From a virus, in IMG/VR virus record IMGVR_UViG_3300050138_000621, positions 64,001 to 128,000 of that record: 64,000 bases of DNA. The stretch is one strand, 5' to 3'. Shown one piece after another: positions 1-64,000 of the stretch. A model generated the notes under the pieces. That model made no database searches and had not been told where the DNA came from. It was given only the letters and a program-made list of their open reading frames with translations. The translations under genes were made by a program, and so were the position numbers. Every line of letters begins with the position of its first letter. The stretch's first letter is position 1.

Positions 1-438
1 GACCAGGGCGAAGGGCTCGGCGCCGGTGGACGTGGAAACGCCCCGGACTGCCTCAGGGCCGTAGAAGATCTCCAGCACCTCCAGGAATGCTTCCTGCGTC
101 AGTTTTTTGTTCTTCTTGGTGACGGCGAGCTGGCGGAAGGTGGGATCGTCCATTCCGACCGAGGCCGGCTTCACCTCGCCAAAATTGGCCGCGGCGCGCT
201 CCAGGTACTTGCCCGACGCCGAGGAAAGAAAAAGCTGATCGAAGGCCGCAAGGGCGTTGTCCCAGTTGGTTTGATCGCCGGTCGCGATGGCCGCAATCAG
301 TGCGTCCCAGCCCGGGCCCACCAGGGATGGGTTGACGAATTTGCGCAAAACCGCCGTCGCATCGTCATTTGAAGTACCCGCAGCGAGAGCGGACTGCGAG
401 TTGACGGTATCGACGTTGAAGGAGATGGAAGACGACAT
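1..438 (-). CDS. Baseplate/tail structural protein, 3' part outside window
   Basis: The frame is open from an ATG at 438 to the left edge, giving the first 146 residues. The start reads MSSSISFNVDTV, and a later stretch contains YLERAAANFGEVKP and VGMDDPTFRQLAV. This layout (a residue-rich linker, then a short helical core naming a contiguous particle protein) resembles baseplate-wedge or fibre-attachment proteins of contractile phages. Its place at the end of the minus-strand baseplate cluster supports that. A specific family cannot be named because the C-terminus is missing. The HNH gene immediately upstream stops at 439, one base before this ATG. Confidence 0.6.
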   Translation of the reverse strand, partial: MSSSISFNVDTVNSQSALAAGTSNDDATAVLRKFVNPSLVGPGWDALIAAIATGDQTNWDNALAAFDQLFLSSASGKYLERAAANFGEVKPASVGMDDPTFRQLAVTKKNKKLTQEAFLEVLEIFYGPEAVRGVSTSTGAEPFALV

Positions 439-1221
439 TTAAGCAGCCCGCTTCCACTCAAGGCCGTCGCCCTTGGCCAGATTGTGTTCAGCCCAAAGAG
501 GTTGCAAATTGCTGAAGTGGTTCAATTCGAAAAATAGCTCACTATTCGTTGGGTCCTTAATTAGCAAGGCCAGCGGCTTCTTGTGGTCGATGTGCCAACC
601 CGTGGGCGACCAATTCTCCCAGGTCATGACTTCGCCCGTCTCAGGGTGCGAGTAGAACTGGGACTCTAGGTGGGCCTTCAGTTCTGGAATGGTGCAGCCC
701 AGGTCGGACACGGCGGAACCTGACTTATCTGCATTTCCGCGCCTGAGTGCATTGTGTAGGCGAGACCTAAGCGAGCACGCAAGCCTGAACCCGACGTCGA
801 CTAGCTTACGGGCCTTAACGTATCGTCTATTTTTGGCCAGAACCTTGGGCATGTTCGCCGCCGACCATCTAGACGATCTCTCTCTTTCCGTCTCCGCGTG
901 CTCAGCGTACCACTGTTTGTGGTATTCCGGGTTCCGGGTATTCCACTCCGCCTGACTGTCCCGGGCGCGGTCCCGATTGGCCTTACGCCATTCTGTAGCT
1001 TTATCGATCTGTGCTTGCGGATTAGCCGCGTACCTGGCTCGCCCGTAAGTTTTGCAGCAGATCTTGCACCACGGATGGCGGCCGTCCACCTTACGGGACT
1101 GTCGATGGAACTCGTCCAGGATTTTAGGGTTGCCGCACTTGGAGCACGTCTTCGTCAGGACACCTCCTGGCACCGACTCCTCCAGAGCCTGATCAATCAA
1201 GGATGTTCGGCCGGTCGCCAC
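439..1221 (-). CDS. HNH homing endonuclease (zinc-finger type)
   Basis: 260 residues with a GTG start at 1221. An N-terminal Cys4 knuckle (CSKCG near residue 27, CKICC near residue 52) is followed by a basic helical region. The C-terminal HNH core contains MTWENWSPTGWHIDHKKP and SNLQPLWAEHNLAKG. The HIDH pair and the NLQPLW asparagine fit the ββα-metal fold. The same architecture recurs at 42569-43252 and 49073-49885. The gene is wedged between two tail genes with a 0-bp gap to the next start, which is typical of a free-standing homing endonuclease. An AGGAGG sequence near codon 20 leaves the true start uncertain. Confidence 0.85.
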   Translation of the reverse strand: MATGRTSLIDQALEESVPGGVLTKTCSKCGNPKILDEFHRQSRKVDGRHPWCKICCKTYGRARYAANPQAQIDKATEWRKANRDRARDSQAEWNTRNPEYHKQWYAEHAETERERSSRWSAANMPKVLAKNRRYVKARKLVDVGFRLACSLRSRLHNALRRGNADKSGSAVSDLGCTIPELKAHLESQFYSHPETGEVMTWENWSPTGWHIDHKKPLALLIKDPTNSELFFELNHFSNLQPLWAEHNLAKGDGLEWKRAA

Positions 1222-1266
1222 GCTACTATGATTGCCGTTGCCGGGCCGGCGCCTCCCGGGGGACCC

Positions 1267-3303
1267 CTAGAGCGCCTGAGTCCCATCTTCGGACACGACA
1301 TTGCTGACGGAGAGCGTCCACTTTCCAAACCCCAACGGCGCGGCCATCAAGCAGTCGAACGACCGATCGTCCCCGAGGACAGGAATAACCGCGATCACAA
1401 AAGTGATGTCGTTCCCGGACAGTACGTAGTTTGCCGGGTGAAGTGCATCATTGCTCGCATCGGGATTCAGGGCCCGCGGGGGGTAGGTGTACCCGACCCT
1501 CAGGGTAGACAGTCCGATCAGCGTGACTCCTCGGACGAAGAAGTTCGGCACCGGCGGCAGAAGGACCGTGATGGTAGCGTCGGCCGTGTTGCCGAGGTCA
1601 TCGGTGACCCGGGCGATATCCGTGGTGGCCCCGGTCGGGCCCGAGGTGTAGACGCCGGTGCTGCTGTTGATCGAACCACCGCTGTGGTTCTGGAACAGGG
1701 AGAATGTAACCCCGGTTCCGCTGCCTCCGGCATCCGTAAACGTGTGCGACGACGAGACATTGATGTCGAGCGTCGTCGGGCTGATGGTGAGGTTCGGGCC
1801 TACTGTGATGACTGCGTTCGCGGTGTTGCCGAGGTCATCGGTGACGGACACGGTGTCGGTGACCGAGCCCGTGGTGCCGGCAACGTAGGCACCGGTCGTG
1901 CTATTGATCGAGCCGCCGCTGTTGTTGGTGACGAACGCGAAGGTGATGCCAGTGCCGGAACCGCCGGCGTGCGAGAACGTTTGGCCACCGCGCGGGGGCT
2001 TCGTGATAGTCGTCGGGCTGATGGTGAGGTTCGGGCCTACGGTAATGATGCAGACGCCGGTATTCCCGAGGGAGTCAACTGCTTGGATCTCGTCGGTAAC
2101 ACTTCCGGTCGAGCCGGCGATGTAATGCCCCGACGCATCGATCGAACCACCGCTGGCGTTGATCTGGAACGAGAACGTGATTCCGCTCCCGGTTCCTCCG
2201 GCGGCGCTGAAGTTGTGGTGGGCCAGTGGCGCCAACGTGATCGTGGACGGAGTGACGGTGACGGGCGGAATGATGACGTGGGCGTTGCCGGATTCGTCGG
2301 CGGAGTTGTTGCCTAGCGAGTCAGTGACCGTGATGAAGTCGTCTTGGGCGACGGCGCCGGCAATATAAGCACCCGTGCTAGCGTTGATCGAACCCCCGGA
2401 ATCATTAAATTCAAAAGCGAAAACGTAGCCGATACCGCTCCCCCCGGAAGCTCTGAAGGTCTGCGTCCCGAGAGGGGTCTTCGTGACCGAAGTCGGCGAA
2501 ATCGAGACACCAGGCCCGACCGTGACAATGGCGTCGGCAGTAGTGCTATCGGAATCGGTGACTTCGACGGTATCGCTGCAATCCGCAGTCGCACCCGCGG
2601 TGTAGACGCCCGTCGAAGCGTTGATCGAACCACCGCTGTTGTTGACGGTGAGCGCATACGAGTAACCGCCACTACCACCGGAACCAACGAACGTATGGCT
2701 GCCGCGCGGCGAGACCGTCACCGTCGCCGGCGTAATGACTAGCGGCGGGTAGGTCCCGACGTCCACCTCGGCATCGGCCGTGGCTGCAGCGGAGTCAGTA
2801 ACCCTGATGGTGTCGGTAACGCTTGGGGTGGCGCCAACGGTATAGGTGGCGGTGCCGTCGCCGTGGTCGACGAGTGAGCCACCGCTGTTGTTGGTGAGGA
2901 TTGTGAAGGTGTATGGCCCAGTACCGTCAGCTGCGGTAAAGAGCTGGGTGGCAAGAGGATCCAGGCTCACCGGAGTCGGTGAAATACTCAGGGTTCCGGG
3001 GGCTGCAACAGTGATCGTGCAGTCGGCGGTGTTTGAGCTGAGATCCGTGACCCGAACAATGTCAACGCCGACCGTCGGACCAGCGTCCCACTCCGCGGTG
3101 CCGTCTCCGTGGTCATCGAGCGTGCCACCGCTTTGATTCTGAAAAATCGAGAATACGTAGTTGGCGGGATCTCCACCGTCGTTGCCGCCGCTCGCGGTGA
3201 TGCCAAAAACGGAGTTGAAGGGTGCTATGGTGGTGGCGGTCGGAGAAATTGCGAGCGGTGACGGAGGCGAAAATAGCGCCGGGCCTTCTAATCCGAAGCT
3301 CAT
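1267..3303 (-). CDS. Ig-like repeat fibre/decoration protein
   Basis: 678 residues built from about seven repeats of 80-81 residues. Each contains an ISPT(T/S)VT opening strand, a GGSGTG turn, N-x-SGGSI and a closing DTVSVTDDLGNTA-type strand. This is the pattern of bacterial Ig-like/cadherin-like domains that decorate phage tails and bind surface glycans. The last ~100 residues (from PVPNFFVRGV) are different and contain a YVLSGNDIT strand, possibly the attachment or tip domain. It starts at ATG 3303 and follows the 264-residue protein in the same direction. DNA repeats mirror the protein repeats, so copy number could vary. Confidence 0.8.
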   Translation of the reverse strand: MSFGLEGPALFSPPSPLAISPTATTIAPFNSVFGITASGGNDGGDPANYVFSIFQNQSGGTLDDHGDGTAEWDAGPTVGVDIVRVTDLSSNTADCTITVAAPGTLSISPTPVSLDPLATQLFTAADGTGPYTFTILTNNSGGSLVDHGDGTATYTVGATPSVTDTIRVTDSAAATADAEVDVGTYPPLVITPATVTVSPRGSHTFVGSGGSGGYSYALTVNNSGGSINASTGVYTAGATADCSDTVEVTDSDSTTADAIVTVGPGVSISPTSVTKTPLGTQTFRASGGSGIGYVFAFEFNDSGGSINASTGAYIAGAVAQDDFITVTDSLGNNSADESGNAHVIIPPVTVTPSTITLAPLAHHNFSAAGGTGSGITFSFQINASGGSIDASGHYIAGSTGSVTDEIQAVDSLGNTGVCIITVGPNLTISPTTITKPPRGGQTFSHAGGSGTGITFAFVTNNSGGSINSTTGAYVAGTTGSVTDTVSVTDDLGNTANAVITVGPNLTISPTTLDINVSSSHTFTDAGGSGTGVTFSLFQNHSGGSINSSTGVYTSGPTGATTDIARVTDDLGNTADATITVLLPPVPNFFVRGVTLIGLSTLRVGYTYPPRALNPDASNDALHPANYVLSGNDITFVIAVIPVLGDDRSFDCLMAAPLGFGKWTLSVSNVVSEDGTQAL

Positions 3304-3348
3304 TAGATCGCCCCATAGCGCCTGTTAAGGCCGGTGACAGTCCGCATT

Positions 3349-4143
3349 TTAAATCAGCTTAAGCGGCGTGATCACGATGATCGTTCCGGCCGGAATGGTG
3401 CCGCTTAGTGCGTGGAACGTTAGGCTGGTTATCGCGGTAGTGACTTTGTAGTGACCGGCCTTCCATAGTCCGGCAGGATTGTTACTGTCCGAAAAAGCCA
3501 TCGAAAAGAATTTGTACATTCCCACCGGACAAAAGAATCGAGCGGATGAGCTGCAGTGACCGCCAGCGCCGACTCCGTTAGAAATCATAAGAACGGCGTC
3601 TACAGAGGCCGAAGCGCTTCCGGCATAAGATTGAAGGCTGTTCGCTGTGGCGTTCGCTGCATCGCCCATCGGTCGCAAGCTAACCTGAGGACTTGCTCCG
3701 GGCGACGCAAAATCTATCAGATATCCGCCCGTTAAATCGCTATCGGGAACGGGTACGACAACATCGGTGGTCGCCGACATGACCGTTACAGTTATGATCC
3801 CTTGGCTTAGCACGTCGAGCGCGTACGCACTCAGAAACTTCCATGCCGTTCCATTGAAGTAGAACGAGGCGCCGGTCGGACCCGTCGGAGAAACGGGGAA
3901 CGTGAACAGGGTGGAGCTGCCGTCGGAAACCAGGTAGGTGTTGGCGGTCAAATCCAGCCGGACGATCCGGATGACGTCATTGGTGACCGGAGAGCCGGAG
4001 GTGCCTAGCGTCAGCGTACGGCTGGCCGAAAGCGTGGCTGCAGGTAGCTGGTACTCAGAAACCCCATCCGAAGCTGGGTTTTTGGTTACAGAGGCGTCGG
4101 TGAGGTTGGCACCGAGGACAGGGACGTATGTAGAGCCGGCCAT
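3349..4143 (-). CDS. Tail-associated structural protein
   Basis: 264 residues starting MAGSTYVPVLGANL at ATG 4143. The sequence is rich in Ser, Thr, Ala and Gly with a β-strand pattern. A GPTGPTGASFYFNGTAW segment (residues ~85-105) resembles the substrate-facing modules of phage fibres. There is no signal peptide or membrane segment. It lies 30 bp downstream of the giant baseplate gene and 45 bp upstream of the Ig-repeat gene, so co-expression as a virion protein is likely. The exact role (fibre, decoration or adaptor) cannot be told. The MAGS start is shared with the fibre-like gene at 15141-15701. Confidence 0.6.
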   Translation of the reverse strand: MAGSTYVPVLGANLTDASVTKNPASDGVSEYQLPAATLSASRTLTLGTSGSPVTNDVIRIVRLDLTANTYLVSDGSSTLFTFPVSPTGPTGASFYFNGTAWKFLSAYALDVLSQGIITVTVMSATTDVVVPVPDSDLTGGYLIDFASPGASPQVSLRPMGDAANATANSLQSYAGSASASVDAVLMISNGVGAGGHCSSSARFFCPVGMYKFFSMAFSDSNNPAGLWKAGHYKVTTAITSLTFHALSGTIPAGTIIVITPLKLI

Positions 4144-4172
4144 TTAATTACTCCAATGATTGCTGCCGCGGA

Positions 4173-7100
4173 TTAGGCTCCGATGAAGGTCACGCCAATG
4201 TCTGAGGTGAACGAGAGGATCAGGGGTTTCTCGTTCGCATTGACGGAGATGCTGTCGCTCCCGGCCCCGTACGAGGGAGACACAATGGTGACCGCCAGGA
4301 CGCCAACCACCTTCGAGGCCGCGGCCACGATGGAGCTGAGGGGGATCGACTGTCCGATTGGGGTCTGGTTGATGACGGTGGCGACGGCGGAGCGCACTCG
4401 GTCCGCGATCCCGTTCTGGGAGACGCCCGAACGCACGCGAAGGAGCAGCGAAACCGAGATCCTCTTGATGAGTGGACCAGAGATGTCGACGTTGGCACCC
4501 TCGGAGGCCATCCCCGGGTAAGTCGTGGGGTCGGCGGGGTCGCCGTAGATGACCTTGTTGGCCTCCCCGATCAGCCCCGTCGAATAACGGTACCCGTCCG
4601 CGCCGGAAGCGAACGAGATGGGGAAGTTGAGCTTGTCCAGGACCGAGACGATTGATCCCGCACCCTCCCCAATGGCCGAATAGAAGGGGATCGAGTCCCA
4701 GCGGACGTCGGTATAGGTGCCGTCGGTCTGATTCGGGGCGATCCCGTCCACCTTGAGGATGAAGGTCGAGGCTTTGTCCTCGATGAGGTAGACGAGGCCG
4801 GCCGTCGTCGACGTCAAGGCAGGACCAGCGCCCTGGGGCACGGGCGTGCGGGCGCTGGTGTCCACGGTGAAGCGGTCGTAATGTGCGAACTGGTCACCCG
4901 AGCCCGCGCTGGTCTCGCCTACGGCCTTGACGGTCCACGTGCCCTGGTTGTCCGCGCCCCAGATCGGGGTCGAAACCACGAAGGTGTCGCCCGGCATCAC
5001 GCCATTCGTCGTGTAGAGCGCGATCTCGCACTCGACGGTCTCGTCGATGCTGGCGGCGTTCTCGATGAAGAGTCCGCCGCTGGCCCCCGTCTCCACGTTC
5101 GCGGTGCGGAGCACGCGGTAGATGCCCTGGTTCGCGGAAGAGACCTGGGGGAAGTCCACGGTCGGCGAGGCCGCGGGCGTGATGCGGACCCAGGCACCAG
5201 CCTGTCCCGCAGACAGCCCGATGTTGGCGGCCATCCCCATGTCCGAGACCATGACGAAGTCACCCTGGCGCTCGATTCGGACCTTCGCCTGCGTCGGGAA
5301 CACGACGGGACCGACGACAGGAGCGCTGAACGTGATGAGGCCGGCTGCGTCCCAGCCCGTGATCGCGAGGCCGGCACCGAAGTTGTTGACGATCGGCAGC
5401 GGGGTCGCGTTGTCCACACGGCACCAGAAGCCCTGGACGATGCCCGCGGAGTCCGCCGTCTTGATGGTGGAAGCCGATTTCGCAGTCAGGGCCCGCGTGA
5501 CGCCGACGAGGGGAGCCGTCACGGTATTGGCCAGGCCGCCCTGGACCTGAACGCCGCCGGCCGAGCCCGGGGTCAGGGAGGCGATCTGGACCTTGGTGCC
5601 GTCTCCCGACGCCTGGGCGCTGCAGGCGGTGAAGAGGCCGGTGATCGTGGGCGTCTTCAGCCAGTTCACGACGTTCTTGGTCGTGGATGGGGCGATACGG
5701 ACGACCTCGTTCTGCCAGGCCGCGTTTGCGGACAGCGTACCCGTGATCGGCTTCTTGAAGGTGAGCTGGTAATTGCTGCCCGGCAGGATGGTGACCGAGA
5801 CCCAGTTCACGCCGTCCGCCAGCACGTACCACCCCTTGCTGTTGTCGAGGAAGTCGGAGGTGTTGGAGGTAAGGGCGCCACTGCCACTGCCGAGGACGGC
5901 GGCTGTGATCGGGCACGTGGAGTTCGCGGCAGCGGCCAGCGCGTTGATGGCGGCAACCACGGCGGTGCAAGTCTGCGCCGAGTTGGCCATCACCTGCAGA
6001 TTCGTGGCGACTCCTAGGGGCTGCCAGGTCAGGGTGGTGTTGATCGTGGTCAGGGACCCGTCGAGCTGGTCACCGGACAACGTGGTGACGTTGCCGCCGC
6101 CTGCGGCGACCGCCGAGATCTGGAACGTGAAGTTCGCGAGGACGCCGGTGCCGGTGTAGCGAAGGAAGTCATTGACGGCGGTCGAGCTGCCGGAGAACGT
6201 GGCCTCACCGAGGGTGTCGAAGGAGACGTCGCCGATGGCGGAGCCGGAAGCGTCGGCCGCGACCTCGGCGTACGTGATCGTGGTCGCGCCGCGACCGGTG
6301 ATGGTCTTCTGGCCCGAGCTGAAGCTGCCGTTCGTGCTCTGGACCCAGACCACGTTGTTCACGATCAAGCCGTGATCGGCCACGCCAGAAGGCAGTGTCA
6401 GAGTGAGGGTGGTGACGTTCGAGGTGCGCGACGCATCGGCCTTCAGGTTCAGGACCTGGACGATGGTGGCGGTGCCGCCGCCGTCGATGGCGGTGACGGA
6501 CTGGCCGAGGTTCGTCGTGCTACGGACCGTCGGCGTGCGCAGCGCACCCGAGGCCAGGCGAACGGTGACGTCCGTGCTGTCCTTTGCCATGCTGACGGCG
6601 ACGTTGAGCGGCGTGTTCGGGGCCACGGGGTTGCCGAAACGGACGCGGGCGCCGTCGCCCTCGGGCCCGAGCCGGTAGAAACGGAACAGCATCGACCTGG
6701 TCGAGTCTCCGCTGAACGCGACTGCGCGCGAGTTCATGTAGACGGTGAAGTCGTTGAAGTCGTACGTGGCGCCGAACGTGTTCTGGAGTCCGGTGCTGGC
6801 GTCCGCGTCCGTGAACGCGTTCGTCTGCAAGTACGTGTTCCCTACCGGTGCCAGCGTCCGCCACATCTTGATGGAGAAGCGCTTGGAGACGTCGTTGTCG
6901 GCCGTGACCGTGAGATCGTCGCCGGGGCCGATCGCGAACGGGGCCGCGAGGTAGGCGCGGTCCAGGGGCGCCCAGGGCTCGATGCTCGTGTCCCGGGGGT
7001 CGATGCGCGAGAGGTCGGTGTAGGCGAGGGTGCCCGTGAGTCGGGTGCGGAAGCCGGCGTTGCTGCCCGATCGCGCGTAGAAGAACTCGGGCGTGTAGCT

Positions 7101-10100
7101 GCTGGTGCCGTTCGCGCCGCGCCACCAGTTCTGGAGGCCGACGAGAGCGTAGGCGACGTCGACGAACGGAACCCCGACGACCAGGCGCCCGTTCGAGCTG
7201 TTCGCGCGCACGTTGACGTCGTTGAAGGCGGGCGTGCCCAGCTCACTCTTCGACTCGACGGACCCGACGTGGTCGGCCAGATTGTCTGTGGCGGAGGCGG
7301 GGGAGAGCCCGAAGCCGGCGGCGGCTGGATTCTGTGCGACCAACGCGATATCGCCGTACTTGGCGTGCGTGTTCGTCATGATCCGGACTTTGTTGGTTTG
7401 GTAGATGGTGGCGCTGGCGCCGGTGAGCGCCGGCGGCAGGCTGAGGCCGGCGACGCCGGGGTTGGTGGCGTCGGCGTTGACGACGGCCGCGAACGTGCTA
7501 GCGGTGTAGTTGGTGGCGACCGGAACATCTACCTCGCGCACGAGGCCCAGGGTACGGACAATGGCGGCGCCGGCGCCGGTCAGCGTGACAGTGCCGAGAG
7601 CGGGGTCGGGCAACGACCAAGAATCGCCGGTGTTGTCGTACTGCTCGATGCCGGCGGTCGGCAGGAAGCCCCAAGCCGTCGAGAGCTGGGCGGCGCCGCC
7701 GATGACGACGACGCGGTTTTTGATGGTAGCGGAGCCATTCGCGATGGCGATGGCCTGCGTTCTCCAACGGCCCGACGTTTCGGGGGTGACGCCGTCGAGG
7801 CCCGTGTTGGTGAAGGTCGAGCCGTCGTACTGGAAGCCGACCGAAGTCGAGAGATCGCTGGAGGTCCCGTTCAGACCGACAACGTGGCCGTTCGGCAATG
7901 AAACGAGGTCGTTCTCCTCGAAATTCATGGTGCCGGGAAGCGCGGTCTCCGTGCCCCAGAGCCCGGTGCCGATCGTGTAGATTTCGTACGTACCTTTGCC
8001 GGCGCCACCGAGCTTCGAACCGGCCGCCAACACGGTGGTAGGAGAGGTCCCGACGGCTGCGAGCCCGAAGTTGGACCGGGGCCGAGTCATGGAACCAGTC
8101 GCCGAGCACAGCAGCGTGCCGGTGGACCAGATCTCGGCCGTCGCAACGTCGGTGCCGTTGGTGAAGCCGCCTACGATGAGGACGTTGTTGTTCGGCAGCC
8201 GAACCTGCTTGTGGCTGTCGCGGGCGTGGACCATGGTGCCGGTGGTCACGAAGAAGTCGGAGCCCGGAACGTAGTCGTAGAAAGCGTTTGACGAGGTCGA
8301 GGGCGCGGTCTGGCCGCCGGTGATGAGGACGTTGTTGTTGGAGAGCAGCGTGGCCTGGTGCCGCATCACGCCCGCGCCCAGCACCGAGGACTTCGTGGTC
8401 CAGGTGTTGGAGGTCGGGTTGTAGACCTCCATCGAGGTCAGGTAGTTGCCGGCGTCGTCGACGCCGCCGGTGACGAGGACAGTGCCATCCGCGAGCAGCG
8501 TGGCCGTGTGCAGTGCTCGCGCCGTCGACATCGGGGCGCAAGGGGCCGACAAACCTGTGTTCGGGTCGTAGATCTCGCAGGTGTCCGTGACACCGACGGG
8601 ATTCGATTCCATGTTGGCCAGCGGGCTGGTACTGCCGCCGGTCGTGAGAACCTTCGAGATCGAGGAACCGGCGCCCGGGAGCGCGACCGAACGGTGGCCC
8701 ACCCGCAGAGCCGAGCCGAGCCGGCGCTCGACAACAAGCGCGGCGCCGCCGATGGCGGAGACAATGCGAAAGGCGCCCTGCAGCGTCGAGTTCAGGGCCG
8801 GATCCCAGAGGATGATCCAGTCGCCGGCCTCGACGTTCGAGAACGGGGTGCCAGCAATCGCGCTCAGTTGCAGCGTGTGGCCCCAGTCGTGGAGCGAGCT
8901 GACGCTAAGCGACAGTGTCGTCGCACTGTTGATGCCGGTGGTAACGATCTCGGCGTCGCCGTCGACCACAAACCAGAGTTTCGCGGTGGTCGCGATCGTG
9001 GTCGGGGCGATGACGTTGGATTGGGTGAAGGCTCGCGTGCTGGGCGATCCCAGCGATAGCCGATCGCCAGCCGAGAGGGCCGACGTGAGGGTGATTTGCG
9101 AGGCGTTCCGGTTGAGGACGAAGTCCGGAGCCGCGCCCCGGGCGCTGACCACCGAGAACAGCTTGTTGGTGACCAGAGTCGAGCCGTCGAGGACGCTGAC
9201 TGCCGACTTGTTGCTGGCGCCGGAGTTGCTCGTCAGCACGAGGCGGCCGTTGCCGTTGCTGGCGGTGACGCCGGGGATGGCCGCGTTGATAACCGCAGCC
9301 CAGGCGTTGACGCTGTTGCGCCCCATGCTGGTGAATCCGGTCCCGGCGTCGATGAAGCTCTGGCCGGTAAAAGTGAACGTGATGGACGGAGTGCCGTCGA
9401 CCGACACCACGAGGGTCTGGCTCCCCGAGAGGGTGTTCCACTCGGAGAAGGCGAGCCCGGCAATGGAGGCAACGGTGCCGTCCTTGGTCATCAGGCGGTC
9501 GTTCTTGTAGAGCTGGACCGTGTAGACCACGTTCGGGGGGAACAGGAGCGCGGCGTTCGCATCGGTGCCGGCGCTGGCGATCACTTCGACATCCTCGTTG
9601 GTGTCCGCTTTGGCGAAGACGACGACCTGGGCGCCGCCCAAGGTCCGGGCCTGGAACGTCAACTGCGGGTTCGCGTTGATCGAGGCAACAACCTCGTACG
9701 CTGAAGCGTTGCCGATCGAAGCGAAGTCGCTGGAGTCGAAGACGTGGACGGAGGTTGTGCCGGCCACGTTGACCGATAGCACCGCGCCCTGGGATAGGGC
9801 GAATGGGGCAGAGTTCTGCGTCAGGCAGAAGGCCTTGGCGACCGGGCGCTGGGAGATCGAGACGTCCTGCTCGCCGCCGGCCGCGGAGTCGATGAGGACC
9901 TCGATGGCGACGGGGGACGTCCGCTCCTCGTAGCCGGTGCCGTCATCGACGTAGAGGGTCGAGGTGTCCTTGCGGCGGATGACGTTGGACGAAGAGATGC
10001 GCTTGTTCTCGTCGTCGGCGGTGATCCCCAACACAGCGTTCTTGAGCGCTAGGGTGGTGCCGGTCTGGCGCGACTCGGCCACGGCGCGGATGCGCTCCCG

Positions 10101-10919
10101 GTAGGGGTCGTCCAGCTCGGTGTCGACTCCGTTGCTGAACGGCAGCGGGTTGGTGATGGTCGCCCCGTTGAAAGGGGGCTGCACGAACTGCACGATCGAG
10201 TTCGCGAGCACGTTTCCGACGGTCCCCTTGAGCTGGGCAACCACGGTGACGCCGGTGACGGAGGTCTCGCCGTCGGGCACCTGGGCCTTGTAGAGCGTGC
10301 GGAACTGGACCGCGTCCGCCACGTTCGCTTGTGGCGTTTGGCCGACGGTACCCGGACCGATGGTCCGGGTACCACCCTGGGCCAGAACCACGGTCTCAGT
10401 CGTGTTGTGGAACGAGGTGGTGCCGGTCGCGAGTGACAGCGTCCAGTGGGTTCCGACGTTGGCCTTGGAGGTGTAGGCGATGGGGCCTTCGTAGTTCCTC
10501 GTCCCGCGGCCGACGTAGACGGAGCCTGTGGGGGGGAACGAGGTGGCGTCGACGAGAGAGAGGGTCGTGCTGCCTACGATCGGGGCCGAGCCGCCCTGGA
10601 AGAGTGAGGTCGACTTCTTCGTGAACGAGCTGTCGGAGATGGTGACGGCGCCGCTGGCCGCAGACTGCTGGAGCCGTGGGCACTGCTCGTCCTTGCCCTT
10701 GCGGTCGAGGGCGGTGCCGGTCGAGTTGTCCAGCGAGGTCGAGTTCAGGATCCCGAACGTGTCCTGAGACGAACGGAGGTCGCTGCGGGCAGTCGCCTCC
10801 AGCATGGACAGAATTCCACCTCCAACGCGAAGATTCCTGACGCCCACCTTGGACCGGAATCCGTCGATGAGGTCGGCTAGGATTTGCTGATACGACCGTG
10901 GCGTGGGTACGGTTCCCAT
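4173..10919 (-). CDS. Giant baseplate J-like protein with kelch-type propeller
   Basis: 2248 residues. The N-terminus (to ~residue 130) has the gpJ pattern of a helical start followed by GTALDRKGKDEQCPR. The C-terminal ~150 residues (IADRVRSAVATVIN, then IGQSIPLSSIV and VVGVLAVTIV) match the end of baseplate J/gp6-type wedge proteins. Normal gpJ is 300-500 residues, so this one is greatly expanded by β-rich insertions. Residues ~750-1120 hold kelch-like blades (VLVTGGVDDAGNY, NNVLITGGQT, NNVLIVGGF, each followed by a W-containing or Y-containing strand). The gene sits between the hub gene and fibre genes, as gpJ does. Role inferred: baseplate wedge that also displays adhesive domains. Confidence 0.8.
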   Translation of the reverse strand: MGTVPTPRSYQQILADLIDGFRSKVGVRNLRVGGGILSMLEATARSDLRSSQDTFGILNSTSLDNSTGTALDRKGKDEQCPRLQQSAASGAVTISDSSFTKKSTSLFQGGSAPIVGSTTLSLVDATSFPPTGSVYVGRGTRNYEGPIAYTSKANVGTHWTLSLATGTTSFHNTTETVVLAQGGTRTIGPGTVGQTPQANVADAVQFRTLYKAQVPDGETSVTGVTVVAQLKGTVGNVLANSIVQFVQPPFNGATITNPLPFSNGVDTELDDPYRERIRAVAESRQTGTTLALKNAVLGITADDENKRISSSNVIRRKDTSTLYVDDGTGYEERTSPVAIEVLIDSAAGGEQDVSISQRPVAKAFCLTQNSAPFALSQGAVLSVNVAGTTSVHVFDSSDFASIGNASAYEVVASINANPQLTFQARTLGGAQVVVFAKADTNEDVEVIASAGTDANAALLFPPNVVYTVQLYKNDRLMTKDGTVASIAGLAFSEWNTLSGSQTLVVSVDGTPSITFTFTGQSFIDAGTGFTSMGRNSVNAWAAVINAAIPGVTASNGNGRLVLTSNSGASNKSAVSVLDGSTLVTNKLFSVVSARGAAPDFVLNRNASQITLTSALSAGDRLSLGSPSTRAFTQSNVIAPTTIATTAKLWFVVDGDAEIVTTGINSATTLSLSVSSLHDWGHTLQLSAIAGTPFSNVEAGDWIILWDPALNSTLQGAFRIVSAIGGAALVVERRLGSALRVGHRSVALPGAGSSISKVLTTGGSTSPLANMESNPVGVTDTCEIYDPNTGLSAPCAPMSTARALHTATLLADGTVLVTGGVDDAGNYLTSMEVYNPTSNTWTTKSSVLGAGVMRHQATLLSNNNVLITGGQTAPSTSSNAFYDYVPGSDFFVTTGTMVHARDSHKQVRLPNNNVLIVGGFTNGTDVATAEIWSTGTLLCSATGSMTRPRSNFGLAAVGTSPTTVLAAGSKLGGAGKGTYEIYTIGTGLWGTETALPGTMNFEENDLVSLPNGHVVGLNGTSSDLSTSVGFQYDGSTFTNTGLDGVTPETSGRWRTQAIAIANGSATIKNRVVVIGGAAQLSTAWGFLPTAGIEQYDNTGDSWSLPDPALGTVTLTGAGAAIVRTLGLVREVDVPVATNYTASTFAAVVNADATNPGVAGLSLPPALTGASATIYQTNKVRIMTNTHAKYGDIALVAQNPAAAGFGLSPASATDNLADHVGSVESKSELGTPAFNDVNVRANSSNGRLVVGVPFVDVAYALVGLQNWWRGANGTSSYTPEFFYARSGSNAGFRTRLTGTLAYTDLSRIDPRDTSIEPWAPLDRAYLAAPFAIGPGDDLTVTADNDVSKRFSIKMWRTLAPVGNTYLQTNAFTDADASTGLQNTFGATYDFNDFTVYMNSRAVAFSGDSTRSMLFRFYRLGPEGDGARVRFGNPVAPNTPLNVAVSMAKDSTDVTVRLASGALRTPTVRSTTNLGQSVTAIDGGGTATIVQVLNLKADASRTSNVTTLTLTLPSGVADHGLIVNNVVWVQSTNGSFSSGQKTITGRGATTITYAEVAADASGSAIGDVSFDTLGEATFSGSSTAVNDFLRYTGTGVLANFTFQISAVAAGGGNVTTLSGDQLDGSLTTINTTLTWQPLGVATNLQVMANSAQTCTAVVAAINALAAAANSTCPITAAVLGSGSGALTSNTSDFLDNSKGWYVLADGVNWVSVTILPGSNYQLTFKKPITGTLSANAAWQNEVVRIAPSTTKNVVNWLKTPTITGLFTACSAQASGDGTKVQIASLTPGSAGGVQVQGGLANTVTAPLVGVTRALTAKSASTIKTADSAGIVQGFWCRVDNATPLPIVNNFGAGLAITGWDAAGLITFSAPVVGPVVFPTQAKVRIERQGDFVMVSDMGMAANIGLSAGQAGAWVRITPAASPTVDFPQVSSANQGIYRVLRTANVETGASGGLFIENAASIDETVECEIALYTTNGVMPGDTFVVSTPIWGADNQGTWTVKAVGETSAGSGDQFAHYDRFTVDTSARTPVPQGAGPALTSTTAGLVYLIEDKASTFILKVDGIAPNQTDGTYTDVRWDSIPFYSAIGEGAGSIVSVLDKLNFPISFASGADGYRYSTGLIGEANKVIYGDPADPTTYPGMASEGANVDISGPLIKRISVSLLLRVRSGVSQNGIADRVRSAVATVINQTPIGQSIPLSSIVAAASKVVGVLAVTIVSPSYGAGSDSISVNANEKPLILSFTSDIGVTFIGA

Positions 10920-10921
10920 TG

Positions 10922-11554
10922 TTAAGCAGCCCTCATTTGGGTGGGATATTGTGCACGTACGCTGTATTCGTAGATGGCAGTGATGTGCGCGATGAACGCT
11001 TCGACACCCATTCTGCGTTTCATGTAGTTACAGGTGGAGCAACAGGTGACGACGTTGCCGTCGATGTACCCCAACGAATTGTCGACACGATCAATGCCGT
11101 TGTAGACCCAAGGTGTTCGCTTCGGGGAACGGACCTGCGCCGGCATGCCGTTGCAGTAATTGCAGTTCCGTTTTGTCAACTCCGCGACAGTATCGTCGGA
11201 CAGAGCCCAGGTGAGTCCGCGGCGAGCGGCACATATTCTGTACTGGGAGACGACAAGGGAGAAGCCCGTCCCCCGGTTCCCCGTTCTGGCTCGTCGTGCC
11301 ACATCTGTGGCCATCCGACTTTCAAGGCGCCCACATCCGCAGGACTTCGAGTCCCCCGCGATCAGGCCCTGAGAGGCCACAGCTTTTTCCGTTCCGCAGT
11401 CGCAACGGCAAAGCCAAAGGGCGTTGCCCTTGGGGCCTCTGCCGGCATCGGCGATGACGGACCAGTGCCCGAAGCGATCACCCAAAAGGTTTTTCCGCAT
11501 CTTGGGGCGACCGACCGTTGGGTCGGCAGTCATCGCTGGCGCGGCATCTCCCAT
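10922..11554 (-). CDS. HNH homing endonuclease (GIDRVDN type)
   Basis: 210 residues. The N-terminal half has a small β-rich zinc module (GHWSVIADAG, WLCRCDCG, SCGCG). The C-terminal half is an HNH core: CNYCNG, YNGIDRVDNSLGY, NVVTCCSTCNYMK. The two CxxC pairs hold zinc and the Asp-Asn pair belongs to the catalytic ββα-metal unit. It is clearly paralogous to 35639-36430, which has the same domains in the same order. It is inserted cleanly between two baseplate genes (2-bp and 3-bp gaps) on the same strand, typical of a mobile endonuclease targeting conserved virion genes. Confidence 0.9.
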   Translation of the reverse strand: MGDAAPAMTADPTVGRPKMRKNLLGDRFGHWSVIADAGRGPKGNALWLCRCDCGTEKAVASQGLIAGDSKSCGCGRLESRMATDVARRARTGNRGTGFSLVVSQYRICAARRGLTWALSDDTVAELTKRNCNYCNGMPAQVRSPKRTPWVYNGIDRVDNSLGYIDGNVVTCCSTCNYMKRRMGVEAFIAHITAIYEYSVRAQYPTQMRAA

Positions 11555-11557
11555 CGC

Positions 11558-14080
11558 TTACGATGATTGCGGTCGGATGCCCGTGCTCACATCTAGGCCG
11601 ATGGGAATCGTTTGGGACGTAGCCGCGATGCTGACCGCAATCCCCAACTGTGCGACGGGTCCCAAAATCGATACGTTTGCGGCTTTGACACCGGCGAACG
11701 TGGGATCCCCGTTGAAGAGGTCTTGGGTGGCCCGGGCAATATCTGTTGCCGAAAGGTCCGCGATGCTCATCCCGGGCGCCAGCGGGAGGCCGTACTGGGG
11801 GTGCCCGAGCAACGTGCCTCGGCGGGTCGAGACGGCGAGCCTGACCTTCTGGACGATGTTGGTCAAGCCCACCGCCCACCGGTTGTCGCCGTCGGGCGTG
11901 ATCACCAGGTCGTTCTTGGGGGTCAGCAGGAAGTCGATACCGCCGATGGCCAGTAGGGGATCGTACGAGTCGACGCCCACGATGGTTTTCGTGCGGAAGT
12001 CTTCGTTGCTCTGGGGGTCTTGGTCCGAAGGAATGTAGATGATTTGCTGGGAGTTGACCGTGTTCGGCAGGAAGCCCTGCAGGGTGGCGGCGGCCAGTAC
12101 CGTGTAGAGGTTCATGTTGGGGAGCCCATCGACCACGACCAGATGCTGGCTCGGGGAGAGGTCCACGATCTTTGTGATGCGGCGGCAAGTCCGCGCGGTC
12201 CCGCGAGATGAGATCCACACAGGCTGACCGACCCCCAGGTACGAGGTGTCAGCGACCATGAGCGTATCGTTGGCCCCGTTGATCAACAGCGGCAGCTCGA
12301 ACCCTTCCTCGTCGACGTACGGGGACTGGAGGCCGTTGAGCGCGACAATTTCGTGCCACCGAAGTGGGTCGCCCAAATATCTGTTCGCCAACATCTCGAT
12401 CGTCGATCCGTAGGGGAACGGGACAGCGAACTTCGACTTCGGCTTCGTGAACGCGATCCCGGAGCGGGCGGCGAGCCCGGCCACCGCGGAGATGGCGTCG
12501 AGCTTGGGGTTCAGGTCGTTGTCGGTGTTGACGATCAGGCGCTCGAATTCGATCTGGAGCTGGCTGAGGGAAAAAAGGACGTCGAAGTCCTGGTCGGTCG
12601 GCTGCTCCAAAACGGTCGGGTTGGACGAAATACCGTACGTCTCGTTGAAGGTGGTGCTTCCGAGACCGATGGAATTCGCGAACAGAGTCGAGGTGGCGTC
12701 CACGGCGTCGTGCCGGCGCTGGAAATCTACGCCGGTCAGCCGGCGCGCCCTGGTTCGCTCGTTGGCGATGGCGATGGTCACCTTCGGCTGCAGGCGGAGG
12801 TCGCCGATGTTGATGCCGTTGAACAGGTTGAAGTTGTCGGACGGGACCAGGAACGGGTCGTTGGCCGGGTGCGCGTCGCGGCTCTGCAGCGAGGACGGGT
12901 CACCGGTCTGTTCGGCCGCCAGATCCAAGAGATCGCCGACCGCGGCGGCGACGGCGGTGATGCCGTTCGTAAAAATACGGCGGGCGGCCCCGGGCGCGGA
13001 CATCAAATCGAGGATCGCCGGCTTCAGGGACTGAACGATCGAGTCAGGCATGTCGGCAACGGCCAACGGGATCGACAACGCGTCCTTTGCGAACAGGGTC
13101 AGGTCTCGCATCGGCTCGTAGAGCCCGTTGTGTACGTCGCCGCCGACCGCAGCGATCGTTGCGCTCGCGTCTTGGACCACAGCACGGACCTGGGAGACCG
13201 TCCGGAGCAATGTAGCCAGCTTCGACGGGTCTTTTTGGACCGGAACATAGTCCAAAATCGATCCGGCGTTGCCGGTGCCGATCTGGATGCGCTTGTACGC
13301 CTTGAGCTGGAGGTTGTAGTCGTATTTGTAGGCGTTTTTGAAGTTCTTCGTCACCTGGAACTCCCCGGTGGGAGCAACCAGCCAAACGGCCTCCTCTTTC
13401 CACGTCGTAAAGGCCAGGCGAGCGGTCCGACCTGCCTTCGTCCGCTTCAATTCTAGGTACGCTTCAAGGAAAAGGGTCATCAGGCGCATCTGGTAGTAGC
13501 CCGTGAGGGTCTCCAGGTCGGCTCCGGGGTTGAAATCTGCGTCCGTGACGGTATTGAACACCGCAGACTGCGTGGATCCGATCAGTGACGCCGCCGCCAC
13601 GGTCGCGCTCGCCGCCGTCAGAGTCCCGCCGAAGATGTTGGGGCCGAAAGAGCTGATGGGAGACTGGGCGTTGCTGCGCCCAAACAGAACTCCGGTGGTC
13701 CCGGACATATGGATCATGCGGATCGGGGCTCCGCCGTGCTCTTCGACGACTCCGTTGAGCGTTACGGACGTCGTAACCGCAAACGGCATTGAGATCGTCA
13801 ACGATTCTGGGGGGATCGGGAGGTTGAACGTCCAGGACGTGCCTCCGGAGGCGGCCTTGGGGGCGTAAGTGTTGCCTTCCTGGCGTTCGACAACGATCAA
13901 TTGGTACGGGTAGGCCTTGCACCAACGGAGCCCGTCGATAGTGGCCGGCCTCGGGAAGTTGATTTCGGTCGGCTGAACGGGAGGGAGCGCGTTTCTCTGC
14001 GCCATCTCGACAAAGTTTGCCGGGGTGTATGGGGCTGGGGGCTGGAATGCCACGATCTGCATGATTGCCGTTGACGTCAC
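11558..14080 (-). CDS. Baseplate hub protein with LysM-like and gp25/W-like regions
   Basis: 840 residues; ATG at 14080 or, equally possible, the internal MQIVAF ATG at 14062. Residues ~550-600 (PFPYGSTIEMLANRYLG, then RWHEIVALNGL) have the spacing of a LysM-type module, common in tail hub proteins. Residues ~710-800 (VRLAVSTRRGTLLGHPQYGL, then ATQDLFNGDP) match the gp25/baseplate-W pattern. The N-terminal half is a β-rich hub-like region (IPPESLTISMP). Fusion of these parts in one chain is unusual. It lies upstream of the gpJ-like gene, separated only by an HNH gene. Confidence 0.7.
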   Translation of the reverse strand: MTSTAIMQIVAFQPPAPYTPANFVEMAQRNALPPVQPTEINFPRPATIDGLRWCKAYPYQLIVVERQEGNTYAPKAASGGTSWTFNLPIPPESLTISMPFAVTTSVTLNGVVEEHGGAPIRMIHMSGTTGVLFGRSNAQSPISSFGPNIFGGTLTAASATVAAASLIGSTQSAVFNTVTDADFNPGADLETLTGYYQMRLMTLFLEAYLELKRTKAGRTARLAFTTWKEEAVWLVAPTGEFQVTKNFKNAYKYDYNLQLKAYKRIQIGTGNAGSILDYVPVQKDPSKLATLLRTVSQVRAVVQDASATIAAVGGDVHNGLYEPMRDLTLFAKDALSIPLAVADMPDSIVQSLKPAILDLMSAPGAARRIFTNGITAVAAAVGDLLDLAAEQTGDPSSLQSRDAHPANDPFLVPSDNFNLFNGINIGDLRLQPKVTIAIANERTRARRLTGVDFQRRHDAVDATSTLFANSIGLGSTTFNETYGISSNPTVLEQPTDQDFDVLFSLSQLQIEFERLIVNTDNDLNPKLDAISAVAGLAARSGIAFTKPKSKFAVPFPYGSTIEMLANRYLGDPLRWHEIVALNGLQSPYVDEEGFELPLLINGANDTLMVADTSYLGVGQPVWISSRGTARTCRRITKIVDLSPSQHLVVVDGLPNMNLYTVLAAATLQGFLPNTVNSQQIIYIPSDQDPQSNEDFRTKTIVGVDSYDPLLAIGGIDFLLTPKNDLVITPDGDNRWAVGLTNIVQKVRLAVSTRRGTLLGHPQYGLPLAPGMSIADLSATDIARATQDLFNGDPTFAGVKAANVSILGPVAQLGIAVSIAATSQTIPIGLDVSTGIRPQSS

Positions 14081-14142
14081 GAGCCTTTGGGGCTAGACGG
14101 GTAAACGAGCCCCAATGGCGGGGCGACGATTGGAGCCCATAA

Positions 14143-14457
14143 ATGCCCAAGAGCACAAACGTGAGCGACCTAGTAGACGACTTCGTTCGAAAATTGACGG
14201 ACGCCCTCCATCACGAGACAGAGATGCGTGCCCGAGAAGCTGTGCTGAGCGCATTCGGAGGTGCCCCGGCGGCCCCCAGGGCCGTTTCAAAGCCACGGAA
14301 TGCAGTGAGCCCCCGCCTCAAGCTCGCCGGCCGCTACATGGGCCTCATCAAGCGGATGAAGAAGGGCGAGCAGAAGCGGATCAAGGGCGTTCGCGCCACC
14401 CAAGGCGTAGAGGCGGCGCTCACCTTGATGACCCAGATGGCCGCGGCTCGCGGATAG
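14143..14457 (+). CDS. Small basic protein, possibly DNA-binding
   Basis: 104 residues, ATG 14143. An N-terminal amphipathic helix (VSDLVDDFVRKLTDALH) is followed by an Ala/Pro linker and a Lys/Arg-rich C-terminal half (MGLIKRMKKGEQKRIKGV). The arrangement resembles small bacterial proteins with a VDDFV-type helix and a basic tail, but no catalytic motif is visible. It is the only plus-strand gene inside this minus-strand block and converges on the endonuclease VII gene with a 10-bp gap. The function is unknown; a nucleoid-like or regulatory role is a guess. Confidence 0.55.
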   Translation: MPKSTNVSDLVDDFVRKLTDALHHETEMRAREAVLSAFGGAPAAPRAVSKPRNAVSPRLKLAGRYMGLIKRMKKGEQKRIKGVRATQGVEAALTLMTQMAAARG

Positions 14458-14467
14458 GGGTTCAGCG

Positions 14468-14944
14468 CTACAGCAAGCCCGCTGACGCCCCGGCATCGAA
14501 GGTCAGCGGGCCGGAGGCGTACTCGTACAGGCCGCAGATACGGTCGTTGTGGCGACCATCGCCCAGCAGCCCCAGGGCCATGTTGCACTTATTGCAGAGC
14601 AGGCCTCTGATCTCGCCGGTGATGTGATCGTGATCGATCTTCAGGACGTTGTGCGGGCCCCCGGGAACATCCGTTCTGCATCCGGGGTTCGCGCAACGAT
14701 TTTGTTGCCGTAGCTCCATCTGTGCCAGTTCGGCGTCCGTCAGACCGTACGACCTGGCCCGGTCGTATTTCAAGTATTTGTACTGAGGATTTCGATGGTA
14801 CCGGTCACGCTCTTGTTCGAGAATCGCCTCTCGACATCTCAGGCGTCCGGGGCTCTTCCGCTTCAGGCTCACTCCGGGACCGCAGTGTGAGCAGTCGCCG
14901 GTCAAGGCGTCGGGATCTTTATTTGAGAGTCTGTGCTTCCACAT
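14468..14944 (-). CDS. Endonuclease VII-like (Endonuclease_7 family) nuclease
   Basis: 158 residues. The core CANPGCRTDV, then VLKIDHDHITGEIRGLLCNKC and NMALGLLGD, is the signature of the recombination endonuclease VII family: two zinc CxxC pairs and the DHDH catalytic segment. T4 gp49 resolves Holliday junctions, but small phage members like this are often mobile endonucleases. A paralogue lies at 45836-46426. Upstream is a copy of the CTATAG motif and a degenerate remnant of the HNH/AP2 gene leader (14948-14986), so this gene seems to have replaced or followed an older homing gene. Confidence 0.85.
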   Translation of the reverse strand: MWKHRLSNKDPDALTGDCSHCGPGVSLKRKSPGRLRCREAILEQERDRYHRNPQYKYLKYDRARSYGLTDAELAQMELRQQNRCANPGCRTDVPGGPHNVLKIDHDHITGEIRGLLCNKCNMALGLLGDGRHNDRICGLYEYASGPLTFDAGASAGLL

Positions 14945-14947
14945 AGT

Positions 14948-14986
14948 CTATGACCGCGACCTGGCCTGGGAGAGATGGATCTCCAC
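14948..14986 (-). pseudogene. Remnant 5' end of an HNH/AP2 homing gene
   Basis: A GTG at 14986, 6 nt after CTATAG, opens a 12-codon frame (VEIHLSQARSRS). With one frameshift the continuation reads GQVAVIDYVE, closely matching the start of the intact HNH/AP2 gene at 17000-17542 (MEIPLTKGQVAYVDDV). Both promoter and first ~15 codons are thus shared. I infer a degraded relative; it might instead serve as a short leader peptide for the downstream nuclease. Confidence 0.45.
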
Positions 14987-14991
14987 ACAGG

Positions 14992-15004
14992 CCTATAGCG
15001 AACG
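14992..15004 (-). promoter_or_regulatory. CGTTCGCTATAGG motif
   Basis: Exact motif on the minus strand, 6 nt before the GTG of the remnant leader and 48 nt before the endonuclease VII ATG. It sits directly downstream of the strong hairpin 15016-15050. Confidence 0.7.
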
Positions 15005-15015
15005 CCGGACACAGC

Positions 15016-15050
15016 AGTGGCCGGTCGGTTTACAGGGCCGACCGGCCACT
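15016..15050 (-). terminator. 13-bp perfect hairpin after fibre gene
   Basis: Arms AGTGGCCGGTCGG and its exact complement are separated by a 9-nt loop. It lies 90 bp past the stop of the minus-strand gene 15141-15701 and just before the next promoter motif. No U-tract follows on either strand, so termination is inferred from strength and position. Confidence 0.55.
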
Positions 15051-15140
15051 GGAAAGCTAGGGGTTATTTTAAGCTACTGCTGCGGCACAATTGCCCCAAT
15101 TCGAGGGCGCCCTTCGGCCTCAGCCGACGTGCTTGGGACC

Positions 15141-15701
15141 TTAGCTCTGAGCGAGGACGAGGACCACGAGGGTGGAACCACTCAGGTCCGTGTTGGCCTG
15201 CTGGATCTGGTCGTTCACGGTCACGGTCGACTCGAAGTGAGCCGCCGCCGAGGTGTGGGTGGTGACATCGGACACCATGATGACCTTGTCGCCGACCTTG
15301 GCGCCGGTCGCCGTGATGTGGCTGGGGGTCACCGAGGAGTCCGTTCCCAGGGTGCAGAACGAGTGGAACGAGGACGCCGGGAGCTTCGCCTGACCCGTGA
15401 AGGTCGCGGTGCCGGTGACGGCCAAGTTGCGGCCCGCGGTGACGTCACGAGTCGCGACGACGTCGCGGCCCGAGGACACGTCTACCGTGGTCGACAGGGT
15501 GCCCACGACCGACTGATCGCCGGTGAGGGCGACGCCGTTCACGATCACTTTGCCGCCGAAGGTGACGTCGGTATTGAACGTCCACGTTCCGTCCTTGTCC
15601 GAGATCTTGCCGATGTCGATGCCACGACCGCCGAAGAGACGGGAGCCGAAGGACCAGACTTGGGGGTAACCGGGGGTGATTTTGGTGCGCGATCCAGCCA
15701 T
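15141..15701 (-). CDS. Fibre-like tail protein
   Basis: 186 residues starting MAGSRTKITPGY. The middle (GGRGIDIGKISDKDGTW, VTFGGKVIVNGVALTG) has the repeated short β-strand pattern of phage fibre shafts and trimeric tail-spike stems. The tail (FHSFCTLGTDSSV to LVVLVLAQS) is β-rich. There is no enzyme motif. It is the first gene of the left-hand structural block in the direction of transcription, next to the integrase. A virion role is inferred from composition and context. Confidence 0.6.
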   Translation of the reverse strand: MAGSRTKITPGYPQVWSFGSRLFGGRGIDIGKISDKDGTWTFNTDVTFGGKVIVNGVALTGDQSVVGTLSTTVDVSSGRDVVATRDVTAGRNLAVTGTATFTGQAKLPASSFHSFCTLGTDSSVTPSHITATGAKVGDKVIMVSDVTTHTSAAAHFESTVTVNDQIQQANTDLSGSTLVVLVLAQS

Positions 15702-15763
15702 TTGAATTCTCCTTGACGGTGTGGGTTCAGCCCCAGATCGGGGTCAAAGAGATGATTGGTGCG

Positions 15764-16990
15764 CTAGTTGGCCGGCAGCGTGTCCTCTGGCCCTTTGGTC
15801 CCCAAAGTCGTCGGAACCTCGATCTGGATGCGCCCGCGGTCGGCGGCGGTGAAGCGGCCCGGGAGCAGGTGGCTGTAGCGCTCGGTGGTCACGACCGAGC
15901 TGTGGCCCATAACCTCCTGGAGCTTCTCCAGGGTGCCTCCGCCGAGCACCCACTGGCTCGCGAACGTGTGCCGGGTAGCGCGGTACCAAATCATGGGCTC
16001 GATCTCCAACGTCGCCAGGACCTCGCGCAGCTCCTCGCCCATCCGGTGATCGCCCAGGAAACGTCGCCGAGGGCCCGTAGCCGAGCCGCCACGCGGCCCA
16101 AGGATGGGCGGGCACACTAAACCCACGCCGCCGGTGATCGCCCTATGCTTCTCCAGCAGAGGGTAGAGGGAGTCGAGGATGGGGACGATGCGGACCTCGC
16201 CGTCCTTGACCTTCGCGCGGCCGTCCGCGGTCAGCCGGGCGGCGACCTTCCCTTTGCGGCGCTGGACCTGCTCGCGGACCGCGATGGTGCGGGAGACCAG
16301 GTTGACGGTGGCCCAGTCGAGAGCGCGGACCTCTGACGTCCGGAGGCCGCCCAAGGCGCCGATTGCGTAGGCGATGGCGATGCTGGTGTGCTTCTTATAC
16401 AGGCCCTCGTAAACGCGATGGATGTCGTTCGGATCCTTGATGAACGGGACGTCCTTGGGGTCGTGGTCGGACTTGAGGAACTCGCGCCGAGTTTTCTTGG
16501 ACAGCATCCGCGTGGGGTTCATCTTCGCTTGACCGTCCTCCACCAGGTCCGAGTAGAGGGAGGAGAGGAGGGCCATGCAGAGTTTTACCGTGGCCTTGCC
16601 GAGGCCCTTGGTGCGGAGGGCGGCCATCGTCGTCTTGAGGACGGACACACCCACCTCGTTTGGTGTCAAATCCCCGACGAGCGGCTTCAAGTGATTGGTC
16701 CAGCGGTTGGAGTCGTCGTAATGAGATTCGTGGGCGGTGCGGGCCGCGAGCCAGGTAACGGCTAGCTGTGACAGGGTTTCGACGTCTGTCCGGCGACTCT
16801 CGCCGAGTCCGTATATGCCCTCCTGGACGCGCTTCGTAATCTCGGTGAGGAGACGCTTGGCGGTATCGGCGTCTGGCAGAGACTTGGTCCGACGCTTCCC
16901 ATCGACATCGTACCACTGGATCACAGCCCTATTAGCCCGGACCTGGATAGATCCAGCTCCATGAGGCCTCCGTCGCTTAGGTCTCGCCAT
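15764..16990 (-). CDS. int: Tyrosine-family site-specific integrase
   Basis: 408 residues, usual phage integrase length. The N-terminal ~60 residues form an arm-binding/AP2-like region (HGAGSIQVRANRAVIQWY); the core-binding SAM-like domain spans ~65-160. Catalytic residues: Arg in GGLRTSEVRALDW, RATRHTFASQW, GHSSVVTTERYSHLL with the Tyr nucleophile. The conserved HxxR reads RxxR, so the first His is replaced. It drives integration and excision, making the phage temperate. A variant CTATAG motif lies 9 nt upstream of the ATG. An attP could not be defined by eye. Confidence 0.93.
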   Translation of the reverse strand: MARPKRRRPHGAGSIQVRANRAVIQWYDVDGKRRTKSLPDADTAKRLLTEITKRVQEGIYGLGESRRTDVETLSQLAVTWLAARTAHESHYDDSNRWTNHLKPLVGDLTPNEVGVSVLKTTMAALRTKGLGKATVKLCMALLSSLYSDLVEDGQAKMNPTRMLSKKTRREFLKSDHDPKDVPFIKDPNDIHRVYEGLYKKHTSIAIAYAIGALGGLRTSEVRALDWATVNLVSRTIAVREQVQRRKGKVAARLTADGRAKVKDGEVRIVPILDSLYPLLEKHRAITGGVGLVCPPILGPRGGSATGPRRRFLGDHRMGEELREVLATLEIEPMIWYRATRHTFASQWVLGGGTLEKLQEVMGHSSVVTTERYSHLLPGRFTAADRGRIQIEVPTTLGTKGPEDTLPAN

Positions 16991-16999
16991 GACGTAGAA

Positions 17000-17011
17000 C
17001 TATAGCGGGCG
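17000..17011 (-). promoter_or_regulatory. Variant CTATAG motif before integrase
   Basis: Reads CGCCCGCTATAG on the minus strand, with CCC in place of TTC. Spacing to the integrase ATG is 9 nt, slightly longer than elsewhere. It also encodes the last codons (Arg-Pro-Leu-stop) of the HNH/AP2 gene. Confidence 0.5.
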
Positions 17012-17542
17012 GATTGCGGTAGAGCAACCCAATTCGACCTCGATCAAATCGGCAGGGGCTTGAAGTTCTGGAAAGTTGACCACAGCGAACTCCCCCCACG
17101 CTTCCAGGGCTGCCTTGTCGTACGCCTTGGCGGCCTCGATCTTGTCGGCGTAGTAGCCGAGGTGGCGAAGCTTGTTGTTTACCCTGATTCGGGCCGGCCA
17201 TTTGCCCAGGCGCTCGCACCAACCAACGCCCTTGTAGCCGCTGGTGTTATTGGCGAACCGGACCTTATTAGCATTGTTCCTGCCGTTCGGGTCGGGGCGC
17301 AGGTTGTCCCGCCGATTGTTCCGGCCGTCGCGGTCAATGTGGTCAGGCGGACCTACGATGCCCATTCTCCTGGCTATTTCTTGGTGGAGCCCGACGGTCT
17401 TCTGCTTGCCGTCGAACCTTGGAAGCTTGCGCCGGGCGTAAAACGTCTTTCCGCTTTTTACCGCATACCAATTGAACGCCGCCAGATCGGCGTCGACATC
17501 GTCGACATATGCAACTTGGCCTTTGGTGAGAGGAATCTCCAC
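17000..17542 (-). CDS. HNH homing endonuclease with AP2 domain
   Basis: 180 residues, GTG start 6 nt after CTATAG. Residues ~1-45 form the small β domain often found before HNH (MEIPLTKGQVAYVDDVDADL). The HNH core is GLHQEIARR, PPDHIDRDGRNNRRDNLRP. The C-terminal AP2 DNA-binding domain reads NTSGYKGVGWCERLGKW, HLGYYADKIEAAKAYD. This is the standard HNH-AP2 homing endonuclease of phages. The gene sits between integrase and a truncated paralogue and overlaps the integrase promoter motif at its 3' end. Confidence 0.92.
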   Translation of the reverse strand: MEIPLTKGQVAYVDDVDADLAAFNWYAVKSGKTFYARRKLPRFDGKQKTVGLHQEIARRMGIVGPPDHIDRDGRNNRRDNLRPDPNGRNNANKVRFANNTSGYKGVGWCERLGKWPARIRVNNKLRHLGYYADKIEAAKAYDKAALEAWGEFAVVNFPELQAPADLIEVELGCSTAIRPL

Positions 17543-17548
17543 ACTGGA

Positions 17549-17560
17549 CTATAGCGAACG
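17549..17560 (-). promoter_or_regulatory. CTATAG motif for HNH/AP2 gene
   Basis: CGTTCGCTATAG on the minus strand, 6 nt before the GTG at 17542. Read in the alternate frame of the upstream pseudogene it supplies Arg-Ser-Leu-stop. Confidence 0.7.
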
Positions 17561-17801
17561 CCCTTCGGGGCCCCGTTCTCTATTGCCGTCAATTTGGTCG
17601 TGTGTTCCGATTCGGATCGGCCATTCGTCGTTGGATGACGTGGTGCATGTAAATCTTCTTCCACCCGCCGCCTGGCTTGCGGACCCTGCGAACGGCGTAG
17701 AACGTCCCGTCTGCCTTTTCCGCGTCCCACTTGAACTCTGCCAAATCCGCGTCGATCTCGTCGACCGTCGCGAACATGCCATTGGTGAGCTGAATCTTCA
17801 T
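17549..17801 (-). pseudogene. Frameshifted, truncated HNH/AP2 paralogue
   Basis: The ATG at 17801 opens MKIQLTNGMFATVDEIDADL, parallel to the start of 17000-17542, and continues to HHVIQRRMADPNRN before stopping at 17589. In another frame the following bases read DQIDGNRERGPEGRSL, matching the DHIDRDGRNN catalytic segment of the intact copy, then stop inside the next promoter motif. One frameshift and loss of the whole AP2 domain make this a decayed endonuclease. The 70-residue N-terminal piece could still be expressed. Confidence 0.7.
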
Positions 17802-17807
17802 CTCAAA

Positions 17808-17820
17808 TCTATAGCGAACG
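17808..17820 (-). promoter_or_regulatory. CTATAG motif, divergent pair (minus member)
   Basis: CGTTCGCTATAGA, 7 nt before the ATG at 17801. It forms a back-to-back pair with the plus-strand copy at 17849, separated by 28 bp. Confidence 0.7.
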
Positions 17821-17848
17821 ATTTGATCGAGATCAAATGGAAAGAGAG

Positions 17849-17861
17849 CGTTCGCTATAGG
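17849..17861 (+). promoter_or_regulatory. CTATAG motif, divergent pair (plus member)
   Basis: CGTTCGCTATAGG, with CTATAG 7 nt before the ATG at 17868. Confidence 0.75.
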
Positions 17862-17867
17862 CAACAC

Positions 17868-18575
17868 ATGAATCTCATCGCTGTGGTCTGTATGTTGGCC
17901 TGGATGCTCGGCATGGCCTCCGGGGTGGTGCTCGGTGGCTTCATCCACCTGTTACTGGTGGCAGCCGTCGTTCTCGTGCTCGTCCGACTGATAGATGGGG
18001 CGGGCTCGCCGCGGCCCGAGAAGAAGGTGAAGATCCAGTTCAAGGTCGACCCCGACGCCCTGGCGAAAGCGCAGCAGCAGATCAGAGACCTGCAGGATGC
18101 CCTCCGCTTCTACGTGGACCGCAGCGACGAGGTTGGCGAACAACTGGAGCTGGCAGGCGCTCGAATCGACATGCTGAGGCGTCACAGAACGGAGATCGTA
18201 GAGCGCGTGGAGGGCATCTTTCACATGGCCCGCTGGATCCAGGGCGACCGGGACACAGCCGAGGCCGAGGTCGTCCGGCTCAAGGAGATGGTCGAGCGCC
18301 TGCGAGGGGTTTGGTCGCAGACCGGCAAGATCGCCGCCCGCCGCCTCGGCGACCTCGCGAAGGCCAAACTAGAAATCGACCAGTTGACGGTCCAGATGGC
18401 CGGCGTCAGCGTGGCCGCCCTCGGCTGGTCGACCGAGACGGCAAAGCGGGGAGATTACGGCTGGTCGGTGCCGTACCAGGACGCGCTGAACCTGCGGCAG
18501 CGCTACGACAGGCTGCGAACGCTCGTGCACCCGGAGGTCGTCGAGGAGATCGAGGAGTCGCTGAGGGGGCAATGA
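17868..18575 (+). CDS. Membrane-anchored coiled-coil protein with DUF5670-like N-terminus
   Basis: 235 residues from ATG 17868. The first 45 residues (LIAVVCMLAWMLGM, GGFIHLLLVAAVVLVL) hold two hydrophobic segments in the pattern of the short Lmo0937/DUF5670 membrane family. The rest is a long Lys/Glu/Arg-rich coiled coil (residues ~60-170, e.g. LAKAQQQIRDLQDALRF), cytoplasmic by inference. Free-standing DUF5670 proteins have only ~50 residues, so this looks like a fusion. The next gene overlaps it by ATGA. It is the first plus-strand gene after the integrase block. Function unknown. Confidence 0.65.
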   Translation: MNLIAVVCMLAWMLGMASGVVLGGFIHLLLVAAVVLVLVRLIDGAGSPRPEKKVKIQFKVDPDALAKAQQQIRDLQDALRFYVDRSDEVGEQLELAGARIDMLRRHRTEIVERVEGIFHMARWIQGDRDTAEAEVVRLKEMVERLRGVWSQTGKIAARRLGDLAKAKLEIDQLTVQMAGVSVAALGWSTETAKRGDYGWSVPYQDALNLRQRYDRLRTLVHPEVVEEIEESLRGQ

Positions 18576-18919
18576 CCAAGGAGCAGGCGCGGATGAACGC
18601 GCTGGCCATCACTACCGTGATGGAGGCGATCCTCTCCATACCTTCGGAGCTGCAGGGGATGAGGGCCGAGATTGCCGAGCTGCGTCGCCAGATCTCAGTC
18701 CTGCAGGCGGTCCAGCCGCTCTCGATCGTCACTGTTCCAGAGGCCGCCGAACGCCTGGGAGTTACTGTCCGGACGGTAAGGCGCATGCTCAAGGAGGGGC
18801 GGCTGAAGTCGGTTCGTATCGGGAACCGGGTCCGGGTGGATTTGTCATCGGTTCAAGCGGCCCTTTTGATGACGGTCGACAGCGTTTTTGGTATTGACAG
18901 CAAAAGTGCGCCCGCGTAA
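18572..18919 (+). CDS. Excisionase-like MerR/HTH_17 DNA-binding protein
   Basis: 115 residues, ATGA overlap with the preceding gene. Residues ~20-45 are coiled coil (MRAEIAELRRQISVLQ). Residues ~52-100 form a winged-helix excisionase-type domain: TVPEAAERLGVTVRTVRRML, then GRLKSVRIGNRVRVD, the usual helix-turn-helix plus wing of HTH_17 proteins. Close to the integrase, so a recombination directionality factor or regulator is plausible. The last codons overlap a TTGACA-type promoter for the next gene. Confidence 0.8.
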   Translation: MTKEQARMNALAITTVMEAILSIPSELQGMRAEIAELRRQISVLQAVQPLSIVTVPEAAERLGVTVRTVRRMLKEGRLKSVRIGNRVRVDLSSVQAALLMTVDSVFGIDSKSAPA

Positions 18920-18922
18920 GGT
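18894..18922 (+). promoter_or_regulatory. Sigma70-like promoter TTGACA-N17-TAAGGT
   Basis: Perfect -35, 17-bp spacer, and a weak -10 7 nt before ATG 18930, so the transcript would start near the start codon. TTGACAGCAAA is repeated at 45624. Confidence 0.5.
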
Positions 18923-18929
18923 CAAAGCC

Positions 18930-19103
18930 ATGAATTTCTACGTTACCTGGTACACCTCAAGCCTGATCCCGCTGCAGGAACGGATCGGCCCATTCCTCAT
19001 CCGCGAGATGGCCGCGCGCGAGGTGGACTTCGTTCTGACGGACCCCCTCATCAAGGTGATCGACATCGACATCGAGACCGTGGAGGAGAGCGCACATGAA
19101 TGA
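18930..19103 (+). CDS. Small hypothetical protein
   Basis: 57 residues starting MNFYVTWYTSSLIPLQERIG at ATG 18930, 7 nt after the -10-like TAAGGT. Acidic C-terminus (IDIDIETVEESAHE). No motif recognised. It overlaps the next gene by 8 bp. A longer reading frame from 18888 is open, but the promoter position favours 18930. Confidence 0.6.
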   Translation: MNFYVTWYTSSLIPLQERIGPFLIREMAAREVDFVLTDPLIKVIDIDIETVEESAHE

Positions 19104-19539
19104 AGGCACCAAACCGCACTGTGACCCCAATGTCCTCCACTCGCCAGGGGCGTGCCATTGGTGCGATCGGTACGCGCCCGCCGCCCAGGTCCAACGCGTG
19201 AAGGACAGGGTGAACTTCACCGGCGAGACGAAAGAAGGGCTCACCCCCTGCCCGTCGGACGTCAAACGGGGGTTCGGCATCGCCGAGAAGTGGGAAGGCA
19301 ACCTCGCGCAGGTGTTAGCGCGGGCGACGGGGCAGATCTGGAAGATCTACCAGCTCAACGCGCCGGAAGCCCTTCCTGGGGTTGTGCGGCTAGGCAAGCG
19401 TCACCACAGCGACGAGGGCTGGGAGTGCGACAACGTGAAGAACGCCGCCGTCTTCGGGATCAACGACAATCACTGGACGGACCGGAAACGGTGGCGGACG
19501 GTGCTCATGCAGCAGCTCGACACAGGAACTTCCCAGTAG
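19096..19539 (+). CDS. Hypothetical protein with N-terminal Cys/His cluster
   Basis: 147 residues. The N-terminal segment (HCDPNVLHSPGACHWCDRY) holds Cys and His residues that could bind zinc. The rest includes GIAEKWEGNLAQVLARATGQ and a Trp-rich end. Not recognised. It overlaps the preceding gene and is followed after 10 bp by a peptidase-like gene on the same strand. The codon pattern (GC-rich third position) matches its neighbours. Confidence 0.65.
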   Translation: MNEGTKPHCDPNVLHSPGACHWCDRYAPAAQVQRVKDRVNFTGETKEGLTPCPSDVKRGFGIAEKWEGNLAQVLARATGQIWKIYQLNAPEALPGVVRLGKRHHSDEGWECDNVKNAAVFGINDNHWTDRKRWRTVLMQQLDTGTSQ

Positions 19540-19549
19540 ACAGATCCCG

Positions 19550-20005
19550 ATGCGACTCCAGCGCTCCACCTTTGTTTGCGGCCCGCTGTCGGTGCTCAAC
19601 GCAGCCCGTGCCCTCGGGGTCCGGCTCACGGAGCGCGAGATCCGACTGCACACCGGTACCACGAAGAAGGACGGGACGAACGAGCACGGCATCAAGAGCG
19701 CGCTGGAGCGCCTGGGATTCACCTTCACCGAGATCCGGGCCACCAAAGACCTCGCCTTCGATATGCTCTACCAGGCGCTCGTGGATGGGGCGGTGGGAAG
19801 CCTGTCAGTCGAGGAGGGGCGGCACTGGATCGCGGCCATCGGGATCGCCGGGCCCCGAATCGTGACCTTCGATAGCTGGAACTCTGCCGCCAACAAGAGC
19901 GAGTGCGGTGTCGACGTGCTGGACCGCCGCCAGCTCTCGCACTGGTGGGCCCAGCCTACGAGCGGAATCAGCTACGGCATCGTTTTCAAGAAAGGGACCC
20001 AATGA
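19550..20005 (+). CDS. Papain-like (C39-type) cysteine peptidase-like protein
   Basis: 151 residues. The N-terminus TFVCGPLSVLNAARALGV has the catalytic-Cys helix of C39/papain-like peptidases; GRHWIAAIGIAG and RIVTFDSWNS supply the His and Asp positions (~107 and ~121). Size fits a minimal peptidase without an ABC transporter. A role in processing or host-protein cleavage is inferred only. ATGA overlap couples it to the next gene. Confidence 0.7.
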   Translation: MRLQRSTFVCGPLSVLNAARALGVRLTEREIRLHTGTTKKDGTNEHGIKSALERLGFTFTEIRATKDLAFDMLYQALVDGAVGSLSVEEGRHWIAAIGIAGPRIVTFDSWNSAANKSECGVDVLDRRQLSHWWAQPTSGISYGIVFKKGTQ

Positions 20006-20337
20006 GAAACCTCGAAGACAGACCCCTGCACAAGGCAGTGGAGCGCACGATGGCTGGCTTCCGCGCCGCGGGCCTCAACGTACGTCCGGCTCTAGGCTCC
20101 GCCGTCAAGGCCTACATGGAGGCTGCCAATCACCCCGACAGCTTGGTCCGGGTGACGGCGACGGCCGAAGAAGAGATGGTTCTCTTCGACTCGCTCGTGA
20201 GCATGGACCGCGCCGGCCGCAACAAGATCGACTGGATGAAGACGGTCAAGTCGACGGACGAGCACCCCGAGTTGGAGTTGCTCATCGAGTTCAGGAACGG
20301 ATCGGGTATCGAGCTGGTGAGGCACCGTTCGCTATAG
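20002..20337 (+). CDS. Hypothetical protein ending in the promoter motif
   Basis: 111 residues, ATG overlapping the previous stop. Mixed helical sequence (HKAVERTMAGFRAAGLNV, VKSTDEHPELELLIEF) with no recognised domain. Its last codons, Arg-Ser-Leu-stop, are the CGTTCGCTATAG motif used by the next gene, so the C-terminus is dictated by the regulatory element. Confidence 0.65.
   Translation: MRNLEDRPLHKAVERTMAGFRAAGLNVRPALGSAVKAYMEAANHPDSLVRVTATAEEEMVLFDSLVSMDRAGRNKIDWMKTVKSTDEHPELELLIEFRNGSGIELVRHRSL
20326..20337 (+). promoter_or_regulatory. CTATAG motif
   Basis: CGTTCGCTATAG, 7 nt before ATG 20345. TAG doubles as the stop of the previous gene. Confidence 0.75.
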
Positions 20338-20344
20338 ATAGGAC

Positions 20345-20674
20345 ATGAACGACTTCCTCGACCGCGTCCACCTGGCGCCCGATCAAACAGAGGACGGCCA
20401 AGACATTAGGCCAGCGAGCAAGATGCCCTCGCTGATCAACCAGCTCATGATGGGCGCCCACGCCTGGATGCAGTTGGCCAGGCGCGTGCCCCATCAAGGC
20501 AATGCGCTCTACAAGGAGCGGGCGAAGCGGGCGGACGAGTACTGGCAGCGCGCGGAGCGCATTCGCTACTGGATCGCCCGCGCCAAGACTTTCCGCGACA
20601 ACCCGAACGTTCCTATCAACGACATGAGCGGACCGATGATCTGCTCGATCCTCGAAATCATCTGCGGTCCTTAA
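20345..20674 (+). CDS. Hypothetical helical protein
   Basis: 109 residues, ATG 7 nt after CTATAG. Mostly helical and basic in the middle (YKERAKRADEYWQRAERIRY). No motif recognised. First gene of a small transcription unit with the next two short genes. No membrane segment. Confidence 0.65.
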   Translation: MNDFLDRVHLAPDQTEDGQDIRPASKMPSLINQLMMGAHAWMQLARRVPHQGNALYKERAKRADEYWQRAERIRYWIARAKTFRDNPNVPINDMSGPMICSILEIICGP

Positions 20675-20684
20675 GGTTGTCAGG

Positions 20685-20792
20685 ATGCACGACGTTATCA
20701 ACCTCTGGGCCTTCAATATCTTCCTGGTGATCCCTGTGATCGCGGTCTGGGAGGGGTTCAAATGGGCATGGCGGGGGCTGGGTAAGTGGTGA
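20685..20792 (+). CDS. Small single-pass membrane protein
   Basis: 35 residues (MHDVINLWAFNIFLVIPVIA, then VWEGFKWAWRGLGKW) with one strong transmembrane segment and a Trp-rich basic end. ATG 20685 lies 10 bp after the previous stop. Could be a membrane-interacting phage peptide. It overlaps the next GTG by 4 bp. Confidence 0.5.
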   Translation: MHDVINLWAFNIFLVIPVIAVWEGFKWAWRGLGKW

Positions 20793-20926
20793 GGGTAGAG
20801 AAGCCGAGAGCCCAGCCCATGCGCCCGAAGTCCCTTCGCCTCGCTGTCCTTCCGGACAAGCGCAAGAACTGTTGCTGCACGCCCGCGACCTGCACCTGCC
20901 GAAAGCCCGCTGACCGTTCGCTATAG
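20789..20926 (+). CDS. Small Cys-rich basic peptide ending in RSL
   Basis: 45 residues from GTG 20789 (overlapping the previous stop), or 35 from ATG 20819. C-terminal part KNCCCTPATCTCRKP has six cysteines. The final Arg-Ser-Leu-stop is again encoded by the promoter motif. No family recognised. Confidence 0.4.
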   Translation: MRVEKPRAQPMRPKSLRLAVLPDKRKNCCCTPATCTCRKPADRSL

Positions 20927-20927
20927 G
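20914..20927 (+). promoter_or_regulatory. CTATAG motif
   Basis: CCGTTCGCTATAGG, 7 nt before ATG 20934. Confidence 0.75.
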
Positions 20928-20933
20928 CTGAGC

Positions 20934-21335
20934 ATGGGCAACTGCGCGACCGCGAAAATGTTCTGGGGCTTTCCTGTCGAGGACGAGGACGTCAAGGAGA
21001 AGCTCGAAAACTGGGAGAAAAACTACGCCGCCGCCAAGGGCGTCCCGGAGCCTGAGGGCGGGTATGACCGTGACAAATACCGGGCATACCTGGACAAGAA
21101 GACGCCCGTAATGAAGGCCGGCGGCTGCAAGGTCGATTACCACGGTTACGAGTACGGCGACGACTACGTGTGCGTCTCGGCGTCCGAGATCGCGGTCGAC
21201 TGGGGCGAGTCCCGCAAGCTCGATCCTCTCTACGCCGTCGACCCCGACTGGACGCGGAAGCTCAAGGATTTTTGCGACGCCCTCGGCATCTCCTGCCAGG
21301 AGCCGGGCTGGTACATGGTCGTCCACTACGGCTGA
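20934..21335 (+). CDS. Hypothetical phage protein
   Basis: 133 residues with aromatic and acidic character (FWGFPVEDEDVKEKLENW, DWTRKLKDFCDALGISCQ). Compact soluble protein; no catalytic motif seen. It is a single-gene unit between two CTATAG motifs. Family not recognised. Confidence 0.65.
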   Translation: MGNCATAKMFWGFPVEDEDVKEKLENWEKNYAAAKGVPEPEGGYDRDKYRAYLDKKTPVMKAGGCKVDYHGYEYGDDYVCVSASEIAVDWGESRKLDPLYAVDPDWTRKLKDFCDALGISCQEPGWYMVVHYG

Positions 21336-21349
21336 CCGTTCGCTATAGG
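21336..21349 (+). promoter_or_regulatory. CTATAG motif
   Basis: CCGTTCGCTATAGG, 6 nt before ATG 21355. Confidence 0.75.
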
Positions 21350-21354
21350 TCGGT

Positions 21355-21519
21355 ATGCCTCTCATCAAGATCAAGCCGAACGATCCCGCGTACGACCGGG
21401 CGTTCAAACACGGAGCGGCATTTGCGCTCTTCTTGTACGCGTTCGTCGCGCTGGGGTTTCACGACTACGGCAACGCCGCCGCCGCCTTAGGTGGCGCCGT
21501 CGCCATGCTGCTCGTCTGA
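21355..21519 (+). CDS. Small membrane protein
   Basis: 54 residues starting MPLIKIKPNDPAYDRAFKHG followed by two hydrophobic segments (AAFALFLYAFVAL and AAAALGGAVAMLLV). ATG is 6 nt from CTATAG, and the stop overlaps the next ATG by 1 bp. Inner-membrane location predicted. Function unknown. Confidence 0.6.
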   Translation: MPLIKIKPNDPAYDRAFKHGAAFALFLYAFVALGFHDYGNAAAALGGAVAMLLV

Positions 21520-21731
21520 TGATGACCGAGATCCAATACAGGGCCGAGATCGGGCGCCTGGAGGCGGAGACCAAAAGGCTCGGAGCCGAGAAGCGCGCTC
21601 TCATGAACCTCGCCTGGGCGATCCGGGAGTTCTGCCCTCATGGTGAGCACGACAAGCGAAGATCGCACGAATGGGCCACCCTTCGCGCTGACGCCCCCAC
21701 CGTCATCGTCGGGGGCAGGAATACGCGATGA
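21519..21731 (+). CDS. Small coiled-coil protein
   Basis: 70 residues with a helical N-terminal half (YRAEIGRLEAETKRLGAEKR) and a Cys/His-containing middle (FCPHGEHDKRRSHEW). Translationally coupled to both neighbours by overlapping start/stop codons. No family recognised. Confidence 0.6.
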   Translation: MMTEIQYRAEIGRLEAETKRLGAEKRALMNLAWAIREFCPHGEHDKRRSHEWATLRADAPTVIVGGRNTR

Positions 21732-22114
21732 GCACCAGCGTCGCGGTGATCCGTTGCGGCCTGCACTCCGGCTTCCCCCGCTGCTGCATCCGGTTCTTCA
21801 TCGGGCCCTGGTCGCGGATGTCGGTCGAGGAGCACCAGCTGTACATCGCAACGACCCCGGCCGCCGGCTACGTGCGCTGCCCAGATTGCGTCGCCAGTGA
21901 CCGCCGGGTCCAGGTGAAGAGCTGCCCGGTCGGCAGCCACGGCGGCAACGTCCTCGGGGAGTCGGTGGGCCACTACGAGCGCGTCGATGGCCGCGTGGTG
22001 CTGACCTCGGTCGAGTTCTTCTACAGGGACAGGCCTGGGAGCTTTGGCCGGCCTTGCGTCGACGGCCAGATCCTACCCGAAGACTTCGATGTCCAGGGCG
22101 AGTCAAATCCATGA
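21728..22114 (+). CDS. Hypothetical Cys-rich protein
   Basis: 128 residues. Two cysteine clusters (FPRCCIRFF and RCPDCVAS) could bind zinc; the C-terminal half is soluble and acidic. ATGA overlap on both sides places it in the third position of the operon that starts at 21355. No catalytic motif. Family not recognised. Confidence 0.6.
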   Translation: MSTSVAVIRCGLHSGFPRCCIRFFIGPWSRMSVEEHQLYIATTPAAGYVRCPDCVASDRRVQVKSCPVGSHGGNVLGESVGHYERVDGRVVLTSVEFFYRDRPGSFGRPCVDGQILPEDFDVQGESNP

Positions 22115-22302
22115 CCCCTCTTTCTCCAAAACCGGCTCCGAAAATTTTCCCAAACCCAGCCCCCAAATTCTCGCCCCCCCCCGCCACCCCTCGGGCCCCG
22201 GTAGTGTCCTTCCCGTCCGGGCCTGTCGTGCTGATCCCGACCCCAGTCAACCCCTCCAAGCTGCGGCCTCCTGGGAAGCGATTGGAGCCCCCATCAACTT
22301 GA
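22111..22302 (+). CDS. Proline-rich short ORF in a repeated element (doubtful)
   Basis: 63 codons, ATG overlapping the previous stop, almost half Pro/Ser/Lys (PKPAPKIFPNPAPKF). The DNA is partly duplicated at 36450-36600, where no such protein is encoded, so the conserved signal may be the DNA or RNA and not the peptide. Listed with low confidence. Confidence 0.3.
   Translation: MTPLSPKPAPKIFPNPAPKFSPPPATPRAPVVSFPSGPVVLIPTPVNPSKLRPPGKRLEPPST
22255..22290 (+). repeat. 36-bp repeat, copy 1
   Basis: Matches 36565-36600 at 33 of 36 positions, starting TCCAAGCTGCGGCCTCCT. Weaker matches (CCGGTAGTGTCCTT, AAAATTTT) extend upstream over ~150 bp. Confidence 0.75.
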
Positions 22303-22315
22303 CCTAGGCCTGGAG

Positions 22316-22329
22316 CCGTTCGCTATAGG
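22316..22329 (+). promoter_or_regulatory. CTATAG motif
   Basis: CCGTTCGCTATAGG, 6 nt before ATG 22335. Confidence 0.75.
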
Positions 22330-22334
22330 GGATC

Positions 22335-22506
22335 ATGGCAAATGAACGCACCAAGCTTCCGCCGAACCCCGAAGGCTACGTCGCCGCCCGCTGACGGAGG
22401 GCCGTGTCGGGCTCGATTCCGCGAACCGGCGCCACCTGCGGTGGTGGCCGGCTCCTGGGTCCATCACCTTCCTCTTGGAAGAGGCCCGGAAGGCGGAGCT
22501 GAACTG
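22335..22506 (+). pseudogene. Small gene with apparent -1 frameshift
   Basis: ATG 22335 opens MANERTKLPPNPEGYVAAR and stops at 22394. In the -1 frame the sequence continues as LTEGRVGLDSANRRHLRW and ends ITFLLEEARKAELN at 22506, which looks like real coding sequence with normal composition. The gene has a proper CTATAG motif. Either a one-base error or mutation, or programmed frameshifting. If only the first frame is used, the product is 19 residues. Confidence 0.4.
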
Positions 22507-22526
22507 ACGCGCGGCGTCCCGATTTA

Positions 22527-22562
22527 GTAACGCGTGACACTTTTGAATGGAACGCGCGTTAC
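22527..22562. promoter_or_regulatory. Inverted repeat, operator-like
   Basis: GTAACGCG and its complement CGCGTTAC are separated by 20 bp, ending 20 bp before the helicase ATG. Could be a repressor site or an RNA hairpin at the mRNA start. Confidence 0.4.
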
Positions 22563-22582
22563 GGATTTGAGAGAGTAGATCC

Positions 22583-22972
22583 ATGGCAATCGCATTCGTC
22601 CCCGACGAGAAAGTCACCCAGACCCCGGCAAACGACAACCGGGTTCCGGAACAGAATGTCACAAGACTGACGCGGCTGTTCCCTCTGTTCGACTACCAGG
22701 TCCCCATGGTTGAGGCGGCGGTCGACGACGTCCTCCGTGGAGAACGCGACGTCCTGTTCGCTGCCACGCCTGGGTCAGGGAAGTCGGTCATGATGTTCGA
22801 GATCGCCTGCCGCCTCATCGAAATGGGCGCCGCGAAGAAGATCCTGGTGCTGGCCTGGTTTCGCACCGATCTGAAGCGCCAGCTCCGGGCAGACATGGAC
22901 GCGTACGCGCCAGGCCTGAGTGACTACGTGCGCATCGAGATCCCGCAGCAGGGCCACAACATCAGTGGCTGA
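22583..22972 (+). CDS. Superfamily 2 helicase, N-terminal fragment (Walker A)
   Basis: 129 residues. The Q-motif-like YQVPMVEAAVDDVL precedes Walker A, LFAATPGSGKSVMMFEIACR (~residues 53-72), and the motif Ia region ILVLAWFRTDLKRQ. The frame then stops at GHNISG, before the DEAH box. The missing part, beginning FDLVFKDEAHYG, lies 9.5 kb away at 32480 on the same strand. On its own this piece binds ATP at most. A GAGAGA Shine-Dalgarno-like sequence precedes the ATG. I infer a gene split by insertion of the opposite-strand module. Confidence 0.8.
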   Translation: MAIAFVPDEKVTQTPANDNRVPEQNVTRLTRLFPLFDYQVPMVEAAVDDVLRGERDVLFAATPGSGKSVMMFEIACRLIEMGAAKKILVLAWFRTDLKRQLRADMDAYAPGLSDYVRIEIPQQGHNISG

Positions 22973-23183
22973 CGACGTAGTCGCTCCATTCCCGGCGCTG
23001 CTCGTACACTAGCTCCAGGCGGGGCAGCGGGAGCCCGTCCTCCTTCAGCTCTCGTTCGAAGCGCCACCCGTCCAAGCTGCCCTCCAGCTCTCGTTCGAGG
23101 CGTTCGATCCGGGCATTGGCTTGCTCCAGCTCAGTGTCCTTGAGGTTGAGAAGCTCGGTCAGGCGTTCGGCGGTATCGGCCAT
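22962..23183 (-). CDS. Small coiled-coil protein
   Basis: 73 residues from ATG 23183, 7 nt after CTATAG. Strong heptad pattern in the first half (LTELLNLKDTELEQANARIE). The C-terminus (LVYEQRREWSDYVVSH) overlaps the end of the helicase N-terminal fragment by 11 bp in convergent orientation. Function unknown. Confidence 0.6.
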   Translation of the reverse strand: MADTAERLTELLNLKDTELEQANARIERLERELEGSLDGWRFERELKEDGLPLPRLELVYEQRREWSDYVVSH

Positions 23184-23189
23184 GCTCAA

Positions 23190-23203
23190 CCTATAGCGAA
23201 CGG
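23190..23203 (-). promoter_or_regulatory. CTATAG motif
   Basis: CGTTCGCTATAGG on the minus strand, 7 nt before ATG 23183. Confidence 0.75.
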
Positions 23204-23204
23204 G

Positions 23205-23623
23205 TCAGTGCCCGAGGGCCGCTTTGGCAGTGTGCCGCTCGTCCTCGACGCAGCACCCGGTCATGGAGTCCCGGTCGTCGTGGAACATCAGGCAGTCGCC
23301 GCAGGGCTTGCACTGGGTCCCGTAGGGGAGCAGTTGTCCTTGCGATCGACCTCGACGCCGCAGCACTCGCAGCTAGGGGGCGGCGGCAGGACCACGGAGT
23401 ACTTTTCCACGAAGGCGGCAGCGGCCTGGACGAAATCTCCGTGCTTGTAGTGGCCGAAGACGGGGTCTTTGTCGACCCGGCTCAGGGTGAAGATGAGGCC
23501 TTCGGCCGGGTGCTTACCGCAACAGGCGGACTCGGGCATCCCCTTCCATTGCCGGCGCTGGCCGGCCTCCGCCTTCACGGGTCCGTAGTCGCCGCAAGGC
23601 CCGTCGTTCTCGCGGTTGCTCAT
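23205..23623 (-). pseudogene. Zinc-ribbon protein gene with internal frameshift
   Basis: ATG 23623 opens MSNRENDGPCGDYGPVKAEA and runs through CECCGVEVDRKDN before an early stop at 23288. In another frame the sequence carries on as YGTQCKPCGDCLMFHDD and VEDERHTAKAALGH to 23205, just before the next promoter motif. The CECCG, CKPCGDC and TGCCVEDE cysteines together would make zinc sites. The shift lies near 23325-23340. Last gene of the operon beginning at 24918; its start overlaps the previous stop (ATGA). Confidence 0.55.
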
Positions 23624-23892
23624 GGGGTGTACTCGAACAGGACGTTTCCGTCTTCGGCCACGATCTTCTCCAGGACGATGCCCTCGCCGCAGTCGGTGTC
23701 GATCGAGGCGTCGGCGCTGTAGCCGGGGGCGCCGGCGCGCGCCATGAACAGGCGCTTGTTGCAGTCGCAGCCGTAGTTGCCCTCGGTCCACTGCCAGATG
23801 AAGTTGGCGGGCGAGATAGAGGCTGCGTACTCGTCCTTGCAGTCGACGCGGATGCCGGTGCTGGGATCGAAGAGGGTGACGATGGCGCTCAT
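23620..23892 (-). CDS. Hypothetical protein
   Basis: 90 residues from ATG 23892 (MSAIVTLFDPSTGIRVD). β-rich with paired cysteines in NYGCDCNKR. ATGA overlaps with both neighbours. No recognised domain; soluble. Confidence 0.6.
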   Translation of the reverse strand: MSAIVTLFDPSTGIRVDCKDEYAASISPANFIWQWTEGNYGCDCNKRLFMARAGAPGYSADASIDTDCGEGIVLEKIVAEDGNVLFEYTP

Positions 23893-24065
23893 GCTGACCA
23901 GCTTGGGGGCGGCGAGGGGTGGATCTCGAACTTGGTGGGCGTCCGATACCAGATCCGGGCTCCGCCCTCGACCCATTCGTGACGGATGACGGCGTCGGCG
24001 CGATCGAAGACGACGGCTTCGTCCCAGCGGACCAGGACGGAGGGTGCTTCACCGGAGGCGCTCAT
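23889..24065 (-). CDS. Small hypothetical protein
   Basis: 58 residues from ATG 24065 (MSASGEAPSVLVRWDEAVVF) with a Trp/Arg-rich middle (VEGGARIWYRTPTKFEI). Overlaps its neighbours at both ends (ATGA). No family recognised; position in the operon is the main support. Confidence 0.6.
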   Translation of the reverse strand: MSASGEAPSVLVRWDEAVVFDRADAVIRHEWVEGGARIWYRTPTKFEIHPSPPPSWSA

Positions 24066-24565
24066 TTTCGACCGAGCCTCTTCTTCACGTTCACGACGAC
24101 CTCGCCCAGGTTCGGGGCCCCTGGTACCCCAAACTCTGTACAGAGCTTCTCCAGGATCTGGTGGTAGCTGGGCAGACCCTCCAGGGCCTTGAGCTGAGCC
24201 CGCTGCCGATCAGCGATGCGCTCGCTGGTATCGAGGCGCTTGCGGGCGGTGTCGATCTTGACCAGGATGTTGTTCAGCTTGCAGTCGACGCCGTGGGTCT
24301 CTCCGCGCTGGAGGTCGGCTCCGCACTCGATGCACTCGCCCGGCCAGCACTGCTTGCCGACGATGGAGCGGATCACGTCCTCCATCTCCGGCGCCAGGAC
24401 CATCTGGGTGGCGTAGGGCTCGGTCGGGGGATCGCCCGAGATCGAGTCGTACGGGGCGCAGCGGCCGAAATCGCAGATCTCGACGCCGTCAGCGTCCAGG
24501 ATCGCGCCCATGTCGTCGAAGGCTTCGTTCTCGGGCCGTAACGACCACGGGTGCGGGTGCTTCAC
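24062..24565 (-). CDS. Zinc-ribbon/coiled-coil protein
   Basis: 167 residues. The central CWPGECIECGADL has three cysteines with zinc-knuckle spacing, followed by a helical coiled coil (KIDTARKRLDTSERIADRQR) and a basic C-terminus. ATGA overlaps with both neighbours. Not recognised beyond this; a nucleic-acid-binding role is a guess. Confidence 0.6.
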   Translation of the reverse strand: MKHPHPWSLRPENEAFDDMGAILDADGVEICDFGRCAPYDSISGDPPTEPYATQMVLAPEMEDVIRSIVGKQCWPGECIECGADLQRGETHGVDCKLNNILVKIDTARKRLDTSERIADRQRAQLKALEGLPSYHQILEKLCTEFGVPGAPNLGEVVVNVKKRLGRK

Positions 24566-24918
24566 TTCTTCTTCCCTCGCAGTAGACGCCGGGCCTTCGC
24601 CGAGCTTCGGGGCACGGGATCGTGAGCGCGAACATCCGGCTTGATCCTCTGGGCAGGCGGGGCCTGGACTGGCTTCGGAGCTTCGGGCTTCGCCCGGGGC
24701 CTGGGAAGCGGCAGCAGGCGGGGGCTCGCGTAGGGAGCGTGGCGGCCCTCGATCTCGCTGAGCTGAGGGTGGTTGTAGCCGACGTCGGGGATGCCGCCGA
24801 AAAGGGCGCCGATCTGCGGCATCAGAATGTGGTAGGCCCGCGGGCAGTCAACGCAGGCCAACGCCGCGCCCTGGTTCTTGAACTTCAGGTGTGGGTGGAA
24901 GCAGGGGGTGAGGGCCAT
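24562..24918 (-). CDS. Small basic Pro-rich protein with CxxC
   Basis: 118 residues from ATG 24918, 7 nt after CTATAG. N-terminal CVDCPRAYHILMP, then a Pro/Arg/Lys-rich tail (PVQAPPAQRIKP) ending RRLLRGKKK, suited to nucleic-acid binding. First gene of a five-gene overlapping operon. Confidence 0.6.
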   Translation of the reverse strand: MALTPCFHPHLKFKNQGAALACVDCPRAYHILMPQIGALFGGIPDVGYNHPQLSEIEGRHAPYASPRLLPLPRPRAKPEAPKPVQAPPAQRIKPDVRAHDPVPRSSAKARRLLRGKKK

Positions 24919-24923
24919 GCTCA

Positions 24924-24937
24924 ACCTATAGCGAACC
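24924..24937 (-). promoter_or_regulatory. CTATAG motif
   Basis: GGTTCGCTATAGGT on the minus strand, 7 nt before ATG 24918. It ends the previous gene as Gly-Ser-Leu-stop. Confidence 0.75.
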
Positions 24938-25330
24938 CACGTCCGGGTTCTCGAATAGCTTGGCGAGGACGGCCCCCAGGGCGGCGTTGTCCAGGACCTC
25001 GGCCGCGGCCACGAAGCCCTCTTCGTTCTCGGGCGTCTCCAGGTTCCTGTCGTAGAGCGTGGCGTAGCTGGTCGCCTTGCCCTCGAACATTTCCACGTCG
25101 ATGGAGATGCGCTGGGACGGTGTGAGCCGAGACAGAACGTTCGTTCCACCGCCCTTGAGGGCTTCGTCCTCGGTCTTCGCCTCGTAGAACCCACGGCGGT
25201 ACGCTCCGCCCACTTCATCGGCCAGGATCGTCTCATTCTTCATTTTTCGGGAGGTCGCCGATTTTGCGAAATGGTAGGCGCCGTGCCCCCGTTTGTGCGC
25301 CCGCGCTCTCGCCTGTTCATGCGTGTTCAT
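24926..25330 (-). CDS. Hypothetical protein
   Basis: 134 residues from ATG 25330. Basic N-terminus with His/Arg repeats (HEQARARAHKRGHGAYHF), then an acidic helical half (PENEEGFVAAAEVLDNAA). Final Gly-Ser-Leu-stop is encoded by the next CTATAG motif. Last of the five-gene ATGA-coupled operon beginning at 26550. No family recognised. Confidence 0.6.
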   Translation of the reverse strand: MNTHEQARARAHKRGHGAYHFAKSATSRKMKNETILADEVGGAYRRGFYEAKTEDEALKGGGTNVLSRLTPSQRISIDVEMFEGKATSYATLYDRNLETPENEEGFVAAAEVLDNAALGAVLAKLFENPDVGSL

Positions 25331-25806
25331 GCCCCGCTCAGCTCCCTCTTCGCGCGCTCGTTCAGGAAGGTGCTCCAGTCGGTTTCGAGTTGGTCCGCCA
25401 TCGTGTACGGGAAGGTTTCGCCATCGAGCCATGGCGCGCAACGATCCGAGTTTTCCATCTTGAACCGGTAGACGAGACGAACCCCGCGTCGAGCAAAGCC
25501 CTCGACCACGTCGACTTCCTTCCCCAGCTCCCAGCCCCGCTTCTGCCAGACCTCGGCCTGGCGCTTCCAGCCGTCGCGCTCAACCAGGGCCACGTCGAGG
25601 TTGCGTAGGACTAGCAGCTGCTCTCGCTCCACCTCGTCGAGTGCCTTCTCCAGCTCCTTGACGCGCTCGAAGCGGCTGGCGGCCAGATCCCCGCACTGGA
25701 TCGCGTCGTTGCGGCATATCTCCAGCTTGTTATCGGTCACCCGAAGCTCGGCGCGGAGCCGTTCGATCTCTTCGTTGGCAAAGGCCAATTCCGATCCCAA
25801 GCTCAT
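25327..25806 (-). CDS. Coiled-coil protein
   Basis: 159 residues from ATG 25806. Residues ~5-95 form a long coiled coil (FANEEIERLRAELRVTDN, ERVKELEKALDEVEREQ). The C-terminal part is more globular (VVEGFARRGVRLVYRF). ATGA overlaps on both sides. Function unknown. Confidence 0.6.
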   Translation of the reverse strand: MSLGSELAFANEEIERLRAELRVTDNKLEICRNDAIQCGDLAASRFERVKELEKALDEVEREQLLVLRNLDVALVERDGWKRQAEVWQKRGWELGKEVDVVEGFARRGVRLVYRFKMENSDRCAPWLDGETFPYTMADQLETDWSTFLNERAKRELSGA

Positions 25807-26090
25807 GCCGACCTCCGAGCCCGCATGCTCTGGGTGGCCTCGTAAAGCTCGCGGTAGGACGACTCGACGGTCACCAGCTTGCCGTCCAGGCCCTCGGCCA
25901 TGACGTGCTCTTGGAACAGGCGGGCCTCGGAGTCGTAGTTGAACACCGAGACCACCTCCTGGCCGATCCACGTCCCGGCCGCGCTCTTGGTGACCCGGAC
26001 CAGGCAATAGGCTTTGACGCCTTGATTGCGCAGCTCCTGGTCGTAGGGGTGGGGAAGCTCTTGGATCGCGTACGTGATTCGAGCGGTCAT
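25803..26090 (-). CDS. Hypothetical protein
   Basis: 95 residues from ATG 26090 (MTARITYAIQELPHPYDQEL). β-rich, with WIGQEVVSVFNYDSEARLF in the middle. ATGA overlaps with both neighbours. Not recognised. Confidence 0.6.
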   Translation of the reverse strand: MTARITYAIQELPHPYDQELRNQGVKAYCLVRVTKSAAGTWIGQEVVSVFNYDSEARLFQEHVMAEGLDGKLVTVESSYRELYEATQSMRARRSA

Positions 26091-26398
26091 GATTCGTCCT
26101 GGTCTCGTGATTGGAGGGCGGTGGCGAACACGCGGCGGTAGAGGGCCAGCGGCACCTGGTGTGCTGCCTCGTTGCCGACGATGAGGGCGGTGAAGTCGCG
26201 GAGGGCCTTCGCTTTCTCGCCGACTCGTTTCGCGAGCTTCGGGTACTCGTACCAGGCCTTGGCGCCGTAACGCTGGGCAAACCGCGAGCGCCTGCGGACG
26301 CTGACAATGTACGGAATGTCGACCGGGGTCTTTGTCATCGGTCGCCACCACCCAGCCCGGAACAGCTTCCGGGCGCGCTCGCGCAGCTCGTCGCTCAT
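26087..26398 (-). CDS. Hypothetical basic helical protein
   Basis: 103 residues from ATG 26398. Strongly basic (RARKLFRAGWWRP, RRRSRFAQRYGAKAWYEY) and helical. ATGA overlaps. Possibly DNA- or RNA-binding by composition; no family recognised. Confidence 0.6.
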   Translation of the reverse strand: MSDELRERARKLFRAGWWRPMTKTPVDIPYIVSVRRRSRFAQRYGAKAWYEYPKLAKRVGEKAKALRDFTALIVGNEAAHQVPLALYRRVFATALQSRDQDES

Positions 26399-26550
26399 CG
26401 GAGTCTGCCGTCGACCACCTGTCGATTGGTCTCGGCCGGAATGGCGAGCGTCGGCTCCTCCTCGTCGATGGTGACCGGTACGGCTTCGCCCACATCTACG
26501 GACAGGTCGCTGAAGGCGGTTTCGGCATCGGGGCGGGTGTTCGTTTCCAT
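26395..26550 (-). CDS. Small acidic protein
   Basis: 51 residues (METNTRPDAETAFSDLSVDV) with acidic centre VTIDEEEPTL. ATG is 6 nt from CTATAG. First gene of a five-gene overlapping operon running to 24926. Not recognised. Confidence 0.55.
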   Translation of the reverse strand: METNTRPDAETAFSDLSVDVGEAVPVTIDEEEPTLAIPAETNRQVVDGRLR

Positions 26551-26555
26551 ACCTG

Positions 26556-26569
26556 CCTATAGCGAACGT
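26556..26569 (-). promoter_or_regulatory. CTATAG motif
   Basis: ACGTTCGCTATAGG on the minus strand, 6 nt before ATG 26550. Confidence 0.75.
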
Positions 26570-26570
26570 T

Positions 26571-27005
26571 CTATCCTGGGGATTCGAGCGGCTTTCGCAA
26601 GATGTCCTTGTGCCGGCTCCAGCCCTTGTGGCCGCAGTCCGTGCAGAAATATTCGTGGAAGGTGTCGGTCCCGCGGACCCCACGATTGCCACCGGTGTAG
26701 GGTCGCGTGCGCCCTGTGCGTACGACGTGCCAACCTGGTCTGGTGGCGCGCTGTCTCCAGCCCGACCTTTTCTTGCAGGCCGCGCAGTAGAAGAAGAGAG
26801 GCCAGCCGCTTCCGTTGTTCGCGCCCATCAGTGCCCTTGATCTCGGCCGCACCCCCCTCGCCTCCCTTACGGTCGGCTCGGAGTCGCAGTTGTTCTCTGT
26901 GTGCTCTGGTGTCGAGCTGGAGTTTGTTCGGGTCTGTAAGGGGTTGGTCGAATCGGTCTCGGCGGTCTTGATGGCTGACTCGACCGCGGTGACCACGGAT
27001 TCCAT
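26571..27005 (-). CDS. Zinc-ribbon protein
   Basis: 144 residues. Low-complexity N-terminus (TNPLQTRTNSSSTPEHTEN); the C-terminal half has two Cys pairs, FFYCAACKKRSGWR and YFCTDCGHKGWSRH, forming a zinc ribbon with basic residues. Its start is adjacent to the previous stop at 27006. Likely nucleic-acid or metal binding; function unknown. Confidence 0.6.
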   Translation of the reverse strand: MESVVTAVESAIKTAETDSTNPLQTRTNSSSTPEHTENNCDSEPTVREARGVRPRSRALMGANNGSGWPLFFYCAACKKRSGWRQRATRPGWHVVRTGRTRPYTGGNRGVRGTDTFHEYFCTDCGHKGWSRHKDILRKPLESPG

Positions 27006-27242
27006 CTAGGCCGGGTCTTTCTTGGTGCGGACGATGCTTCCATCGCCCTGGACCTGGATGCGTTCGTCGGCTTTTGAGTAGCGGTTGCCGATGTCGAGGC
27101 TGAGGGCCTGGAACTCTCGATCGAGGTCGGTGATGGCGAGGCTGAGGGCCTGGAGCTGGATCTGGATGTTCTGGACCTTGAGGAGGTCGACTTCGGCCAG
27201 GTGGGTGGCGGTGTGGTTCGGGTGGGGCTTGGTGGTCTTCAT
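27006..27242 (-). CDS. Small coiled-coil protein separated from its promoter by an IS
   Basis: 78 residues from ATG 27242. Helical, with QALSLAITDLDREFQALSLD. The nearest CTATAG motif is at 28726, on the far side of the IS605-type element, so I infer that the element inserted between promoter and gene. Without the element, about 25-30 nt would separate the two. Confidence 0.55.
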   Translation of the reverse strand: MKTTKPHPNHTATHLAEVDLLKVQNIQIQLQALSLAITDLDREFQALSLDIGNRYSKADERIQVQGDGSIVRTKKDPA

Positions 27243-27255
27243 TGGGTAGATGATT

Positions 27256-27263
27256 GCTGGTGC
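27256..27263. repeat. 8-bp repeat flanking IS, left copy
   Basis: GCTGGTGC, identical to 28714-28721 at the other edge of the IS605-type element. Confidence 0.45.
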
Positions 27264-27271
27264 ATGACGCT

Positions 27272-27290
27272 CCGCGAGCATCGCTCGCGG
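27272..27290. repeat. Subterminal hairpin of the IS
   Basis: 8-bp perfect stem with a 3-nt loop immediately after tnpB. Consistent with a right-end structure and possibly part of the TnpB guide RNA scaffold. Confidence 0.5.
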
Positions 27291-27306
27291 TTTCCCTGAT
27301 CGCTAC

Positions 27307-28347
27307 TCACCGTAGCTCCAGGGTTCGACCAGTATCTTTCGAGGCTGGTTTAGGCTCGGCCATTGGAGCCCCCGGCGAGGAGTCGTTCCTCGTCCGTTCC
27401 GCCACCGTCTTCTGTTTACCCAACGCCCTGATATTGTGAGCGGCGTTAGCGTCTCGGTGGTCGAAGTATCCGCAATCGCACCTGAATTTCTTGCCAGCCG
27501 GCTTATTGATCGTTCCGCACCTGGAACAGGCTCGGGACGTATAGGCTGGGTTGACGGGCAGTACAGGTATGCCGAGAATCGCAGCTTTGTACTCGATGAA
27601 AGATCGCAACTGGGCGAAGGCCCATTGCGATTTTTGTACGTACGCCCGGATTTTGGACTTGGCACCGTTCGGGTGCAAATCCTCCAGGGCAATAGCTGAG
27701 CGAGTGAGTTCGGCAATGTTGACGATTTGACGCGATACCTTGTGATTCATCTCTCGGGCGAGCTTTGCTTGCTTCCCGGAGACGTGCTTTGCTTTCTGGG
27801 TATGTCCTTTCGCTTGATGTTTTCGGCGCTGCTTACGGAAGTTGAACTTGATGGACCCGATATCGGGTCCGAGTCTGCGAACCTTGCCCTGGCCGTAAGC
27901 GATGGTCGCGATGTTGCCGCGGGTGTTAAAATCCACGCCGACGACATCGGTAGGAGTCTGGGCGAGGCCGGAAGCCGTCTCGTACTGGACATGTACGTAC
28001 CAGCGCCGATTACGCTTGATGAATTCGATCGCCAACACGCGGGCTACGGGCCGCTGGAACTGACAAGGAATGTTCGCCTTGAGGCAAGGCACATAGATAC
28101 CGCCAACAACCTGACGCACCTGCCGACCTCTGTCGGCGCAGATCGGCAACGTTACCCGCTTGATGGTTTTCGCCTTCGGGTACTTGCGGATCAAAGCCTT
28201 GGAGATTACTGATGGCAGCTCCGGGAAGTCTTTGGTGGAGTTGGCTCCAGCAACGATTTTGCGTACGGAACCACGGGCAATTTGGTACAATCGGTTCAAA
28301 TGGTTGACGATTTCGCCTCGAACCACGAACTTGCCCGTAAGGATCAC
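27307..28347 (-). CDS. tnpB: TnpB RNA-guided nuclease (IS605 OrfB)
   Basis: 346 residues from GTG 28347, 3 bp from the divergent tnpA start. RuvC-like Asp in DVVGVDFNTRGNIATIAYG, Glu in SAIALEDLHPNG and Asp in DHRDANAAHNIRALG, with the zinc finger CSRCGTINKP/FRCDCGY between them. N-terminal helical and basic regions (HQAKGHTQKAKHVSGK) match TnpB. All key residues are present, so it is probably active. TnpB cuts the vacated donor site using an RNA derived from its own 3' end, favouring retention of the IS. A longer upstream frame to 28626 overlaps tnpA and is unlikely. Confidence 0.9.
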   Translation of the reverse strand: MILTGKFVVRGEIVNHLNRLYQIARGSVRKIVAGANSTKDFPELPSVISKALIRKYPKAKTIKRVTLPICADRGRQVRQVVGGIYVPCLKANIPCQFQRPVARVLAIEFIKRNRRWYVHVQYETASGLAQTPTDVVGVDFNTRGNIATIAYGQGKVRRLGPDIGSIKFNFRKQRRKHQAKGHTQKAKHVSGKQAKLAREMNHKVSRQIVNIAELTRSAIALEDLHPNGAKSKIRAYVQKSQWAFAQLRSFIEYKAAILGIPVLPVNPAYTSRACSRCGTINKPAGKKFRCDCGYFDHRDANAAHNIRALGKQKTVAERTRNDSSPGAPMAEPKPASKDTGRTLELR

Positions 28348-28350
28348 TGC

Positions 28351-28725
28351 GTGTTTCGGCTCTGCTACCACGTGGTCTTCGTGACCAAATTCAGGCGACG
28401 GGCACTCACCGCCGAATCTCTGGCTCACGTCGTTCGCTGGTTGCCCGAGTACGCCAAGTCGATCGGCGTTGTCGTTCGCGAGATCAACGGAGAGCCCGAC
28501 CACGTTCACATGCTGCTGGAGCTGACACCCCAGGACCGACTCGGGTCCGTTATAGGTGCCCTCAAGGCCCGCAGCTCCAAGGAGCTTCACGAACACTTCA
28601 GGTTCCGTATGTATTGGGGAAGACATTCAAGGACTTTGTGGAGTGAGGGCTATTTCGTGGTTTCTGCTGGTGGGGCCCCGTTGGACACGATCAAGAAATA
28701 CATAGCGAATCAGGCTGGTGCTTAA
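28351..28725 (+). CDS. tnpA: Y1 HUH transposase TnpA (IS200-like)
   Basis: 124 residues from GTG 28351 (VFRLCYHVVFVTKFRRRAL). The HUH metal site is in PDHVHMLLELTP and the tyrosine in WSEGYFVVSAGG, with the C-terminal helix LDTIKKYIANQ. Length and motif order match IS200/IS605 TnpA. It moves the element as single strands. Its stop codon abuts the CTATAG motif at 28726, so the last residues may be encoded by sequence at the insertion junction. Confidence 0.9.
   Translation: MFRLCYHVVFVTKFRRRALTAESLAHVVRWLPEYAKSIGVVVREINGEPDHVHMLLELTPQDRLGSVIGALKARSSKELHEHFRFRMYWGRHSRTLWSEGYFVVSAGGAPLDTIKKYIANQAGA
28714..28721. repeat. 8-bp repeat flanking IS, right copy
   Basis: GCTGGTGC, the partner of 27256-27263. 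Confidence 0.45.
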
Positions 28726-28738
28726 CCTATAGCGAACG
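28726..28738 (-). promoter_or_regulatory. CTATAG motif stranded behind the IS
   Basis: CGTTCGCTATAGG on the minus strand, pointing into the 3' end of tnpA. Its presumed target is the gene at 27006-27242. Confidence 0.7.
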
Positions 28739-28745
28739 TCGGAGG

Positions 28746-28794
28746 GCTTGACCGCGGGCACCGCCCGCGGCTTGCGCCCGAAGAGCGGTCAAGC
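28746..28794 (-). terminator. Branched hairpin between operons
   Basis: Outer arms GCTTGACCGC and GCGGTCAAGC are exact complements. An inner hairpin, GCGGGC-ACC-GCCCGC, sits between them. It directly follows the stop of the minus-strand gene 28795-29034 and precedes the next promoter motif, so termination is likely. Confidence 0.55.
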
Positions 28795-29034
28795 TCAAAC
28801 GGGATTCTTGGGGCAACCGTCGACGGGGCGCCTGATCTCCCGGTTCAGGAACGTGTCAATGAGGGCCCTACGATGACAGAGCCCGCAGGCGATGCACACG
28901 CTCCTGCTGGACAGGTCGACGACTGGCAGGTCCTTCCAGTCGTGGAGTCCGGCAGCCGGCTTGGCTGCACCGGGCTTGCACTCACCCGAGTGAGAAATCT
29001 CGCAGTGGCGGCACCAAAAGTCACCGTAGCCCAT
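28795..29034 (-). CDS. Zinc-finger-like small protein
   Basis: 79 residues from ATG 29034. FWCRHCEISHSGEC and VCIACGLCHRRAL give two Cys/His clusters suitable for zinc. Overlaps the stop of the upstream gene. Last gene of the operon starting near 31596 and followed by a branched hairpin. Function unknown. Confidence 0.6.
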   Translation of the reverse strand: MGYGDFWCRHCEISHSGECKPGAAKPAAGLHDWKDLPVVDLSSRSVCIACGLCHRRALIDTFLNREIRRPVDGCPKNPV

Positions 29035-29282
29035 CAGTGATTCCCCATCCGCTTCAGTCGCAGCGCCGGACCGGGCGCCCGATGCTCGGTGACGAACATG
29101 CCGTCCCCGTCGTATTCAGCGGTCCTGGGAACGAAGCGCTCGTTCACCTCGACCTCCACGGCGGAGACGTAGCCGTTGCAGTCGCAGCCCTCGATGATGA
29201 CCCAGTCCTCTTCGCCGACCTTGCCCTCGAAGAGCAGGTGCTGGAACTGCGCGATGACCTCTTTGACGGTGAGGGCCTTCAT
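29034..29282 (-). CDS. Small hypothetical protein
   Basis: 82 residues from ATG 29282 (MKALTVKEVIAQFQHLLFEG). Acidic, β-rich middle (WVIIEGCDCNGYVSAVEVEV). Resembles other small phage proteins with a KEVI helix followed by IEGCDCNG, but no function is known. ATGA overlaps with both neighbours. Confidence 0.6.
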   Translation of the reverse strand: MKALTVKEVIAQFQHLLFEGKVGEEDWVIIEGCDCNGYVSAVEVEVNERFVPRTAEYDGDGMFVTEHRAPGPALRLKRMGNH

Positions 29283-30073
29283 TCCTTCTTCTCACCGATG
29301 ACGAAGTTGATCGACACGAACTCGATGGGCTGAGGATCCATCGTCATCGTCGCGTGCATTGTGATGTGCGGCGCGATCGGGACAGCGTTGGGGCTGCCGA
29401 GAACCTCGACCGGGTTGACCTCCGCCGACATGCTGTAGTTCGTGAGGCGAGCGCCATGGAACTTGGAGATGGCGCCGGTGTCATGGAACTGCACGCACAT
29501 CGCGGTGCCCTCCCACCACATGTCGCGCAGGGCGCGGCCGGCCACAGTCATCTTGAACCCGGGCCGGATGTCGTCTCGGCTGCGGTCCTTGCTGAGGAAA
29601 TAGTAGGCGGGGCCCCTGGGCTCGAAGTCGCCGCGGCAGCCGCAAAGGCACCCGTCGAGGTAACCCTTCGCGACGAGTTTGCGCATCTTGGCGCGCCGCA
29701 CTTTGTCCGGGAACTTGTCCCAGTCCGGGAACCCAGCCTCCAGGTCGTAATAGGTCGTCCAGAGGTGTCCCGTCGCCTTGCAGTGGTCGACGATGAACTC
29801 CAGGACCTTCCGGGTGTCGAGGTGCTTGGCCTGGATGGTCTTGGCGCGCTTGTACGACGGCTTCGGGTCGTACAAGCGCAGAGGGCTCGGCGCCGGAGCA
29901 ATGCCAGCGCGGCGGCACGCCGACTGATACGAGATCGACGGCGGCACAATGAGGGAGCGGCCGTAGAGCGGTGGCTCGCGCCACAACTCCTGGTGCAGGC
30001 CGTGGAACGACCGGTCGCTGCGGCGCCAGCCCAGCTCCTTGAGCTTCTGCCGAGTTTCGTCGTAGTTCTTCAC
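29279..30073 (-). CDS. Hypothetical protein, possibly winged-helix
   Basis: 264 residues from GTG 30073. N-terminal half helical and basic (RQKLKELGWRRSDRSF, LDTRKVLEFIVDHCKATGHL). The centre has a CLCGCRGDF cysteine cluster. The C-terminus is β-rich with MHATMTMDPQPIEFVSI. ATGA/GTGA overlaps on both sides. No family recognised. Confidence 0.6.
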   Translation of the reverse strand: MKNYDETRQKLKELGWRRSDRSFHGLHQELWREPPLYGRSLIVPPSISYQSACRRAGIAPAPSPLRLYDPKPSYKRAKTIQAKHLDTRKVLEFIVDHCKATGHLWTTYYDLEAGFPDWDKFPDKVRRAKMRKLVAKGYLDGCLCGCRGDFEPRGPAYYFLSKDRSRDDIRPGFKMTVAGRALRDMWWEGTAMCVQFHDTGAISKFHGARLTNYSMSAEVNPVEVLGSPNAVPIAPHITMHATMTMDPQPIEFVSINFVIGEKKE

Positions 30074-30171
30074 TTCGGTCCCTTCAGCACGTACACGTTG
30101 CTCGGGTCGTAGTTGATCTCGCCGGCCTTGAAGGCGCTCAACGTGAACTTCCGACCGTCCGGCATCTTCAT
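30070..30171 (-). CDS. Very small protein, coupled restart
   Basis: 33 residues (MKMPDGRKFTLSAFKAGEIN) from ATG 30171, which overlaps the TGA of the 15-codon frame MKFSERLNLAAMPAW (30171-30218). The open frame extends upstream past 30218, so one frameshift could join the two. Its stop overlaps the next GTG. Confidence 0.4.
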   Translation of the reverse strand: MKMPDGRKFTLSAFKAGEINYDPSNVYVLKGPK

Positions 30172-30218
30172 CACCACGCGGGCATCGCGGCGAGGTTCAG
30201 GCGCTCGGAAAACTTCAT
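30171..30218 (-). CDS. 15-residue coupled peptide
   Basis: ATG 30218 overlaps the stop of 30215-30454, and its own TGA overlaps the ATG at 30171. It may be a real mini-gene or the front of the following gene separated by a frameshift. Confidence 0.3.
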   Translation of the reverse strand: MKFSERLNLAAMPAW

Positions 30219-30454
30219 CGTGCGGCCTCGCTGAACACAAACTCCACCCGGGACCCGTTGCCGTATCGGGTGATGAACACCTTGTTGTCGTGGATCGGAC
30301 CGTCGCTCCCGGGCTCCGGCCATCCCTCCCAATCCTTCCACCGCCTCCAAGCCCAGATTCGGCTCTCCTTGGAGAGGCACACGTAACTGATCACCTGGTC
30401 GGCTCTGGTCAAGGCGTAAGCGTGCAAGTCCCTGAACGTCGATTGGGTTTTCAT
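30215..30454 (-). CDS. Small aromatic-rich protein
   Basis: 79 residues from ATG 30454 (MKTQSTFRDLHAYALTRADQ). Trp-rich middle (WAWRRWKDWEGWPEPGSDG) and a β-rich end. ATGA overlaps both ways. Not recognised. Confidence 0.55.
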   Translation of the reverse strand: MKTQSTFRDLHAYALTRADQVISYVCLSKESRIWAWRRWKDWEGWPEPGSDGPIHDNKVFITRYGNGSRVEFVFSEAAR

Positions 30455-30948
30455 ACGCCTGCGTCCTCCAAGAGTTTGCTCAGGTCGTAGTCGGGACTCG
30501 CGGGACTCTCCGGCAATGCCGGCGATGGAGTCGCGACCCCCGGCTTCTTGAAGACCCACTCGGGCCGCACGAAGGTGGCCTTGCGCTCGTTGGCCGCGTT
30601 GACGTAGCCGGGCTCCAGCAGGCCGATCCCGGCCATGACTTTGATCAACTGCTGGTAGTCCTCCCAGCTCAGCGGCCGGTCGATGTAAAGATGTCCGTGG
30701 CCGGGTGTGCTCGACGGCACGTAACGGGCCGGAAAATCGAAGTCGAGCACGGGGCGATGGAGCCCGTCCTTGCACAGGGACGAGATCAGGTTCGCGGCGA
30801 CCTCGGTGGACGGGCTGCGCTCCTCGTGGAGGTGCCGATCGGCGTCGTTCGAGCTGCCCTGGGTGTCCATGCCGGGACAGTTCCAGTAGCCGCGGCCGGC
30901 GGCATCGAACTCCTGCATGGACGAAAGGTCTTTCGCGTGGTTTGCCAT
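30451..30948 (-). CDS. Hypothetical protein
   Basis: 165 residues from ATG 30948. Middle contains HGHLYIDRPLSWEDYQQLIK followed by MAGIGLLEPGYVNAA, a helical and aromatic region; the C-terminus is Pro/Ser-rich (ATPSPALPESPASP). Six bp downstream of the J-domain gene. Not recognised. Confidence 0.6.
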   Translation of the reverse strand: MANHAKDLSSMQEFDAAGRGYWNCPGMDTQGSSNDADRHLHEERSPSTEVAANLISSLCKDGLHRPVLDFDFPARYVPSSTPGHGHLYIDRPLSWEDYQQLIKVMAGIGLLEPGYVNAANERKATFVRPEWVFKKPGVATPSPALPESPASPDYDLSKLLEDAGV

Positions 30949-30954
30949 CGGACC

Positions 30955-31596
30955 CTACGCAGCCTTCTCCGCCCGGGCTTCGTCCACCGCCGCATTGATC
31001 TCGGCGGCGCGGTTGCTGTCCCCACCACGGTCTGGGTGGTGCTGCATCAGCAACTTATTCCTGTGGGACTCGATTTGGGTCATGTTCGCGCTCTCGCTCA
31101 TGCCCAAGACTTCCCACCACTTCTTTCGCGCCCCCATCTCCGCCAGCGCCCTGTAGCCGGAGAAGGCCTGATCCAGGGAGCCGACGCCCCAACGCCCCTG
31201 ACCGCGCATGGCCTCGATGTGCTTGGCGAGGGCGGCGATGTTGTCGGCGACCCTGTCCCATTTGTCGACGGCGAGGACCCGGGGCTCACCTTTCAGCCGG
31301 AAGTAGACCGCGACTCCGCCGTCGCGCGGCTCCGCCGCGTTCGAATACGGAAGCCCGTCACCACGGGTTTTGATGTTGGTCGAGATGATGACGTGGGCGG
31401 CTCGAAGGCGCTCCAGCTCGTGAAGAAGCCGGGCTCGGGCCACTGCCACGGTAAGGCGTTGACGAACTTTCCAGCTCGACGTCTGACCGTACTCGGTCTT
31501 GGAGGCCCCGAACTTTGCGCGTTCGGGGTTTCGGCATCGGGGCCAGCCCACGGGCCAGGAAAGCGGATATGCCTCGTCGGGTGCAGGTGCGTTCAT
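30955..31596 (-). CDS. J-domain (DnaJ-like) protein
   Basis: 213 residues from ATG 31596, 7 nt after CTATAG. N-terminal APDEAYPLSWPVGWPRC motif typical of phage- and plasmid-borne J-domain proteins; the middle is a β-rich domain with VARARLLHELERLRAAHVI. The C-terminal J domain (~residues 150-205) has WWEVLGMSESANMTQIESH and the HPD tripeptide in LLMQHHPDRGGDSN. J domains stimulate DnaK ATPase, so it likely recruits host Hsp70 to a phage process. Leads the operon that runs to 28795. Confidence 0.85.
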   Translation of the reverse strand: MNAPAPDEAYPLSWPVGWPRCRNPERAKFGASKTEYGQTSSWKVRQRLTVAVARARLLHELERLRAAHVIISTNIKTRGDGLPYSNAAEPRDGGVAVYFRLKGEPRVLAVDKWDRVADNIAALAKHIEAMRGQGRWGVGSLDQAFSGYRALAEMGARKKWWEVLGMSESANMTQIESHRNKLLMQHHPDRGGDSNRAAEINAAVDEARAEKAA

Positions 31597-31602
31597 GACT
31601 GA

Positions 31603-31615
31603 CCTATAGCGAACG
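31603..31615 (-). promoter_or_regulatory. CTATAG motif
   Basis: CGTTCGCTATAGG on the minus strand, 7 nt before ATG 31596. TAG is the stop of the upstream gene. Confidence 0.75.
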
Positions 31616-31978
31616 GGTCTTGCGCTTCCCTCGGCGCCGCTTGCTCTTCTCCATGAGCGACTTGAATGCCTCGTACATCAGCTTGTTTTCCGGCTCGTTC
31701 AGATCCCGGTAACTGCCGTCCTCCGCCTGCGTGCAGAGGTACCCGCACTGGATGCAGAAGGTGATCTCGCCTACCGGGCGCGGGCGAACGAGGTGTGGGT
31801 TGCCCTTGCAGCCGCACGGGATCGGTGGCGGCGCATTGACGATCCTTTGGAAGGCCTCGTCGAGGATCTCGGGCGTGAGCGAGCCGCCGGTGCAGTCGAT
31901 GAGCATCCCGTTCGGCCGGGGATCGCCCACCTGCAGATCAAGTCCGAAGAAGCTATCCGCCGACTTTGGATTGTCCAT
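31604..31978 (-). CDS. Zinc-ribbon protein ending in RSL
   Basis: 124 residues from ATG 31978. Two Cys pairs, IPCGCKGNPHL and TFCIQCGYLCTQ, suggest a zinc ribbon; C-terminus very basic (KSKRRRGKRKTRSL). The last three residues and stop are the promoter motif of the J-domain gene. Overlaps the upstream frame by 26 bp. Confidence 0.65.
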   Translation of the reverse strand: MDNPKSADSFFGLDLQVGDPRPNGMLIDCTGGSLTPEILDEAFQRIVNAPPPIPCGCKGNPHLVRPRPVGEITFCIQCGYLCTQAEDGSYRDLNEPENKLMYEAFKSLMEKSKRRRGKRKTRSL

Positions 31979-32502
31979 CGGCGATGCTCATGGTGGCGCC
32001 GCACTCGCACTCGAAGTCGGCGGAGCGGACGTCGCCGCCCCCCGAAGACGGTGGGGGCGTCCACGGTCCCCGTGTACTCGCCGCACATCGCGTGGTCGCG
32101 GCAGAGCCCGGACGGGATGTCCTCGTGGAACCTGCCGCCATCCACCCGCTCCCAGGTCTCGATGGCTTTGTGGCAGCCGAACTTGGAGCACTCGGTGGCG
32201 CTGGTGGCGGCGGTCTCGGCGATGTTGAGGACCCGGTGATCGAATCCCAGATTGGTCGCGTGGTCGTAGCCGGCGAAGGTCAGCGGCTCCGGGGCGCGGC
32301 CCGGCATGACCTTGAAGCAGGGCAGCTCCAGGTGGATGGAGTCGTGGGCGGCATGCGAGCCATCGCGGAACGGGAGGTCGTTGAGGCCGGGCTCGCGGTT
32401 GCTGCCGCCGCTGATCTTGGTCCGGGAGAGCGGGTGACCGATGATGTGCCCGAGCAGGTGCCGGTAGACGAGGCGGTAGATGAAGTTCGACCTCGTCTTC
32501 AA
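31953..32502 (-). pseudogene. Zinc-binding protein gene, frameshifted and 5'-truncated
   Basis: From the right junction, coding reads VMPGRAPEPLTFAGYDHATN and CSKFGCHKAIETWERVDGG to TGTVDAPTVFGG at a run of six G (about 32037-32042). Coding quality then switches frame to DVRSADFECECGATMSIADG, ending at 31953. The 5' end runs into the helicase C-terminal gene with no promoter motif or ribosome site, so the start is probably lost at the module boundary. Confidence 0.55.
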
Positions 32503-34759
32503 GGACGAGGCCCACTACGGGCTCGTCGACGGTGGCGCCGTCGAACGGCTCACTTCGAAGGTTCGCGCGAAGAGCACCGTGCTGCTGACGGGGAGTCCGT
32601 CCGTGTTCATCAAGCGCGGCCTCAAGCCGACAGCCGTCTTCTCCCTGGAGGAGCTTCACGCTGCCGGCCGCGCATCAGATTTGACGATTGAGGTTGGGAC
32701 CTCCGCCTACGACCACCTGGAGAAGGACTACAACGCCAAAGGAGATTTAACGGAAGAGGCGAAGACTAGGCAAACCCAGCGGGCCACCGATCAGACCTTC
32801 GAGAACCTCCTGGACAGCCTTGTCAAACGGGCCAAGCTCGGACGCACCAACATGAGTGAGGGGGTGACGGGGCGGTGGAATCGCATCCAGCTTGGGAACG
32901 CGAAGCGCGGAGGCCTGTGGGGAAAGATCTTCGGCTCCCTCCAGAAAACCATCATTGCTTGCAACGACATCAACCAGGCCGAACAGGCCGCTGCCTATCT
33001 CCGATTGCAGGGCGTCGACGTCCTGGTGTCCCACGGCGGCAACAAGCGTTACCCCGCTTCGGACGTCGATTCGGGGAACACCGAGTTGTTCAAGACGTCA
33101 TCCCACCCGGTCCTGATCGTGGTTGACCGGGCTCAACTGGGCTACGACAACCCGGAGCTGGTTAACTTCATCGACATGACCGGGTCCCGCAACCCGGACC
33201 GGATCTTCCAGATGCTCTGTCGGGTCGTGCGCCCCTCGAAGAAGGATCCGGCGATGAAGAAGCTCTTCATCAAGGTAATGCCGACGTCGTTCTCGGACTC
33301 GAACCTGCTGTTCTTCATGGAGGGAGTACTCAACCTCAGCCGCCGCGAGATCTTTGAGACGTACGACGGCACCGACATCTACAAGGGCCCGGTTCCCGCG
33401 CGCCAGAGCAAGCCTCGTGGCGTCGATGGCGAAGGGCGCAAGAAGGCCGCGGACCAAGACATCGTCTGGTCGCCGGTGCTGGAGCCAGGGATGTCACTGT
33501 TCGGGCCCTCGGGGTACTTCACTGCTATCTCGCACACGAACGCGAACGGGTACGAGCCAATCGGACAGGTTCGGCTGGGAGAGCTGCTGGGGATGCGTCA
33601 GGTAGTGGCCTGGGACACCTGGTTTGCCAAGCTCAAGGAGTTTGTCGCGAAGCACGGACGCCGCCCCTCGTATGGAGCAAAGGCGACGCCGGAAGAGCGC
33701 GCCCTGAACCGTGCCATCAAACAAATGTCCATTCCCACCCCCGGACGGTACCGGGAGGACGTGGCCGAGTACTGGAAGAGCCTCCCGACGTTTGGTGACC
33801 TCACGATGGTGGCGGCCAGGGCCTTTCACGCAAGAGAAGGGGGCCTGCCGAGACAGCGCAACAAGCGGTTCCCGCGCCCAGAAGAGGACCGGCTCGCCTG
33901 CCGCCTCCGGAGACTCTACAAGGACCCAAAGTATGCACCGGAGCTGAGATCTTTGGGGTATTCGTCCGTTGACGAGAAAACAAGTTATGCCATCAATCAG
34001 ATCAAGGAGTTTTTCGCCAACAACAACGAACTGCCGCACACAGGTCACCCGCTCTACAACCGGATGAACAACTACACCTGCGAGGGAGGCCAGAGCTACC
34101 GACAGGAGTTTGACGAATGGGCGCGAGAGAGGGGGTTCGGAGCAGATATCGAGAGATCCAAAGTAGCCATTTTGCGGGTCATCTCGAAGACTGGGAAGCC
34201 GCTGGGGACGGACCATCCTCTGTGGAGACGGATGATGACTTACATCCTCCCTGGTCATGACTATTACGACAGTGACTTCAAGTCCAAGATCGGACCCGTC
34301 AACCGGCGCTCCAGGAGGACGATCGGACCCGTCAACCGGCGCTCCAGGAGGACGAGCGAGCGCGACACCACCCTTGCCGACCTTCGTCGTGGTCGAGAAG
34401 ACTTCTTTGTGAACTGGATTCAGACTCACGACGGGTACAGGCCCAACTGGCACGCAGACACGGAGGAGGAGCGGCGACTGGGCAGCGAATTGAGTCACAG
34501 GATGGGAACCAGTCCCGAGTTCAAGAAGCGCATTCGCGCGGCAGGACTGAAGGACGGCCGAAGCAAGCTCCAGGCCGTGCGCAGGTCCGGCAAGCCGTCC
34601 AAGCCCTTCATGGACGAAACGACCGGCACGATCTACCCGTCCCTCTCGGGCGCAAGTCGGGCGCTCGGTATCAGCAGGGGGGCGATCAGCAGGGTCCTGA
34701 ATGGCAAGTTCAAACAGACCAACGGCCACACCTTCCGCTACACCGCGCCCGCCGAGTGA
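32480..34759 (+). CDS. Superfamily 2 DEAH helicase, C-terminal part with NUMOD-like tail
   Basis: 759 residues from ATG 32480, immediately after an in-frame stop. Begins at motif II, FDLVFKDEAHYG; continues with motif III LLTGSPS, motif IV-like IIACNDINQAEQAA, and motifs V/VI in DRAQLGYDNPELVNFIDMTG and FQMLCRVVRPSKK. Residues ~370-680 hold helicase-associated-type repeats (WFAKLKEFVAKHGRRP, IKEFFANNNELPHTGHP, WIQTHDGYRPNWHA). The end, GTIYPSLSGASRALGISRG to NGHTFRY, resembles NUMOD1 DNA-binding modules of homing enzymes. Lacks Walker A, which is at 22583-22972. Confidence 0.85.
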   Translation: MKFDLVFKDEAHYGLVDGGAVERLTSKVRAKSTVLLTGSPSVFIKRGLKPTAVFSLEELHAAGRASDLTIEVGTSAYDHLEKDYNAKGDLTEEAKTRQTQRATDQTFENLLDSLVKRAKLGRTNMSEGVTGRWNRIQLGNAKRGGLWGKIFGSLQKTIIACNDINQAEQAAAYLRLQGVDVLVSHGGNKRYPASDVDSGNTELFKTSSHPVLIVVDRAQLGYDNPELVNFIDMTGSRNPDRIFQMLCRVVRPSKKDPAMKKLFIKVMPTSFSDSNLLFFMEGVLNLSRREIFETYDGTDIYKGPVPARQSKPRGVDGEGRKKAADQDIVWSPVLEPGMSLFGPSGYFTAISHTNANGYEPIGQVRLGELLGMRQVVAWDTWFAKLKEFVAKHGRRPSYGAKATPEERALNRAIKQMSIPTPGRYREDVAEYWKSLPTFGDLTMVAARAFHAREGGLPRQRNKRFPRPEEDRLACRLRRLYKDPKYAPELRSLGYSSVDEKTSYAINQIKEFFANNNELPHTGHPLYNRMNNYTCEGGQSYRQEFDEWARERGFGADIERSKVAILRVISKTGKPLGTDHPLWRRMMTYILPGHDYYDSDFKSKIGPVNRRSRRTIGPVNRRSRRTSERDTTLADLRRGREDFFVNWIQTHDGYRPNWHADTEEERRLGSELSHRMGTSPEFKKRIRAAGLKDGRSKLQAVRRSGKPSKPFMDETTGTIYPSLSGASRALGISRGAISRVLNGKFKQTNGHTFRYTAPAE
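34288..34353 (+). repeat. Exact 33-bp tandem duplication in helicase
   Basis: Two identical 33-bp units (34288-34320, 34321-34353) add an in-frame repeat of IGPVNRRSRRT. Looks recent because the copies are identical. Confidence 0.9.
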
Positions 34760-35541
34760 GTATGAACACGTGTCCTAGGTGTGAAGATCCATCCTACTCG
34801 CTGGACGGAGAGGGGCCCGACAATCCGAAGGCGTGCGTGTGCATCACAAGCGCCTCCCACTTCTGGTGCCAGAAATGCACTTGCCCGCCCGGCGATCCGA
34901 ATTCATGCAGAGGCGCCTTCCCTCGTGTGTTGCCGCAAGACGACTGGACTAAAAATCAACGGTCGTCGGTCAAAATGGACTGCGACGATCGGCGCCGTCT
35001 GATGGGCGGCGGAAGAAAGGGCGACGTAGACTCGCGCCTGGCACTGCAGTGGATCCGCAACGCCATTAGGGCCGCAGAGGAGGTAGGAACAGGCACTCCT
35101 CACTGGAGCGCGCTGCTCCTGTGGTACGTGCTGCTCTATGACATTTTGAGCGACATGCATGAACGCCTGCGCGGATTCACGGTGCCTCTATTCGAAGGGG
35201 CCGCCACTCCCTACCGAGACCTGTTCGCGCGAGCGACGGAGCAAGTCGAAGTCCTCCAGCGGGTGTTCACCCGAGATGAGCTGTTGTACATCCAATACAG
35301 GCGAGACGAAGCGTGTCACTCAAAAATTGATTCGTACGACTACCGCCTTCGTGACGGAAAGGTGAAGAAGAACAAGGAGACCTTGTTGGGCATTCTAGAT
35401 CTCTCCGAGATCGACGCGTCTATCACGAGATTGTTAAGATCCGTCAACCTCGATGAGGTCGAGCTGGCAAGGAGCATGGCGGCGCGTTCCCTGTCTGCAC
35501 TCGTGGACGTGCATCGCGCGTGCCTCCCGTTGTTCGGCTAA
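34756..35541 (+). CDS. Hypothetical protein with N-terminal zinc cluster
   Basis: 261 residues from GTG 34756 (overlapping the helicase stop) or ATG 34762. N-terminal CPRCEDPSYSLDGEG, ACVCITSASHFWCQKCTC forms a Cys-rich cluster; the rest is helical (HWSALLLWYVLLYDILSDMH, a possibly buried hydrophobic helix). No function recognised. Coupling to the helicase suggests a joint role. Confidence 0.65.
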   Translation: MSMNTCPRCEDPSYSLDGEGPDNPKACVCITSASHFWCQKCTCPPGDPNSCRGAFPRVLPQDDWTKNQRSSVKMDCDDRRRLMGGGRKGDVDSRLALQWIRNAIRAAEEVGTGTPHWSALLLWYVLLYDILSDMHERLRGFTVPLFEGAATPYRDLFARATEQVEVLQRVFTRDELLYIQYRRDEACHSKIDSYDYRLRDGKVKKNKETLLGILDLSEIDASITRLLRSVNLDEVELARSMAARSLSALVDVHRACLPLFG

Positions 35542-35638
35542 GACGTCGATCACCGGTCAGCGTGCAACTTATCCCGGGACCCCACGGTGAAACCCGGGGT
35601 CTGAGATTGAAACCAACCTGGGTTCTAACCATGGAACC

Positions 35639-36430
35639 GTGCAAACGCTACCGACCCAGCTCAACGATCTCACGGGACAGAAGTTCGGCCGCCTCACGGC
35701 AATGGAGTGGCTCGGCCGCCAAGGAGGCGGGACCAAGTGGCGATGCCTCTGCGCCTGCGGCACCTGGAAGGAGGTCTTCGCTGGCGCCCTGCACTCTGGC
35801 AAGACCCTCTCTTGCCGCTGCCTCAACGACGAGGTCCGGGAGCAGAACCGACCAGACCGCATAGGACAACGGCGCGGGGCACTGACGGTCACCGCCCGCG
35901 CGTCCATCAGCCCGCTCACCTGGCTCTGCACCTGTGATTGCGGCGCCAAGGTCGTCCAGGCCCCGGAGAATCTCCGAAAAAGAAAAATTTGCAGCCCCAA
36001 GTGTCCGAAAAGGACATGGGCGCCACCTGCCACCGGCGGGGTGTCGACCCCGGGCTCCGGTGCCAACGTCCTCCGGAACCAGTACCGTAGCGACGCCAAG
36101 AAGCGGAACCTGGAGTTCACCCTCGCCCTGGACTTCTTCCTGGAGCTGACCTCGGCACCTTGCACCTACTGCGAGTCGCCGCCGGAGCTGCTCAGCCGCT
36201 ACCGGGAAACCCGGCCATACACGTACAACGGCATCGACCGAGTCGACAACGAACGCGGGTACCTCCTCGGCAACGTCGTCCCTTGTTGCTACCGCTGCAA
36301 CCGCGCCAAGGGCCCGGGCGAGCTTCGAACCTTCCTGGCCTGGCTCACTCGCCTCGGGGCGACGCCGGTTCCCGCAGAGCGCTTCAGCCGTTGGGGAGTC
36401 CTCCTAGACGAGCAGGCGTCAGACTCCTGA
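35639..36430 (+). CDS. HNH homing endonuclease (GIDRVDN type)
   Basis: 263 residues from GTG 35639. N-terminal zinc modules (LTGQKFGRLTAMEWLG, WRCLCACGTWKEV, CSCRCL-type spacing, WLCTCDCGAKV), then the HNH core: CTYCESPPELL, YNGIDRVDNERGY, NVVPCCYRCNRAKG. Paralogue of 10922-11554 with an extra zinc repeat. Upstream 35542-35638 has no gene. Mobile endonuclease; its target is unknown. Confidence 0.9.
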   Translation: MQTLPTQLNDLTGQKFGRLTAMEWLGRQGGGTKWRCLCACGTWKEVFAGALHSGKTLSCRCLNDEVREQNRPDRIGQRRGALTVTARASISPLTWLCTCDCGAKVVQAPENLRKRKICSPKCPKRTWAPPATGGVSTPGSGANVLRNQYRSDAKKRNLEFTLALDFFLELTSAPCTYCESPPELLSRYRETRPYTYNGIDRVDNERGYLLGNVVPCCYRCNRAKGPGELRTFLAWLTRLGATPVPAERFSRWGVLLDEQASDS

Positions 36431-36564
36431 CCCTGTTTCTCTGCGAACCGCCCGCAAAATTTTTCAGCCGGCGCCCCTTTTCTTCGCCCCGGTACCCCAT
36501 ACCGGTCGCCTGCCGGTAGTATCCTTGCGGCGCGATCGTACCTTCCAGCGCAGTTCCCATGCTG

Positions 36565-36600
36565 TCCAAGCTGCGGCCTCCTAGGAAGCGATTAGGGCCC
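36565..36600 (+). repeat. 36-bp repeat, copy 2
   Basis: 33/36 identical to 22255-22290; related sequence extends upstream to about 36450. Confidence 0.75.
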
Positions 36601-37151
36601 AGTTGGGATCGGCGCTGATCGGTGCTGGTCCAGTTGCTGATCGGCCCTACAGCTTCGAGCTGGACCCGATCCAATCGATCCTGGTGCTGGTGGCGGACCG
36701 GAGCAGAGCAGAGGTCGAGATCTGGAATTTGGAGTGTGTTTCTGACTGTGGGGGACCCAATGCCGGGTCATACGATTGACACCCCTAGGGGCCTGCCGAC
36801 ACCCCCAGGTGTCGACCCCACCGTTGTGCGCATAGCGTCAGACACGACGCGCTATCCTACCGCTGCCTACCCCTGCAGCCGGTGCAGTAAGCAGCGTCTA
36901 AGCATATGTTGGCCTGCAGTATCGCCTATGTATGTGAAATCATTAGGTGTGGTCGCGTCAAGCGGCGTACTCAAAATCCGCACCACCTACATCAATAGAT
37001 CATCGTTTTGGTATCATTCGCTCTTGTCAAGGTCGATTCGGCCCTAGGCCGAAACCGTCGCAAACGACCCTAAACGATGATCCTAGTGCCCTATCAGCTG
37101 GCAGCGTTTGAGCACATGACGGCCGAGCCTCCGGGGCCCCCAAAACGCAAA

Positions 37152-37177
37152 AGCGCCAACCTGGCAGGGCTGGCGCT
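37152..37177 (-). terminator. Hairpin with T-rich 3' flank on minus strand
   Basis: AGCGCCA/TGGCGCT 7-bp stem. On the minus strand it is followed by TTTTGCGTTTT, so it could terminate minus-strand transcription, though no minus gene ends here. Confidence 0.35.
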
Positions 37178-37590
37178 ACATCGTGACGCAATACATTGAT
37201 TTTTGGGGAGCTTGATCGCCTGCGTGGTACCCAAACCGGGCTGATCCTCGCTTCGCTCGGCCCTACGCTGGTCTCTATTGTGAGGTAGCTTACAATTCAC
37301 TGATCAGGGGCCAGGAAGGCTTCTAAGGGCCGGTCTTAGCTTAGGGGGCTCTGCTATTGCCTTGGGTCTGATCTCGCGTCTGGTAGCTTCCTATTGAGTC
37401 TGTATCGGGAAAGGGAAGGTAGGGCGGGAGGGGGTTCAAGCTTTAAGGTTTTTTTTGCTCTTTGGGTTCCCTAGTTTTTGCTCTTAGGCTTGGGGCTTTT
37501 GGGGCCTCTGTGTGCCAATTGGCAAACGGGTCTAGGGTATGGCTTTGGCTCGATTCTGTTTGGGGTGGGGGCCGGGTTGAGGGTTGGTGG

Positions 37591-37691
37591 GGCCTTTAGG
37601 TGTATCCTTTCGTGAGTGATAGGTGGGGCCTTTACATGATGATTGGGTGGGGTATGACGCGAGGCATTGCGATATGATGGCGAGGCCTTTA
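37591..37691 (+). repeat. GGCCTTTA repeats
   Basis: Three copies at 37591, 37627 and 37684, and a fourth at 40556. The last copy of this set and the distant one both continue as ACTTT and overlap promoter-like sequences. Confidence 0.5.
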
Positions 37692-37737
37692 CTTTTGCGT
37701 TAGGGTGGACGATGATATCTTTTAGGAGGCATTGACC

Positions 37738-37959
37738 ATGAAGATCCCGACCCTCATCCGCGCCGCTCTCGTCCTGGCAGCCCTGACCACGGTCAGCTGC
37801 GCCACTGCCCAGCCCCAGATCCCCGAGACCATCGGAACCCTGAGCGCGGGCCCGAGCACCTACACCCAGCCCGTACATGCCACCACGGACCTTGCAGGCC
37901 GCGAAAGCGTATCGCTTGGAAGTGATAGCCATGGGGCTTTACGCGTCGGCGGTCTATGA
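37738..37959 (+). CDS. Small exported protein or lipoprotein
   Basis: 73 residues from ATG 37738, preceded by a strong TAGGAGG Shine-Dalgarno 8 nt upstream. Signal peptide IRAALVLAALTTVSCATAQ, with a possible lipobox ending VSC. The mature part is polar and short. Unlike the CTATAG genes, it has a classical ribosome site. Function unknown. Confidence 0.6.
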   Translation: MKIPTLIRAALVLAALTTVSCATAQPQIPETIGTLSAGPSTYTQPVHATTDLAGRESVSLGSDSHGALRVGGL

Positions 37960-38005
37960 CTTGGGTACGGGGCGCGCCGTCTAACTCACACGAAAGGATC
38001 GACAA

Positions 38006-38296
38006 ATGAGCAACGTTTACACACACAAACACACCGATGGCACGCGCGTTAGGGTATACGAATCCCGCGACGATGTTGCCGACAAATATACGGCCGTTCT
38101 GAGGTCAAGCGATTGGGACGCCAGCGCGGCGCCTGGCATGCTGGCCATGATCGGAATGTCCGGATCCCCGACTCATCCGCAAGGGATCTCGCAATTCTGC
38201 AGCGGGCAAGAGGGCCCGCACCTCGGCCGCAAGCTGCAATGGGGTGAGGTCCCGGAACACATTCGCGCTCACATTGTGGCGAGGATTTCGGCCTAG
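38006..38296 (+). CDS. Hypothetical protein
   Basis: 96 residues from ATG 38006 with GAAAGGA upstream. Begins MSNVYTHKHTDGTRVRVYES; central Met/Gly-rich piece GMLAMIGMSGSPTHPQG. No motif recognised. Same strand and style as its neighbours. Confidence 0.6.
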   Translation: MSNVYTHKHTDGTRVRVYESRDDVADKYTAVLRSSDWDASAAPGMLAMIGMSGSPTHPQGISQFCSGQEGPHLGRKLQWGEVPEHIRAHIVARISA

Positions 38297-38374
38297 TAAC
38301 GCACCGCTTCCCTATTTGCTGGTGAGGTCAATTTGGGGTCAAGTATGGCCGGAATCCGACCGAGGTCTAGGGTC

Positions 38375-38806
38375 ATGAAAACGATCGGGATCTGGGCTCT
38401 TTTGCTGGCCAGCCTTTCCGGGATCGCGCATGCCAAGAGTGTGACACCGCATGCATTCGCAAAGGTTGGAGAGTTGACGTTAGCACCGACGCCGACGCAT
38501 GTCCGATACGGGCAAGTTGGGGCCTTTGACGCGTATCTTAATCTTGACACCATTGCCAGTGATTCCGGGGTAACGGTGGCCACGATTGAGGCTAGGCGCG
38601 TAGGTGGGCAAGGTCAGACCTCGCGGAGTGAGACCACGATCATGATCGTGTGCAATCGCGGGACCTATTCCCTTGACCACGTGGATCTTTATGACGCGAA
38701 AGGCGCGATGTTTCATGCTTGGCAAAATCCGACCTATGACCGCACAATCCCCGAGTCTGGCAGCATGATGGCCGCAGTCCTGGCCCTTGCTTGCCAGGCG
38801 AAGTAA
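38375..38806 (+). CDS. Secreted/periplasmic hypothetical protein
   Basis: 143 residues from ATG 38375. Signal peptide MKTIGIWALLLASLSGIAHA with an AHA cleavage site. The mature domain is β-rich (TTIMIVCNRGTYSLDHVDLY) with two cysteines that could pair outside the cytoplasm. A longer start at 38333 is open but would bury the signal peptide. Function unknown. Confidence 0.65.
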   Translation: MKTIGIWALLLASLSGIAHAKSVTPHAFAKVGELTLAPTPTHVRYGQVGAFDAYLNLDTIASDSGVTVATIEARRVGGQGQTSRSETTIMIVCNRGTYSLDHVDLYDAKGAMFHAWQNPTYDRTIPESGSMMAAVLALACQAK

Positions 38807-38922
38807 GTTCGCGACGTCAGGATCTTTCGCGCGGCCGTTAGCCTTACCATTTCCGGGGCCCGCGCACGGCTAGGCCACACGCCGCACCGCGTCTCTATTT
38901 GATGGCAGGATCAAATATGCGG

Positions 38923-38951
38923 TTGAGTTTTGAGCAAGGCCCGCCGATAGT
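38923..38951 (+). promoter_or_regulatory. Sigma70-like promoter TTGAGT-N17-GATAGT
   Basis: Same 3' flank as 40560-40587 (CGCCGATAGT, then GTGTAGGCAG). It lies 47 nt before ATG 38999, and GAAAGG gives a ribosome site. Confidence 0.55.
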
Positions 38952-38998
38952 TCTAGTGTAGGCAGCAGACACCACCCCACGAAAGGCTGGATCCCATC

Positions 38999-39154
38999 AT
39001 GGCCAAAATCAATGCATTGACGATCGATATTGCTTCCGATCTTTTCCTAGCCGGCGACGGTTGGCGCACGGTCCGCGAGATCTCCGCCATGAACGCGGCC
39101 AGCATCGTGGCGGAGCGCCGGCGCTACATGGCCATTGCAAAGGAAGGGGTATAA
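38999..39154 (+). CDS. Small hypothetical protein
   Basis: 51 residues from ATG 38999 (MAKINALTIDIASDLFLAGD), C-terminus SIVAERRRYMAIAKEGV. Preceded by a GAAAGG ribosome site and a promoter-like sequence. Not recognised. Confidence 0.55.
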   Translation: MAKINALTIDIASDLFLAGDGWRTVREISAMNAASIVAERRRYMAIAKEGV

Positions 39155-39156
39155 CC

Positions 39157-39246
39157 ATGATCGTCGTGGTCGGCGTCCTAGTCGCTTACGCGCTCTGCTT
39201 TCTTGGGTGCCTGCGTTTGGTTTCGCGCGGGCGAGGGGAGGTCTAG
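39157..39246 (+). CDS. Tiny membrane protein
   Basis: 29 residues (MIVVVGVLVAYALCFLGCLR) with one transmembrane segment and a basic end. ATG is 2 nt after the previous stop. Function unknown. Confidence 0.5.
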   Translation: MIVVVGVLVAYALCFLGCLRLVSRGRGEV

Positions 39247-39250
39247 CCCC

Positions 39251-39382
39251 ATGTTCCACGTGTTCAAGCTCCGCAACTACCTAGCGCGCTTCGAAAGCCT
39301 GGCCATGCGCCTACTAGCCGAAACCGTCTCATTCAACGTTCACAACACCGAATCAGTTGTGCCAAGCACAACAGAAAGATAA
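39251..39382 (+). CDS. Small hypothetical protein
   Basis: 43 residues from ATG 39251 (MFHVFKLRNYLARFESLAMR). Helical, basic start. Close spacing on both sides. No family recognised. Confidence 0.45.
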   Translation: MFHVFKLRNYLARFESLAMRLLAETVSFNVHNTESVVPSTTER

Positions 39383-39386
39383 CCTC

Positions 39387-39623
39387 ATGGCAACCTACCA
39401 GTATCGAGGTTGGACAATTAGAAAAGAGATAGTTACTCAATTAGGATATCTGACAGAAGGTAGAGGTAGTGGCGTGGACAAAGACAACTCCAAAAGGCTT
39501 GTTGGTAAAGGAAGAAAGATTACCCAATTCGAAATCACCTACCCTGAGGGTGGAACGAAAATGGTCAGTAGTCTGAAAGCGGCGAAAGAATACATCAACA
39601 ATTACCTCGGAAGTGGAGAGTAA
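39387..39623 (+). CDS. AT-rich hypothetical protein
   Basis: 78 residues from ATG 39387 (MATYQYRGWTIRKEIVTQLG), ending LKAAKEYINNYLG. Codon use is strikingly AT-rich (AAA, AGA, ATT, GGA) compared with all neighbours, pointing to recent transfer. The fold resembles small YRGWTI-type β proteins often annotated as DUFs, but I cannot name the family. Confidence 0.6.
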   Translation: MATYQYRGWTIRKEIVTQLGYLTEGRGSGVDKDNSKRLVGKGRKITQFEITYPEGGTKMVSSLKAAKEYINNYLGSGE

Positions 39624-39655
39624 CCCCAAAGGCCTACGTCATCTGCCCAGCTTGC

Positions 39656-39940
39656 ATGGTAGAGCTATTCGTCGAGTGTTGCGGAGCCGTGGAAGACGTA
39701 CCGCCTCCCCCGGTTATCGCAGAGCCTCCCCAGATAGCGCCTACCATCCTCGCCAAAGACATCACGGGCAGAGCGCCTATGAGCTTTGCTGAGCTGCTAG
39801 CGGCAAGGGCAAGGGCTCAGGGAGCGACCGCGCCGGTGGTCACAGTGCCAAATCCGGCGAATCCGAAGCCGGCCGGTACGGCAAGCGACGCGGACGCCGA
39901 CCACGCCGCGATCTATGACTCCAATTACGGGGAGGTCTAG
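39656..39940 (+). CDS. Hypothetical protein with zinc-knuckle start
   Basis: 94 residues from ATG 39656; upstream frame reads KAYVICPACMVELFVECCG, so the true start may be earlier at a non-ATG codon. The middle is Pro/Ala-rich (PPPPVIAEPPQIAPTIL). Its end overlaps the next gene by 26 bp. Confidence 0.5.
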   Translation: MVELFVECCGAVEDVPPPPVIAEPPQIAPTILAKDITGRAPMSFAELLAARARAQGATAPVVTVPNPANPKPAGTASDADADHAAIYDSNYGEV

Positions 39941-40529
39941 CCAATGTTCGACTATCAACGTCCAGGATGCTCTAAATTCGGCGCCAGCATGGGCCGACGC
40001 TCTGACCTCAACCTCACTTCCGACACTGGCGCCGCCCTCATATTGCGCCACGGATCCAGACTCCGGCGAGGTCTCTTACGTTCGCGCCAGATCTATGACC
40101 GCGGCGCGCGCCATGTTCCCGCACGCGACTTGGATCGAGGGGACGCTACATGACGGATCCGTCACCGACCAAGATCAGGCCGAATTCTTGCGGGCCTATA
40201 TCGACGCCGCATTGTGGTCGTCAAACGACGAAAGTGACGATCAAGGTGGGGAACCCTTGGATCGCAACTACTCCGCCGAGGATATCGCGCCGGTGGCGCT
40301 AACGATCATGAGAGCCGATTGTGACAAGTTCCTGACGGCAAACGCGGCCGACATCGACGGCAACGTGTCTCAGGCTGGCCATGATTTTTGGCTTACCAGA
40401 AATGGCCATGGCGTCGGTTTCGAGGATCGCGATTACTACATCGACCGGGATCGCCTGGCCGAGCGTGCGCGCGCGTACCGGGAGGTCAGTCTGTACGTCG
40501 GCGACGACGGCAAGATCTATCAAGGGTGA
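39915..40529 (+). CDS. Hypothetical acidic protein
   Basis: 204 residues. An N-terminal segment (PDSGEVSYVRARSMTAARAM) is followed by an acidic helical domain with FLTANAADIDGNVSQAGHDF and DRDYYIDRDRLAERA. The C-terminal half resembles phage proteins with a GHDFWLTRNGHGVGF motif found in many host-encoded or phage accessory genes. No enzyme motif. Function unknown. Confidence 0.65.
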   Translation: MTPITGRSSQCSTINVQDALNSAPAWADALTSTSLPTLAPPSYCATDPDSGEVSYVRARSMTAARAMFPHATWIEGTLHDGSVTDQDQAEFLRAYIDAALWSSNDESDDQGGEPLDRNYSAEDIAPVALTIMRADCDKFLTANAADIDGNVSQAGHDFWLTRNGHGVGFEDRDYYIDRDRLAERARAYREVSLYVGDDGKIYQG

Positions 40530-40559
40530 CGCGACGCGTCCGAGTTTGATGTCGAGGCC

Positions 40560-40587
40560 TTTACTTTGAGCACGATTCGCCGATAGT
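40560..40587 (+). promoter_or_regulatory. Sigma70-like promoter TTTACT-N16-GATAGT
   Basis: Overlaps a GGCCTTTA copy and shares the GATAGT and GTGTAGGCAG flank with 38923-38951. Sits 56 nt upstream of ATG 40644. Confidence 0.5.
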
Positions 40588-40643
40588 CTTAGGTGTAGGC
40601 AGAACGAAACCCGAAACCAAAAAGGAAACGGAGACTAGATCAA

Positions 40644-41090
40644 ATGAGAAACCGAAAAGCGAACAAGGGCCGGCAAGTGCACAAACACGCCGCACCGACC
40701 AAGATCACTAAAGACACCGCGGGAGTTTCGATCCAGGTCAGTCCGGAAGATGAGCAAGAGGGCCCGGAGGGGTCTTTTGCATCGGGTGACGACGCCGCGG
40801 ATCGCGAGGATTGCGCGATCGTCCGCCGAATGCTCAACCGTGGCAATTTTTGGGCGTGGTTTTGCGCCAAGGTTACCGTGTCGTTTGACGGGTTGACCTC
40901 GGATCAGTACCTTGGCGCTTGCAGCTACTCGGATGAGGCTGATTTCCGGTCCTGTGGCTACTTCAATGACATGGTGTCGGAGGCTATCGACGATCTGAAC
41001 ACGCAGATCGAGAAGCGTGACCACTTCGCCACGTGCGGACATTGCGCCGCGGTTTCGTCGGGCAAGCTACCGCCCCCGGTCCGCGCCTAA
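40644..41090 (+). CDS. Hypothetical protein
   Basis: 148 residues from ATG 40644 with AAGGAAACGGAG upstream. Basic N-terminus (RNRKANKGRQVHKHAAP), acidic centre (VSPEDEQEGPEGSF), Trp-containing core FWAWFCAKVTVSFDG. Not recognised. Convergent shadows on the other strand are ignored. Confidence 0.6.
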   Translation: MRNRKANKGRQVHKHAAPTKITKDTAGVSIQVSPEDEQEGPEGSFASGDDAADREDCAIVRRMLNRGNFWAWFCAKVTVSFDGLTSDQYLGACSYSDEADFRSCGYFNDMVSEAIDDLNTQIEKRDHFATCGHCAAVSSGKLPPPVRA

Positions 41091-41136
41091 CCCCTTTCCA
41101 AACTTCCAACCCTTCCCAACATCGGAGATCCACACC

Positions 41137-41568
41137 ATGCGCAACGGAAAAGAGTTACGGCAGATTGGCAAAAACGCTTACGCCGCGATCCTCGAAATGG
41201 TCGAAGCCCTGCAAAAGGCGGACAATGACGCGGACAATGACGCGGACGCGGTCGCGTGTGAGAAAGCACGCGAGGTGGCACGCGAGGCGATCGAACAAGA
41301 TCCGTTGTCCATCGAAGTGCGCGCGGGCTGGCGGAGTCTTGGGGAAAGTGAGCCCGACAATACCCCGGAAGAATACCGGATCCTTTTGGCTACTGGCGGG
41401 CCCGCGGTCCGGATCGTGGGGGAGCTTGGCGCGCACGGGGAGCCGTCTAACGCCACGCTGCAGGTCCAAGACTGGGGGACCCCTTGGACGGACTACCGCA
41501 AGGCGGAAGCCGCGATCTTGATGGCTTACGTTTCGGTTTTCGCCTTCGACGCGTACGAAGCGCGCTAG
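41137..41568 (+). CDS. Hypothetical protein
   Basis: 143 residues from ATG 41137 (MRNGKELRQIGKNAYAAILE). Contains the short repeat NDADNDADA and the conserved-looking core PEEYRILLATGGPAVRI, IVGELGAHGEPSNATLQVQD. I have seen the same layout in other phage/prophage accessory proteins (ELGAHGEP) but no function is known. GGAGAT precedes the start. Confidence 0.65.
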   Translation: MRNGKELRQIGKNAYAAILEMVEALQKADNDADNDADAVACEKAREVAREAIEQDPLSIEVRAGWRSLGESEPDNTPEEYRILLATGGPAVRIVGELGAHGEPSNATLQVQDWGTPWTDYRKAEAAILMAYVSVFAFDAYEAR

Positions 41569-41795
41569 CCTGCCACGTTCGGGATCGCCCCGCCCCGCAA
41601 GGGTGCGAATCGTTCGAGGATTCGCGAACGTCTAAGATCTACCCAAATTCTAGCGCGGCGCATAGGTGCCGCGCAGATCCTCGCCATCATGGCCAAGGCC
41701 GCGAAGCAGTAACCCCCACCCCATCAAGATCGGCATTCGTCCGGGGAGCCGATCCCGAGTTTGGTTATGACCTTTTCAACAGCGGAGATCTACAC
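41569..41795. other. Intergenic region with two hairpins
   Basis: Two 7-bp-stem hairpins: GCGAATC/GATTCGC (41605-41625) and GCGCGGC/GCCGCGC (41653-41674). No gene seen beyond a 7-codon frame. Confidence 0.5.
41709..41726 (+). repeat. TAACCCCCACCCCATC repeat, copy 1
   Basis: Near-identical to 42620-42637; both are followed by G/A-rich sequence leading to a short gene or gene end. Confidence 0.5.
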
Positions 41796-42050
41796 ATGAC
41801 GACAAGTGACATCCTCGGCAAGATCCGGAAACGTGACAGCGCTTTGATCGTTTACTCTGCGCCCCTCTTGCGCAAGGTCCGAACGGTCGCCAATGCCAGA
41901 AAGCAGACCACGCGGGCCCTCACTGCCTCCGAGGTCGCCGAGCTTGGGGAGATCCACCCGTCGGCCGCGGGATCGGGTTGGTTCATGCACAACGGTCGCC
42001 AGATTTGCGCCGAGGTCACGGGCGGCGTGACCAAGATTTTCCGGATCTGA
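41796..42050 (+). CDS. Hypothetical protein
   Basis: 84 residues from ATG 41796 (MTTSDILGKIRKRDSALIVY). Basic helical start, then ALTASEVAELGEIHPSAAGS, GWFMHNGRQICAEVTGG. GCGGAGATC ribosome site upstream. The stop lies inside a 14-bp palindromic hairpin. Not recognised. Confidence 0.6.
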   Translation: MTTSDILGKIRKRDSALIVYSAPLLRKVRTVANARKQTTRALTASEVAELGEIHPSAAGSGWFMHNGRQICAEVTGGVTKIFRI

Positions 42051-42070
42051 CCCCCCGGGGGTCAGATCCG
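42042..42070 (+). terminator. 14-bp perfect palindromic hairpin
   Basis: CGGATCTGACCCCC and its exact complement separated by one base, overlapping the stop codon of 41796-42050. No clear T-tract. Strongest inverted repeat in the window after 15016-15050. Confidence 0.6.
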
Positions 42071-42144
42071 CGATCGTCAGGATTGGGTAATCCCGAGAAT
42101 GGTGATCGAGTTTTCAACGCTCTCAACTTGAAGGACCTTCACAC

Positions 42145-42303
42145 ATGGCCAAGCAATCCAGGGACGACAGCGACGGGATACCCGTCTACATCAACGATGA
42201 CGAGGGGGACGCCACCGCGGTGATTCCATACGAGAGCACTGCTCAACTGGCCCGGCAAAGGCTGCAGGAGCTGCGGCAGGGACCGGAGGCCTTCGCCAAC
42301 TGA
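42145..42303 (+). CDS. Small acidic protein
   Basis: 52 residues from ATG 42145 (MAKQSRDDSDGIPVYINDDE), GAAGGA ribosome site 9 nt upstream. C-terminus helical (ARQRLQELRQGPEAF). Not recognised. Confidence 0.55.
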   Translation: MAKQSRDDSDGIPVYINDDEGDATAVIPYESTAQLARQRLQELRQGPEAFAN

Positions 42304-42352
42304 GATCGGTGATGGAGATTTGGTAATCAACCCCACAAAAGGAAACCCGCCC

Positions 42353-42514
42353 GTGGACCACAAGACCATCAGGATCGCCATCTGCATCGGCATTATCGCG
42401 GGCCTCCTCGGGTGTACGACTTCAGTCCCTGGCCAGCGCCGCCCAGACGACAAGGTGGCCATGCGCCAGCAGGAGGATCTCACCCTGGCTCGGGGGCGGA
42501 GAACCTCGCCATGA
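42353..42514 (+). CDS. Small lipoprotein
   Basis: 53 residues from GTG 42353 with AAAAGGA upstream. Signal sequence TIRIAICIGIIAGLLGC ends in a clear LLGC lipobox, then TTSVPGQRRPDD. Could be an outer-membrane spanin-like (Rz1-type) or immunity lipoprotein; without a lysis cassette I cannot choose. Coupled to the next gene by ATGA. Confidence 0.55.
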   Translation: MDHKTIRIAICIGIIAGLLGCTTSVPGQRRPDDKVAMRQQEDLTLARGRRTSP

Positions 42515-42621
42515 AGTTCCTGGTAGGCCTGGTGCTGGGATTGGTGATAGGCGCCGGCGTGCTCCCGGTCAAGCGCCTTGTGCGAGAAGCGGCCAGGGAG
42601 GTGGCGCAGTCGGTTCAGTAA
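42511..42621 (+). CDS. Tiny membrane protein
   Basis: 36 residues (MKFLVGLVLGLVIGAGVLPV) with one N-terminal membrane anchor and an amphipathic basic/acidic tail. Overlaps the lipoprotein gene (ATGA). The pair may work together at the envelope. Confidence 0.5.
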   Translation: MKFLVGLVLGLVIGAGVLPVKRLVREAAREVAQSVQ

Positions 42622-43252
42622 CCCCCACCCCATCGGGATTTGTGATCGCGATTTGGGAGATGGACGAGATTGGTGATGGAAGTTTGGCACTCTTCTCTAG
42701 GTTGCCCTTGGCCCACAGTGGTTGCAAGTTCGTGTAATGGCAGGCCTCTAGAAATTGCTGGCGGTCGGTGAGAGTGAACGAATCGAGAGGCCTAATGTGG
42801 TCAATGTGCCAGCCCCGAAGCCCATGGTTCTCCCAGGTCATAGCCTCTCCCGTGATTGGGTGAGGATAGAACATGGCCTCGAACCGCGCTTTGAGTTCGG
42901 TGACGGTGCAGCCGAGGTCGCGGACTGCAGATCCCCGCTTAGCGTCCCCGTCGAGCGCGGACCAAATCCGCACCCTGAGGCGCGGTGCCAGCCAGACCAT
43001 GGGGTTCTCTTGACGATGCCTCTTCCTGTACTCATTTGCGGCGGCACGACGCCGAGGCTTCGCCAGCTCCTGGTATTCTCTTCGACATGCCGCACACCAA
43101 CTCGAACAGCCGTTTCGCCTGAGCCTATCGACATGGAAGGCGCCTATAGGTTTGTTGGCCTTGCATTTACCGCAGTAGCTCTCGCCCGGTCCGGTTCCAC
43201 GTTTTGTCGCCAAAGCGGCGACTCTTTTGTTTGCAGCCTCAGGTGTCACCAA
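42569..43252 (-). CDS. HNH homing endonuclease (zinc-finger type)
   Basis: 227 residues. Zinc knuckle YCGKCKANKPIGAF and WCAACRREY, then basic helices and the HNH core: MTWENHGLRGWHIDHIRP, HYTNLQPLWAKGN. Paralogue of 439-1221. After the catalytic core, the frame runs 80 bp into intergenic DNA and the 3' end of the membrane-protein gene, so the natural stop may have been lost on insertion. Opposite strand to its neighbours. Confidence 0.85.
   Translation of the reverse strand: MVTPEAANKRVAALATKRGTGPGESYCGKCKANKPIGAFHVDRLRRNGCSSWCAACRREYQELAKPRRRAAANEYRKRHRQENPMVWLAPRLRVRIWSALDGDAKRGSAVRDLGCTVTELKARFEAMFYPHPITGEAMTWENHGLRGWHIDHIRPLDSFTLTDRQQFLEACHYTNLQPLWAKGNLEKSAKLPSPISSISQIAITNPDGVGVTEPTAPPPWPLLAQGA
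42620..42637 (+). repeat. TAACCCCCACCCCATC repeat, copy 2
   Basis: Second copy of the element at 41709. Confidence 0.5.
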
Positions 43253-43436
43253 CTCATGATTGCTTCTTGGTTACGCCAACTTACCCCCCCTCCCCCAATG
43301 ACATCGGTGATGGCCTTAGACATCAAACCCGAGATCGGTAATGCCACTCCGCGACACCGTCAGCCAGCATACTAATTTGATCGCGACTGCAAAAAAAGAC
43401 TAGACCTACATCAAAGACCAGGAGACACTCATCATC

Positions 43437-43790
43437 ATGAACGCAAAAGAGCTACAGGCGCTGGGACCGGAAGCGTTCTTGAGCTGCGAGATGTTCAAGC
43501 TCGGCGCCGACAGCCGCGACCTCAAGCCCTACAAGAAGGGCCTCGACGTCGGCCGACACGCAGACGAGGTCCACGTCTCCGTCACGAATTCATGGAGTGC
43601 GAACATGCGAGACGGCACTACGCTGTCTTCGAACGAACGAATTGGGCTCCACAAGAACACGGCCTTGCTGTTCTGCGGCTTCCTCGATTCGAAAGTCCCC
43701 ATCATCCTGCACAGGATGGAGACCGGGTCCGTAGCCCACTATGGACTCATCGTCGTCGACGGAGTCCGCATAGTCCGCCCGACCAAGTAG
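43437..43790 (+). CDS. Hypothetical protein
   Basis: 117 residues from ATG 43437 with an AGGAGACAC ribosome site. Core VGRHADEVHVSVTNSWSANM and a β-rich end (VAHYGLIVVDGVRIVRPTK). Soluble, basic. Not recognised. Upstream 43253-43436 holds nothing else obvious. Confidence 0.6.
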   Translation: MNAKELQALGPEAFLSCEMFKLGADSRDLKPYKKGLDVGRHADEVHVSVTNSWSANMRDGTTLSSNERIGLHKNTALLFCGFLDSKVPIILHRMETGSVAHYGLIVVDGVRIVRPTK

Positions 43791-43911
43791 GCCGTGGCTC
43801 CATTCATGAAACGTATGGCGGCCACGGAAGCGCCCGAGGCCAAAGCCACAACGCCGGAAGAAGCGACAGCAGGCGACGGACCGACTCAAGATCAAAAAGG
43901 GAGCAAACTAA

Positions 43912-44313
43912 ATGACCCGCGAGACGTTCGACATGGACAAGGTGAACGAGATCCAGACCGCACTCAAGGAGGCGCCCCCAGCGACCGGGAAGCTGTCGAA
44001 GGCGGACGTGCTGCGCCAACTGGCCCCCACCTTGAAGGAGCTGCGCGAGGACAAAGGCTACACCCTGGAGGCCCTCGTCGAGCTGCTCAAGACCAAAGGG
44101 CTCGACGTCAAGGTGTCGACGCTCCAGGGCGCGCTGAAGAAGAAGGGCACGGGGACAAAGCGGAGGTTGCCGTCAGTGCCCCCTCCTCCCTCGTCACCCC
44201 AGACGACGCCACCGCCGGCGGCAACCTCCGCTGGTAGCGTAGTTACGACCCAGGATGGGGTCAAGTCAGGCGACCTCACGATCCTCGGCGGCAAGACCAA
44301 GAAGACGGCGTAG
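43912..44313 (+). CDS. Small helical DNA-binding-like protein with Pro-rich tail
   Basis: 133 residues from ATG 43912. N-terminal domain LSKADVLRQLAPTLKELRED, GYTLEALVELLKTKG, VKVSTLQGALKKKG has the helix-turn-helix look of small plasmid mobilisation/partition helpers. Tail Pro/Ser/Thr-rich (PPPPSSPQTTPPP). An Ala/Glu-rich open frame (43806-43912, MKRMAATEAPEAKATTPEEA) overlaps its start and may be a separate short peptide. Confidence 0.65.
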   Translation: MTRETFDMDKVNEIQTALKEAPPATGKLSKADVLRQLAPTLKELREDKGYTLEALVELLKTKGLDVKVSTLQGALKKKGTGTKRRLPSVPPPPSSPQTTPPPAATSAGSVVTTQDGVKSGDLTILGGKTKKTA

Positions 44314-44316
44314 CCT

Positions 44317-44329
44317 CGTTCGCTATAGG
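44317..44329 (+). promoter_or_regulatory. CTATAG motif
   Basis: CGTTCGCTATAGG, 6 nt before ATG 44335. First plus-strand copy after the motif-free 31.6-44.3 kb stretch. Confidence 0.75.
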
Positions 44330-44334
44330 GTGGT

Positions 44335-44706
44335 ATGTGCAAACACAAGCCAGGCGACCCGAACTGCGGCTCGTACAGGCCGCAACCTCCCGCCCCGAAG
44401 ACGCCTGACGCCGAGAACTACACCGTCGAGGACGTGGAGTGGGTCGGCCAAACCCGCGTCGTGATGATGGTGAAGTATCCCAACTGCTCCAACTGCGCGT
44501 ACGAGGGCAACAAAGTCATGGTTTTCCTCGGCGTCACCGTGCAGCAGGCGATGAAGTGGAGACGGATCGACCCACACTTCCGCGACCCGAGCCTCAAGAG
44601 CTTGCCAACGCACGCCCCGAGCCCTGCTGCCCGCTTCCCGGGAACCCCCGAGGGCTGGCAGGACGCCATCTCCTACGCAGAGACCAAAGCGATGGTGGAC
44701 GCGTAA
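44335..44706 (+). CDS. Hypothetical Cys-rich protein
   Basis: 123 residues from ATG 44335 (MCKHKPGDPNCGSYRPQPPA). Core VVMMVKYPNCSNCAYEGNKV, VFLGVTVQQAMKWRRIDPHF; paired Cys suggest a metal site. I recognise the layout from other phage proteins but not a function. Followed by a membrane-protein gene overlapping by 1 base. Confidence 0.65.
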   Translation: MCKHKPGDPNCGSYRPQPPAPKTPDAENYTVEDVEWVGQTRVVMMVKYPNCSNCAYEGNKVMVFLGVTVQQAMKWRRIDPHFRDPSLKSLPTHAPSPAARFPGTPEGWQDAISYAETKAMVDA

Positions 44707-45029
44707 TGGGTGCCTGGATGGATGCGTTGATGGAGGTCGAGACGATGAAGGGTCGAGCCCTGGTCAAGATTCTGAAGGGGTTGCTAACAGTGGCGCTCGT
44801 GGCGCTGGCGATCGGCCTGCTCTTCCTACCAATGGTCGTGCTCATGGCGGCTCAGCACTTCCCTCACGCCAGCGCGTTCTATCTCTGGGAGAACTTCGCC
44901 GATCCCCGGGCCCGGGCCGAAGACATCGTTCCACTTCAGGTCTGCTACCTCGCCGCCCTCGTCGTCCTTGGCTTCCTCATCGCTGGTGCCGTGGCCCTGG
45001 CTCGCACGATCTGGGACTGGCTGTCGTGA
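44706..45029 (+). CDS. Two-pass membrane protein
   Basis: 107 residues. Two hydrophobic segments, LLTVALVALAIGLLFLPMVV (~28-50) and CYLAALVVLGFLIAGAVALA (~78-98), separated by a ~28-residue loop. Inner-membrane protein. ATG overlaps the previous stop and its stop overlaps the next GTG. Function unknown. Confidence 0.6.
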   Translation: MGAWMDALMEVETMKGRALVKILKGLLTVALVALAIGLLFLPMVVLMAAQHFPHASAFYLWENFADPRARAEDIVPLQVCYLAALVVLGFLIAGAVALARTIWDWLS

Positions 45030-45616
45030 GCACCGACCTGTCCAAATCCGAGGCTCGCGCTCTCTTGGCGGTGGTGAAGTACGTCGCCCTCACCTGCGCG
45101 AACCTAGGCGCCGAGCTTTGGGGAAAGCGCGGCCGGGCCAACTGCTCTTGTCCGTGGGCGCGTCCCGCGGGCGCCGTGATCAAGAAGCTGCGGGCGCGGG
45201 GCTTCGTCGACCGGCACCGCGTTGCTGGCGACCCGCGAACGTTCTACAAGGCCACTTGGCGCGGAGAGCGTCACCTGATGACGGACGCGACCACGCGAGC
45301 GACTGCGGGCCTGGGGCCGACCGCCACGCCAGACCAACAAATGAAGGCCCTCACTCTCACCCAGATCTCCGTCCGCCTAGATGCCCATCTCCGGAGGATC
45401 GAGGAGGACCCGGTCCCCAATCCATGGAACGACGGCAAAGTCAACGGGACCAAGCCCTTCTACAACGCAGGGGCGTCGGTCGGTGGGGCGCGGGTCAGCA
45501 TTTGCTACGTCTCGTACCAGGGCAGGACCCGCCTCAAGAAGGTGGACGCGCTCAAGTACCTGGCGTGGCTCGATGCCGGCAACGTCGGCAAGCACTGGAA
45601 CATCCTGCCGCGCTGA
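45026..45616 (+). CDS. Winged-helix-like hypothetical protein
   Basis: 196 residues from GTG 45026. N-terminal ~85 residues (SEARALLAVVKYVALTCANL, AVIKKLRARGFVDRHRV, TFYKATWRGERHLM) look like a winged helix with a basic wing. The C-terminal half (WNDGKVNGTKPFYNAG, RLKKVDALKYLAWLDAG) is not recognised. A DNA-binding role is plausible. Confidence 0.6.
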   Translation: MSTDLSKSEARALLAVVKYVALTCANLGAELWGKRGRANCSCPWARPAGAVIKKLRARGFVDRHRVAGDPRTFYKATWRGERHLMTDATTRATAGLGPTATPDQQMKALTLTQISVRLDAHLRRIEEDPVPNPWNDGKVNGTKPFYNAGASVGGARVSICYVSYQGRTRLKKVDALKYLAWLDAGNVGKHWNILPR

Positions 45617-45623
45617 TTTGCGC

Positions 45624-45652
45624 TTGACAGCAAATCCCGGATCCGGCATGCT
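45624..45652 (+). promoter_or_regulatory. Sigma70-like promoter, TTGACA with weak -10
   Basis: TTGACA, 17-bp spacer, CATGCT, then 6 nt to GTG 45659. Shares TTGACAGCAAA with 18894. Confidence 0.4.
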
Positions 45653-45658
45653 CAATCC

Positions 45659-45916
45659 GTGGCCAAGGATTTCATCACGCTACCGAAGAGGACCGCCGTC
45701 GCGAAGCTCGGGGCGGCCAAGGGCGCCACCTACTTTTACCTTCCTCGCGACGGCATCCACGTGGAGCGAGAGGCCGATGTCGAGCAGGTGGTCCGCACGT
45801 TCGCCAACAGCCCCAAGATGAAGCTGAGGGTATGCCTACGCCGCGACTCTGAGCATGTCATCGTCATCGTGGACACCAAGAGGTTGCAGTACGGGTACCG
45901 GATCAGGTTCGGATAG
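45659..45916 (+). CDS. Small hypothetical protein
   Basis: 85 residues from GTG 45659 (MAKDFITLPKRTAVAKLGAA). Basic with a β-rich end (RRDSEHVIVIVDTKRLQYGY). Its last 80 bp overlap, in convergent orientation, the tail of the endonuclease VII-like gene. Not recognised. Confidence 0.55.
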   Translation: MAKDFITLPKRTAVAKLGAAKGATYFYLPRDGIHVEREADVEQVVRTFANSPKMKLRVCLRRDSEHVIVIVDTKRLQYGYRIRFG

Positions 45917-46426
45917 AGGCCGACGTTGCTCCAAATAAGTGGCCGCCCCTCTTAGAGTCACGGGACTGTCTCGCATCAGCCCGATTGCGAGATTGCAGGT
46001 ATAGCAGAGGAGCCCGCGAACAAGTTTGCGCCGCCCGAGCGGCGGCAGCCTAGAAAATCCCTCCACGTGAAGGTGATCGACGCAGAAGACCTCTTCCTTC
46101 CCCGGCTCGGTCGTCCTGCATCCAGGGTTGGCGCAACGGTGCCCCTGATCCTCAAGCAAGGAGTTGAAGTCCTCTGTCGTGAGCCCATATCTCAGAAGAA
46201 CTCGGTCCCGCTTCTCTACTGCAGTTCTCCTGGCGTGCTTCTCGCGCTCAAGGAGATTACGACGTGCCCGGGCCTCCTCGCTAAGAGGGACGTTCGCATT
46301 CTTCAGGCGACACTCCTTCTGATATGCCTTCTGGCACTCCCTACATTCCGGACGAAGCCCGCCCCTAAACAGCCGCCGGAACTCGTTCTCGTCCTTGGGA
46401 AAACTACACTTAGAGCAGGCCTTCAC
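45836..46426 (-). CDS. Endonuclease VII-like nuclease
   Basis: 196 residues if it starts at GTG 46426 (VKACSKCSFPKDENEF); the open frame extends further into the upstream fibre gene. Zinc modules CSKCSFPKDENEF and CRECQKAYQKEC precede the core YGLTTEDFNSLLEDQGHRC, ANPGCRTTEPG, FCVDHLHVEGF, GLLCYTCNLAIGLM, the Endonuclease_7 pattern as in 14468-14944. Lies at the 3' end of the fibre-like gene, so probably mobile. Confidence 0.85.
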   Translation of the reverse strand: MKACSKCSFPKDENEFRRLFRGGLRPECRECQKAYQKECRLKNANVPLSEEARARRNLLEREKHARRTAVEKRDRVLLRYGLTTEDFNSLLEDQGHRCANPGCRTTEPGKEEVFCVDHLHVEGFSRLPPLGRRKLVRGLLCYTCNLAIGLMRDSPVTLRGAATYLEQRRPLSEPDPVPVLQPLGVHDDDDMLRVAA

Positions 46427-46470
46427 CTGCCCATGATTGCGGCCTGGCTTTACTTCAAAGAACGGATGGG

Positions 46471-47357
46471 TTACGTCAATTGTGCGGACATCCAAGCCGA
46501 GCCAATCCAGAACCAGATTTTGTTGTTCGCCGTATCGACGACGAACGGTACTTGACCATCCATAATCTTGGCTGGGTCCGGGGTTCCGGTGGGCGCCCCC
46601 GGCATGCTGGGGAGCTGGAAGAAGCCTTGGGTGTCGGCCATGTCCTTGGCGCCGCTGTCCATTGCGATGCCGTTGGTGCCAATGTGGTATAGGCAGCCAC
46701 AGTGCCACCCTCGTCGTAGACCAAAAACGAGTTGTTATCCGGCCCAAGGACTAGGTGACCGCCCGTCACCACCAATCCGTTGCCGTAGAAATATGCGACC
46801 CTCGCACCATGAACGGAGATATTTAGACGTTGCAGATCTAAGTCCGTTGAGATGCCGTCACCGGGGCTTGCCGAAAACGAATACGCCGGTGCCTCGGGAG
46901 TGCCGGGGTCCAAGAGTAAAGGTCCCGTCGCCGGGGCCAAGAGCGCGATCAACTGCGCTTCGCTCAGCGTGGTGCTATTGAGCGTGAGGGAGCCGTCGTC
47001 GGCCATCACGGCTCCAATGCCGGTGTCCGAATTGTACACGCCTGCTTGGCCAGGAACTAGGTAGGCCCGGTGAACGTTGGCAAGATCCTCCACCTTGATG
47101 GACGTGCCATCCCCTCGCCCTACCACCTCTCCGGTAGGATTGTCGTCCCCGTCCAATGTCGCCGTCCAATACGGCAACGGAAGCTGGGTCCCGGCGCCGG
47201 CGGTACTGAATGCCTGCCACTTCAGGGCACTGGCCGCGATCTGGTTGAGGTTTACGACGACTGCGCTGGCCGAGGCCGCTGAAGACTTGGCGGCGGCGGC
47301 GGCGGCCTGAGCGGCCTGAACGGCTCGGGCGATCTGGGCTTCTTGAGCGGCGGACAT
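46471..47357 (-). pseudogene. Fibre-like protein gene with a frameshift
   Basis: ATG 47357 opens an Ala-rich coiled coil (AQEAQIARAVQAAQAAAAAA), then YWTATLDGDDNPTGEVVGRG, GHLVLGPDNNSFLVYDEGG. Near 46685-46700 coding quality switches frame to IGTNGIAMDSGAKDMADTQG and ends PFVVDTANNKIWFWIGSAWM at 46471, the usual last strand of tail-fibre proteins. Without the shift the product ends in a basic nonsense tail. A degenerate promoter motif lies upstream. Confidence 0.6.
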
Positions 47358-47380
47358 CTCCCCGAGATGATTGTGACCCG

Positions 47381-47393
47381 CCTATGGCTAACG
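47381..47393 (-). promoter_or_regulatory. Degenerate CTATAG motif
   Basis: CGTTAGCCATAGG: two differences from the motif. Spacing to ATG 47357 is about 23 nt, unlike the others, so its function is doubtful. Confidence 0.3.
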
Positions 47394-47527
47394 CTTTCCC
47401 CGGACTTGAAGGGCCTTCTTGGGTCGTGTACAAGAATTCCACTTGCCACGGTTTTCGATCGTGACTATTCTTTCAGTTCACTCAAATCTGAATCTGTTCT
47501 AGGGACCGACATGGGAAGGGGGCTGAG

Positions 47528-47740
47528 ATGATGACAGTGCTGGCGGATGACCTGGTGGAGGGCCACCGAGTGGTCACCTACAAAAGCGAGTACGGCGACA
47601 AGATCCTGGCGCCGCCGCCGTATCGGACGGAGGTGGTGGAGCCTGGCCAGAGCCTGCCGGCGTATGGTATGGATCATGAATCCGAGGATGTGGCCCTGAG
47701 GGCCCACCAGGAGAAGATCGACATGCTGCGCGGGAGGTAG
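47528..47740 (+). CDS. Small hypothetical protein
   Basis: 70 residues from ATG 47528 (GGGGGCTGAG upstream). Contains GDKILAPPPYRTEVVEPGQS and an acidic helical end (ESEDVALRAHQEKIDMLRGR). One base separates it from the next gene. No family recognised. Confidence 0.6.
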   Translation: MMTVLADDLVEGHRVVTYKSEYGDKILAPPPYRTEVVEPGQSLPAYGMDHESEDVALRAHQEKIDMLRGR

Positions 47741-47741
47741 G

Positions 47742-47960
47742 ATGCTGACGACGAAGTGGAAGCGACCGGAGACCAAGATCAAGGTCGGGAAGAAGCTGAA
47801 GCGGGTCCGGGAGAAGTACGGCCTGACTCAGCTCCAGGTGGCCAGGAGCATCGGCTGCAGCCCGTCGGCGGTCTCGATCCTGGAAAATGGGAAGTTCGGC
47901 AGCTTCGAACTGATAGGAGGCTATCTGTACGTCATGGGCCTGGACTTCGGCGACCTATAG
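47742..47960 (+). CDS. XRE-family helix-turn-helix regulator
   Basis: 72 residues. The HTH_3 fold is clear: KLKRVREKYGLTQLQVARSI, GCSPSAVSILENGKFGSFEL, then the last helix to GLDFGDL. Size is typical of a Cro/CI-type minimal regulator. Possible part of lysogeny or operon control. Converges with a minus-strand gene over 6 bp. Confidence 0.85.
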   Translation: MLTTKWKRPETKIKVGKKLKRVREKYGLTQLQVARSIGCSPSAVSILENGKFGSFELIGGYLYVMGLDFGDL

Positions 47961-48155
47961 GGTGTGCCCGGGCGGCAGCACCGTCCTAAGCGCAAACCCC
48001 GCGAACGTGACCTTGGGCGGCCCCTCTCCTCCGGTCTCGAAGCCGGCGAACTGAGACTTGGAAAGCAGCACGAGCCCGTCCTCCCAGTGGATGACCAAGT
48101 CGTCGCCCGCGTGGAGGTGGACGATGTTGCGCTTCTTCTCGTCTGTGTCGGCCAT
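47955..48155 (-). CDS. Small hypothetical protein
   Basis: 66 residues from ATG 48155 (MADTDEKKRNIVHLHAGDDL). β-rich, with VIHWEDGLVLLSKSQFAGFE. ATG overlaps the stop of the DUF3307-like gene. Not recognised. Confidence 0.55.
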   Translation of the reverse strand: MADTDEKKRNIVHLHAGDDLVIHWEDGLVLLSKSQFAGFETGGEGPPKVTFAGFALRTVLPPGHTL

Positions 48156-48718
48156 TAGAGGGCTCCCGCGATTTTCAATACCGCGTAGATGGCGGCGTAG
48201 TTCGTGAGGTGGTGCACGGACTGGTCGAAGCCGAGGCTCCACCAGAACAGTCGGTTGCCGTGAAGGGCGCGCCGGGCGTCACGCTGGTCCAGCTTCAGGA
48301 GGTATTCCTCGTACTCGCACCACTGGTCGAAGGTGGGCTCGAAGTACCTGTCCCCGGGCTTCGCAGCGAGGATCTCCTTGCAGCAAAGCACCTGGTGCCC
48401 GGAGCGCATCTTCCAGCGGCCCATGTACTTGGGGCCTGCCTTGATGCGGTCGAAGTAGAAGTGGACGATACCGTCGCCGAGGCCGATGAGCATCCCGAAC
48501 CCGAGCGGGGCCGGGTGGTCGAAATAGAACAGGACGCCGGCAGAGATCAGCGTTGTGAAGATGAAATGGTTCGAGACGTGGGACAACAAGGGGCCCAGGA
48601 AGTCCCATCCGCGCGCCGCTTTGCGCTGGTGGTAGTCAGTCTGGAGGAGCCAGTCGGCTACGAGCTGCTTGTAGTTGAAGACGACCAGCAGCAGGAAGAT
48701 GAGGGGCACGATGTTCAT
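48155..48718 (-). CDS. DUF3307-like membrane protein
   Basis: 187 residues from ATG 48718, 7 nt after CTATAG. N-terminal segment LIFLLLVVFNYKQLVADWLL, then QTDYHQRKAARGWDFLGPLL, SHVSNHFIFTTLISAGVL, matching the integral-membrane DUF3307 pattern with conserved His/Asp/Lys in the first helices. Several hydrophobic segments. Function of the family is unknown; phages carry it occasionally. Confidence 0.75.
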   Translation of the reverse strand: MNIVPLIFLLLVVFNYKQLVADWLLQTDYHQRKAARGWDFLGPLLSHVSNHFIFTTLISAGVLFYFDHPAPLGFGMLIGLGDGIVHFYFDRIKAGPKYMGRWKMRSGHQVLCCKEILAAKPGDRYFEPTFDQWCEYEEYLLKLDQRDARRALHGNRLFWWSLGFDQSVHHLTNYAAIYAVLKIAGAL

Positions 48719-48724
48719 GGTCAG

Positions 48725-48737
48725 CCTATAGCGAACG
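48725..48737 (-). promoter_or_regulatory. CTATAG motif
   Basis: CGTTCGCTATAGG on the minus strand, 7 nt before ATG 48718. Supplies the RSL-stop of the previous gene. Confidence 0.75.
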
Positions 48738-49001
48738 GTTGCGTTTCGCCAAGTCCCTGGCCTTCATGGGATGGTCGAAGCCCCTCTCCGTCAGCCGGTT
48801 GAGGATGTCGAGCAGGTCTTTGCGCTCCCAAGTGGTGCCGTATTTGACGACCGTCCAGTTCGCTGGGTCCAGGGCGTACACGAAGTCCGGTCGTTCACCC
48901 ACGAACTTGGCGTCGAGCAGGTGGTCGACATGGTTCTCTCGGCACCAGAACCGATACTGTTCGTAGGTCCCGGCGATGACCAGGTACCGTTTTTGAGGCA
49001 T
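48726..49001 (-). CDS. Small hypothetical protein ending in RSL
   Basis: 91 residues from ATG 49001 (MPQKRYLVIAGTYEQYRFWC). Core VGERPDFVYALDPANWTVVK; helical end LLDILNRLTERGFDHPMKA, then KRNRSL, where the last three codons are the next promoter motif. A similar layout (YLVIAGTYEQYRFWCREN) is common in phages, possibly a small Rossmann-like protein. Function unknown. Confidence 0.6.
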   Translation of the reverse strand: MPQKRYLVIAGTYEQYRFWCRENHVDHLLDAKFVGERPDFVYALDPANWTVVKYGTTWERKDLLDILNRLTERGFDHPMKARDLAKRNRSL

Positions 49002-49007
49002 GCCCGG

Positions 49008-49020
49008 TCTATAGCGAACG
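49008..49020 (-). promoter_or_regulatory. CTATAG motif
   Basis: CGTTCGCTATAGA on the minus strand, 7 nt before ATG 49001. An 11-bp CCCCCCGGGGG-type palindrome follows at 49022-49033. Confidence 0.7.
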
Positions 49021-49072
49021 GCCCCCCGGGGGACGCGCTATACGAGCAGCGAGTCGCAATCATCCCTGTGCG

Positions 49073-49885
49073 ATGATATCCGCTGAGAAACCCTGCGGTC
49101 ACTGCACGCTAACCAAGCCGGCCGCCGAGTTCTATGTCGAGAACAGAAGTGGTACACACCGCCTGACCTCATGGTGCCGCTCGTGTACTCAGGCCGCAAA
49201 TAGGGCTCGGACCTGGGATCCGGAGACCGGCACCTTCGTCAAGAGGCCCACCCGCCAATCACCTCCTGGCATGAAATATTGCGGCGCGTGCAAGCAAGAC
49301 AAAGCCAGTGGCCGGTTCTTTCGCAAACGGGACTCAAAGGATGGTCTCCAGAGCTACTGCATAGACTGTCGCAATAAAGCGGCCCGCGCACCTACGGGAC
49401 GGAAGCAATCACGAACCGCGCAACAGAGATTCAGTCGCTCAGCAAAGGGAAGGGCCGCGCAGCGGATGCGCCAGTCGACTCCAGAGTACAAATTGGTGCA
49501 CCGCCTAAGGGAGCGTCAACGCAAGATCCTCAAACGAGGCAAGAGCGCCAAACTCATGAGCACGATGGAGGCCCTGGACTGTACGGCAAAGGAGTTGGTA
49601 CAACACCTAGAGAGGCAGTTCACCGATGGGATGACCTGGGAGAATATGGGGACGGCGTGGCATGTAGACCATGTGCTTGAAATCGCACGGTTCGACCTTG
49701 CCGACCCAAAGCAGTACGGATGTGCGTTCCACTATTCAAATCTACAGCCCTTGTCGATCGAGAACCACCGAACCAAAACTGCGGAATTCCTTAGCTACTG
49801 GCATTCGGGGCAGAGGCGATCAGGGCCTCAACCTCTTCTTGCGTCAGTGGCCGGCCCTCAAACTTCGACTGGAGCGCCTTGCTGA
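49073..49885 (+). CDS. HNH homing endonuclease with two zinc knuckles
   Basis: 270 residues from ATG 49073. Two repeats of a zinc knuckle (CGHCTLTKPAAEFYVEN/WCRSC and YCGACKQDKASGRFF/YCIDC), basic helices, then the HNH core: MTWENMGTAWHVDHVLEIA, HYSNLQPLSIENHRTK. Same family as 439-1221. Its 3' end overlaps the convergent RNase H gene by 95 bp. That overlap after the core suggests insertion with loss of the natural stop. Confidence 0.85.
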   Translation: MISAEKPCGHCTLTKPAAEFYVENRSGTHRLTSWCRSCTQAANRARTWDPETGTFVKRPTRQSPPGMKYCGACKQDKASGRFFRKRDSKDGLQSYCIDCRNKAARAPTGRKQSRTAQQRFSRSAKGRAAQRMRQSTPEYKLVHRLRERQRKILKRGKSAKLMSTMEALDCTAKELVQHLERQFTDGMTWENMGTAWHVDHVLEIARFDLADPKQYGCAFHYSNLQPLSIENHRTKTAEFLSYWHSGQRRSGPQPLLASVAGPQTSTGAPC

Positions 49886-50309
49886 GGCGATCGGCTATCT
49901 GATTGAACTCCCGCCTGATCCACTGGAATCGCACCGATGGGAACTTCTTCATCAGCCCTTTGGTCGAGGCCGTGTACTTCGCCAGCGTTGGTTCATGGAC
50001 ATTGAAGGCGCCTGATAAATGCCCGGCGATCAGTTGGGAATCGAGATGGACGACGATGTGGTCCCCTTCGTGGCCGTTCTGAATGAGCCATCGCAAGAGG
50101 CTGTTGACGGCGAAGTGCTCGGCGGTGTTACCCGTTAGGTGCTCGCCCTCGCCCATGTAGAACGAGTGGTGGGCGACGTACTCGCCGGTCGAGCGCCGGA
50201 CCAGCCATCCGATGTAATTGCACGGGGTCGTCTTCGGGCCCGTCTTCTTGCCCCAGGCGCCGCCGACGACGGAGCCATCTGTCCAGCAGTGCAACATGTT
50301 CTCACCCAC
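49791..50309 (-). CDS. Ribonuclease HI-like protein
   Basis: 172 residues from ATG 50309. Catalytic set visible: Asp in LHCWTDGSVVGG, Glu in TGNTAEHFAVNSLLRWL, Asp in VVHLDSQLIAGHLSG, Asp in REFNQIADRLSKAL. Length fits RNase HI. Cuts RNA in RNA-DNA hybrids, e.g. primer removal during phage replication. Overlaps the preceding small membrane-associated gene by 8 bp on the same strand. Confidence 0.85.
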   Translation of the reverse strand: MGENMLHCWTDGSVVGGAWGKKTGPKTTPCNYIGWLVRRSTGEYVAHHSFYMGEGEHLTGNTAEHFAVNSLLRWLIQNGHEGDHIVVHLDSQLIAGHLSGAFNVHEPTLAKYTASTKGLMKKFPSVRFQWIRREFNQIADRLSKALQSKFEGRPLTQEEVEALIASAPNASS

Positions 50310-50535
50310 GACGATCCCGAATCCAAAATAATAATCGGTAGATAAGTCGAAGAGGGCCCTCGTGGCTTTTGAGGTTAAGTCTCCACCAGGCGTTTGACCC
50401 GACGGGTGGCAAGGGCGGGATCTTCGACCAAACCCATCTCGCGGCCTTGACGAGGCGGGGCCTCACGATGACCATCGCGCCGACTACTGCCGAGGCGGCC
50501 ATGACAGCGTCGGTCCACTTCGCTTCTGAAGACAT
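50302..50535 (-). CDS. Small membrane-associated protein
   Basis: 77 residues from ATG 50535 (MSSEAKWTDAVMAASAVVGA), GAGGGA ribosome site upstream. Hydrophobic stretch VMAASAVVGAMVIV followed by basic and Trp residues (VKAARWVWSKIPPLPP). Overlaps the RNase H start. Function unknown. Confidence 0.5.
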   Translation of the reverse strand: MSSEAKWTDAVMAASAVVGAMVIVRPRLVKAARWVWSKIPPLPPVGSNAWWRLNLKSHEGPLRLIYRLLFWIRDRRG

Positions 50536-50671
50536 GTTCGTCCCTCTGGCCAGGTGTGAGCTGGCGCACCAAGAAAGTCGGCGTTCAACAGGTGTCTGCC
50601 CCGTGCGCACAGAGCATTGGCCACCTTCAGAGGGGAGGCGCCCGACTAACCTAGGACTAGCGAGCGCTTTG

Positions 50672-50744
50672 TGGACCCTGTCGGACTTGAACCGACCACC
50701 CCCTGCGTGCAAAGCAGGTGCTCTCCCAGATGAGCTAAGGGCCC
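50672..50744 (-). tRNA. tRNA-Ala (anticodon UGC)
   Basis: On the minus strand all four stems form: acceptor GGGCCCT/AGGGTCC, D arm with GCTC/GAGC, anticodon arm CCTGC-TTTGCAC-GCAGG with anticodon TGC, T arm GTCGG-TTCAAGT-CCGAC, discriminator A. 73 nt. No encoded CCA. Possibly supplements host Ala decoding. Close to the small gene 50302-50535; not adjacent to the integrase. Confidence 0.92.
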
Positions 50745-50751
50745 CGTGAAA

Positions 50752-51024
50752 CTACTTCTTGTGGACTCTGCTGACCATCGTGCTCGTCGACTCGGGCTCC
50801 TGTGGGCTGAAGATCCCGCGCAATGCTTCCAGGTCGCTCAGACCGGCGGGGGAGAGCGACCCGTACTTCGCGGCGCCCTCCAGGGTCGCGAGCATGCGGG
50901 CGAGCTGTTCTATGAGGGACGAGACGGCCACAAACGACGTGAGACCGTTCCCTTCGACCCCAAATGCTTTCGCGTACGTGGAGCCGCACTCTCTCCGGAC
51001 ATCGATCTTGAAGGTGGTTGTCAC
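50752..51024 (-). CDS. Small hypothetical protein
   Basis: 90 residues from GTG 51024 (MTTTFKIDVRRECGSTYAKA), overlapping the previous stop. Helical middle SSLIEQLARMLATLEGAAKY, then GIFSPQEPESTSTMVSRV. Not recognised. Confidence 0.55.
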   Translation of the reverse strand: MTTTFKIDVRRECGSTYAKAFGVEGNGLTSFVAVSSLIEQLARMLATLEGAAKYGSLSPAGLSDLEALRGIFSPQEPESTSTMVSRVHKK

Positions 51025-51308
51025 CGCATCTCTCCGGAGCGGTCGACGGGGCCGCGGCAGGGCGTGCAGCAGGACCCGTCGGGGCAGTGGGCTCCGTCGC
51101 TGTCGCAGGCGTTGACCGTCTGGCCCCCGGCGATGATCTCGTTGACGGCCAAATCCAGGAGGTCGATGAGGGCAAGGGCGTCGCAGCCGTGGATCGTCAC
51201 CACGTCGCAGTCGAAGTCACCGTTATACTGCGTGATGGTGATTTCCTCGCCGTCCACGTGGACGTCGAACCCTGAGCGGTCTGGGATGCTTCCGATTTCT
51301 TTTTCCAT
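51021..51308 (-). CDS. Small acidic protein with Cys-rich end
   Basis: 95 residues from ATG 51308, 7 nt after CTATAG. β-rich acidic half (SGFDVHVDGEEITITQYNGD), helical ALALIDLLDLAVNEIIAG, then CDSDGAHCPDGSCCTPC, a cluster of five Cys. Not recognised. Confidence 0.6.
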   Translation of the reverse strand: MEKEIGSIPDRSGFDVHVDGEEITITQYNGDFDCDVVTIHGCDALALIDLLDLAVNEIIAGGQTVNACDSDGAHCPDGSCCTPCRGPVDRSGEMR

Positions 51309-51314
51309 GATCTA

Positions 51315-51327
51315 CCTATAGCGAACG
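51315..51327 (-). promoter_or_regulatory. CTATAG motif
   Basis: CGTTCGCTATAGG on the minus strand, 7 nt before ATG 51308. Supplies RSL-stop to the next gene upstream. Confidence 0.75.
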
Positions 51328-51519
51328 CCCGAGAGTGTGCGTCGCGCAGCACTCCTCGCTGCAGATCGGAGCCCCTCCCTTGGCCTTGGGCGACTGGTAG
51401 TCGATGAATCTCGTGAGGTACCCGCACTCCCAGCACGGATACCAGTCGGACACCACGAAGATGTCCTTCATCGGCTCCTGGAACGGCTCGGCGTCGGGGT
51501 ATTTGGCTGAGAACCTCAT
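51316..51519 (-). CDS. Zinc-ribbon partner of AAA+ ATPase
   Basis: 67 residues from ATG 51519, coupled by ATGA to the BCS1-like gene. Two Cys pairs, WYPCWECGYLTRF and PICSEECCATH, predict a zinc ribbon. Ends GRSL at the promoter motif. Translational coupling to the ATPase suggests a substrate or adaptor role (inference). Confidence 0.65.
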   Translation of the reverse strand: MRFSAKYPDAEPFQEPMKDIFVVSDWYPCWECGYLTRFIDYQSPKAKGGAPICSEECCATHTLGRSL

Positions 51520-52847
51520 TGCTTGTTGTCCCAGAGGAGCGCCACTGCCCGCCGCTTGCAGCGGCCGGTCAGGCCGCTGGGGCTCTCGGTCACCGGGGAG
51601 CTGTCCGCCATCGCCTTGGCCTCGATGTCGTCGCGGAGGATGCGCTTGCAAATCTTCAAGCGGCCCTCGTAGTCCAGCTCGGGGATCTCTATGATGACGT
51701 CGACGCGGCCAGAGCGTGTGGATTCGCCGTTCTCGTCGGGTCGACCGATCGCCTCGTCGATCTGGTCGATGTGGTTGGTGGTGATGAACAGCAGGCAGCC
51801 CGCGTTCCCCTGAATGCCGTCGATCGCGTTCAGGACTGTGGTGAAGTTCAGGGTGCCTGTCACGTTCTTGCGGCCATGGAAGACGGTGTCGAAGTCCTCG
51901 AAGAGAACGATTCGCTGGCCGAACTTCTCGGAGCCCTGCTTCCACGCCCTCAGGAATTGGGCATCGGACATGCCGGCGACGTTGATGATGACGACGGGGA
52001 TGTCCAGGTCGTGGGCGACGGCAGAGATCAAGCTCGTCTTGCCGGTCCCTGGCTTGCCGTGGAGCAGGTATCCGCGCTTGTACTCCAGCTCGGCGTCGAC
52101 GTACCACTGCCGGTTCTCCTTCCAGAAGCGAACGTCCTGGAAGAGCATGCGATGCGCGTCCGTGAACGACAGACGATGCGAGAACGGAGTCGCGTGAGGC
52201 GCTGGGTCCTCGGCGGGGTCGAAATTGACGGGCTCACCAGCATCCCTCCAGGCTGTGCTCGGCTCCGTAGATTTGAATTCGTGGTCGATCGAGATGCCGG
52301 TGCCGGCGGCGTCCGGGGAGATGGTGACGATCGAGAACGCGCGTTTACTGCGAGTCTCTTCCTCCTTGGCGAGATCGAGGAACTCCCCGGCGTCGGTGAG
52401 AAGGTCTTTCATGTTGACGGTCCCGTTGATGAAGCGCATCTGTGACCGCTTGACCATGTCCCCATCGGCATCCCGTGCAATTGGGGTGAGCAGGATGGGC
52501 GCGCCCTTGTAGAAGTAGAGGCTCAGGGAGTCGGCGACCTTCCTGTAGAAGATGTGCCGCGTCTTGCCGGTGGTGAACGTATGCGGCAGCAGGTCGTAGC
52601 AGTCACCGCCGACAGAATGAGTGCGCCCGGTTCGGCTCAAAAAGACGGAGACGGCTTCGGTGGTCTGGATGTCGTTCAGCTCGATGGACGTAATCACCAG
52701 GCTCCCAGCGACTCCCAGCGCCTTCTCTCCGATCTTCTTCGCGACGGCCCGAAGGGCTGTCATCAACGGGGAGGTCGCGACGAGGGCGAAGGCGATGCCG
52801 GCGGAGATGTAGGGGTGTCGGTGGATCTCGCGGAGGAGGGCATCCAT
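51516..52847 (-). CDS. BCS1-like AAA+ ATPase, membrane-anchored
   Basis: 443 residues from ATG 52847, 7 nt after CTATAG. N-terminal membrane segment PYISAGIAFALVATSPLM. A middle region (~60-230) corresponds to the BCS1-specific domain. AAA+ core: Walker A LLHGKPGTGKTSLISA, Walker B QRIVLFEDFDTVF, the BCS1-type LNAIDGIQGNAGCLLF, sensor-1 ITTNHIDQIDEA, and SGRVDVIIEI. Mitochondrial BCS1 moves a folded protein across a membrane; phage homologues are uncommon and unexplained. The zinc-ribbon gene after it is coupled. Confidence 0.87.
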   Translation of the reverse strand: MDALLREIHRHPYISAGIAFALVATSPLMTALRAVAKKIGEKALGVAGSLVITSIELNDIQTTEAVSVFLSRTGRTHSVGGDCYDLLPHTFTTGKTRHIFYRKVADSLSLYFYKGAPILLTPIARDADGDMVKRSQMRFINGTVNMKDLLTDAGEFLDLAKEEETRSKRAFSIVTISPDAAGTGISIDHEFKSTEPSTAWRDAGEPVNFDPAEDPAPHATPFSHRLSFTDAHRMLFQDVRFWKENRQWYVDAELEYKRGYLLHGKPGTGKTSLISAVAHDLDIPVVIINVAGMSDAQFLRAWKQGSEKFGQRIVLFEDFDTVFHGRKNVTGTLNFTTVLNAIDGIQGNAGCLLFITTNHIDQIDEAIGRPDENGESTRSGRVDVIIEIPELDYEGRLKICKRILRDDIEAKAMADSSPVTESPSGLTGRCKRRAVALLWDNKQ

Positions 52848-52852
52848 GTGAG

Positions 52853-52866
52853 GTCTATAGCGAACG
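52853..52866 (-). promoter_or_regulatory. CTATAG motif
   Basis: CCGTTCGCTATAGA on the minus strand, 7 nt before ATG 52847. Faces the plus-strand copy at 52903, 36 bp away. Confidence 0.72.
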
Positions 52867-52902
52867 GCGTCAGCCACTTACGCGACGCAGCACGACGGAA
52901 CT

Positions 52903-52915
52903 CGTTCGCTATAGG
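52903..52915 (+). promoter_or_regulatory. CTATAG motif
   Basis: CGTTCGCTATAGG, 7 nt before ATG 52922. Member of a divergent pair with 52853-52866. Confidence 0.75.
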
Positions 52916-52921
52916 CCTGGT

Positions 52922-53398
52922 ATGTCCATCGGTCGGGTCTCTTACGAATCCGCCTTTCATCGCGCCGCCAAGTTCGAGCACCTGTTCGAGTTCGTCTTCA
53001 GTCAGGTTCCTGTCGCAAGACGGGTCAAATTCATCGTCAGCGACATGCTGAAGCCAGGCTTCAGCACAGGCGGTCTCACCTACACGCAGGGCGTCGTGAC
53101 GATCGTCTTCATCGGCGTCAGCCGCGGAGACAAGCCGTACCCCTACTTGGACCGACATGCGGTCCCCGAGGTGGACGCGGCCGTTGGTGGGACCGAGATC
53201 GAGAGCTGGGAGGAAGAGGTTCTCCTCACCCTCCTGCACGAGGCCCGGCACGTGCATCAGTTCGCGCAGCAAACGTTCCCCGCCAAGGAATCGATCCCCG
53301 CCGAGATCGACGCCGAGAGCTTCGCCAAGCGCGGGCTTACGAAGTGGCGACGTCTGCATCGGATCGCCGAGCACGTGACCGCGAAGATGGCCGCCTAG
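52922..53398 (+). CDS. Metallopeptidase-like protein (HExRH)
   Basis: 158 residues. The helix LLTLLHEARHVHQFAQQ holds an HExxH zinc motif (HEARH), and the downstream acidic segment IPAEIDAESFAKRG could supply the third ligand (E or D), as in gluzincin-like minimal peptidases. N-terminus is β/α (FEFVFSQVPVARRVKF). Function unknown; similar small proteins occur as phage anti-host factors, but that is a guess. Divergently arranged with the ATPase operon. Confidence 0.7.
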   Translation: MSIGRVSYESAFHRAAKFEHLFEFVFSQVPVARRVKFIVSDMLKPGFSTGGLTYTQGVVTIVFIGVSRGDKPYPYLDRHAVPEVDAAVGGTEIESWEEEVLLTLLHEARHVHQFAQQTFPAKESIPAEIDAESFAKRGLTKWRRLHRIAEHVTAKMAA

Positions 53399-53411
53399 CG
53401 TTCGCTATAGG
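53399..53411 (+). promoter_or_regulatory. CTATAG motif
   Basis: CGTTCGCTATAGG, 7 nt before ATG 53418. Confidence 0.75.
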
Positions 53412-53417
53412 CTGAGC

Positions 53418-53825
53418 ATGGCAAACGAACTGAAGCTCGCCAAGGCCGCCCGCGAGATCGCCCGTGAGCTGGACGAATCCCCTCGGCAAAATCCGTACCC
53501 GTTCGGGCGCGGCTTCGTGTTCCAGGGGGACGACAAGACTCCTTGCTGCGCCATCGGGCACGTGATCCAGAGGGCGGGACTGTCCGGCCTGGCCAAGGGC
53601 CGTCCCGACAACGACGGCAAGATCACATTCACCCGGAGCGATTGCGCCGTTGCCGATGCCTGCAACCTGAGACAGTTGTTCCCGAAGCGCGTCAACGACG
53701 CGATCTGCGACTTGGTCGACGCCAACGACGGCGCTCACGGCGCCCAGAGCGTCGCGGTGGCGATTTACCATTTCGCCGACGTTCTGGAGCTGGCTGCCGC
53801 TCCGACGGGCGACAAGGAGGAATAG
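53418..53825 (+). CDS. Hypothetical protein
   Basis: 135 residues from ATG 53418. Helical start KLAKAAREIARELDES, then TPCCAIGHVIQRAG and a helical end with FADVLELAAAP. The CCAIGH and Cys-containing layout is also found in other small phage proteins that I cannot name. Heads a plus-strand operon leading to Dam. Confidence 0.6.
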   Translation: MANELKLAKAAREIARELDESPRQNPYPFGRGFVFQGDDKTPCCAIGHVIQRAGLSGLAKGRPDNDGKITFTRSDCAVADACNLRQLFPKRVNDAICDLVDANDGAHGAQSVAVAIYHFADVLELAAAPTGDKEE

Positions 53826-53830
53826 CCACG

Positions 53831-54094
53831 ATGGAAAACGAAGAGATCACGACCGTGCTCACCCGCGAAGACCTCAAGGCCCGCGGCTGGACCGCACGCC
53901 AGATCCGCAAGCAGAAGCCCGACACCATCATCCGGGCGAAGCACCGCGGACGCCCGCGCTTCGGACACTCGCTCGTCAAAGTGCTGGCCGTCGAGGCCGC
54001 CATCGCCGAAGCCAAAGCGATCGTCGCTGCGTCCCGCGAGAAAACAGCCCCGATGGTCGTCGAGACCATCGCCCCGATCGCCGCGGTCGCCTGA
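53831..54094 (+). CDS. Small basic DNA-binding-like protein
   Basis: 87 residues from ATG 53831 (MENEEITTVLTREDLKARGW). Helical TARQIRKQKPDTIIRAKHRG and a basic middle, Ala-rich end. Could bind DNA. Its stop overlaps the Dam ATG, so the two are co-translated. Not recognised. Confidence 0.55.
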   Translation: MENEEITTVLTREDLKARGWTARQIRKQKPDTIIRAKHRGRPRFGHSLVKVLAVEAAIAEAKAIVAASREKTAPMVVETIAPIAAVA

Positions 54095-56067
54095 TGGCCA
54101 GACCATTTCTCAAGTGGGCAGGGGGAAAGACCCAGCTCTTGAAGGACCTTCTCGCCCGCGCTCCCTCTACTTACGGGACCTACCATGAGCCGTTTGTTGG
54201 AGCAGGGGCCCTTTTCTTCGCTTTGCGGCCCCAAGCCGCCTTCCTCGGCGACATGAACCATGAGCTGATCATCACCTATCGCTCGATCCAAGACGATGTC
54301 GATGGTCTGGTGTCTGAGCTGCGGTCGGACGGCTACGAAAACAGCGCGGAAATGTTCGCCGAGATCCGGGCACTGGCCCCGACTTTTGAGGTGGAGATTG
54401 CCGCCCGCATGATCTACCTCAACAAGACCTGCTTCACTCCCAGATCTCAGGTCCTTCGAGAGGACGAAACTACCGCCGACATCGAAACTGTCCGCGTTGG
54501 CGACAGACTATGGAACGGCCGGGTCGTCCACGAGGTCCTGCGGCAGCACTACAGCGGGATCGTGCGGCGGATCAAGGTCCAAGGAAACCCATGGACAATG
54601 TCTGTTACGGCAGACCATCCAGTTCTGTCCATAAAGGCACCCACCGGACGTCAAGAACGTCGCTCGGTCGAAGCTCTGCGCAGCGCCATGCGCCTGGTCT
54701 CATCTAGCGAGTTGAAAAAAGGGGACTACGTCTGCTTGCCCACGTCCGGGACGGCCGCTCGAATGATCGACTGGCACCGCTTTTGGCCCTCCGACGCCGA
54801 CTTCGGCCCCCAGGCCGAGAAGGTCCGTCTGTCCTCTGATGCCGGGGACGGAGACGTCGCCAGATTGCTTGGGTACTACGCCGCAGAAGGCAGCGCTTCG
54901 TACCAAGAGCGCCGCCCCGACGGTACCCGGGGGAATCTTCGTGGCCTCAGGTGGACCTTTGGCGAACACGAGCGTGACACCCACATCGCCGATCTAGATT
55001 CTATCTGCCAGCGATTGTTTGGAATCGCGCCGGCAGTGCGAAAGGGGGTTGGACGCAAATACTCGGTCGAGCTGAACTCAGTGCACGTAGCCAAGTTTGT
55101 GACGACCCTGGTGCCGGGACAATCGTGGGCCGAAGAGCCTTCCGAACGAAAGACAAAACGATTTCACCCCTGTTTGCTGACGGCCCCCGTTGACGTCCAG
55201 GTCGACTTGCTGCGGGGCTGGTACCGAGCCAGGCAAAACAGTACCGAACTTACGGGTACGTGCACCGTGCTCCCCATGGCGCGGCAGATATACCGAATGG
55301 CCCAGCGCTGCGGGCTCAAGCCCTCCTGGCACATCTCCCATCCCAAGGGCGCAACCAAGCATCTAGACGGCACGCCAGTCGACAATACGACCGCACACGT
55401 CAGACTCTCAGGAGAGGACGTTGCGGTGCTCGGGTTTCCGCTCCAACCGACCAGGAAGCGACGGCCCATTCAGAGAAGGGTTATCGACGGGTATTTGGTC
55501 GTCCGGGCGAGGGACATCGCCGACCTTGACTACGAGGGCGTCGTTTACAACATCGAGGTCGACGGAGACCACCTCATTTGCGTCGACGGAGTGGTGTCAC
55601 ATAATTGTTTCAACGGCTTGTACCGAGTCAATAAAAAGGGCCGATTCAATGCACCTTTTGGCCGGTACAAGAACCCGACCATCTGCGACGAGGTCAACCT
55701 GCGAGCTTGCAGCGCCGCCCTCCACGCAAACGTGCAGGTGAACCATGAGCACTTCACCGCGGTCGAAGGGCGCGCCAAGGAGGGCGACTTCGTTTACTTC
55801 GACCCGCCATACGCGCCGGTGACCGCCACCTCCAACTTCACCGCCTACACCGCTGGCGGCTTCGGCCTCCAGGAGCAGACCGACCTGCGGGATATGGCCC
55901 TTCGAATGAAGAAGGCTGGGGTCCAGGTTCTGCTGTCGAACTCGTCGGCTCCATTGGTGGAGGAGCTGTACGGAGCCGACTTCTGCCTCGAACCGGTCCA
56001 AGCCCGCCGCAGCATCAATGAATCTGGCGACAAGCGCGGCAAGGTCAAGGAGTACCTCATCCGATGA
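54094..56067 (+). CDS. dam: DNA adenine methylase (Dam-type) precursor with intein
   Basis: 657 residues, of which 265 remain after splicing, the normal Dam length. N-extein: KWAGGKTQLLKDLLARAP, the SAM motif FVGAGALFFAL, LGDMNHELI. C-extein: CFNGLYRVNKKGRFN, catalytic DPPYAP in FVYFDPPYAPVTATS, and LLSNSSAPLVEEL. The intein sits in the conserved NKT|CFNG site. Methylates adenine in a short site, probably to protect phage DNA. Overlaps the preceding and following genes. Confidence 0.93.
   Translation: MARPFLKWAGGKTQLLKDLLARAPSTYGTYHEPFVGAGALFFALRPQAAFLGDMNHELIITYRSIQDDVDGLVSELRSDGYENSAEMFAEIRALAPTFEVEIAARMIYLNKTCFTPRSQVLREDETTADIETVRVGDRLWNGRVVHEVLRQHYSGIVRRIKVQGNPWTMSVTADHPVLSIKAPTGRQERRSVEALRSAMRLVSSSELKKGDYVCLPTSGTAARMIDWHRFWPSDADFGPQAEKVRLSSDAGDGDVARLLGYYAAEGSASYQERRPDGTRGNLRGLRWTFGEHERDTHIADLDSICQRLFGIAPAVRKGVGRKYSVELNSVHVAKFVTTLVPGQSWAEEPSERKTKRFHPCLLTAPVDVQVDLLRGWYRARQNSTELTGTCTVLPMARQIYRMAQRCGLKPSWHISHPKGATKHLDGTPVDNTTAHVRLSGEDVAVLGFPLQPTRKRRPIQRRVIDGYLVVRARDIADLDYEGVVYNIEVDGDHLICVDGVVSHNCFNGLYRVNKKGRFNAPFGRYKNPTICDEVNLRACSAALHANVQVNHEHFTAVEGRAKEGDFVYFDPPYAPVTATSNFTAYTAGGFGLQEQTDLRDMALRMKKAGVQVLLSNSSAPLVEELYGADFCLEPVQARRSINESGDKRGKVKEYLIR
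54430..55605 (+). other. Intein with LAGLIDADG-type endonuclease domain
   Basis: 392 residues from Cys (CFTPRSQVLREDE) to Asn before the next Cys. Splicing blocks: N-terminal TADHPVLSI, and C-terminal GVVYNIEVDGDHLICVDG with VVSHN|C. Between them, LLGYYAAEGS and LLRGWYRARQN are the two dodecapeptide motifs of a homing endonuclease. The first keeps its acidic residue (Glu); the second lacks the usual Asp/Glu, so nuclease activity may be lost while splicing is intact. Confidence 0.88.
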
Positions 56068-56630
56068 TGACCAAGGGCAGCCTGCTCTGGGACGGAGAAA
56101 TCAGGATCGACGCCTGGTGCAGAGAGAACGCGATTACCCCGCCAAAGGTCGAGATCCACGAAACCGGTAGGTGCCCATTCGGCGTCTGTGCCTACTACAG
56201 GAACGGCCAGATCGACATCTGGCCAAACATGTGCGCAGCCGTGGGGACGGCTGGACGTCAGTGGAGCTACCCCGGCTACTGCGTCGACCGGACCCCGTTC
56301 GGCGTCCTAGCGCACGAACTCGGTCATCACGTCGACCGTCAGCATGGCCCGGCAGGTGGCGACCTCTCTCACAGGTGGCGCCCCGAAGACCCAAAACCGC
56401 TGACTGGCTACTGCCCGAACGACAACGAGTGGTTCGCCGAACTCTTCCGCCTTTTCGTCACGAACCCGGATCTGCTGAAGGCAGTGCGACCCAAAATCTA
56501 CCCACGCTTCGCCGCACAATGGAAGTCGGTCGAGACGAGGGGGTGGCGGGAGGTATTGGCCGGCGCCGAGCGCCAGTTGAAAGCGGCAGAGAACCGGATC
56601 GGCGTCGCCGTCAGGAGCCGCGGCAAATGA
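56064..56630 (+). CDS. Putative zinc metallopeptidase (HELGHH)
   Basis: 188 residues from ATG 56064, overlapping the Dam stop. VLAHELGHHVDRQHG holds an HExxH motif plus a flanking His; NDNEWFAELFRLFVTNPD supplies an acidic residue on a following helix, as in zincins. N-terminal half: CPFGVCAYYRNGQIDIW. A processing or anti-host protease is possible. Second gene of this type after 52922. Confidence 0.72.
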   Translation: MMTKGSLLWDGEIRIDAWCRENAITPPKVEIHETGRCPFGVCAYYRNGQIDIWPNMCAAVGTAGRQWSYPGYCVDRTPFGVLAHELGHHVDRQHGPAGGDLSHRWRPEDPKPLTGYCPNDNEWFAELFRLFVTNPDLLKAVRPKIYPRFAAQWKSVETRGWREVLAGAERQLKAAENRIGVAVRSRGK

Positions 56631-57007
56631 ACGACAGCATCAAGGATCGCCAGCGTGGTCAGCCCTGGGCCAAGACCTACTCCACCGGCGTCGAGTACGC
56701 CAAGGCCAACTCTGTCCCCCACATCCTCGGCACCCACTGCGTCCTACACGTGACGAAGTCCGTAGGGAAACTGGCGGCCGTCTTCGAGAGCTTGGACCAT
56801 CCGTTGCTCGGGTCGAACAAGTCCAGATTGGGCCCGCTCGGCCCCAACGACCTCCAACTGGAGATCATCAAGGACATGGCCGCGGATCTGCTCACGAACG
56901 CCCTCCGGCTCGCCAACCTCTACGGCTTCGATCTCGCCGACGAGCACAATCGCCGTGTTGTCGAGCAGAACTACCCGAGCGGGTGCGCGGCGGACCTCTT
57001 CCGATAA
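56627..57007 (+). CDS. Hypothetical helical protein
   Basis: 126 residues from ATG 56627. Contains PHILGTHCVLHVTKSVGKLA, AVFESLDHPLL, and LLTNALRLANLYGFDLADE, a helical pattern with conserved-looking His/Lys/Glu/Asp residues reminiscent of MazG-like nucleotide pyrophosphohydrolases, though the ExxE core is not convincing. Coupled to the previous gene (ATGA). Confidence 0.55.
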   Translation: MNDSIKDRQRGQPWAKTYSTGVEYAKANSVPHILGTHCVLHVTKSVGKLAAVFESLDHPLLGSNKSRLGPLGPNDLQLEIIKDMAADLLTNALRLANLYGFDLADEHNRRVVEQNYPSGCAADLFR

Positions 57008-57011
57008 ACGG

Positions 57012-57024
57012 CGTTCGCTATAGG
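57012..57024 (+). promoter_or_regulatory. CTATAG motif
   Basis: CGTTCGCTATAGG, 7 nt before ATG 57031. Confidence 0.75.
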
Positions 57025-57030
57025 CCTGGT

Positions 57031-57414
57031 ATGGGCAAGAACCTCCTCAAAGTCCTTTTGGCCGTCGGAATCGTGACGGCGCTCTCCCTCGGGAGCGGCG
57101 ACGACGCTGCAGCTCGGACGCACCGACGCGCACCTCCGCCTCCTCACATCGTCCAGCAGAAGCAGGTGGCCGACAAGCGCTTCATCTACTTCCACAACAC
57201 GCTGAGCAAGCCGATCTGGGGCTACTTCGAGTGCGAGCAGCACCTGACGCAGACCCCTCTCGATCTCGCCGCCGAGCGGGTGACCGAGGTCGTGCTGACG
57301 GGCATCGGCCCCGACGAGAAGTGTCTGCTCAACCACTACCGCGTCCAAGTCCGCGGACAAAGCCCGGAGCCCTGGGATCCATCCAACGCGGACCAGGACG
57401 GAGGCGTTCAATGA
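57031..57414 (+). CDS. Exported hypothetical protein
   Basis: 127 residues from ATG 57031. Signal peptide KNLLKVLLAVGIVTALSLG, a Pro-rich linker (RRAPPPPHIVQQ), then a β-rich domain (FIYFHNTLSKPIWGYFECEQ) with two cysteines. Likely acts in the envelope. Coupled by ATGA to a membrane cupin-like gene. Confidence 0.65.
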   Translation: MGKNLLKVLLAVGIVTALSLGSGDDAAARTHRRAPPPPHIVQQKQVADKRFIYFHNTLSKPIWGYFECEQHLTQTPLDLAAERVTEVVLTGIGPDEKCLLNHYRVQVRGQSPEPWDPSNADQDGGVQ

Positions 57415-58097
57415 GTGCCTACTTCCGCCTCTTCTTCATGGTCCCCCTCGTCTCCGTCTTCTGCTTCGCGCAGTACGTGAGGCTGGGGACGCTGGGCCGG
57501 CGGCGGACGCGACAGGCCCTCAAGTACGTCTACTGCGGCGTGAAGCTCGCTCTCGCGATCCCGTTGATCCCGGCTCTATGGGCTCTCTTCTGGGTGTTCC
57601 CCGAGATCTTCAAGGTGGTGTTCACGGCTCTGTGGCCGCACCTCGATATCCTCCGCGAGGACGGCAGCCTGTACCTGCGGCGCTTCTTTATGACGCCGAA
57701 GACGCAGTGGTACCGACCGCGCTTCCTGCACTACATCGCCCAGGGCGACACAGGAAGGGACCCGCACGACCATCCAGGCCCGTTCATCACAACGATCCTA
57801 TACGGCGGCTACGAAGAGCGCGTGTACTTCCCCCGCGAGATGGGACGCCGGCGCGCACACGGACTCTTCGAGTCCCACGTCGTCCTCCCGGGCGACACCC
57901 TCCGCAACAGCGCCGGGCACACGCACATAGTCACCCTCATCGCCCCCACCTGGACCTGGGTGGTCGGCTGGATCCGCGGCAAGCCCTGGGGCTTCTGGCA
58001 ACTGGATCCGGAGGACTCGTCGAAGGACGTCTGGACCGAGAGCGAGCAGTACGGAGTCAAAGGTGAAGAGATCAAGAGCTGGGAGATTCGAACATGA
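57411..58097 (+). CDS. Membrane-anchored cupin-like protein
   Basis: 228 residues from ATG 57411. Two N-terminal hydrophobic segments (FFMVPLVSVFCFAQYV, LALAIPLIPALWALFWVF), then a cytoplasmic or periplasmic domain with DPHDHPGPFITTILYGGYEE, GDTLRNSAGHTHIVTLIAP, WVVGWIRGKPWGFW. The two His-rich strands resemble the metal site of cupins. Function unknown. Follows the exported protein and precedes the Nudix gene, each overlapping by 4 bp. Confidence 0.7.
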   Translation: MSAYFRLFFMVPLVSVFCFAQYVRLGTLGRRRTRQALKYVYCGVKLALAIPLIPALWALFWVFPEIFKVVFTALWPHLDILREDGSLYLRRFFMTPKTQWYRPRFLHYIAQGDTGRDPHDHPGPFITTILYGGYEERVYFPREMGRRRAHGLFESHVVLPGDTLRNSAGHTHIVTLIAPTWTWVVGWIRGKPWGFWQLDPEDSSKDVWTESEQYGVKGEEIKSWEIRT

Positions 58098-58537
58098 ACA
58101 TCAAGTACGCGGCAACGCTCGCCTTCAGCCCCGACCTGCGTAAGGTCGTCCTCATCCAAAAGAAGCGGCCCGAGTGGCTGGCGGGGAAGTGGACCATCAT
58201 CGGCGGCAATATCGAGGACGGCGAAATCCCCGTCACCGCCGCCATGCGGGAGCTGGCCGAGGAGTCGGGGCTCTACGTGGAGAACTACCAGAGGATGGTC
58301 CCGTTCGCGCGCATCGAGTGGAGCGGCCAGTCCGCCTGCCAGGTGTACGCGACGATCATGTCGAACATCGACTTCGCGCGGACCAAGACCGACGAAAAGG
58401 TGATGGTCTGGACCGTCTCCACGTTGCCGGCCTACCAGAGCGACCTCTCCGACGACCTCTGTGCCCTCGTCGAGATGGCGAAGATGGCGATGCGCAGCCC
58501 CCGCAAGGTCTTCTTTGTTCAGCAAGTGAACCGGTAG
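58094..58537 (+). CDS. Nudix hydrolase
   Basis: 147 residues. Nudix box GGNIEDGEIPVTAAMRELAE followed by ESGL fits Gx5Ex7REUxEExGU. Surrounding strands KYAATLAFSPDLRKVVLIQK and VYATIMSNIDFA are as expected. Hydrolyses a nucleoside diphosphate-linked compound; candidates include damaged dNTPs, NAD or capped RNA. Third gene of an ATGA-coupled operon. Confidence 0.9.
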   Translation: MNIKYAATLAFSPDLRKVVLIQKKRPEWLAGKWTIIGGNIEDGEIPVTAAMRELAEESGLYVENYQRMVPFARIEWSGQSACQVYATIMSNIDFARTKTDEKVMVWTVSTLPAYQSDLSDDLCALVEMAKMAMRSPRKVFFVQQVNR

Positions 58538-58539
58538 CC

Positions 58540-58623
58540 ATGAATCCTTGTCACGAGATCGAGGATGAAATCAATCGTTTCTACCATGCTTATCCGGTTG
58601 ACACACTTGGGCCCAACCTGTAG
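58540..58623 (+). CDS. 27-residue peptide (doubtful)
   Basis: MNPCHEIEDEINRFYHAYPV, ending at the -10 box of the next promoter. Two bp after the Nudix stop. Could be chance. Confidence 0.35.
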   Translation: MNPCHEIEDEINRFYHAYPVDTLGPNL

Positions 58624-58626
58624 AAT
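58598..58626 (+). promoter_or_regulatory. Sigma70-like promoter TTGACA-N17-TAGAAT
   Basis: Near-consensus on both boxes, with 7 nt between TAGAAT and ATG 58634. This predicts a leaderless or nearly leaderless transcript. Confidence 0.7.
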
Positions 58627-58633
58627 CTGAGTC

Positions 58634-58909
58634 ATGAACAAAACGACCTTTCTGAAGACCCTGGAGAACGACAAGAGCGTCCGCTTGGTGCCCGGTGGCA
58701 AGCACTGCGTGGCCGCCACCAAGAGAACCAACAAGGCGATCTGCTGGATGCCGAGCGTCAATGGCGATCGTCTCCGCGACATCTACAACGAGGCCAAGGC
58801 CCTTGGGCTGTCGAAGCCCATCAAGGTCTTCGGGCACGTGTCGACGGTTGCGGAGAGCGAGACCTACCGGTTCGAGCAGGTCCCCACCGATCGCAAGGGG
58901 AGCAGGTAG
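58634..58909 (+). CDS. Small basic protein
   Basis: 91 residues from ATG 58634. Basic N-terminus (NKTTFLKTLENDKSVRLVPG), then RDIYNEAKALGLSKPIKVFG and TYRFEQVPTDRKGSR. The best sigma70-like promoter in the window drives it, with only a 7-nt leader. No family recognised. Confidence 0.65.
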   Translation: MNKTTFLKTLENDKSVRLVPGGKHCVAATKRTNKAICWMPSVNGDRLRDIYNEAKALGLSKPIKVFGHVSTVAESETYRFEQVPTDRKGSR

Positions 58910-58912
58910 GTC

Positions 58913-59125
58913 ATGGCCGCCAAACGCGGGCCAATGCCGACCGTCACAGTCAACGGCGAGACCTACACGCTGAAAAGCAAGAAGACCATCGTTCCAGACT
59001 TGGCGCGCATGGAACGTTTCGACGCGCTCCGTTGGCTCTGCAACAACACTCGGCCCCGTGGTTACAGCAAAGCCGCCAACCCACTGCGCGGTATGTGCGC
59101 GGCCATCTCCGTCAAGGTGGTCTGA
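58913..59125 (+). CDS. Small basic protein
   Basis: 70 residues from ATG 58913 (MAAKRGPMPTVTVNGETYTL). KKTIVPDLARMERFDALRWL is followed by a basic Asn/Arg segment. Ends 3 bp before the transposase ATG; the last bases contain the 9-bp repeat AAGGTGGTC. Not recognised. Confidence 0.55.
   Translation: MAAKRGPMPTVTVNGETYTLKSKKTIVPDLARMERFDALRWLCNNTRPRGYSKAANPLRGMCAAISVKVV
59114..59122. repeat. 9-bp direct repeat, left of transposase
   Basis: AAGGTGGTC, repeated at 60153-60161 on the other side of the transposase gene. Confidence 0.4.
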
Positions 59126-59128
59126 GCC

Positions 59129-60154
59129 ATGGGCGAGCTTCCTTTCCCCAAGAGCCTCCCCGAGTTCCAGAAGCTCTTTCCGGATGACGCGCACTGCGCC
59201 GACTACATGGAGCGCGTTCGCTGGCCGGACGGCTTTGTCTGCCCGAGCTGCGAGACCAAGGGCGAACCCGGACGCATCGCCACGCGTCCGCACGTGCTCC
59301 GCTGCAAGAAGTGCAAGAAAGAGGCGCGGTTGACTGCTGGGACTGTGATGCAGGACAGTCACACGCCGCTCCTGACGTGGTTCTGGGGCGCGTACCTCGT
59401 GGCCAGCCTCACGCCGGGCATGTCGGCCGTTCAGTTCCAGCGTCAACTTGGGCTCGGTCGCTACGAGACGGCATTCCAGATCCTCCACAAGCTTCGGGCT
59501 GGCATGGTGCGCCGCGACGTCGACATGATTGGCGGCGTCCACACCGTGGAGCTGGATGAGACCTGGGTCGGGGGCCGCACCCGTGGCGAGGGGCGAGGGT
59601 CCCACAACAAGACGCTGGTCGTGGGGGCTGTCGAGGTCCGCAAGCGGCAGGGGCCACGCCCTGGAGAGAACGTCTTTGGCGAGCAGAGCAAGGCTATTCC
59701 GCGACGCGGCGGGCGCTACGCGGGACGCCTCCGATTGGCCGTCGCCCCCGATCGCACGGCAAAGAGCTTGGTCGGCTTCGCCCGCATGGCCATCGAGCCA
59801 GGCTCCGACATCATTACGGACGATTGGGTGGCGTACGGGCAGCTCAAGAAACACGACTTCAAGCACCATCCGTTCGCGGAGAACGGAGACCCCAGCGTCG
59901 CGGAGGAGCACCTCCCGCTCATCCACCTTGTGTTCTCGAACCTCAAGGCGTGGTTGCTGGGCGTTCACCACGGCGTCGCGCCGCAGCATCTCCAGGCCTA
60001 CCTGAACGAGTTCACATTTCGTTTCAACCGCCGGTTCTTCCCCTTCACGTCGTTCCGGTCGCTGCTGGGCATCGGCGCCGATTCGGAGTCGGCCACCTAC
60101 GCCGAACTGTACTCGGGCGAGTGGGAACACCCGAGCTTCGTGGTGGAGGACTAA
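59129..60154 (+). CDS. IS1595-family transposase (ISXO2-like DDE)
   Basis: 341 residues. Zinc ribbon FVCPSCETKGEPG, RCKKCKKEARLT, helical GTVMQDSHTPLLTWFWGAYL, then the catalytic core: first Asp-Glu in HTVELDETWVGGRT, second Asp in GSDIITDDWVAYGQ, and SNLKAWLLGVHHGV with the His/Asn replacement typical of this family. Length is normal. No inverted repeats were found around it; it lies in line with neighbouring phage genes, so it could be domesticated. A 9-bp repeat flanks it. Confidence 0.88.
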   Translation: MGELPFPKSLPEFQKLFPDDAHCADYMERVRWPDGFVCPSCETKGEPGRIATRPHVLRCKKCKKEARLTAGTVMQDSHTPLLTWFWGAYLVASLTPGMSAVQFQRQLGLGRYETAFQILHKLRAGMVRRDVDMIGGVHTVELDETWVGGRTRGEGRGSHNKTLVVGAVEVRKRQGPRPGENVFGEQSKAIPRRGGRYAGRLRLAVAPDRTAKSLVGFARMAIEPGSDIITDDWVAYGQLKKHDFKHHPFAENGDPSVAEEHLPLIHLVFSNLKAWLLGVHHGVAPQHLQAYLNEFTFRFNRRFFPFTSFRSLLGIGADSESATYAELYSGEWEHPSFVVED

Positions 60155-60161
60155 GGTGGTC
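60153..60161. repeat. 9-bp direct repeat, right of transposase
   Basis: AAGGTGGTC, partner of 59114-59122. It overlaps the stop of the transposase and the start of the methylase. Confidence 0.4.
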
Positions 60162-60878
60162 GAACTTGGTGACGGCCTGGAGGGCCTGCGCTCGTTGCCA
60201 CAAGGGAGCGTCGCGGCGATCGTGTCGGACCTTCCGTCTGGAGAAACCCGCGCGGAGTTCGATGTAGCGCCCGACTTTGCAGTGTTCTGGCCCGCGGTAT
60301 GGCACGCGCTGCGTGACGACGGGAAGGCGATCTTGATGGCTTCGTCGCTGCGCTTCGCGGCGCGCCTACTGGAGTCCCAGAAAGCCCATTTTCGGCACGA
60401 TCTGATCTGGAGCAAGAGCCTCGCGACTGGCCACCTGAACGCGTCTAAGGCTCCTTTGCGAGCGCACGAATTCATTCTGGTTTTCTCCCGAGAGGTCGGG
60501 ACGTTTCATCCCCAAATGGTTCAAGGAGCCACACCAATCCATGCGGCGCGGCGAGCCTGTCATGGTGAGAACTACGGTCCCCAGACGAAGGCGGGGTACA
60601 GCCGCGCCGGGGCGACTGACAGATTCCCGACGTCGGTCCTTGAATTCGCCTCCGTTGGAACGAGCAGCAAGGCCAGGAAGCACCCGCAACAGAAACCTGA
60701 CCCGTTGCTGGCCTGGCTGATTCGGTCCTACTCCAATCCCGGTGAGCTGATCGTTGACCCGTACGCGGGCAGCGGTAGCACCGGCGACGCGGCTGCCGCG
60801 GAAGGCCGAACGTTTCGTGGATGGGATTCATCGCCGCGCTTTGGTGTGGATGCGTCACTTGCCAGGGGTTGTGGTTAG
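60156..60878 (+). CDS. DNA (N4-cytosine or N6-adenine) methyltransferase, beta class
   Basis: 240 residues from GTG 60156. Motif IV reads IVSDLPSGETRAEFD in place of the usual DPPY. Motif I is at the C-terminal end: IVDPYAGSGSTGDAAAAEGR, with LAWLIRSYSNPGEL before it. The order IV then I is the beta class. Target base not decidable. Second methylase in the region, 4 kb from Dam. GTG start overlaps nothing; 1 bp gap from the transposase stop. Confidence 0.85.
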   Translation: MVELGDGLEGLRSLPQGSVAAIVSDLPSGETRAEFDVAPDFAVFWPAVWHALRDDGKAILMASSLRFAARLLESQKAHFRHDLIWSKSLATGHLNASKAPLRAHEFILVFSREVGTFHPQMVQGATPIHAARRACHGENYGPQTKAGYSRAGATDRFPTSVLEFASVGTSSKARKHPQQKPDPLLAWLIRSYSNPGELIVDPYAGSGSTGDAAAAEGRTFRGWDSSPRFGVDASLARGCG

Positions 60879-61112
60879 GTGCATGATCCGGATAAGCATG
60901 GTTTCTACGAGCGGAACATGCGAGCCCCCGACTTCGTGCTCGTCGGGCTCATGGAGTGGACCCGGATGGAGCAATGGGCCGGGAGCTTCCCCTTGTCCGA
61001 GGCGCTTGCCAGCGGCCAATTCTTCGTGTGGACCGGCTCGGGCAAGGTCGAAGTCCGGCGCCACCCAACCTACTACTCGATGATCGCGCCGGTACTGGAG
61101 AAGATGCCATGA
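60879..61112 (+). CDS. Small hypothetical protein
   Basis: 77 residues from GTG 60879 (MHDPDKHGFYERNMRAPDFV). Centre LVGLMEWTRMEQWAGSFPLS. Adjacent to the methylase stop and coupled to the next gene by ATGA. Not recognised. Confidence 0.55.
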   Translation: MHDPDKHGFYERNMRAPDFVLVGLMEWTRMEQWAGSFPLSEALASGQFFVWTGSGKVEVRRHPTYYSMIAPVLEKMP

Positions 61113-61288
61113 AACTTCAAAGTGACTTTTCGGATCTCTTCGACATCGAGGCCGCCAAGGCCCACCCGGCCTACTCGGCCTTCGTCGAGGAGATGGAGGA
61201 CCGCTGCTACGGACGCGAGGCCCTCAACGATGCCTGGTGCTGGTTCAAGGCCGGCTGGAGCCGAGCCAAAGGGGAGAACCCCGAATGA
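61109..61288 (+). CDS. Small acidic helical protein
   Basis: 59 residues (MKLQSDFSDLFDIEAAKAHP), then SAFVEEMEDRCYGREALNDA, WCWFKAGWSR. Helical, aromatic end. ATGA overlaps on both sides. Not recognised. Confidence 0.55.
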   Translation: MKLQSDFSDLFDIEAAKAHPAYSAFVEEMEDRCYGREALNDAWCWFKAGWSRAKGENPE

Positions 61289-62043
61289 AGATCCAGCTCT
61301 GGTCCGATCTTCACCTGGAGTTCAACAACGACTGGGGAGGGCGGTTCCTCGACACGCACGGCCCGGCCGCGGAGACGCTGGTGCTCGCAGGCGACATCAC
61401 GAGTGCCGCCTTTCGTGAGCCTATCGACCTCGTATTCGCCAGCACCTCGATGCGCTGGAAACATGTTGTCTATGTGCCCGGAAACCACGAGTTCTTCAAG
61501 ACCTCGTTGACCGAGGGCTGGGCCAACATCAGGGCCGCGGCGCAGGATCGCCCCAACGTACACGTCCTCGACAACGAAGGCGTTACGTTGGACGGCGTGC
61601 GCTTCTTCGGCGGCACCGGCTGGTACCCCGAGATCTCGCAGCACTCCTTGGCTCCGTACGAGGCTGAACGCGACAGGGCCCGGCGCGGCATGTCCGACTT
61701 CCGGCTCATCCGTGACTTCGAGCCGGCGGTGTACATGAGCCGCAAGAAGCTCGCCGACTCCCTATACTCGACGGCCGAGAACCCGGACGTCGTGGTCACC
61801 CACCACCTACCTCACGGGCTCTGCGTGCTGCCCAAATACATCGGCGACCCGCAAAACTGCTTCTTCGTGTCAGACCTGGACGTCGAGACCGTGGGCGCCA
61901 AGCTCTGGCTCCACGGGCACACGCACGACCTGGTCGACGTCAAGATCGGCGACACGCGGGTGCTGGCAAACCCGCACGGCTATAAGCACGAGAGGATTGG
62001 GACACCGCCGTGGAACAGCGACTTCACGGTTGAGGTCCAATGA
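61285..62043 (+). CDS. Metallophosphoesterase
   Basis: 252 residues from ATG 61285. All metal-binding motifs are present: WSDLHLEF, LVLAGDITSA, VYVPGNHEFF, VVTHHLPHGL, WLHGHTHDLV. Calcineurin-like fold. Probably hydrolyses a phosphodiester or nucleotide; the substrate is unknown. Coupled to neighbours by ATGA. Confidence 0.92.
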   Translation: MKIQLWSDLHLEFNNDWGGRFLDTHGPAAETLVLAGDITSAAFREPIDLVFASTSMRWKHVVYVPGNHEFFKTSLTEGWANIRAAAQDRPNVHVLDNEGVTLDGVRFFGGTGWYPEISQHSLAPYEAERDRARRGMSDFRLIRDFEPAVYMSRKKLADSLYSTAENPDVVVTHHLPHGLCVLPKYIGDPQNCFFVSDLDVETVGAKLWLHGHTHDLVDVKIGDTRVLANPHGYKHERIGTPPWNSDFTVEVQ

Positions 62044-62420
62044 AGCCTTGCGAGTTCTGCGTCGAAAAGGTCTTGATCTTCGAGGCGCAGGCCCGTGGCG
62101 CCCAGGGTCTCTGTTCGGCGCCCATCCCAGATCCGCGGAACCCGAAGTGGATCCTGACGCGTTTGTTCGTTGTCGGTCCGGGCCAGACGTGGGATCACAG
62201 GCTCGAAGGTCCGCACTGGCGCGCCACCGTGTCTTGTCCGAGCCCGCAGAAATGCGTCTGCGACCGGCCGGCGCCGACCGGCAAGCAGGTCTGGGGCAAC
62301 AGCAGGGACGAGGCGTGGCCGCACAAATGTCCCGACTGCGGCTACCACGCAGCGGTCGTGGCCAACAGTGGCACTGTCCTCAAGTGCCGGGCACACGACT
62401 GCCGTCACCGTTCGCTATAG
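62040..62420 (+). CDS. Zinc-ribbon protein ending in RSL
   Basis: 126 residues from ATG 62040. Three Cys-rich sites: KPCEFCVEK, SCPSPQKCVCD, HKCPDCGYHAAVV/LKCRAHDC, a likely zinc ribbon. Ends CRHRSL, with the last codons in the promoter motif. Coupled to the phosphoesterase gene. Confidence 0.6.
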   Translation: MKPCEFCVEKVLIFEAQARGAQGLCSAPIPDPRNPKWILTRLFVVGPGQTWDHRLEGPHWRATVSCPSPQKCVCDRPAPTGKQVWGNSRDEAWPHKCPDCGYHAAVVANSGTVLKCRAHDCRHRSL

Positions 62421-62421
62421 G
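62409..62421 (+). promoter_or_regulatory. CTATAG motif
   Basis: CGTTCGCTATAGG, 6 nt before ATG 62427. Confidence 0.75.
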
Positions 62422-62426
62422 TGAGC

Positions 62427-62813
62427 ATGGCCAAGAGAGAGCAGGAAGCCGGGGCCCTGGAGCGCAAGATCCTACGGGCCATCGAGCGCGGAGAGTTCAC
62501 GCCCGCACGCGGATACCTGAGGGCCCACGTCTACATAGGCTTCGGGATCCCCTCAACCGTGGTCGGGCCCTGCGGCTGCGCCATCGCCGCTGCGGCCTCG
62601 GTCAAGGGGTTCGACGTTGACGTGCGCGGATTCGCGGGACAGGACGAGCTGGTCGCCTATCTGAAGACGGTGGGCCTGAAACCGAGGGACTCCCTGGCCC
62701 TGGAGAGCGGCTACGAAGGCGACTTCGTCCAGCACTCGACGAATCCCTACTTTCAGGTCGGCAAACGCTTGCGCCGGTTCCACCCGAACACGGATGGCCG
62801 GGTCGAAGCCTAA
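62427..62813 (+). CDS. Hypothetical protein
   Basis: 128 residues from ATG 62427 (MAKREQEAGALERKILRAIE). IPSTVVGPCGCAIAAAASVK is a Cys-containing Ala-rich segment; the end is basic (QVGKRLRRFHPN). Last plus-strand gene of the accessory region; its stop overlaps the convergent baseplate gene by 4 bp. Confidence 0.6.
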   Translation: MAKREQEAGALERKILRAIERGEFTPARGYLRAHVYIGFGIPSTVVGPCGCAIAAAASVKGFDVDVRGFAGQDELVAYLKTVGLKPRDSLALESGYEGDFVQHSTNPYFQVGKRLRRFHPNTDGRVEA

Positions 62814-63301
62814 GAGAGCGGGCCGACGGTCGGGCTCGGCACGGTCGCGTTCGTAACGATGACCGTGCGAGAGAAGGCGTCCAGGGCCGTCGCGATCCCC
62901 CGCGCTGCCTGCTCGCCCGACGCCTTCGAGGCGAAGTTGCTAAACCACGCCGAGAGTAGGGCAGTCTGAAGCAGGGCCGTGCCGGCCACCGCCGTGACCA
63001 CGCCAGGGAAGACGTCTGTCGTCGCCACCGGGGGCAACAGCCAGAACGCGGTGAAGGCCGCCGCCATCTGCGTGGCGGTCTGTGGCGCGAGCTGGTAGGG
63101 GTTGGCGAAGACACCCGTCAGCGCGCCCTGGAGCGTGGCCTGGGCCGCGTCCAGTGAGAGCGGGTGGCCTCCGAGCAGCGTGGTGCCATCAGCCGCGTAA
63201 GTGGCGTAGAGCTGAGCCCAGTTGCGGGCCACGACCGGCGCCCGGTCCGGGCTCTTCATCAGGTCGACGATCGAGTGCGTGAGTGAGTCCGGGTCGAACA
63301 T
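62810..63301 (-). CDS. Tail/baseplate-associated protein
   Basis: 163 residues from ATG 63301 (MFDPDSLTHSIVDLMKSPDR). Contains NPYQLAPQTATQMAAAFTAF and a hydrophobic middle (VTAVAGTALLQTALLSAWF), ending in a β-rich polar tail. Typical of small structural/assembly proteins that follow a spike gene. Name uncertain. Confidence 0.6.
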   Translation of the reverse strand: MFDPDSLTHSIVDLMKSPDRAPVVARNWAQLYATYAADGTTLLGGHPLSLDAAQATLQGALTGVFANPYQLAPQTATQMAAAFTAFWLLPPVATTDVFPGVVTAVAGTALLQTALLSAWFSNFASKASGEQAARGIATALDAFSRTVIVTNATVPSPTVGPLS

Positions 63302-63505
63302 CTACTTCCGGGCCCCCGGGCACTCGGGCTCGCCGCAGGGTGAGTTCCGGGGTAGGGCTTCGTCCTGCTCGATCTCTTTGCGGTCCGCCTGCCTGGCCGA
63401 GCGCTTCTCTGCCCGCCCATTTCTGCGGTCCTTGTGTGAGCTGAGGGCGTTGTCCTCGCGCCAGTCGTAGCCGGCGCGGCTCAAGTTCTGCCGGTAGCGG
63501 TCCAT
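63302..63505 (-). CDS. Small very basic protein
   Basis: 67 residues (MDRYRQNLSRAGYDWREDNA), then SHKDRRNGRAEKRSARQADR, and CGEPECPGARK at the end. Basic and disordered; abuts both neighbours. Possibly a real short gene in the structural operon. Confidence 0.5.
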   Translation of the reverse strand: MDRYRQNLSRAGYDWREDNALSSHKDRRNGRAEKRSARQADRKEIEQDEALPRNSPCGEPECPGARK

Positions 63506-64000
63506 TACTCCACGAATGCTTTCTCGCTGAGCAACGTGTCCAGCTCCTCGGCCAGCTCCTGGAACTCAGGCAGGTTGATTGGGGGTGAGGACTCGCCAAC
63601 GGCGGTGAACACCGTGATCTTTTCGATGGCCTGAACCACCCGGTTCATCCAGCTCTTCCACTTGTTGCCCATCACGTGGGGCTCTGAGGCGCTCGGGGAA
63701 CCGTGCCTGATCTTGTCCGCTACCACGTCGTACTCGCTGGTGGTCACAACGACCTTCGAATTCGGACGGTCCATGAGCACGGAGTTGTCACCCTTGGCGT
63801 CCGACATGAGCACGCTGCCGTCTTTCGCGAGAGTGATAAAAGTTCCCACGGCGTCCTGGTCCACGCCGTCCGCCAGCGTACCGTCGGCGTTCGTGGCGCC
63901 GCGGTAGGCGATGAGCAGCTCACCCTGGGCATTGATGTTGAATTCCACGCCGTTGAACATCGCCTCCAGGTGATGGCCATCCTCGGTGGGGTCCGGATCT
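63505..64000 (-). CDS. Baseplate spike protein (gpV/gp5-like), 5' part outside window
   Basis: The open frame continues through the right edge (GDPDPTEDGHHLEAMFNG) so the ATG at 63960 is probably internal. GVEFNINAQGELLIAYRGAT, VGTFITLAKDGSVLMSDAKG and DNSVLMDRPNSKVVVTTSE follow the repeating V-x-x-D-G pattern of phage spike β-prisms. Ends LLSEKAFVE. Would be the cell-puncturing tip of a contractile tail. Confidence 0.65.
   Translation of the reverse strand, partial: DPDPTEDGHHLEAMFNGVEFNINAQGELLIAYRGATNADGTLADGVDQDAVGTFITLAKDGSVLMSDAKGDNSVLMDRPNSKVVVTTSEYDVVADKIRHGSPSASEPHVMGNKWKSWMNRVVQAIEKITVFTAVGESSPPINLPEFQELAEELDTLLSEKAFVE

Follow-up and report, generated by a model that had tools for sequence, protein, structure and literature searches.

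Start-codon-linked sequence motifs as candidate -10-only promoters in a large relative of the myxobacterial phage Mx1

A repeated element in front of phage genes

The viral record IMGVR_UViG_3300050138_000621 is complete and represents a 168,646-b (168.6-kb) phage with terminal repeats; it is a large, Myxococcus-type phage related to the myxobacterial virus Mx1, and a megablast search against named phages gave no match. The window, the whole 64,000-nucleotide stretch analysed here, is part of this record, and carries 23 GCTATAG sites where 1.2 are expected from shuffles, lying in front of genes that include those for integrase-family, AP2-domain and AAA ATPase proteins. Sixteen of these are exact CGTTCGCTATAGG, six are copies with one mismatch, and the remaining one, at 17000-17011, is a variant in its 5' half. 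We refer to them as E elements, and list them here with the distance to the start codon that follows.

14993..15004, minus strand: E element CGTTCGCTATAG; GTG at 6 nt, opening only a 12-aa frame
17000..17011, minus strand: variant E element CGCCCGCTATAG; ATG (16990) at 9 nt, integrase-family gene 15764-16990
17549..17560, minus strand: E element; GTG 17542 at 6 nt, AP2-domain protein 17000-17542
17809..17820, minus strand: E element; ATG 17801 at 7 nt, divergent pair with 17849
17849..17860, plus strand: E element; ATG 17868 at 7 nt
20326..20337, plus strand: E element; ATG 20345 at 7 nt
20915..20926, plus strand: E element; ATG 20934 at 7 nt
21337..21348, plus strand: E element; ATG 21355 at 6 nt
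22317..22328, plus strand: E element; ATG at 6 nt (19-aa frame) and ATG 22342 at 13 nt (61-aa ORF)
23191..23202, minus strand: E element; ATG 23183 at 7 nt
24926..24937, minus strand: E element, variant GGTTCGCTATAG; ATG 24918 at 7 nt
26557..26568, minus strand: E element; ATG 26550 at 6 nt
28727..28738, minus strand: orphan E element with no start codon; an IS200-like transposase ORF (28282-28725, plus strand) stops one base short of it
31604..31615, minus strand: E element; ATG 31596 at 7 nt, 213-aa protein with a weak DnaJ match
44317..44328, plus strand: E element; ATG 44335 at 6 nt
48726..48737, minus strand: E element; ATG 48718 at 7 nt
49009..49020, minus strand: E element; ATG 49001 at 7 nt
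51316..51327, minus strand: E element; ATG 51308 at 7 nt
52855..52866, minus strand: E element; ATG 52847 at 7 nt, AAA ATPase 51516-52847, divergent pair with 52903
52903..52914, plus strand: E element; ATG 52922 at 7 nt
53399..53410, plus strand: E element; ATG 53418 at 7 nt
57012..57023, plus strand: E element; ATG 57031 at 7 nt
62409..62420, plus strand: E element; ATG 62427 at 6 nt

We note that the 12-aa frame following 14993..15004 starts like the AP2-domain gene at 17542, and may be a decayed copy of it. The site orthologous to 17000..17011 in two relatives is GGTTCGCTATAG, with the 9-nt spacing kept.

A scan of the full phage, which the initial annotation had proposed, finds 54 GCTATAG sites and 50 exact copies of CGTTCGCTATAG, 25 on each strand, with none of the reversed pattern. 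Together with four related contigs the phage provides 132 motif copies, a sample that takes in orthologous sites so that its counts are not fully independent; five other viral contigs have one copy apiece. That annotation had described a 13-mer in about 24 copies, always facing a gene start. The 23 window sites agree with the copy number, but the invariant part is the 12-mer CGTTCGCTATAG, its 13th base being G, A or T, and a gene start is faced by about 90% of the window sites but by only about 74% over the five genomes.

Spacing, conservation and the probable site of initiation

The spacing between element and start codon is strikingly fixed. An ATG or GTG lies exactly 6 or 7 nt past 21 of the 23 window sites, two of these opening only the 12- and 19-aa frames listed above; the other two sites are the integrase variant and the orphan. 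With an ORF of at least 40 aa required, 19 of the 23 sites remain locked at 6-7 nt (about 0.6 expected), against a mean of 0.64 and a maximum of 5 when the sites are shifted by 10-300 nt (2000 trials) and a mean of 0.63 and a maximum of 5 at random places. Over the whole phage 34 of 54 sites are locked, compared with a mean of 1.3 (maximum 7) after shifting. The 6-7 nt spacing first reported thus stands far above shifted controls, and is enriched under the randomisation that had been named as its check. In the five records, counting from CTATAG, 72 of the 132 copies have a spacing of 7 nt, 19 of 6 nt and seven of 8 nt.

The exact 12-mer is kept in 119 of the 132 copies; the G of CTATAG is nearly invariant (128/132) and the following base mostly a purine, the 13th base being A or T in about one third of copies. 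Among 58 matched promoter pairs the 12 motif positions are 93-100% identical, whereas most upstream positions are 22-48% identical. No upstream block is conserved across the 132 copies apart from a G-rich triplet adjoining the motif, and no -35-like box is present in the diverged upstream flanks, in agreement with the earlier remark that none was visible.

Evidence as to where transcription begins comes from the 34 copies that have no start codon at the locked distance. A pyrimidine-purine (YR) step is found at offset 6/7 in 23 of these 34, whereas elsewhere the mean is about 8 and the maximum 15. Since the YR initiator is kept where there is no start codon to maintain it, transcription from E elements probably starts on the A of ATG, about 7 nt beyond the G of CTATAG, giving a leaderless mRNA. 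With this A as +1, TATAG[G/A] spans -12 to -7, and CGTTCGC covers -19 to -13, where an extended -10 element would lie. Relative to TANNNT, T-12 and A-11 are present in the E class, whereas the T at -7 that is usual for sigma-70 -10 elements is replaced by G/A. A -10-like element ending 6-7 nt before the start codon, a mark of sigma-type promoters of leaderless genes, is present.

The translation signals are consistent with this interpretation. SD-like (Shine-Dalgarno) sequences precede only two of the 34 locked E genes, but 86 of 168 other genes (51%) and three of five genes with a distant E element; some E copies lie 27-46 nt upstream of genes with their own SD. The proposal that downstream genes have no Shine-Dalgarno is therefore borne out for the locked genes.

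A second motif and a sigma-like protein

A second motif, CAATCAT-N6-ATG, which the initial annotation missed, marks virion genes. There are 83 copies of CAATCAT, 29 of them with a start codon exactly 6 nt further on, and none of the seven locked genes of this T class has an SD-like sequence. The two motifs partition the genes, E elements accompanying non-structural and T elements structural genes. Eight T elements in the window are given below.

1228..1234, minus strand: T element CAATCAT; GTG 1221 at 6 nt, endonuclease VII-like gene 439-1221
4156..4162, minus strand: T element; ATG 4143 at 12 nt with GGAG between, gene 3349-4143 amid tail genes
11563..11569, minus strand: T element; ATG 11554 at 8 nt, gene 10922-11554
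14061..14067, minus strand: T element; GTG 14053 at 7 nt, start of a baseplate assembly protein
43256..43262, minus strand: T element; GTG 43249 at 6 nt, 226-aa ORF
46433..46439, minus strand: T element; GTG 46426 at 6 nt, 196-aa ORF
47367..47373, minus strand: T element; ATG 47357 at 9 nt, 293-aa ORF
49057..49063, plus strand: T element; ATG 49073 at 9 nt, 270-aa ORF

Compared with TANNNT, AATCAT has A-11 and T-7. No YR initiator is seen at unlocked CAATCAT sites, and the +1 position is thus less certain for this class. A leaderless regulon spanning the whole phage had been suggested; the prediction of leaderless or nearly leaderless messages over a regulon is supported, but because CAATCAT covers the structural genes the E regulon is not that of the whole phage.

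A search of the rest of the genome for an RNA polymerase or a phage sigma factor had been suggested. Pfam or PHROGs scans covering essentially all proteins of 110 aa or more that the complete phage encodes identify neither a single-subunit nor a multisubunit RNA polymerase; a dedicated PF00940 search was also negative, though its control set was silent and the result proves little alone. Large unassigned proteins of 854, 665, 678 and 581 aa show no similarity to polymerases, the 854-aa protein resembling a tape measure protein. A sigma-70-like protein of 346 aa, shared with Mx1, is encoded at phage coordinates 29067-30107, outside the window, in a block that opens with a putative E promoter. 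It matches TIGR02937 with an E value of 1e-5, single-sequence scans giving sigma matches below family cut-offs, and a five-sequence profile aligns across region 2 with structurally characterised primary sigma factors (E 1.5e-8), the match stopping at residue 374 of the 423 in Thermus SigA. The protein is thus predicted to contain region 2, which binds core RNA polymerase and the -10 element, whereas region 4, the reader of the -35 box, is absent, all five homologues ending where it begins. AlphaFold models it poorly, with a mean pLDDT of 54. A motif search of two more distant contigs that carry the sigma-like gene yielded nothing convincing. Within the window, a helix-turn-helix protein (18572-18919) has a weak Sigma70_r4_2 match, and is excisionase/MerR-like rather than a sigma factor.

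Interpretation and relation to known systems

We consider it likely that E and T elements are -10-only phage promoters, that E messages are leaderless, and that host core RNA polymerase is reprogrammed by phage factors. Judged from their sequences, both elements would act as promoters. CGTTCGCTATAG would be a phage-specific, -10-only promoter whose RNA begins with the start codon itself, at its first base; the messages would then be leaderless and need no SD. Its targets would be genes for replication, nucleotide and NAD metabolism, GroEL and Clp protease, along with many small genes, and we name the class early/middle because these are non-structural; CAATCAT, at -13 to -7 and placed like E, would be a second, late promoter serving mostly virion genes. 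This early and late timing is suggested by gene content. Both motifs are most likely read by the host core enzyme, and the 346-aa sigma-like protein is the best candidate reader of the late class. There is one sigma-like gene for two motifs, and the E motif may be read either by this same protein or by a host sigma that a phage helper assists.

CTATAG[G/A] corresponds to the -5 to +2 part of T7-class promoters, and this resemblance, together with the near-invariant G and the purine after it, could indicate a single-subunit phage polymerase of T7/SP6 type starting on that G, with leaders of 7-8 nt. Pfam/PHROGs scans of the complete phage show no such polymerase, the initiator signal falls on the A of ATG, and neither the YR signal at offset 6/7 nor a fixed short leader lacking an SD would be explained; moreover, CAATCAT is spaced similarly to ATG yet does not resemble T7 promoters. 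We regard this reading as very improbable, and the phage sigma or -10-type option raised beside it in the initial annotation fits better. Many-copy short asymmetric repeats are also known as the stoperators of cluster A phages, and the elements might be repressor or activator sites near gene starts, with promoters elsewhere. Stoperators, however, are not locked to start codons to within a single base, the 30 nt upstream contain no other conserved promoter signal, and both motifs occupy the register expected of a -10 element. We regard this reading too as very improbable.

Cluster A stoperators are mentioned in PMC3203893, which also describes the start-associated sequences (SAS) of cluster K mycobacteriophages, a 13-bp asymmetric repeat 3-7 nt before starts of non-structural genes only and first proposed to act in translation. 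By analogy, the E motif could be a ribosome- or protein-binding site on mRNA, in keeping with its location directly before start codons and with the AGG of TATAGG at about SD distance. The SAS sequence, GGGATAGGAGCCC, has an SD core, whereas CGTTCGCTATAG differs from that consensus and has no match to the anti-SD; the SAS phages are unrelated siphophages, and the passages on SAS describe neither an initiator nor a second late class. The variable 13th base, the copies 27-46 nt upstream of SD-bearing genes, the persistence of the YR initiator without a start codon, and divergent back-to-back pairs typical of promoters likewise make a translational role improbable.

Finally, a host sigma could read the E motif without any phage factor. 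In Deinococcus-Thermus, leaderless mRNA with no RBS arises where a -10 element lies some 6-7 bp ahead of the start codon (PMC12340547), and E-class genes need to be read before phage factors build up. Those elements are cellular, of TANNNT form and used by the housekeeping sigma, whereas strict conservation of a 12-base phage element (119/132) is unlike host promoters. The motif is absent from Mx1, and genome contigs, among the matches listed, have scattered or dispersed-repeat copies only, one of them in a myxobacterial MAG; matches in two bacterial genomes, BMS3Bbin14 and M_MetaBat.46, are dispersed repeats and do not form a regulon. Recognition by the host alone is likewise very improbable.

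The late promoters of T4 are -10-only and are read by gp55, a phage sigma lacking region 4. The promoter design favoured here, with a candidate region-4-less reader, is similar, although the T4 late motif TATAAATA differs and T4 late mRNAs generally have SD leaders. Most middle and late mRNAs of Thermus phage phiYS40 are reported to be leaderless (PMC3594737), and middle/late promoters of P23-45 belong to an extended -10 class less dependent on -35 contacts (PMC7403470). The leaderless mRNAs and -10-type promoters predicted in our phage are features shared with the Thermus phages, which differ in infecting another host phylum, while here there are two fixed-sequence motifs without a TG extension. 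It is a tentative, though by no means negligible, possibility that this phage, outside Deinococcus-Thermus, relies largely on leaderless mRNAs through two start-fused, phage-specific, -10-only classes switched by a region-4-less, -35-independent sigma family, perhaps with a phage factor biasing host ribosomes towards leaderless messages. If so, it would provide a clean, genome-readable case at the sequence level of a large phage beyond Thermus hosts using such messages, and the motifs would locate, with single-base accuracy, where transcription starts and which start codon is used, allowing annotation to be corrected.

Mx1 has a similar genome size and has a gene set and the sigma-like protein (35-36%) in common with our phage; it differs in having no CGTTCGCTATAG and in possessing another start-locked element, AGATCAA, at about -23. 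A late promoter in Mx1 also follows as a prediction from the motifs; since this phage is in culture and infects the model bacterium Myxococcus xanthus, leaderless translation and a region-4-less phage sigma would be testable in a laboratory system. In Mx1, CAATCTT-N6-ATG, which resembles the CAATCAT class, precedes the prohead protease, baseplate and other genes, and is found before the protein at 121405, the homologue of the baseplate assembly protein that starts at GTG 14053.

A start-locked element and its conservation

The heptamer GCTATAG occurs 23 times in the window against 1.2 expected, and the 13-mer that contains it is present in 16 exact copies plus six with one change. An ATG or GTG lies 6-7 nt past the motif end at 21 of the 23 sites, which bears out the initial annotation of a repeated element at a fixed distance from start codons. 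Because our custom gene caller scored starts close to the motif more favorably, this lock was tested on bare open reading frames rather than on the gene table. When only ORFs of 40 aa or more are counted, 19 of 23 window sites are locked, whereas shifted sites give a mean of 0.64; in the whole phage the count is 34 of 54, against 1.3 (maximum 7 in 2000).

The parent record is 168,646 bases long, the window being its bases 64001-128000, and direct repeats of 127 bases at its two termini (1-127 and 168520-168646, both beyond the window) indicate that it is probably a complete genome of ~168.5 kb. Its genes are of the contractile-tail type (terminase, portal, sheath, baseplate), and it also encodes a Pol III alpha-type DNA polymerase with an intein, GroEL, Clp protease, SbcC and nicotinamide phosphoribosyltransferase (NAMPT). 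Two proteins encoded beyond the window, at phage bases 10527-13601 and 35833-39588, carry intein signatures: the terminase large subunit and the DNA polymerase III alpha-like protein. A 24-kb stretch of the phage has no DNA-level match to any named phage; many of the phage proteins match those of Myxococcus phage Mx1 at ~22-50% identity. Mx1, which infects M. xanthus, is a myovirus of 169.6 kb (PMC10720576), and the host of the phage studied here is by inference a myxobacterium or a relative.

Relatives were sought by scanning viral contigs with the pattern CGTTCGCTATAG-N7-ATG, where CGTTCGCTATAG is the 12-mer E element. Four contigs have many copies (31, 20, 14 and 5) and another five have one apiece; the four are in large part collinear with the phage at ~66-92% DNA identity. 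The phage and these four contigs, five genomes in all, hold 132 E copies, 119 with the exact 12-mer, a total that includes orthologous sites and is thus not one of fully independent copies. In a comparison of 58 matched promoter pairs, identity is 93-100% at the 12 motif positions and 22-48% at most upstream positions. In line with the initial annotation of the window, there is no -35-like block upstream in the five genomes, and just three G-rich positions adjoin the motif.

Where transcription would start

The simplest reading of these sequences is that the E motif is a putative promoter with RNA beginning at the start codon, because an initiator-like step is kept at most unlocked copies and locked genes almost lack a Shine-Dalgarno (SD) sequence. 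An ATG or GTG lies 6-8 nt downstream of 98 E copies in the five genomes (72 at 7, 19 at 6 and 7 at 8). Among the remaining 34, a pyrimidine-purine step stands at offset 6/7 in 23, against ~8 on average and 15 at most at other offsets, and GATCA is often kept at copies without a locked start; the step is what an initiator would leave if +1 were the A of ATG in locked copies. With +1 so placed, TATAG[G/A] falls at -12 to -7, the site of the sigma-70 -10 element. At several of the 34 the start codon comes 9-13 nt on, leaving a short leader, and at others an SD-like sequence accompanies a gene that lies 27-46 nt downstream. In the table from the motif-favoring caller, SD sequences precede 2 of 34 locked genes against 86 of 168 others, in keeping with the annotated lack of room for them in genes downstream of the motif.

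Middle and late mRNAs of Thermus phage phiYS40 are reported to be leaderless (PMC3594737), and -10 motifs have been shown 6-7 bp before ORFs in Deinococcus (PMC12340547); start-associated 13-mers of unproven function are found in cluster K mycobacteriophages (PMC3203893). A near-identical leader of ~35 bases, agatcagtaacagcttcacgcccttgaatgggac, follows three unlocked E elements in two contigs (G003 33856, G003 7467 and G006 17546) and is possibly a shared regulatory leader.

A putative late class and a candidate sigma factor

A second word, CAATCAT, has 83 copies across the five genomes, and its reverse has 3. A start codon lies exactly 6 nt past it in 29 of the 83 copies, placing AATCAT at -12 to -7; no initiator was seen at late-class sites without a locked start. 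Genes after CGTTCGCTATAG include those for helicase, Pol III, GroEL, Clp, dUTPase, dNMP kinase and NAMPT, and among those after CAATCAT are genes for prohead protease, tail tube, baseplate and tail proteins, the portal block and a few endonuclease genes. The late class is probably older than the early class, judging from the motifs of Mx1, since there CGTTCGCTATAG is absent and without counterpart and CAATCTT stands exactly 6 nt upstream of an ATG at five places, including prohead protease and baseplate genes (AATCTT is enriched at -12, p 3e-6). A different word is locked to start codons in Mx1: AGATCA at -23 (p 4e-13), also seen as (GT/TT)AGATCAAC ~18 nt before ATG, which mostly fronts small minus-strand genes.

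A search beyond the window, as the initial annotation had proposed, found no RNA polymerase in Pfam and PHROGs scans of essentially all phage proteins of 110 aa or more. A sigma-like protein of 346 aa (phage coordinates 29067-30107) matches sigma-70 family models, and its Mx1 homologue is annotated 'putative sigma factor'. A profile built with five homologues aligns to primary sigma factors at E 1.5e-8, covering regions 2 and 3 and the opening residues of region 4; the match stops at residue 374 of 423 in Thermus SigA, where every homologue ends. The predicted structure was too poor for use. A -35 box would go unrecognized by a sigma that lacks region 4, which fits -10-only promoters. T4 gp55 is likewise a sigma factor without region 4 that uses -10-only promoters. 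The sigma-like gene comes after a helicase gene with its own putative E promoter (27126). Transcription of the E class would thus supply the protein, and the protein would in turn switch on the late class, an order that we infer. None of the open-access papers searched describes the combination seen here in Mx1-like phages, two start-fused classes together with a truncated sigma family.

Putative mobile elements and AP2-domain genes

Features of the window and phage:
Window 27307-28626, minus strand: TnpB/Cas12f1-like protein, part of an insertion-sequence-like unit at 27307-28725
Window 28282-28725, plus strand: IS200-type Y1 transposase, same unit
Window 59129-60154: IS1595-type transposase gene (zinc ribbon and DDE domain)
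Window 17000-17542; phage 53882-54382, 138208-138759 and 166038-166544: AP2-domain family genes, each with its own E element and GTG start

The arrangement of the AP2-domain genes suggests that they are possibly mobile, taking the promoter along. The IS200-type transposase ORF ends one base short of an orphan E element (28727-28738).
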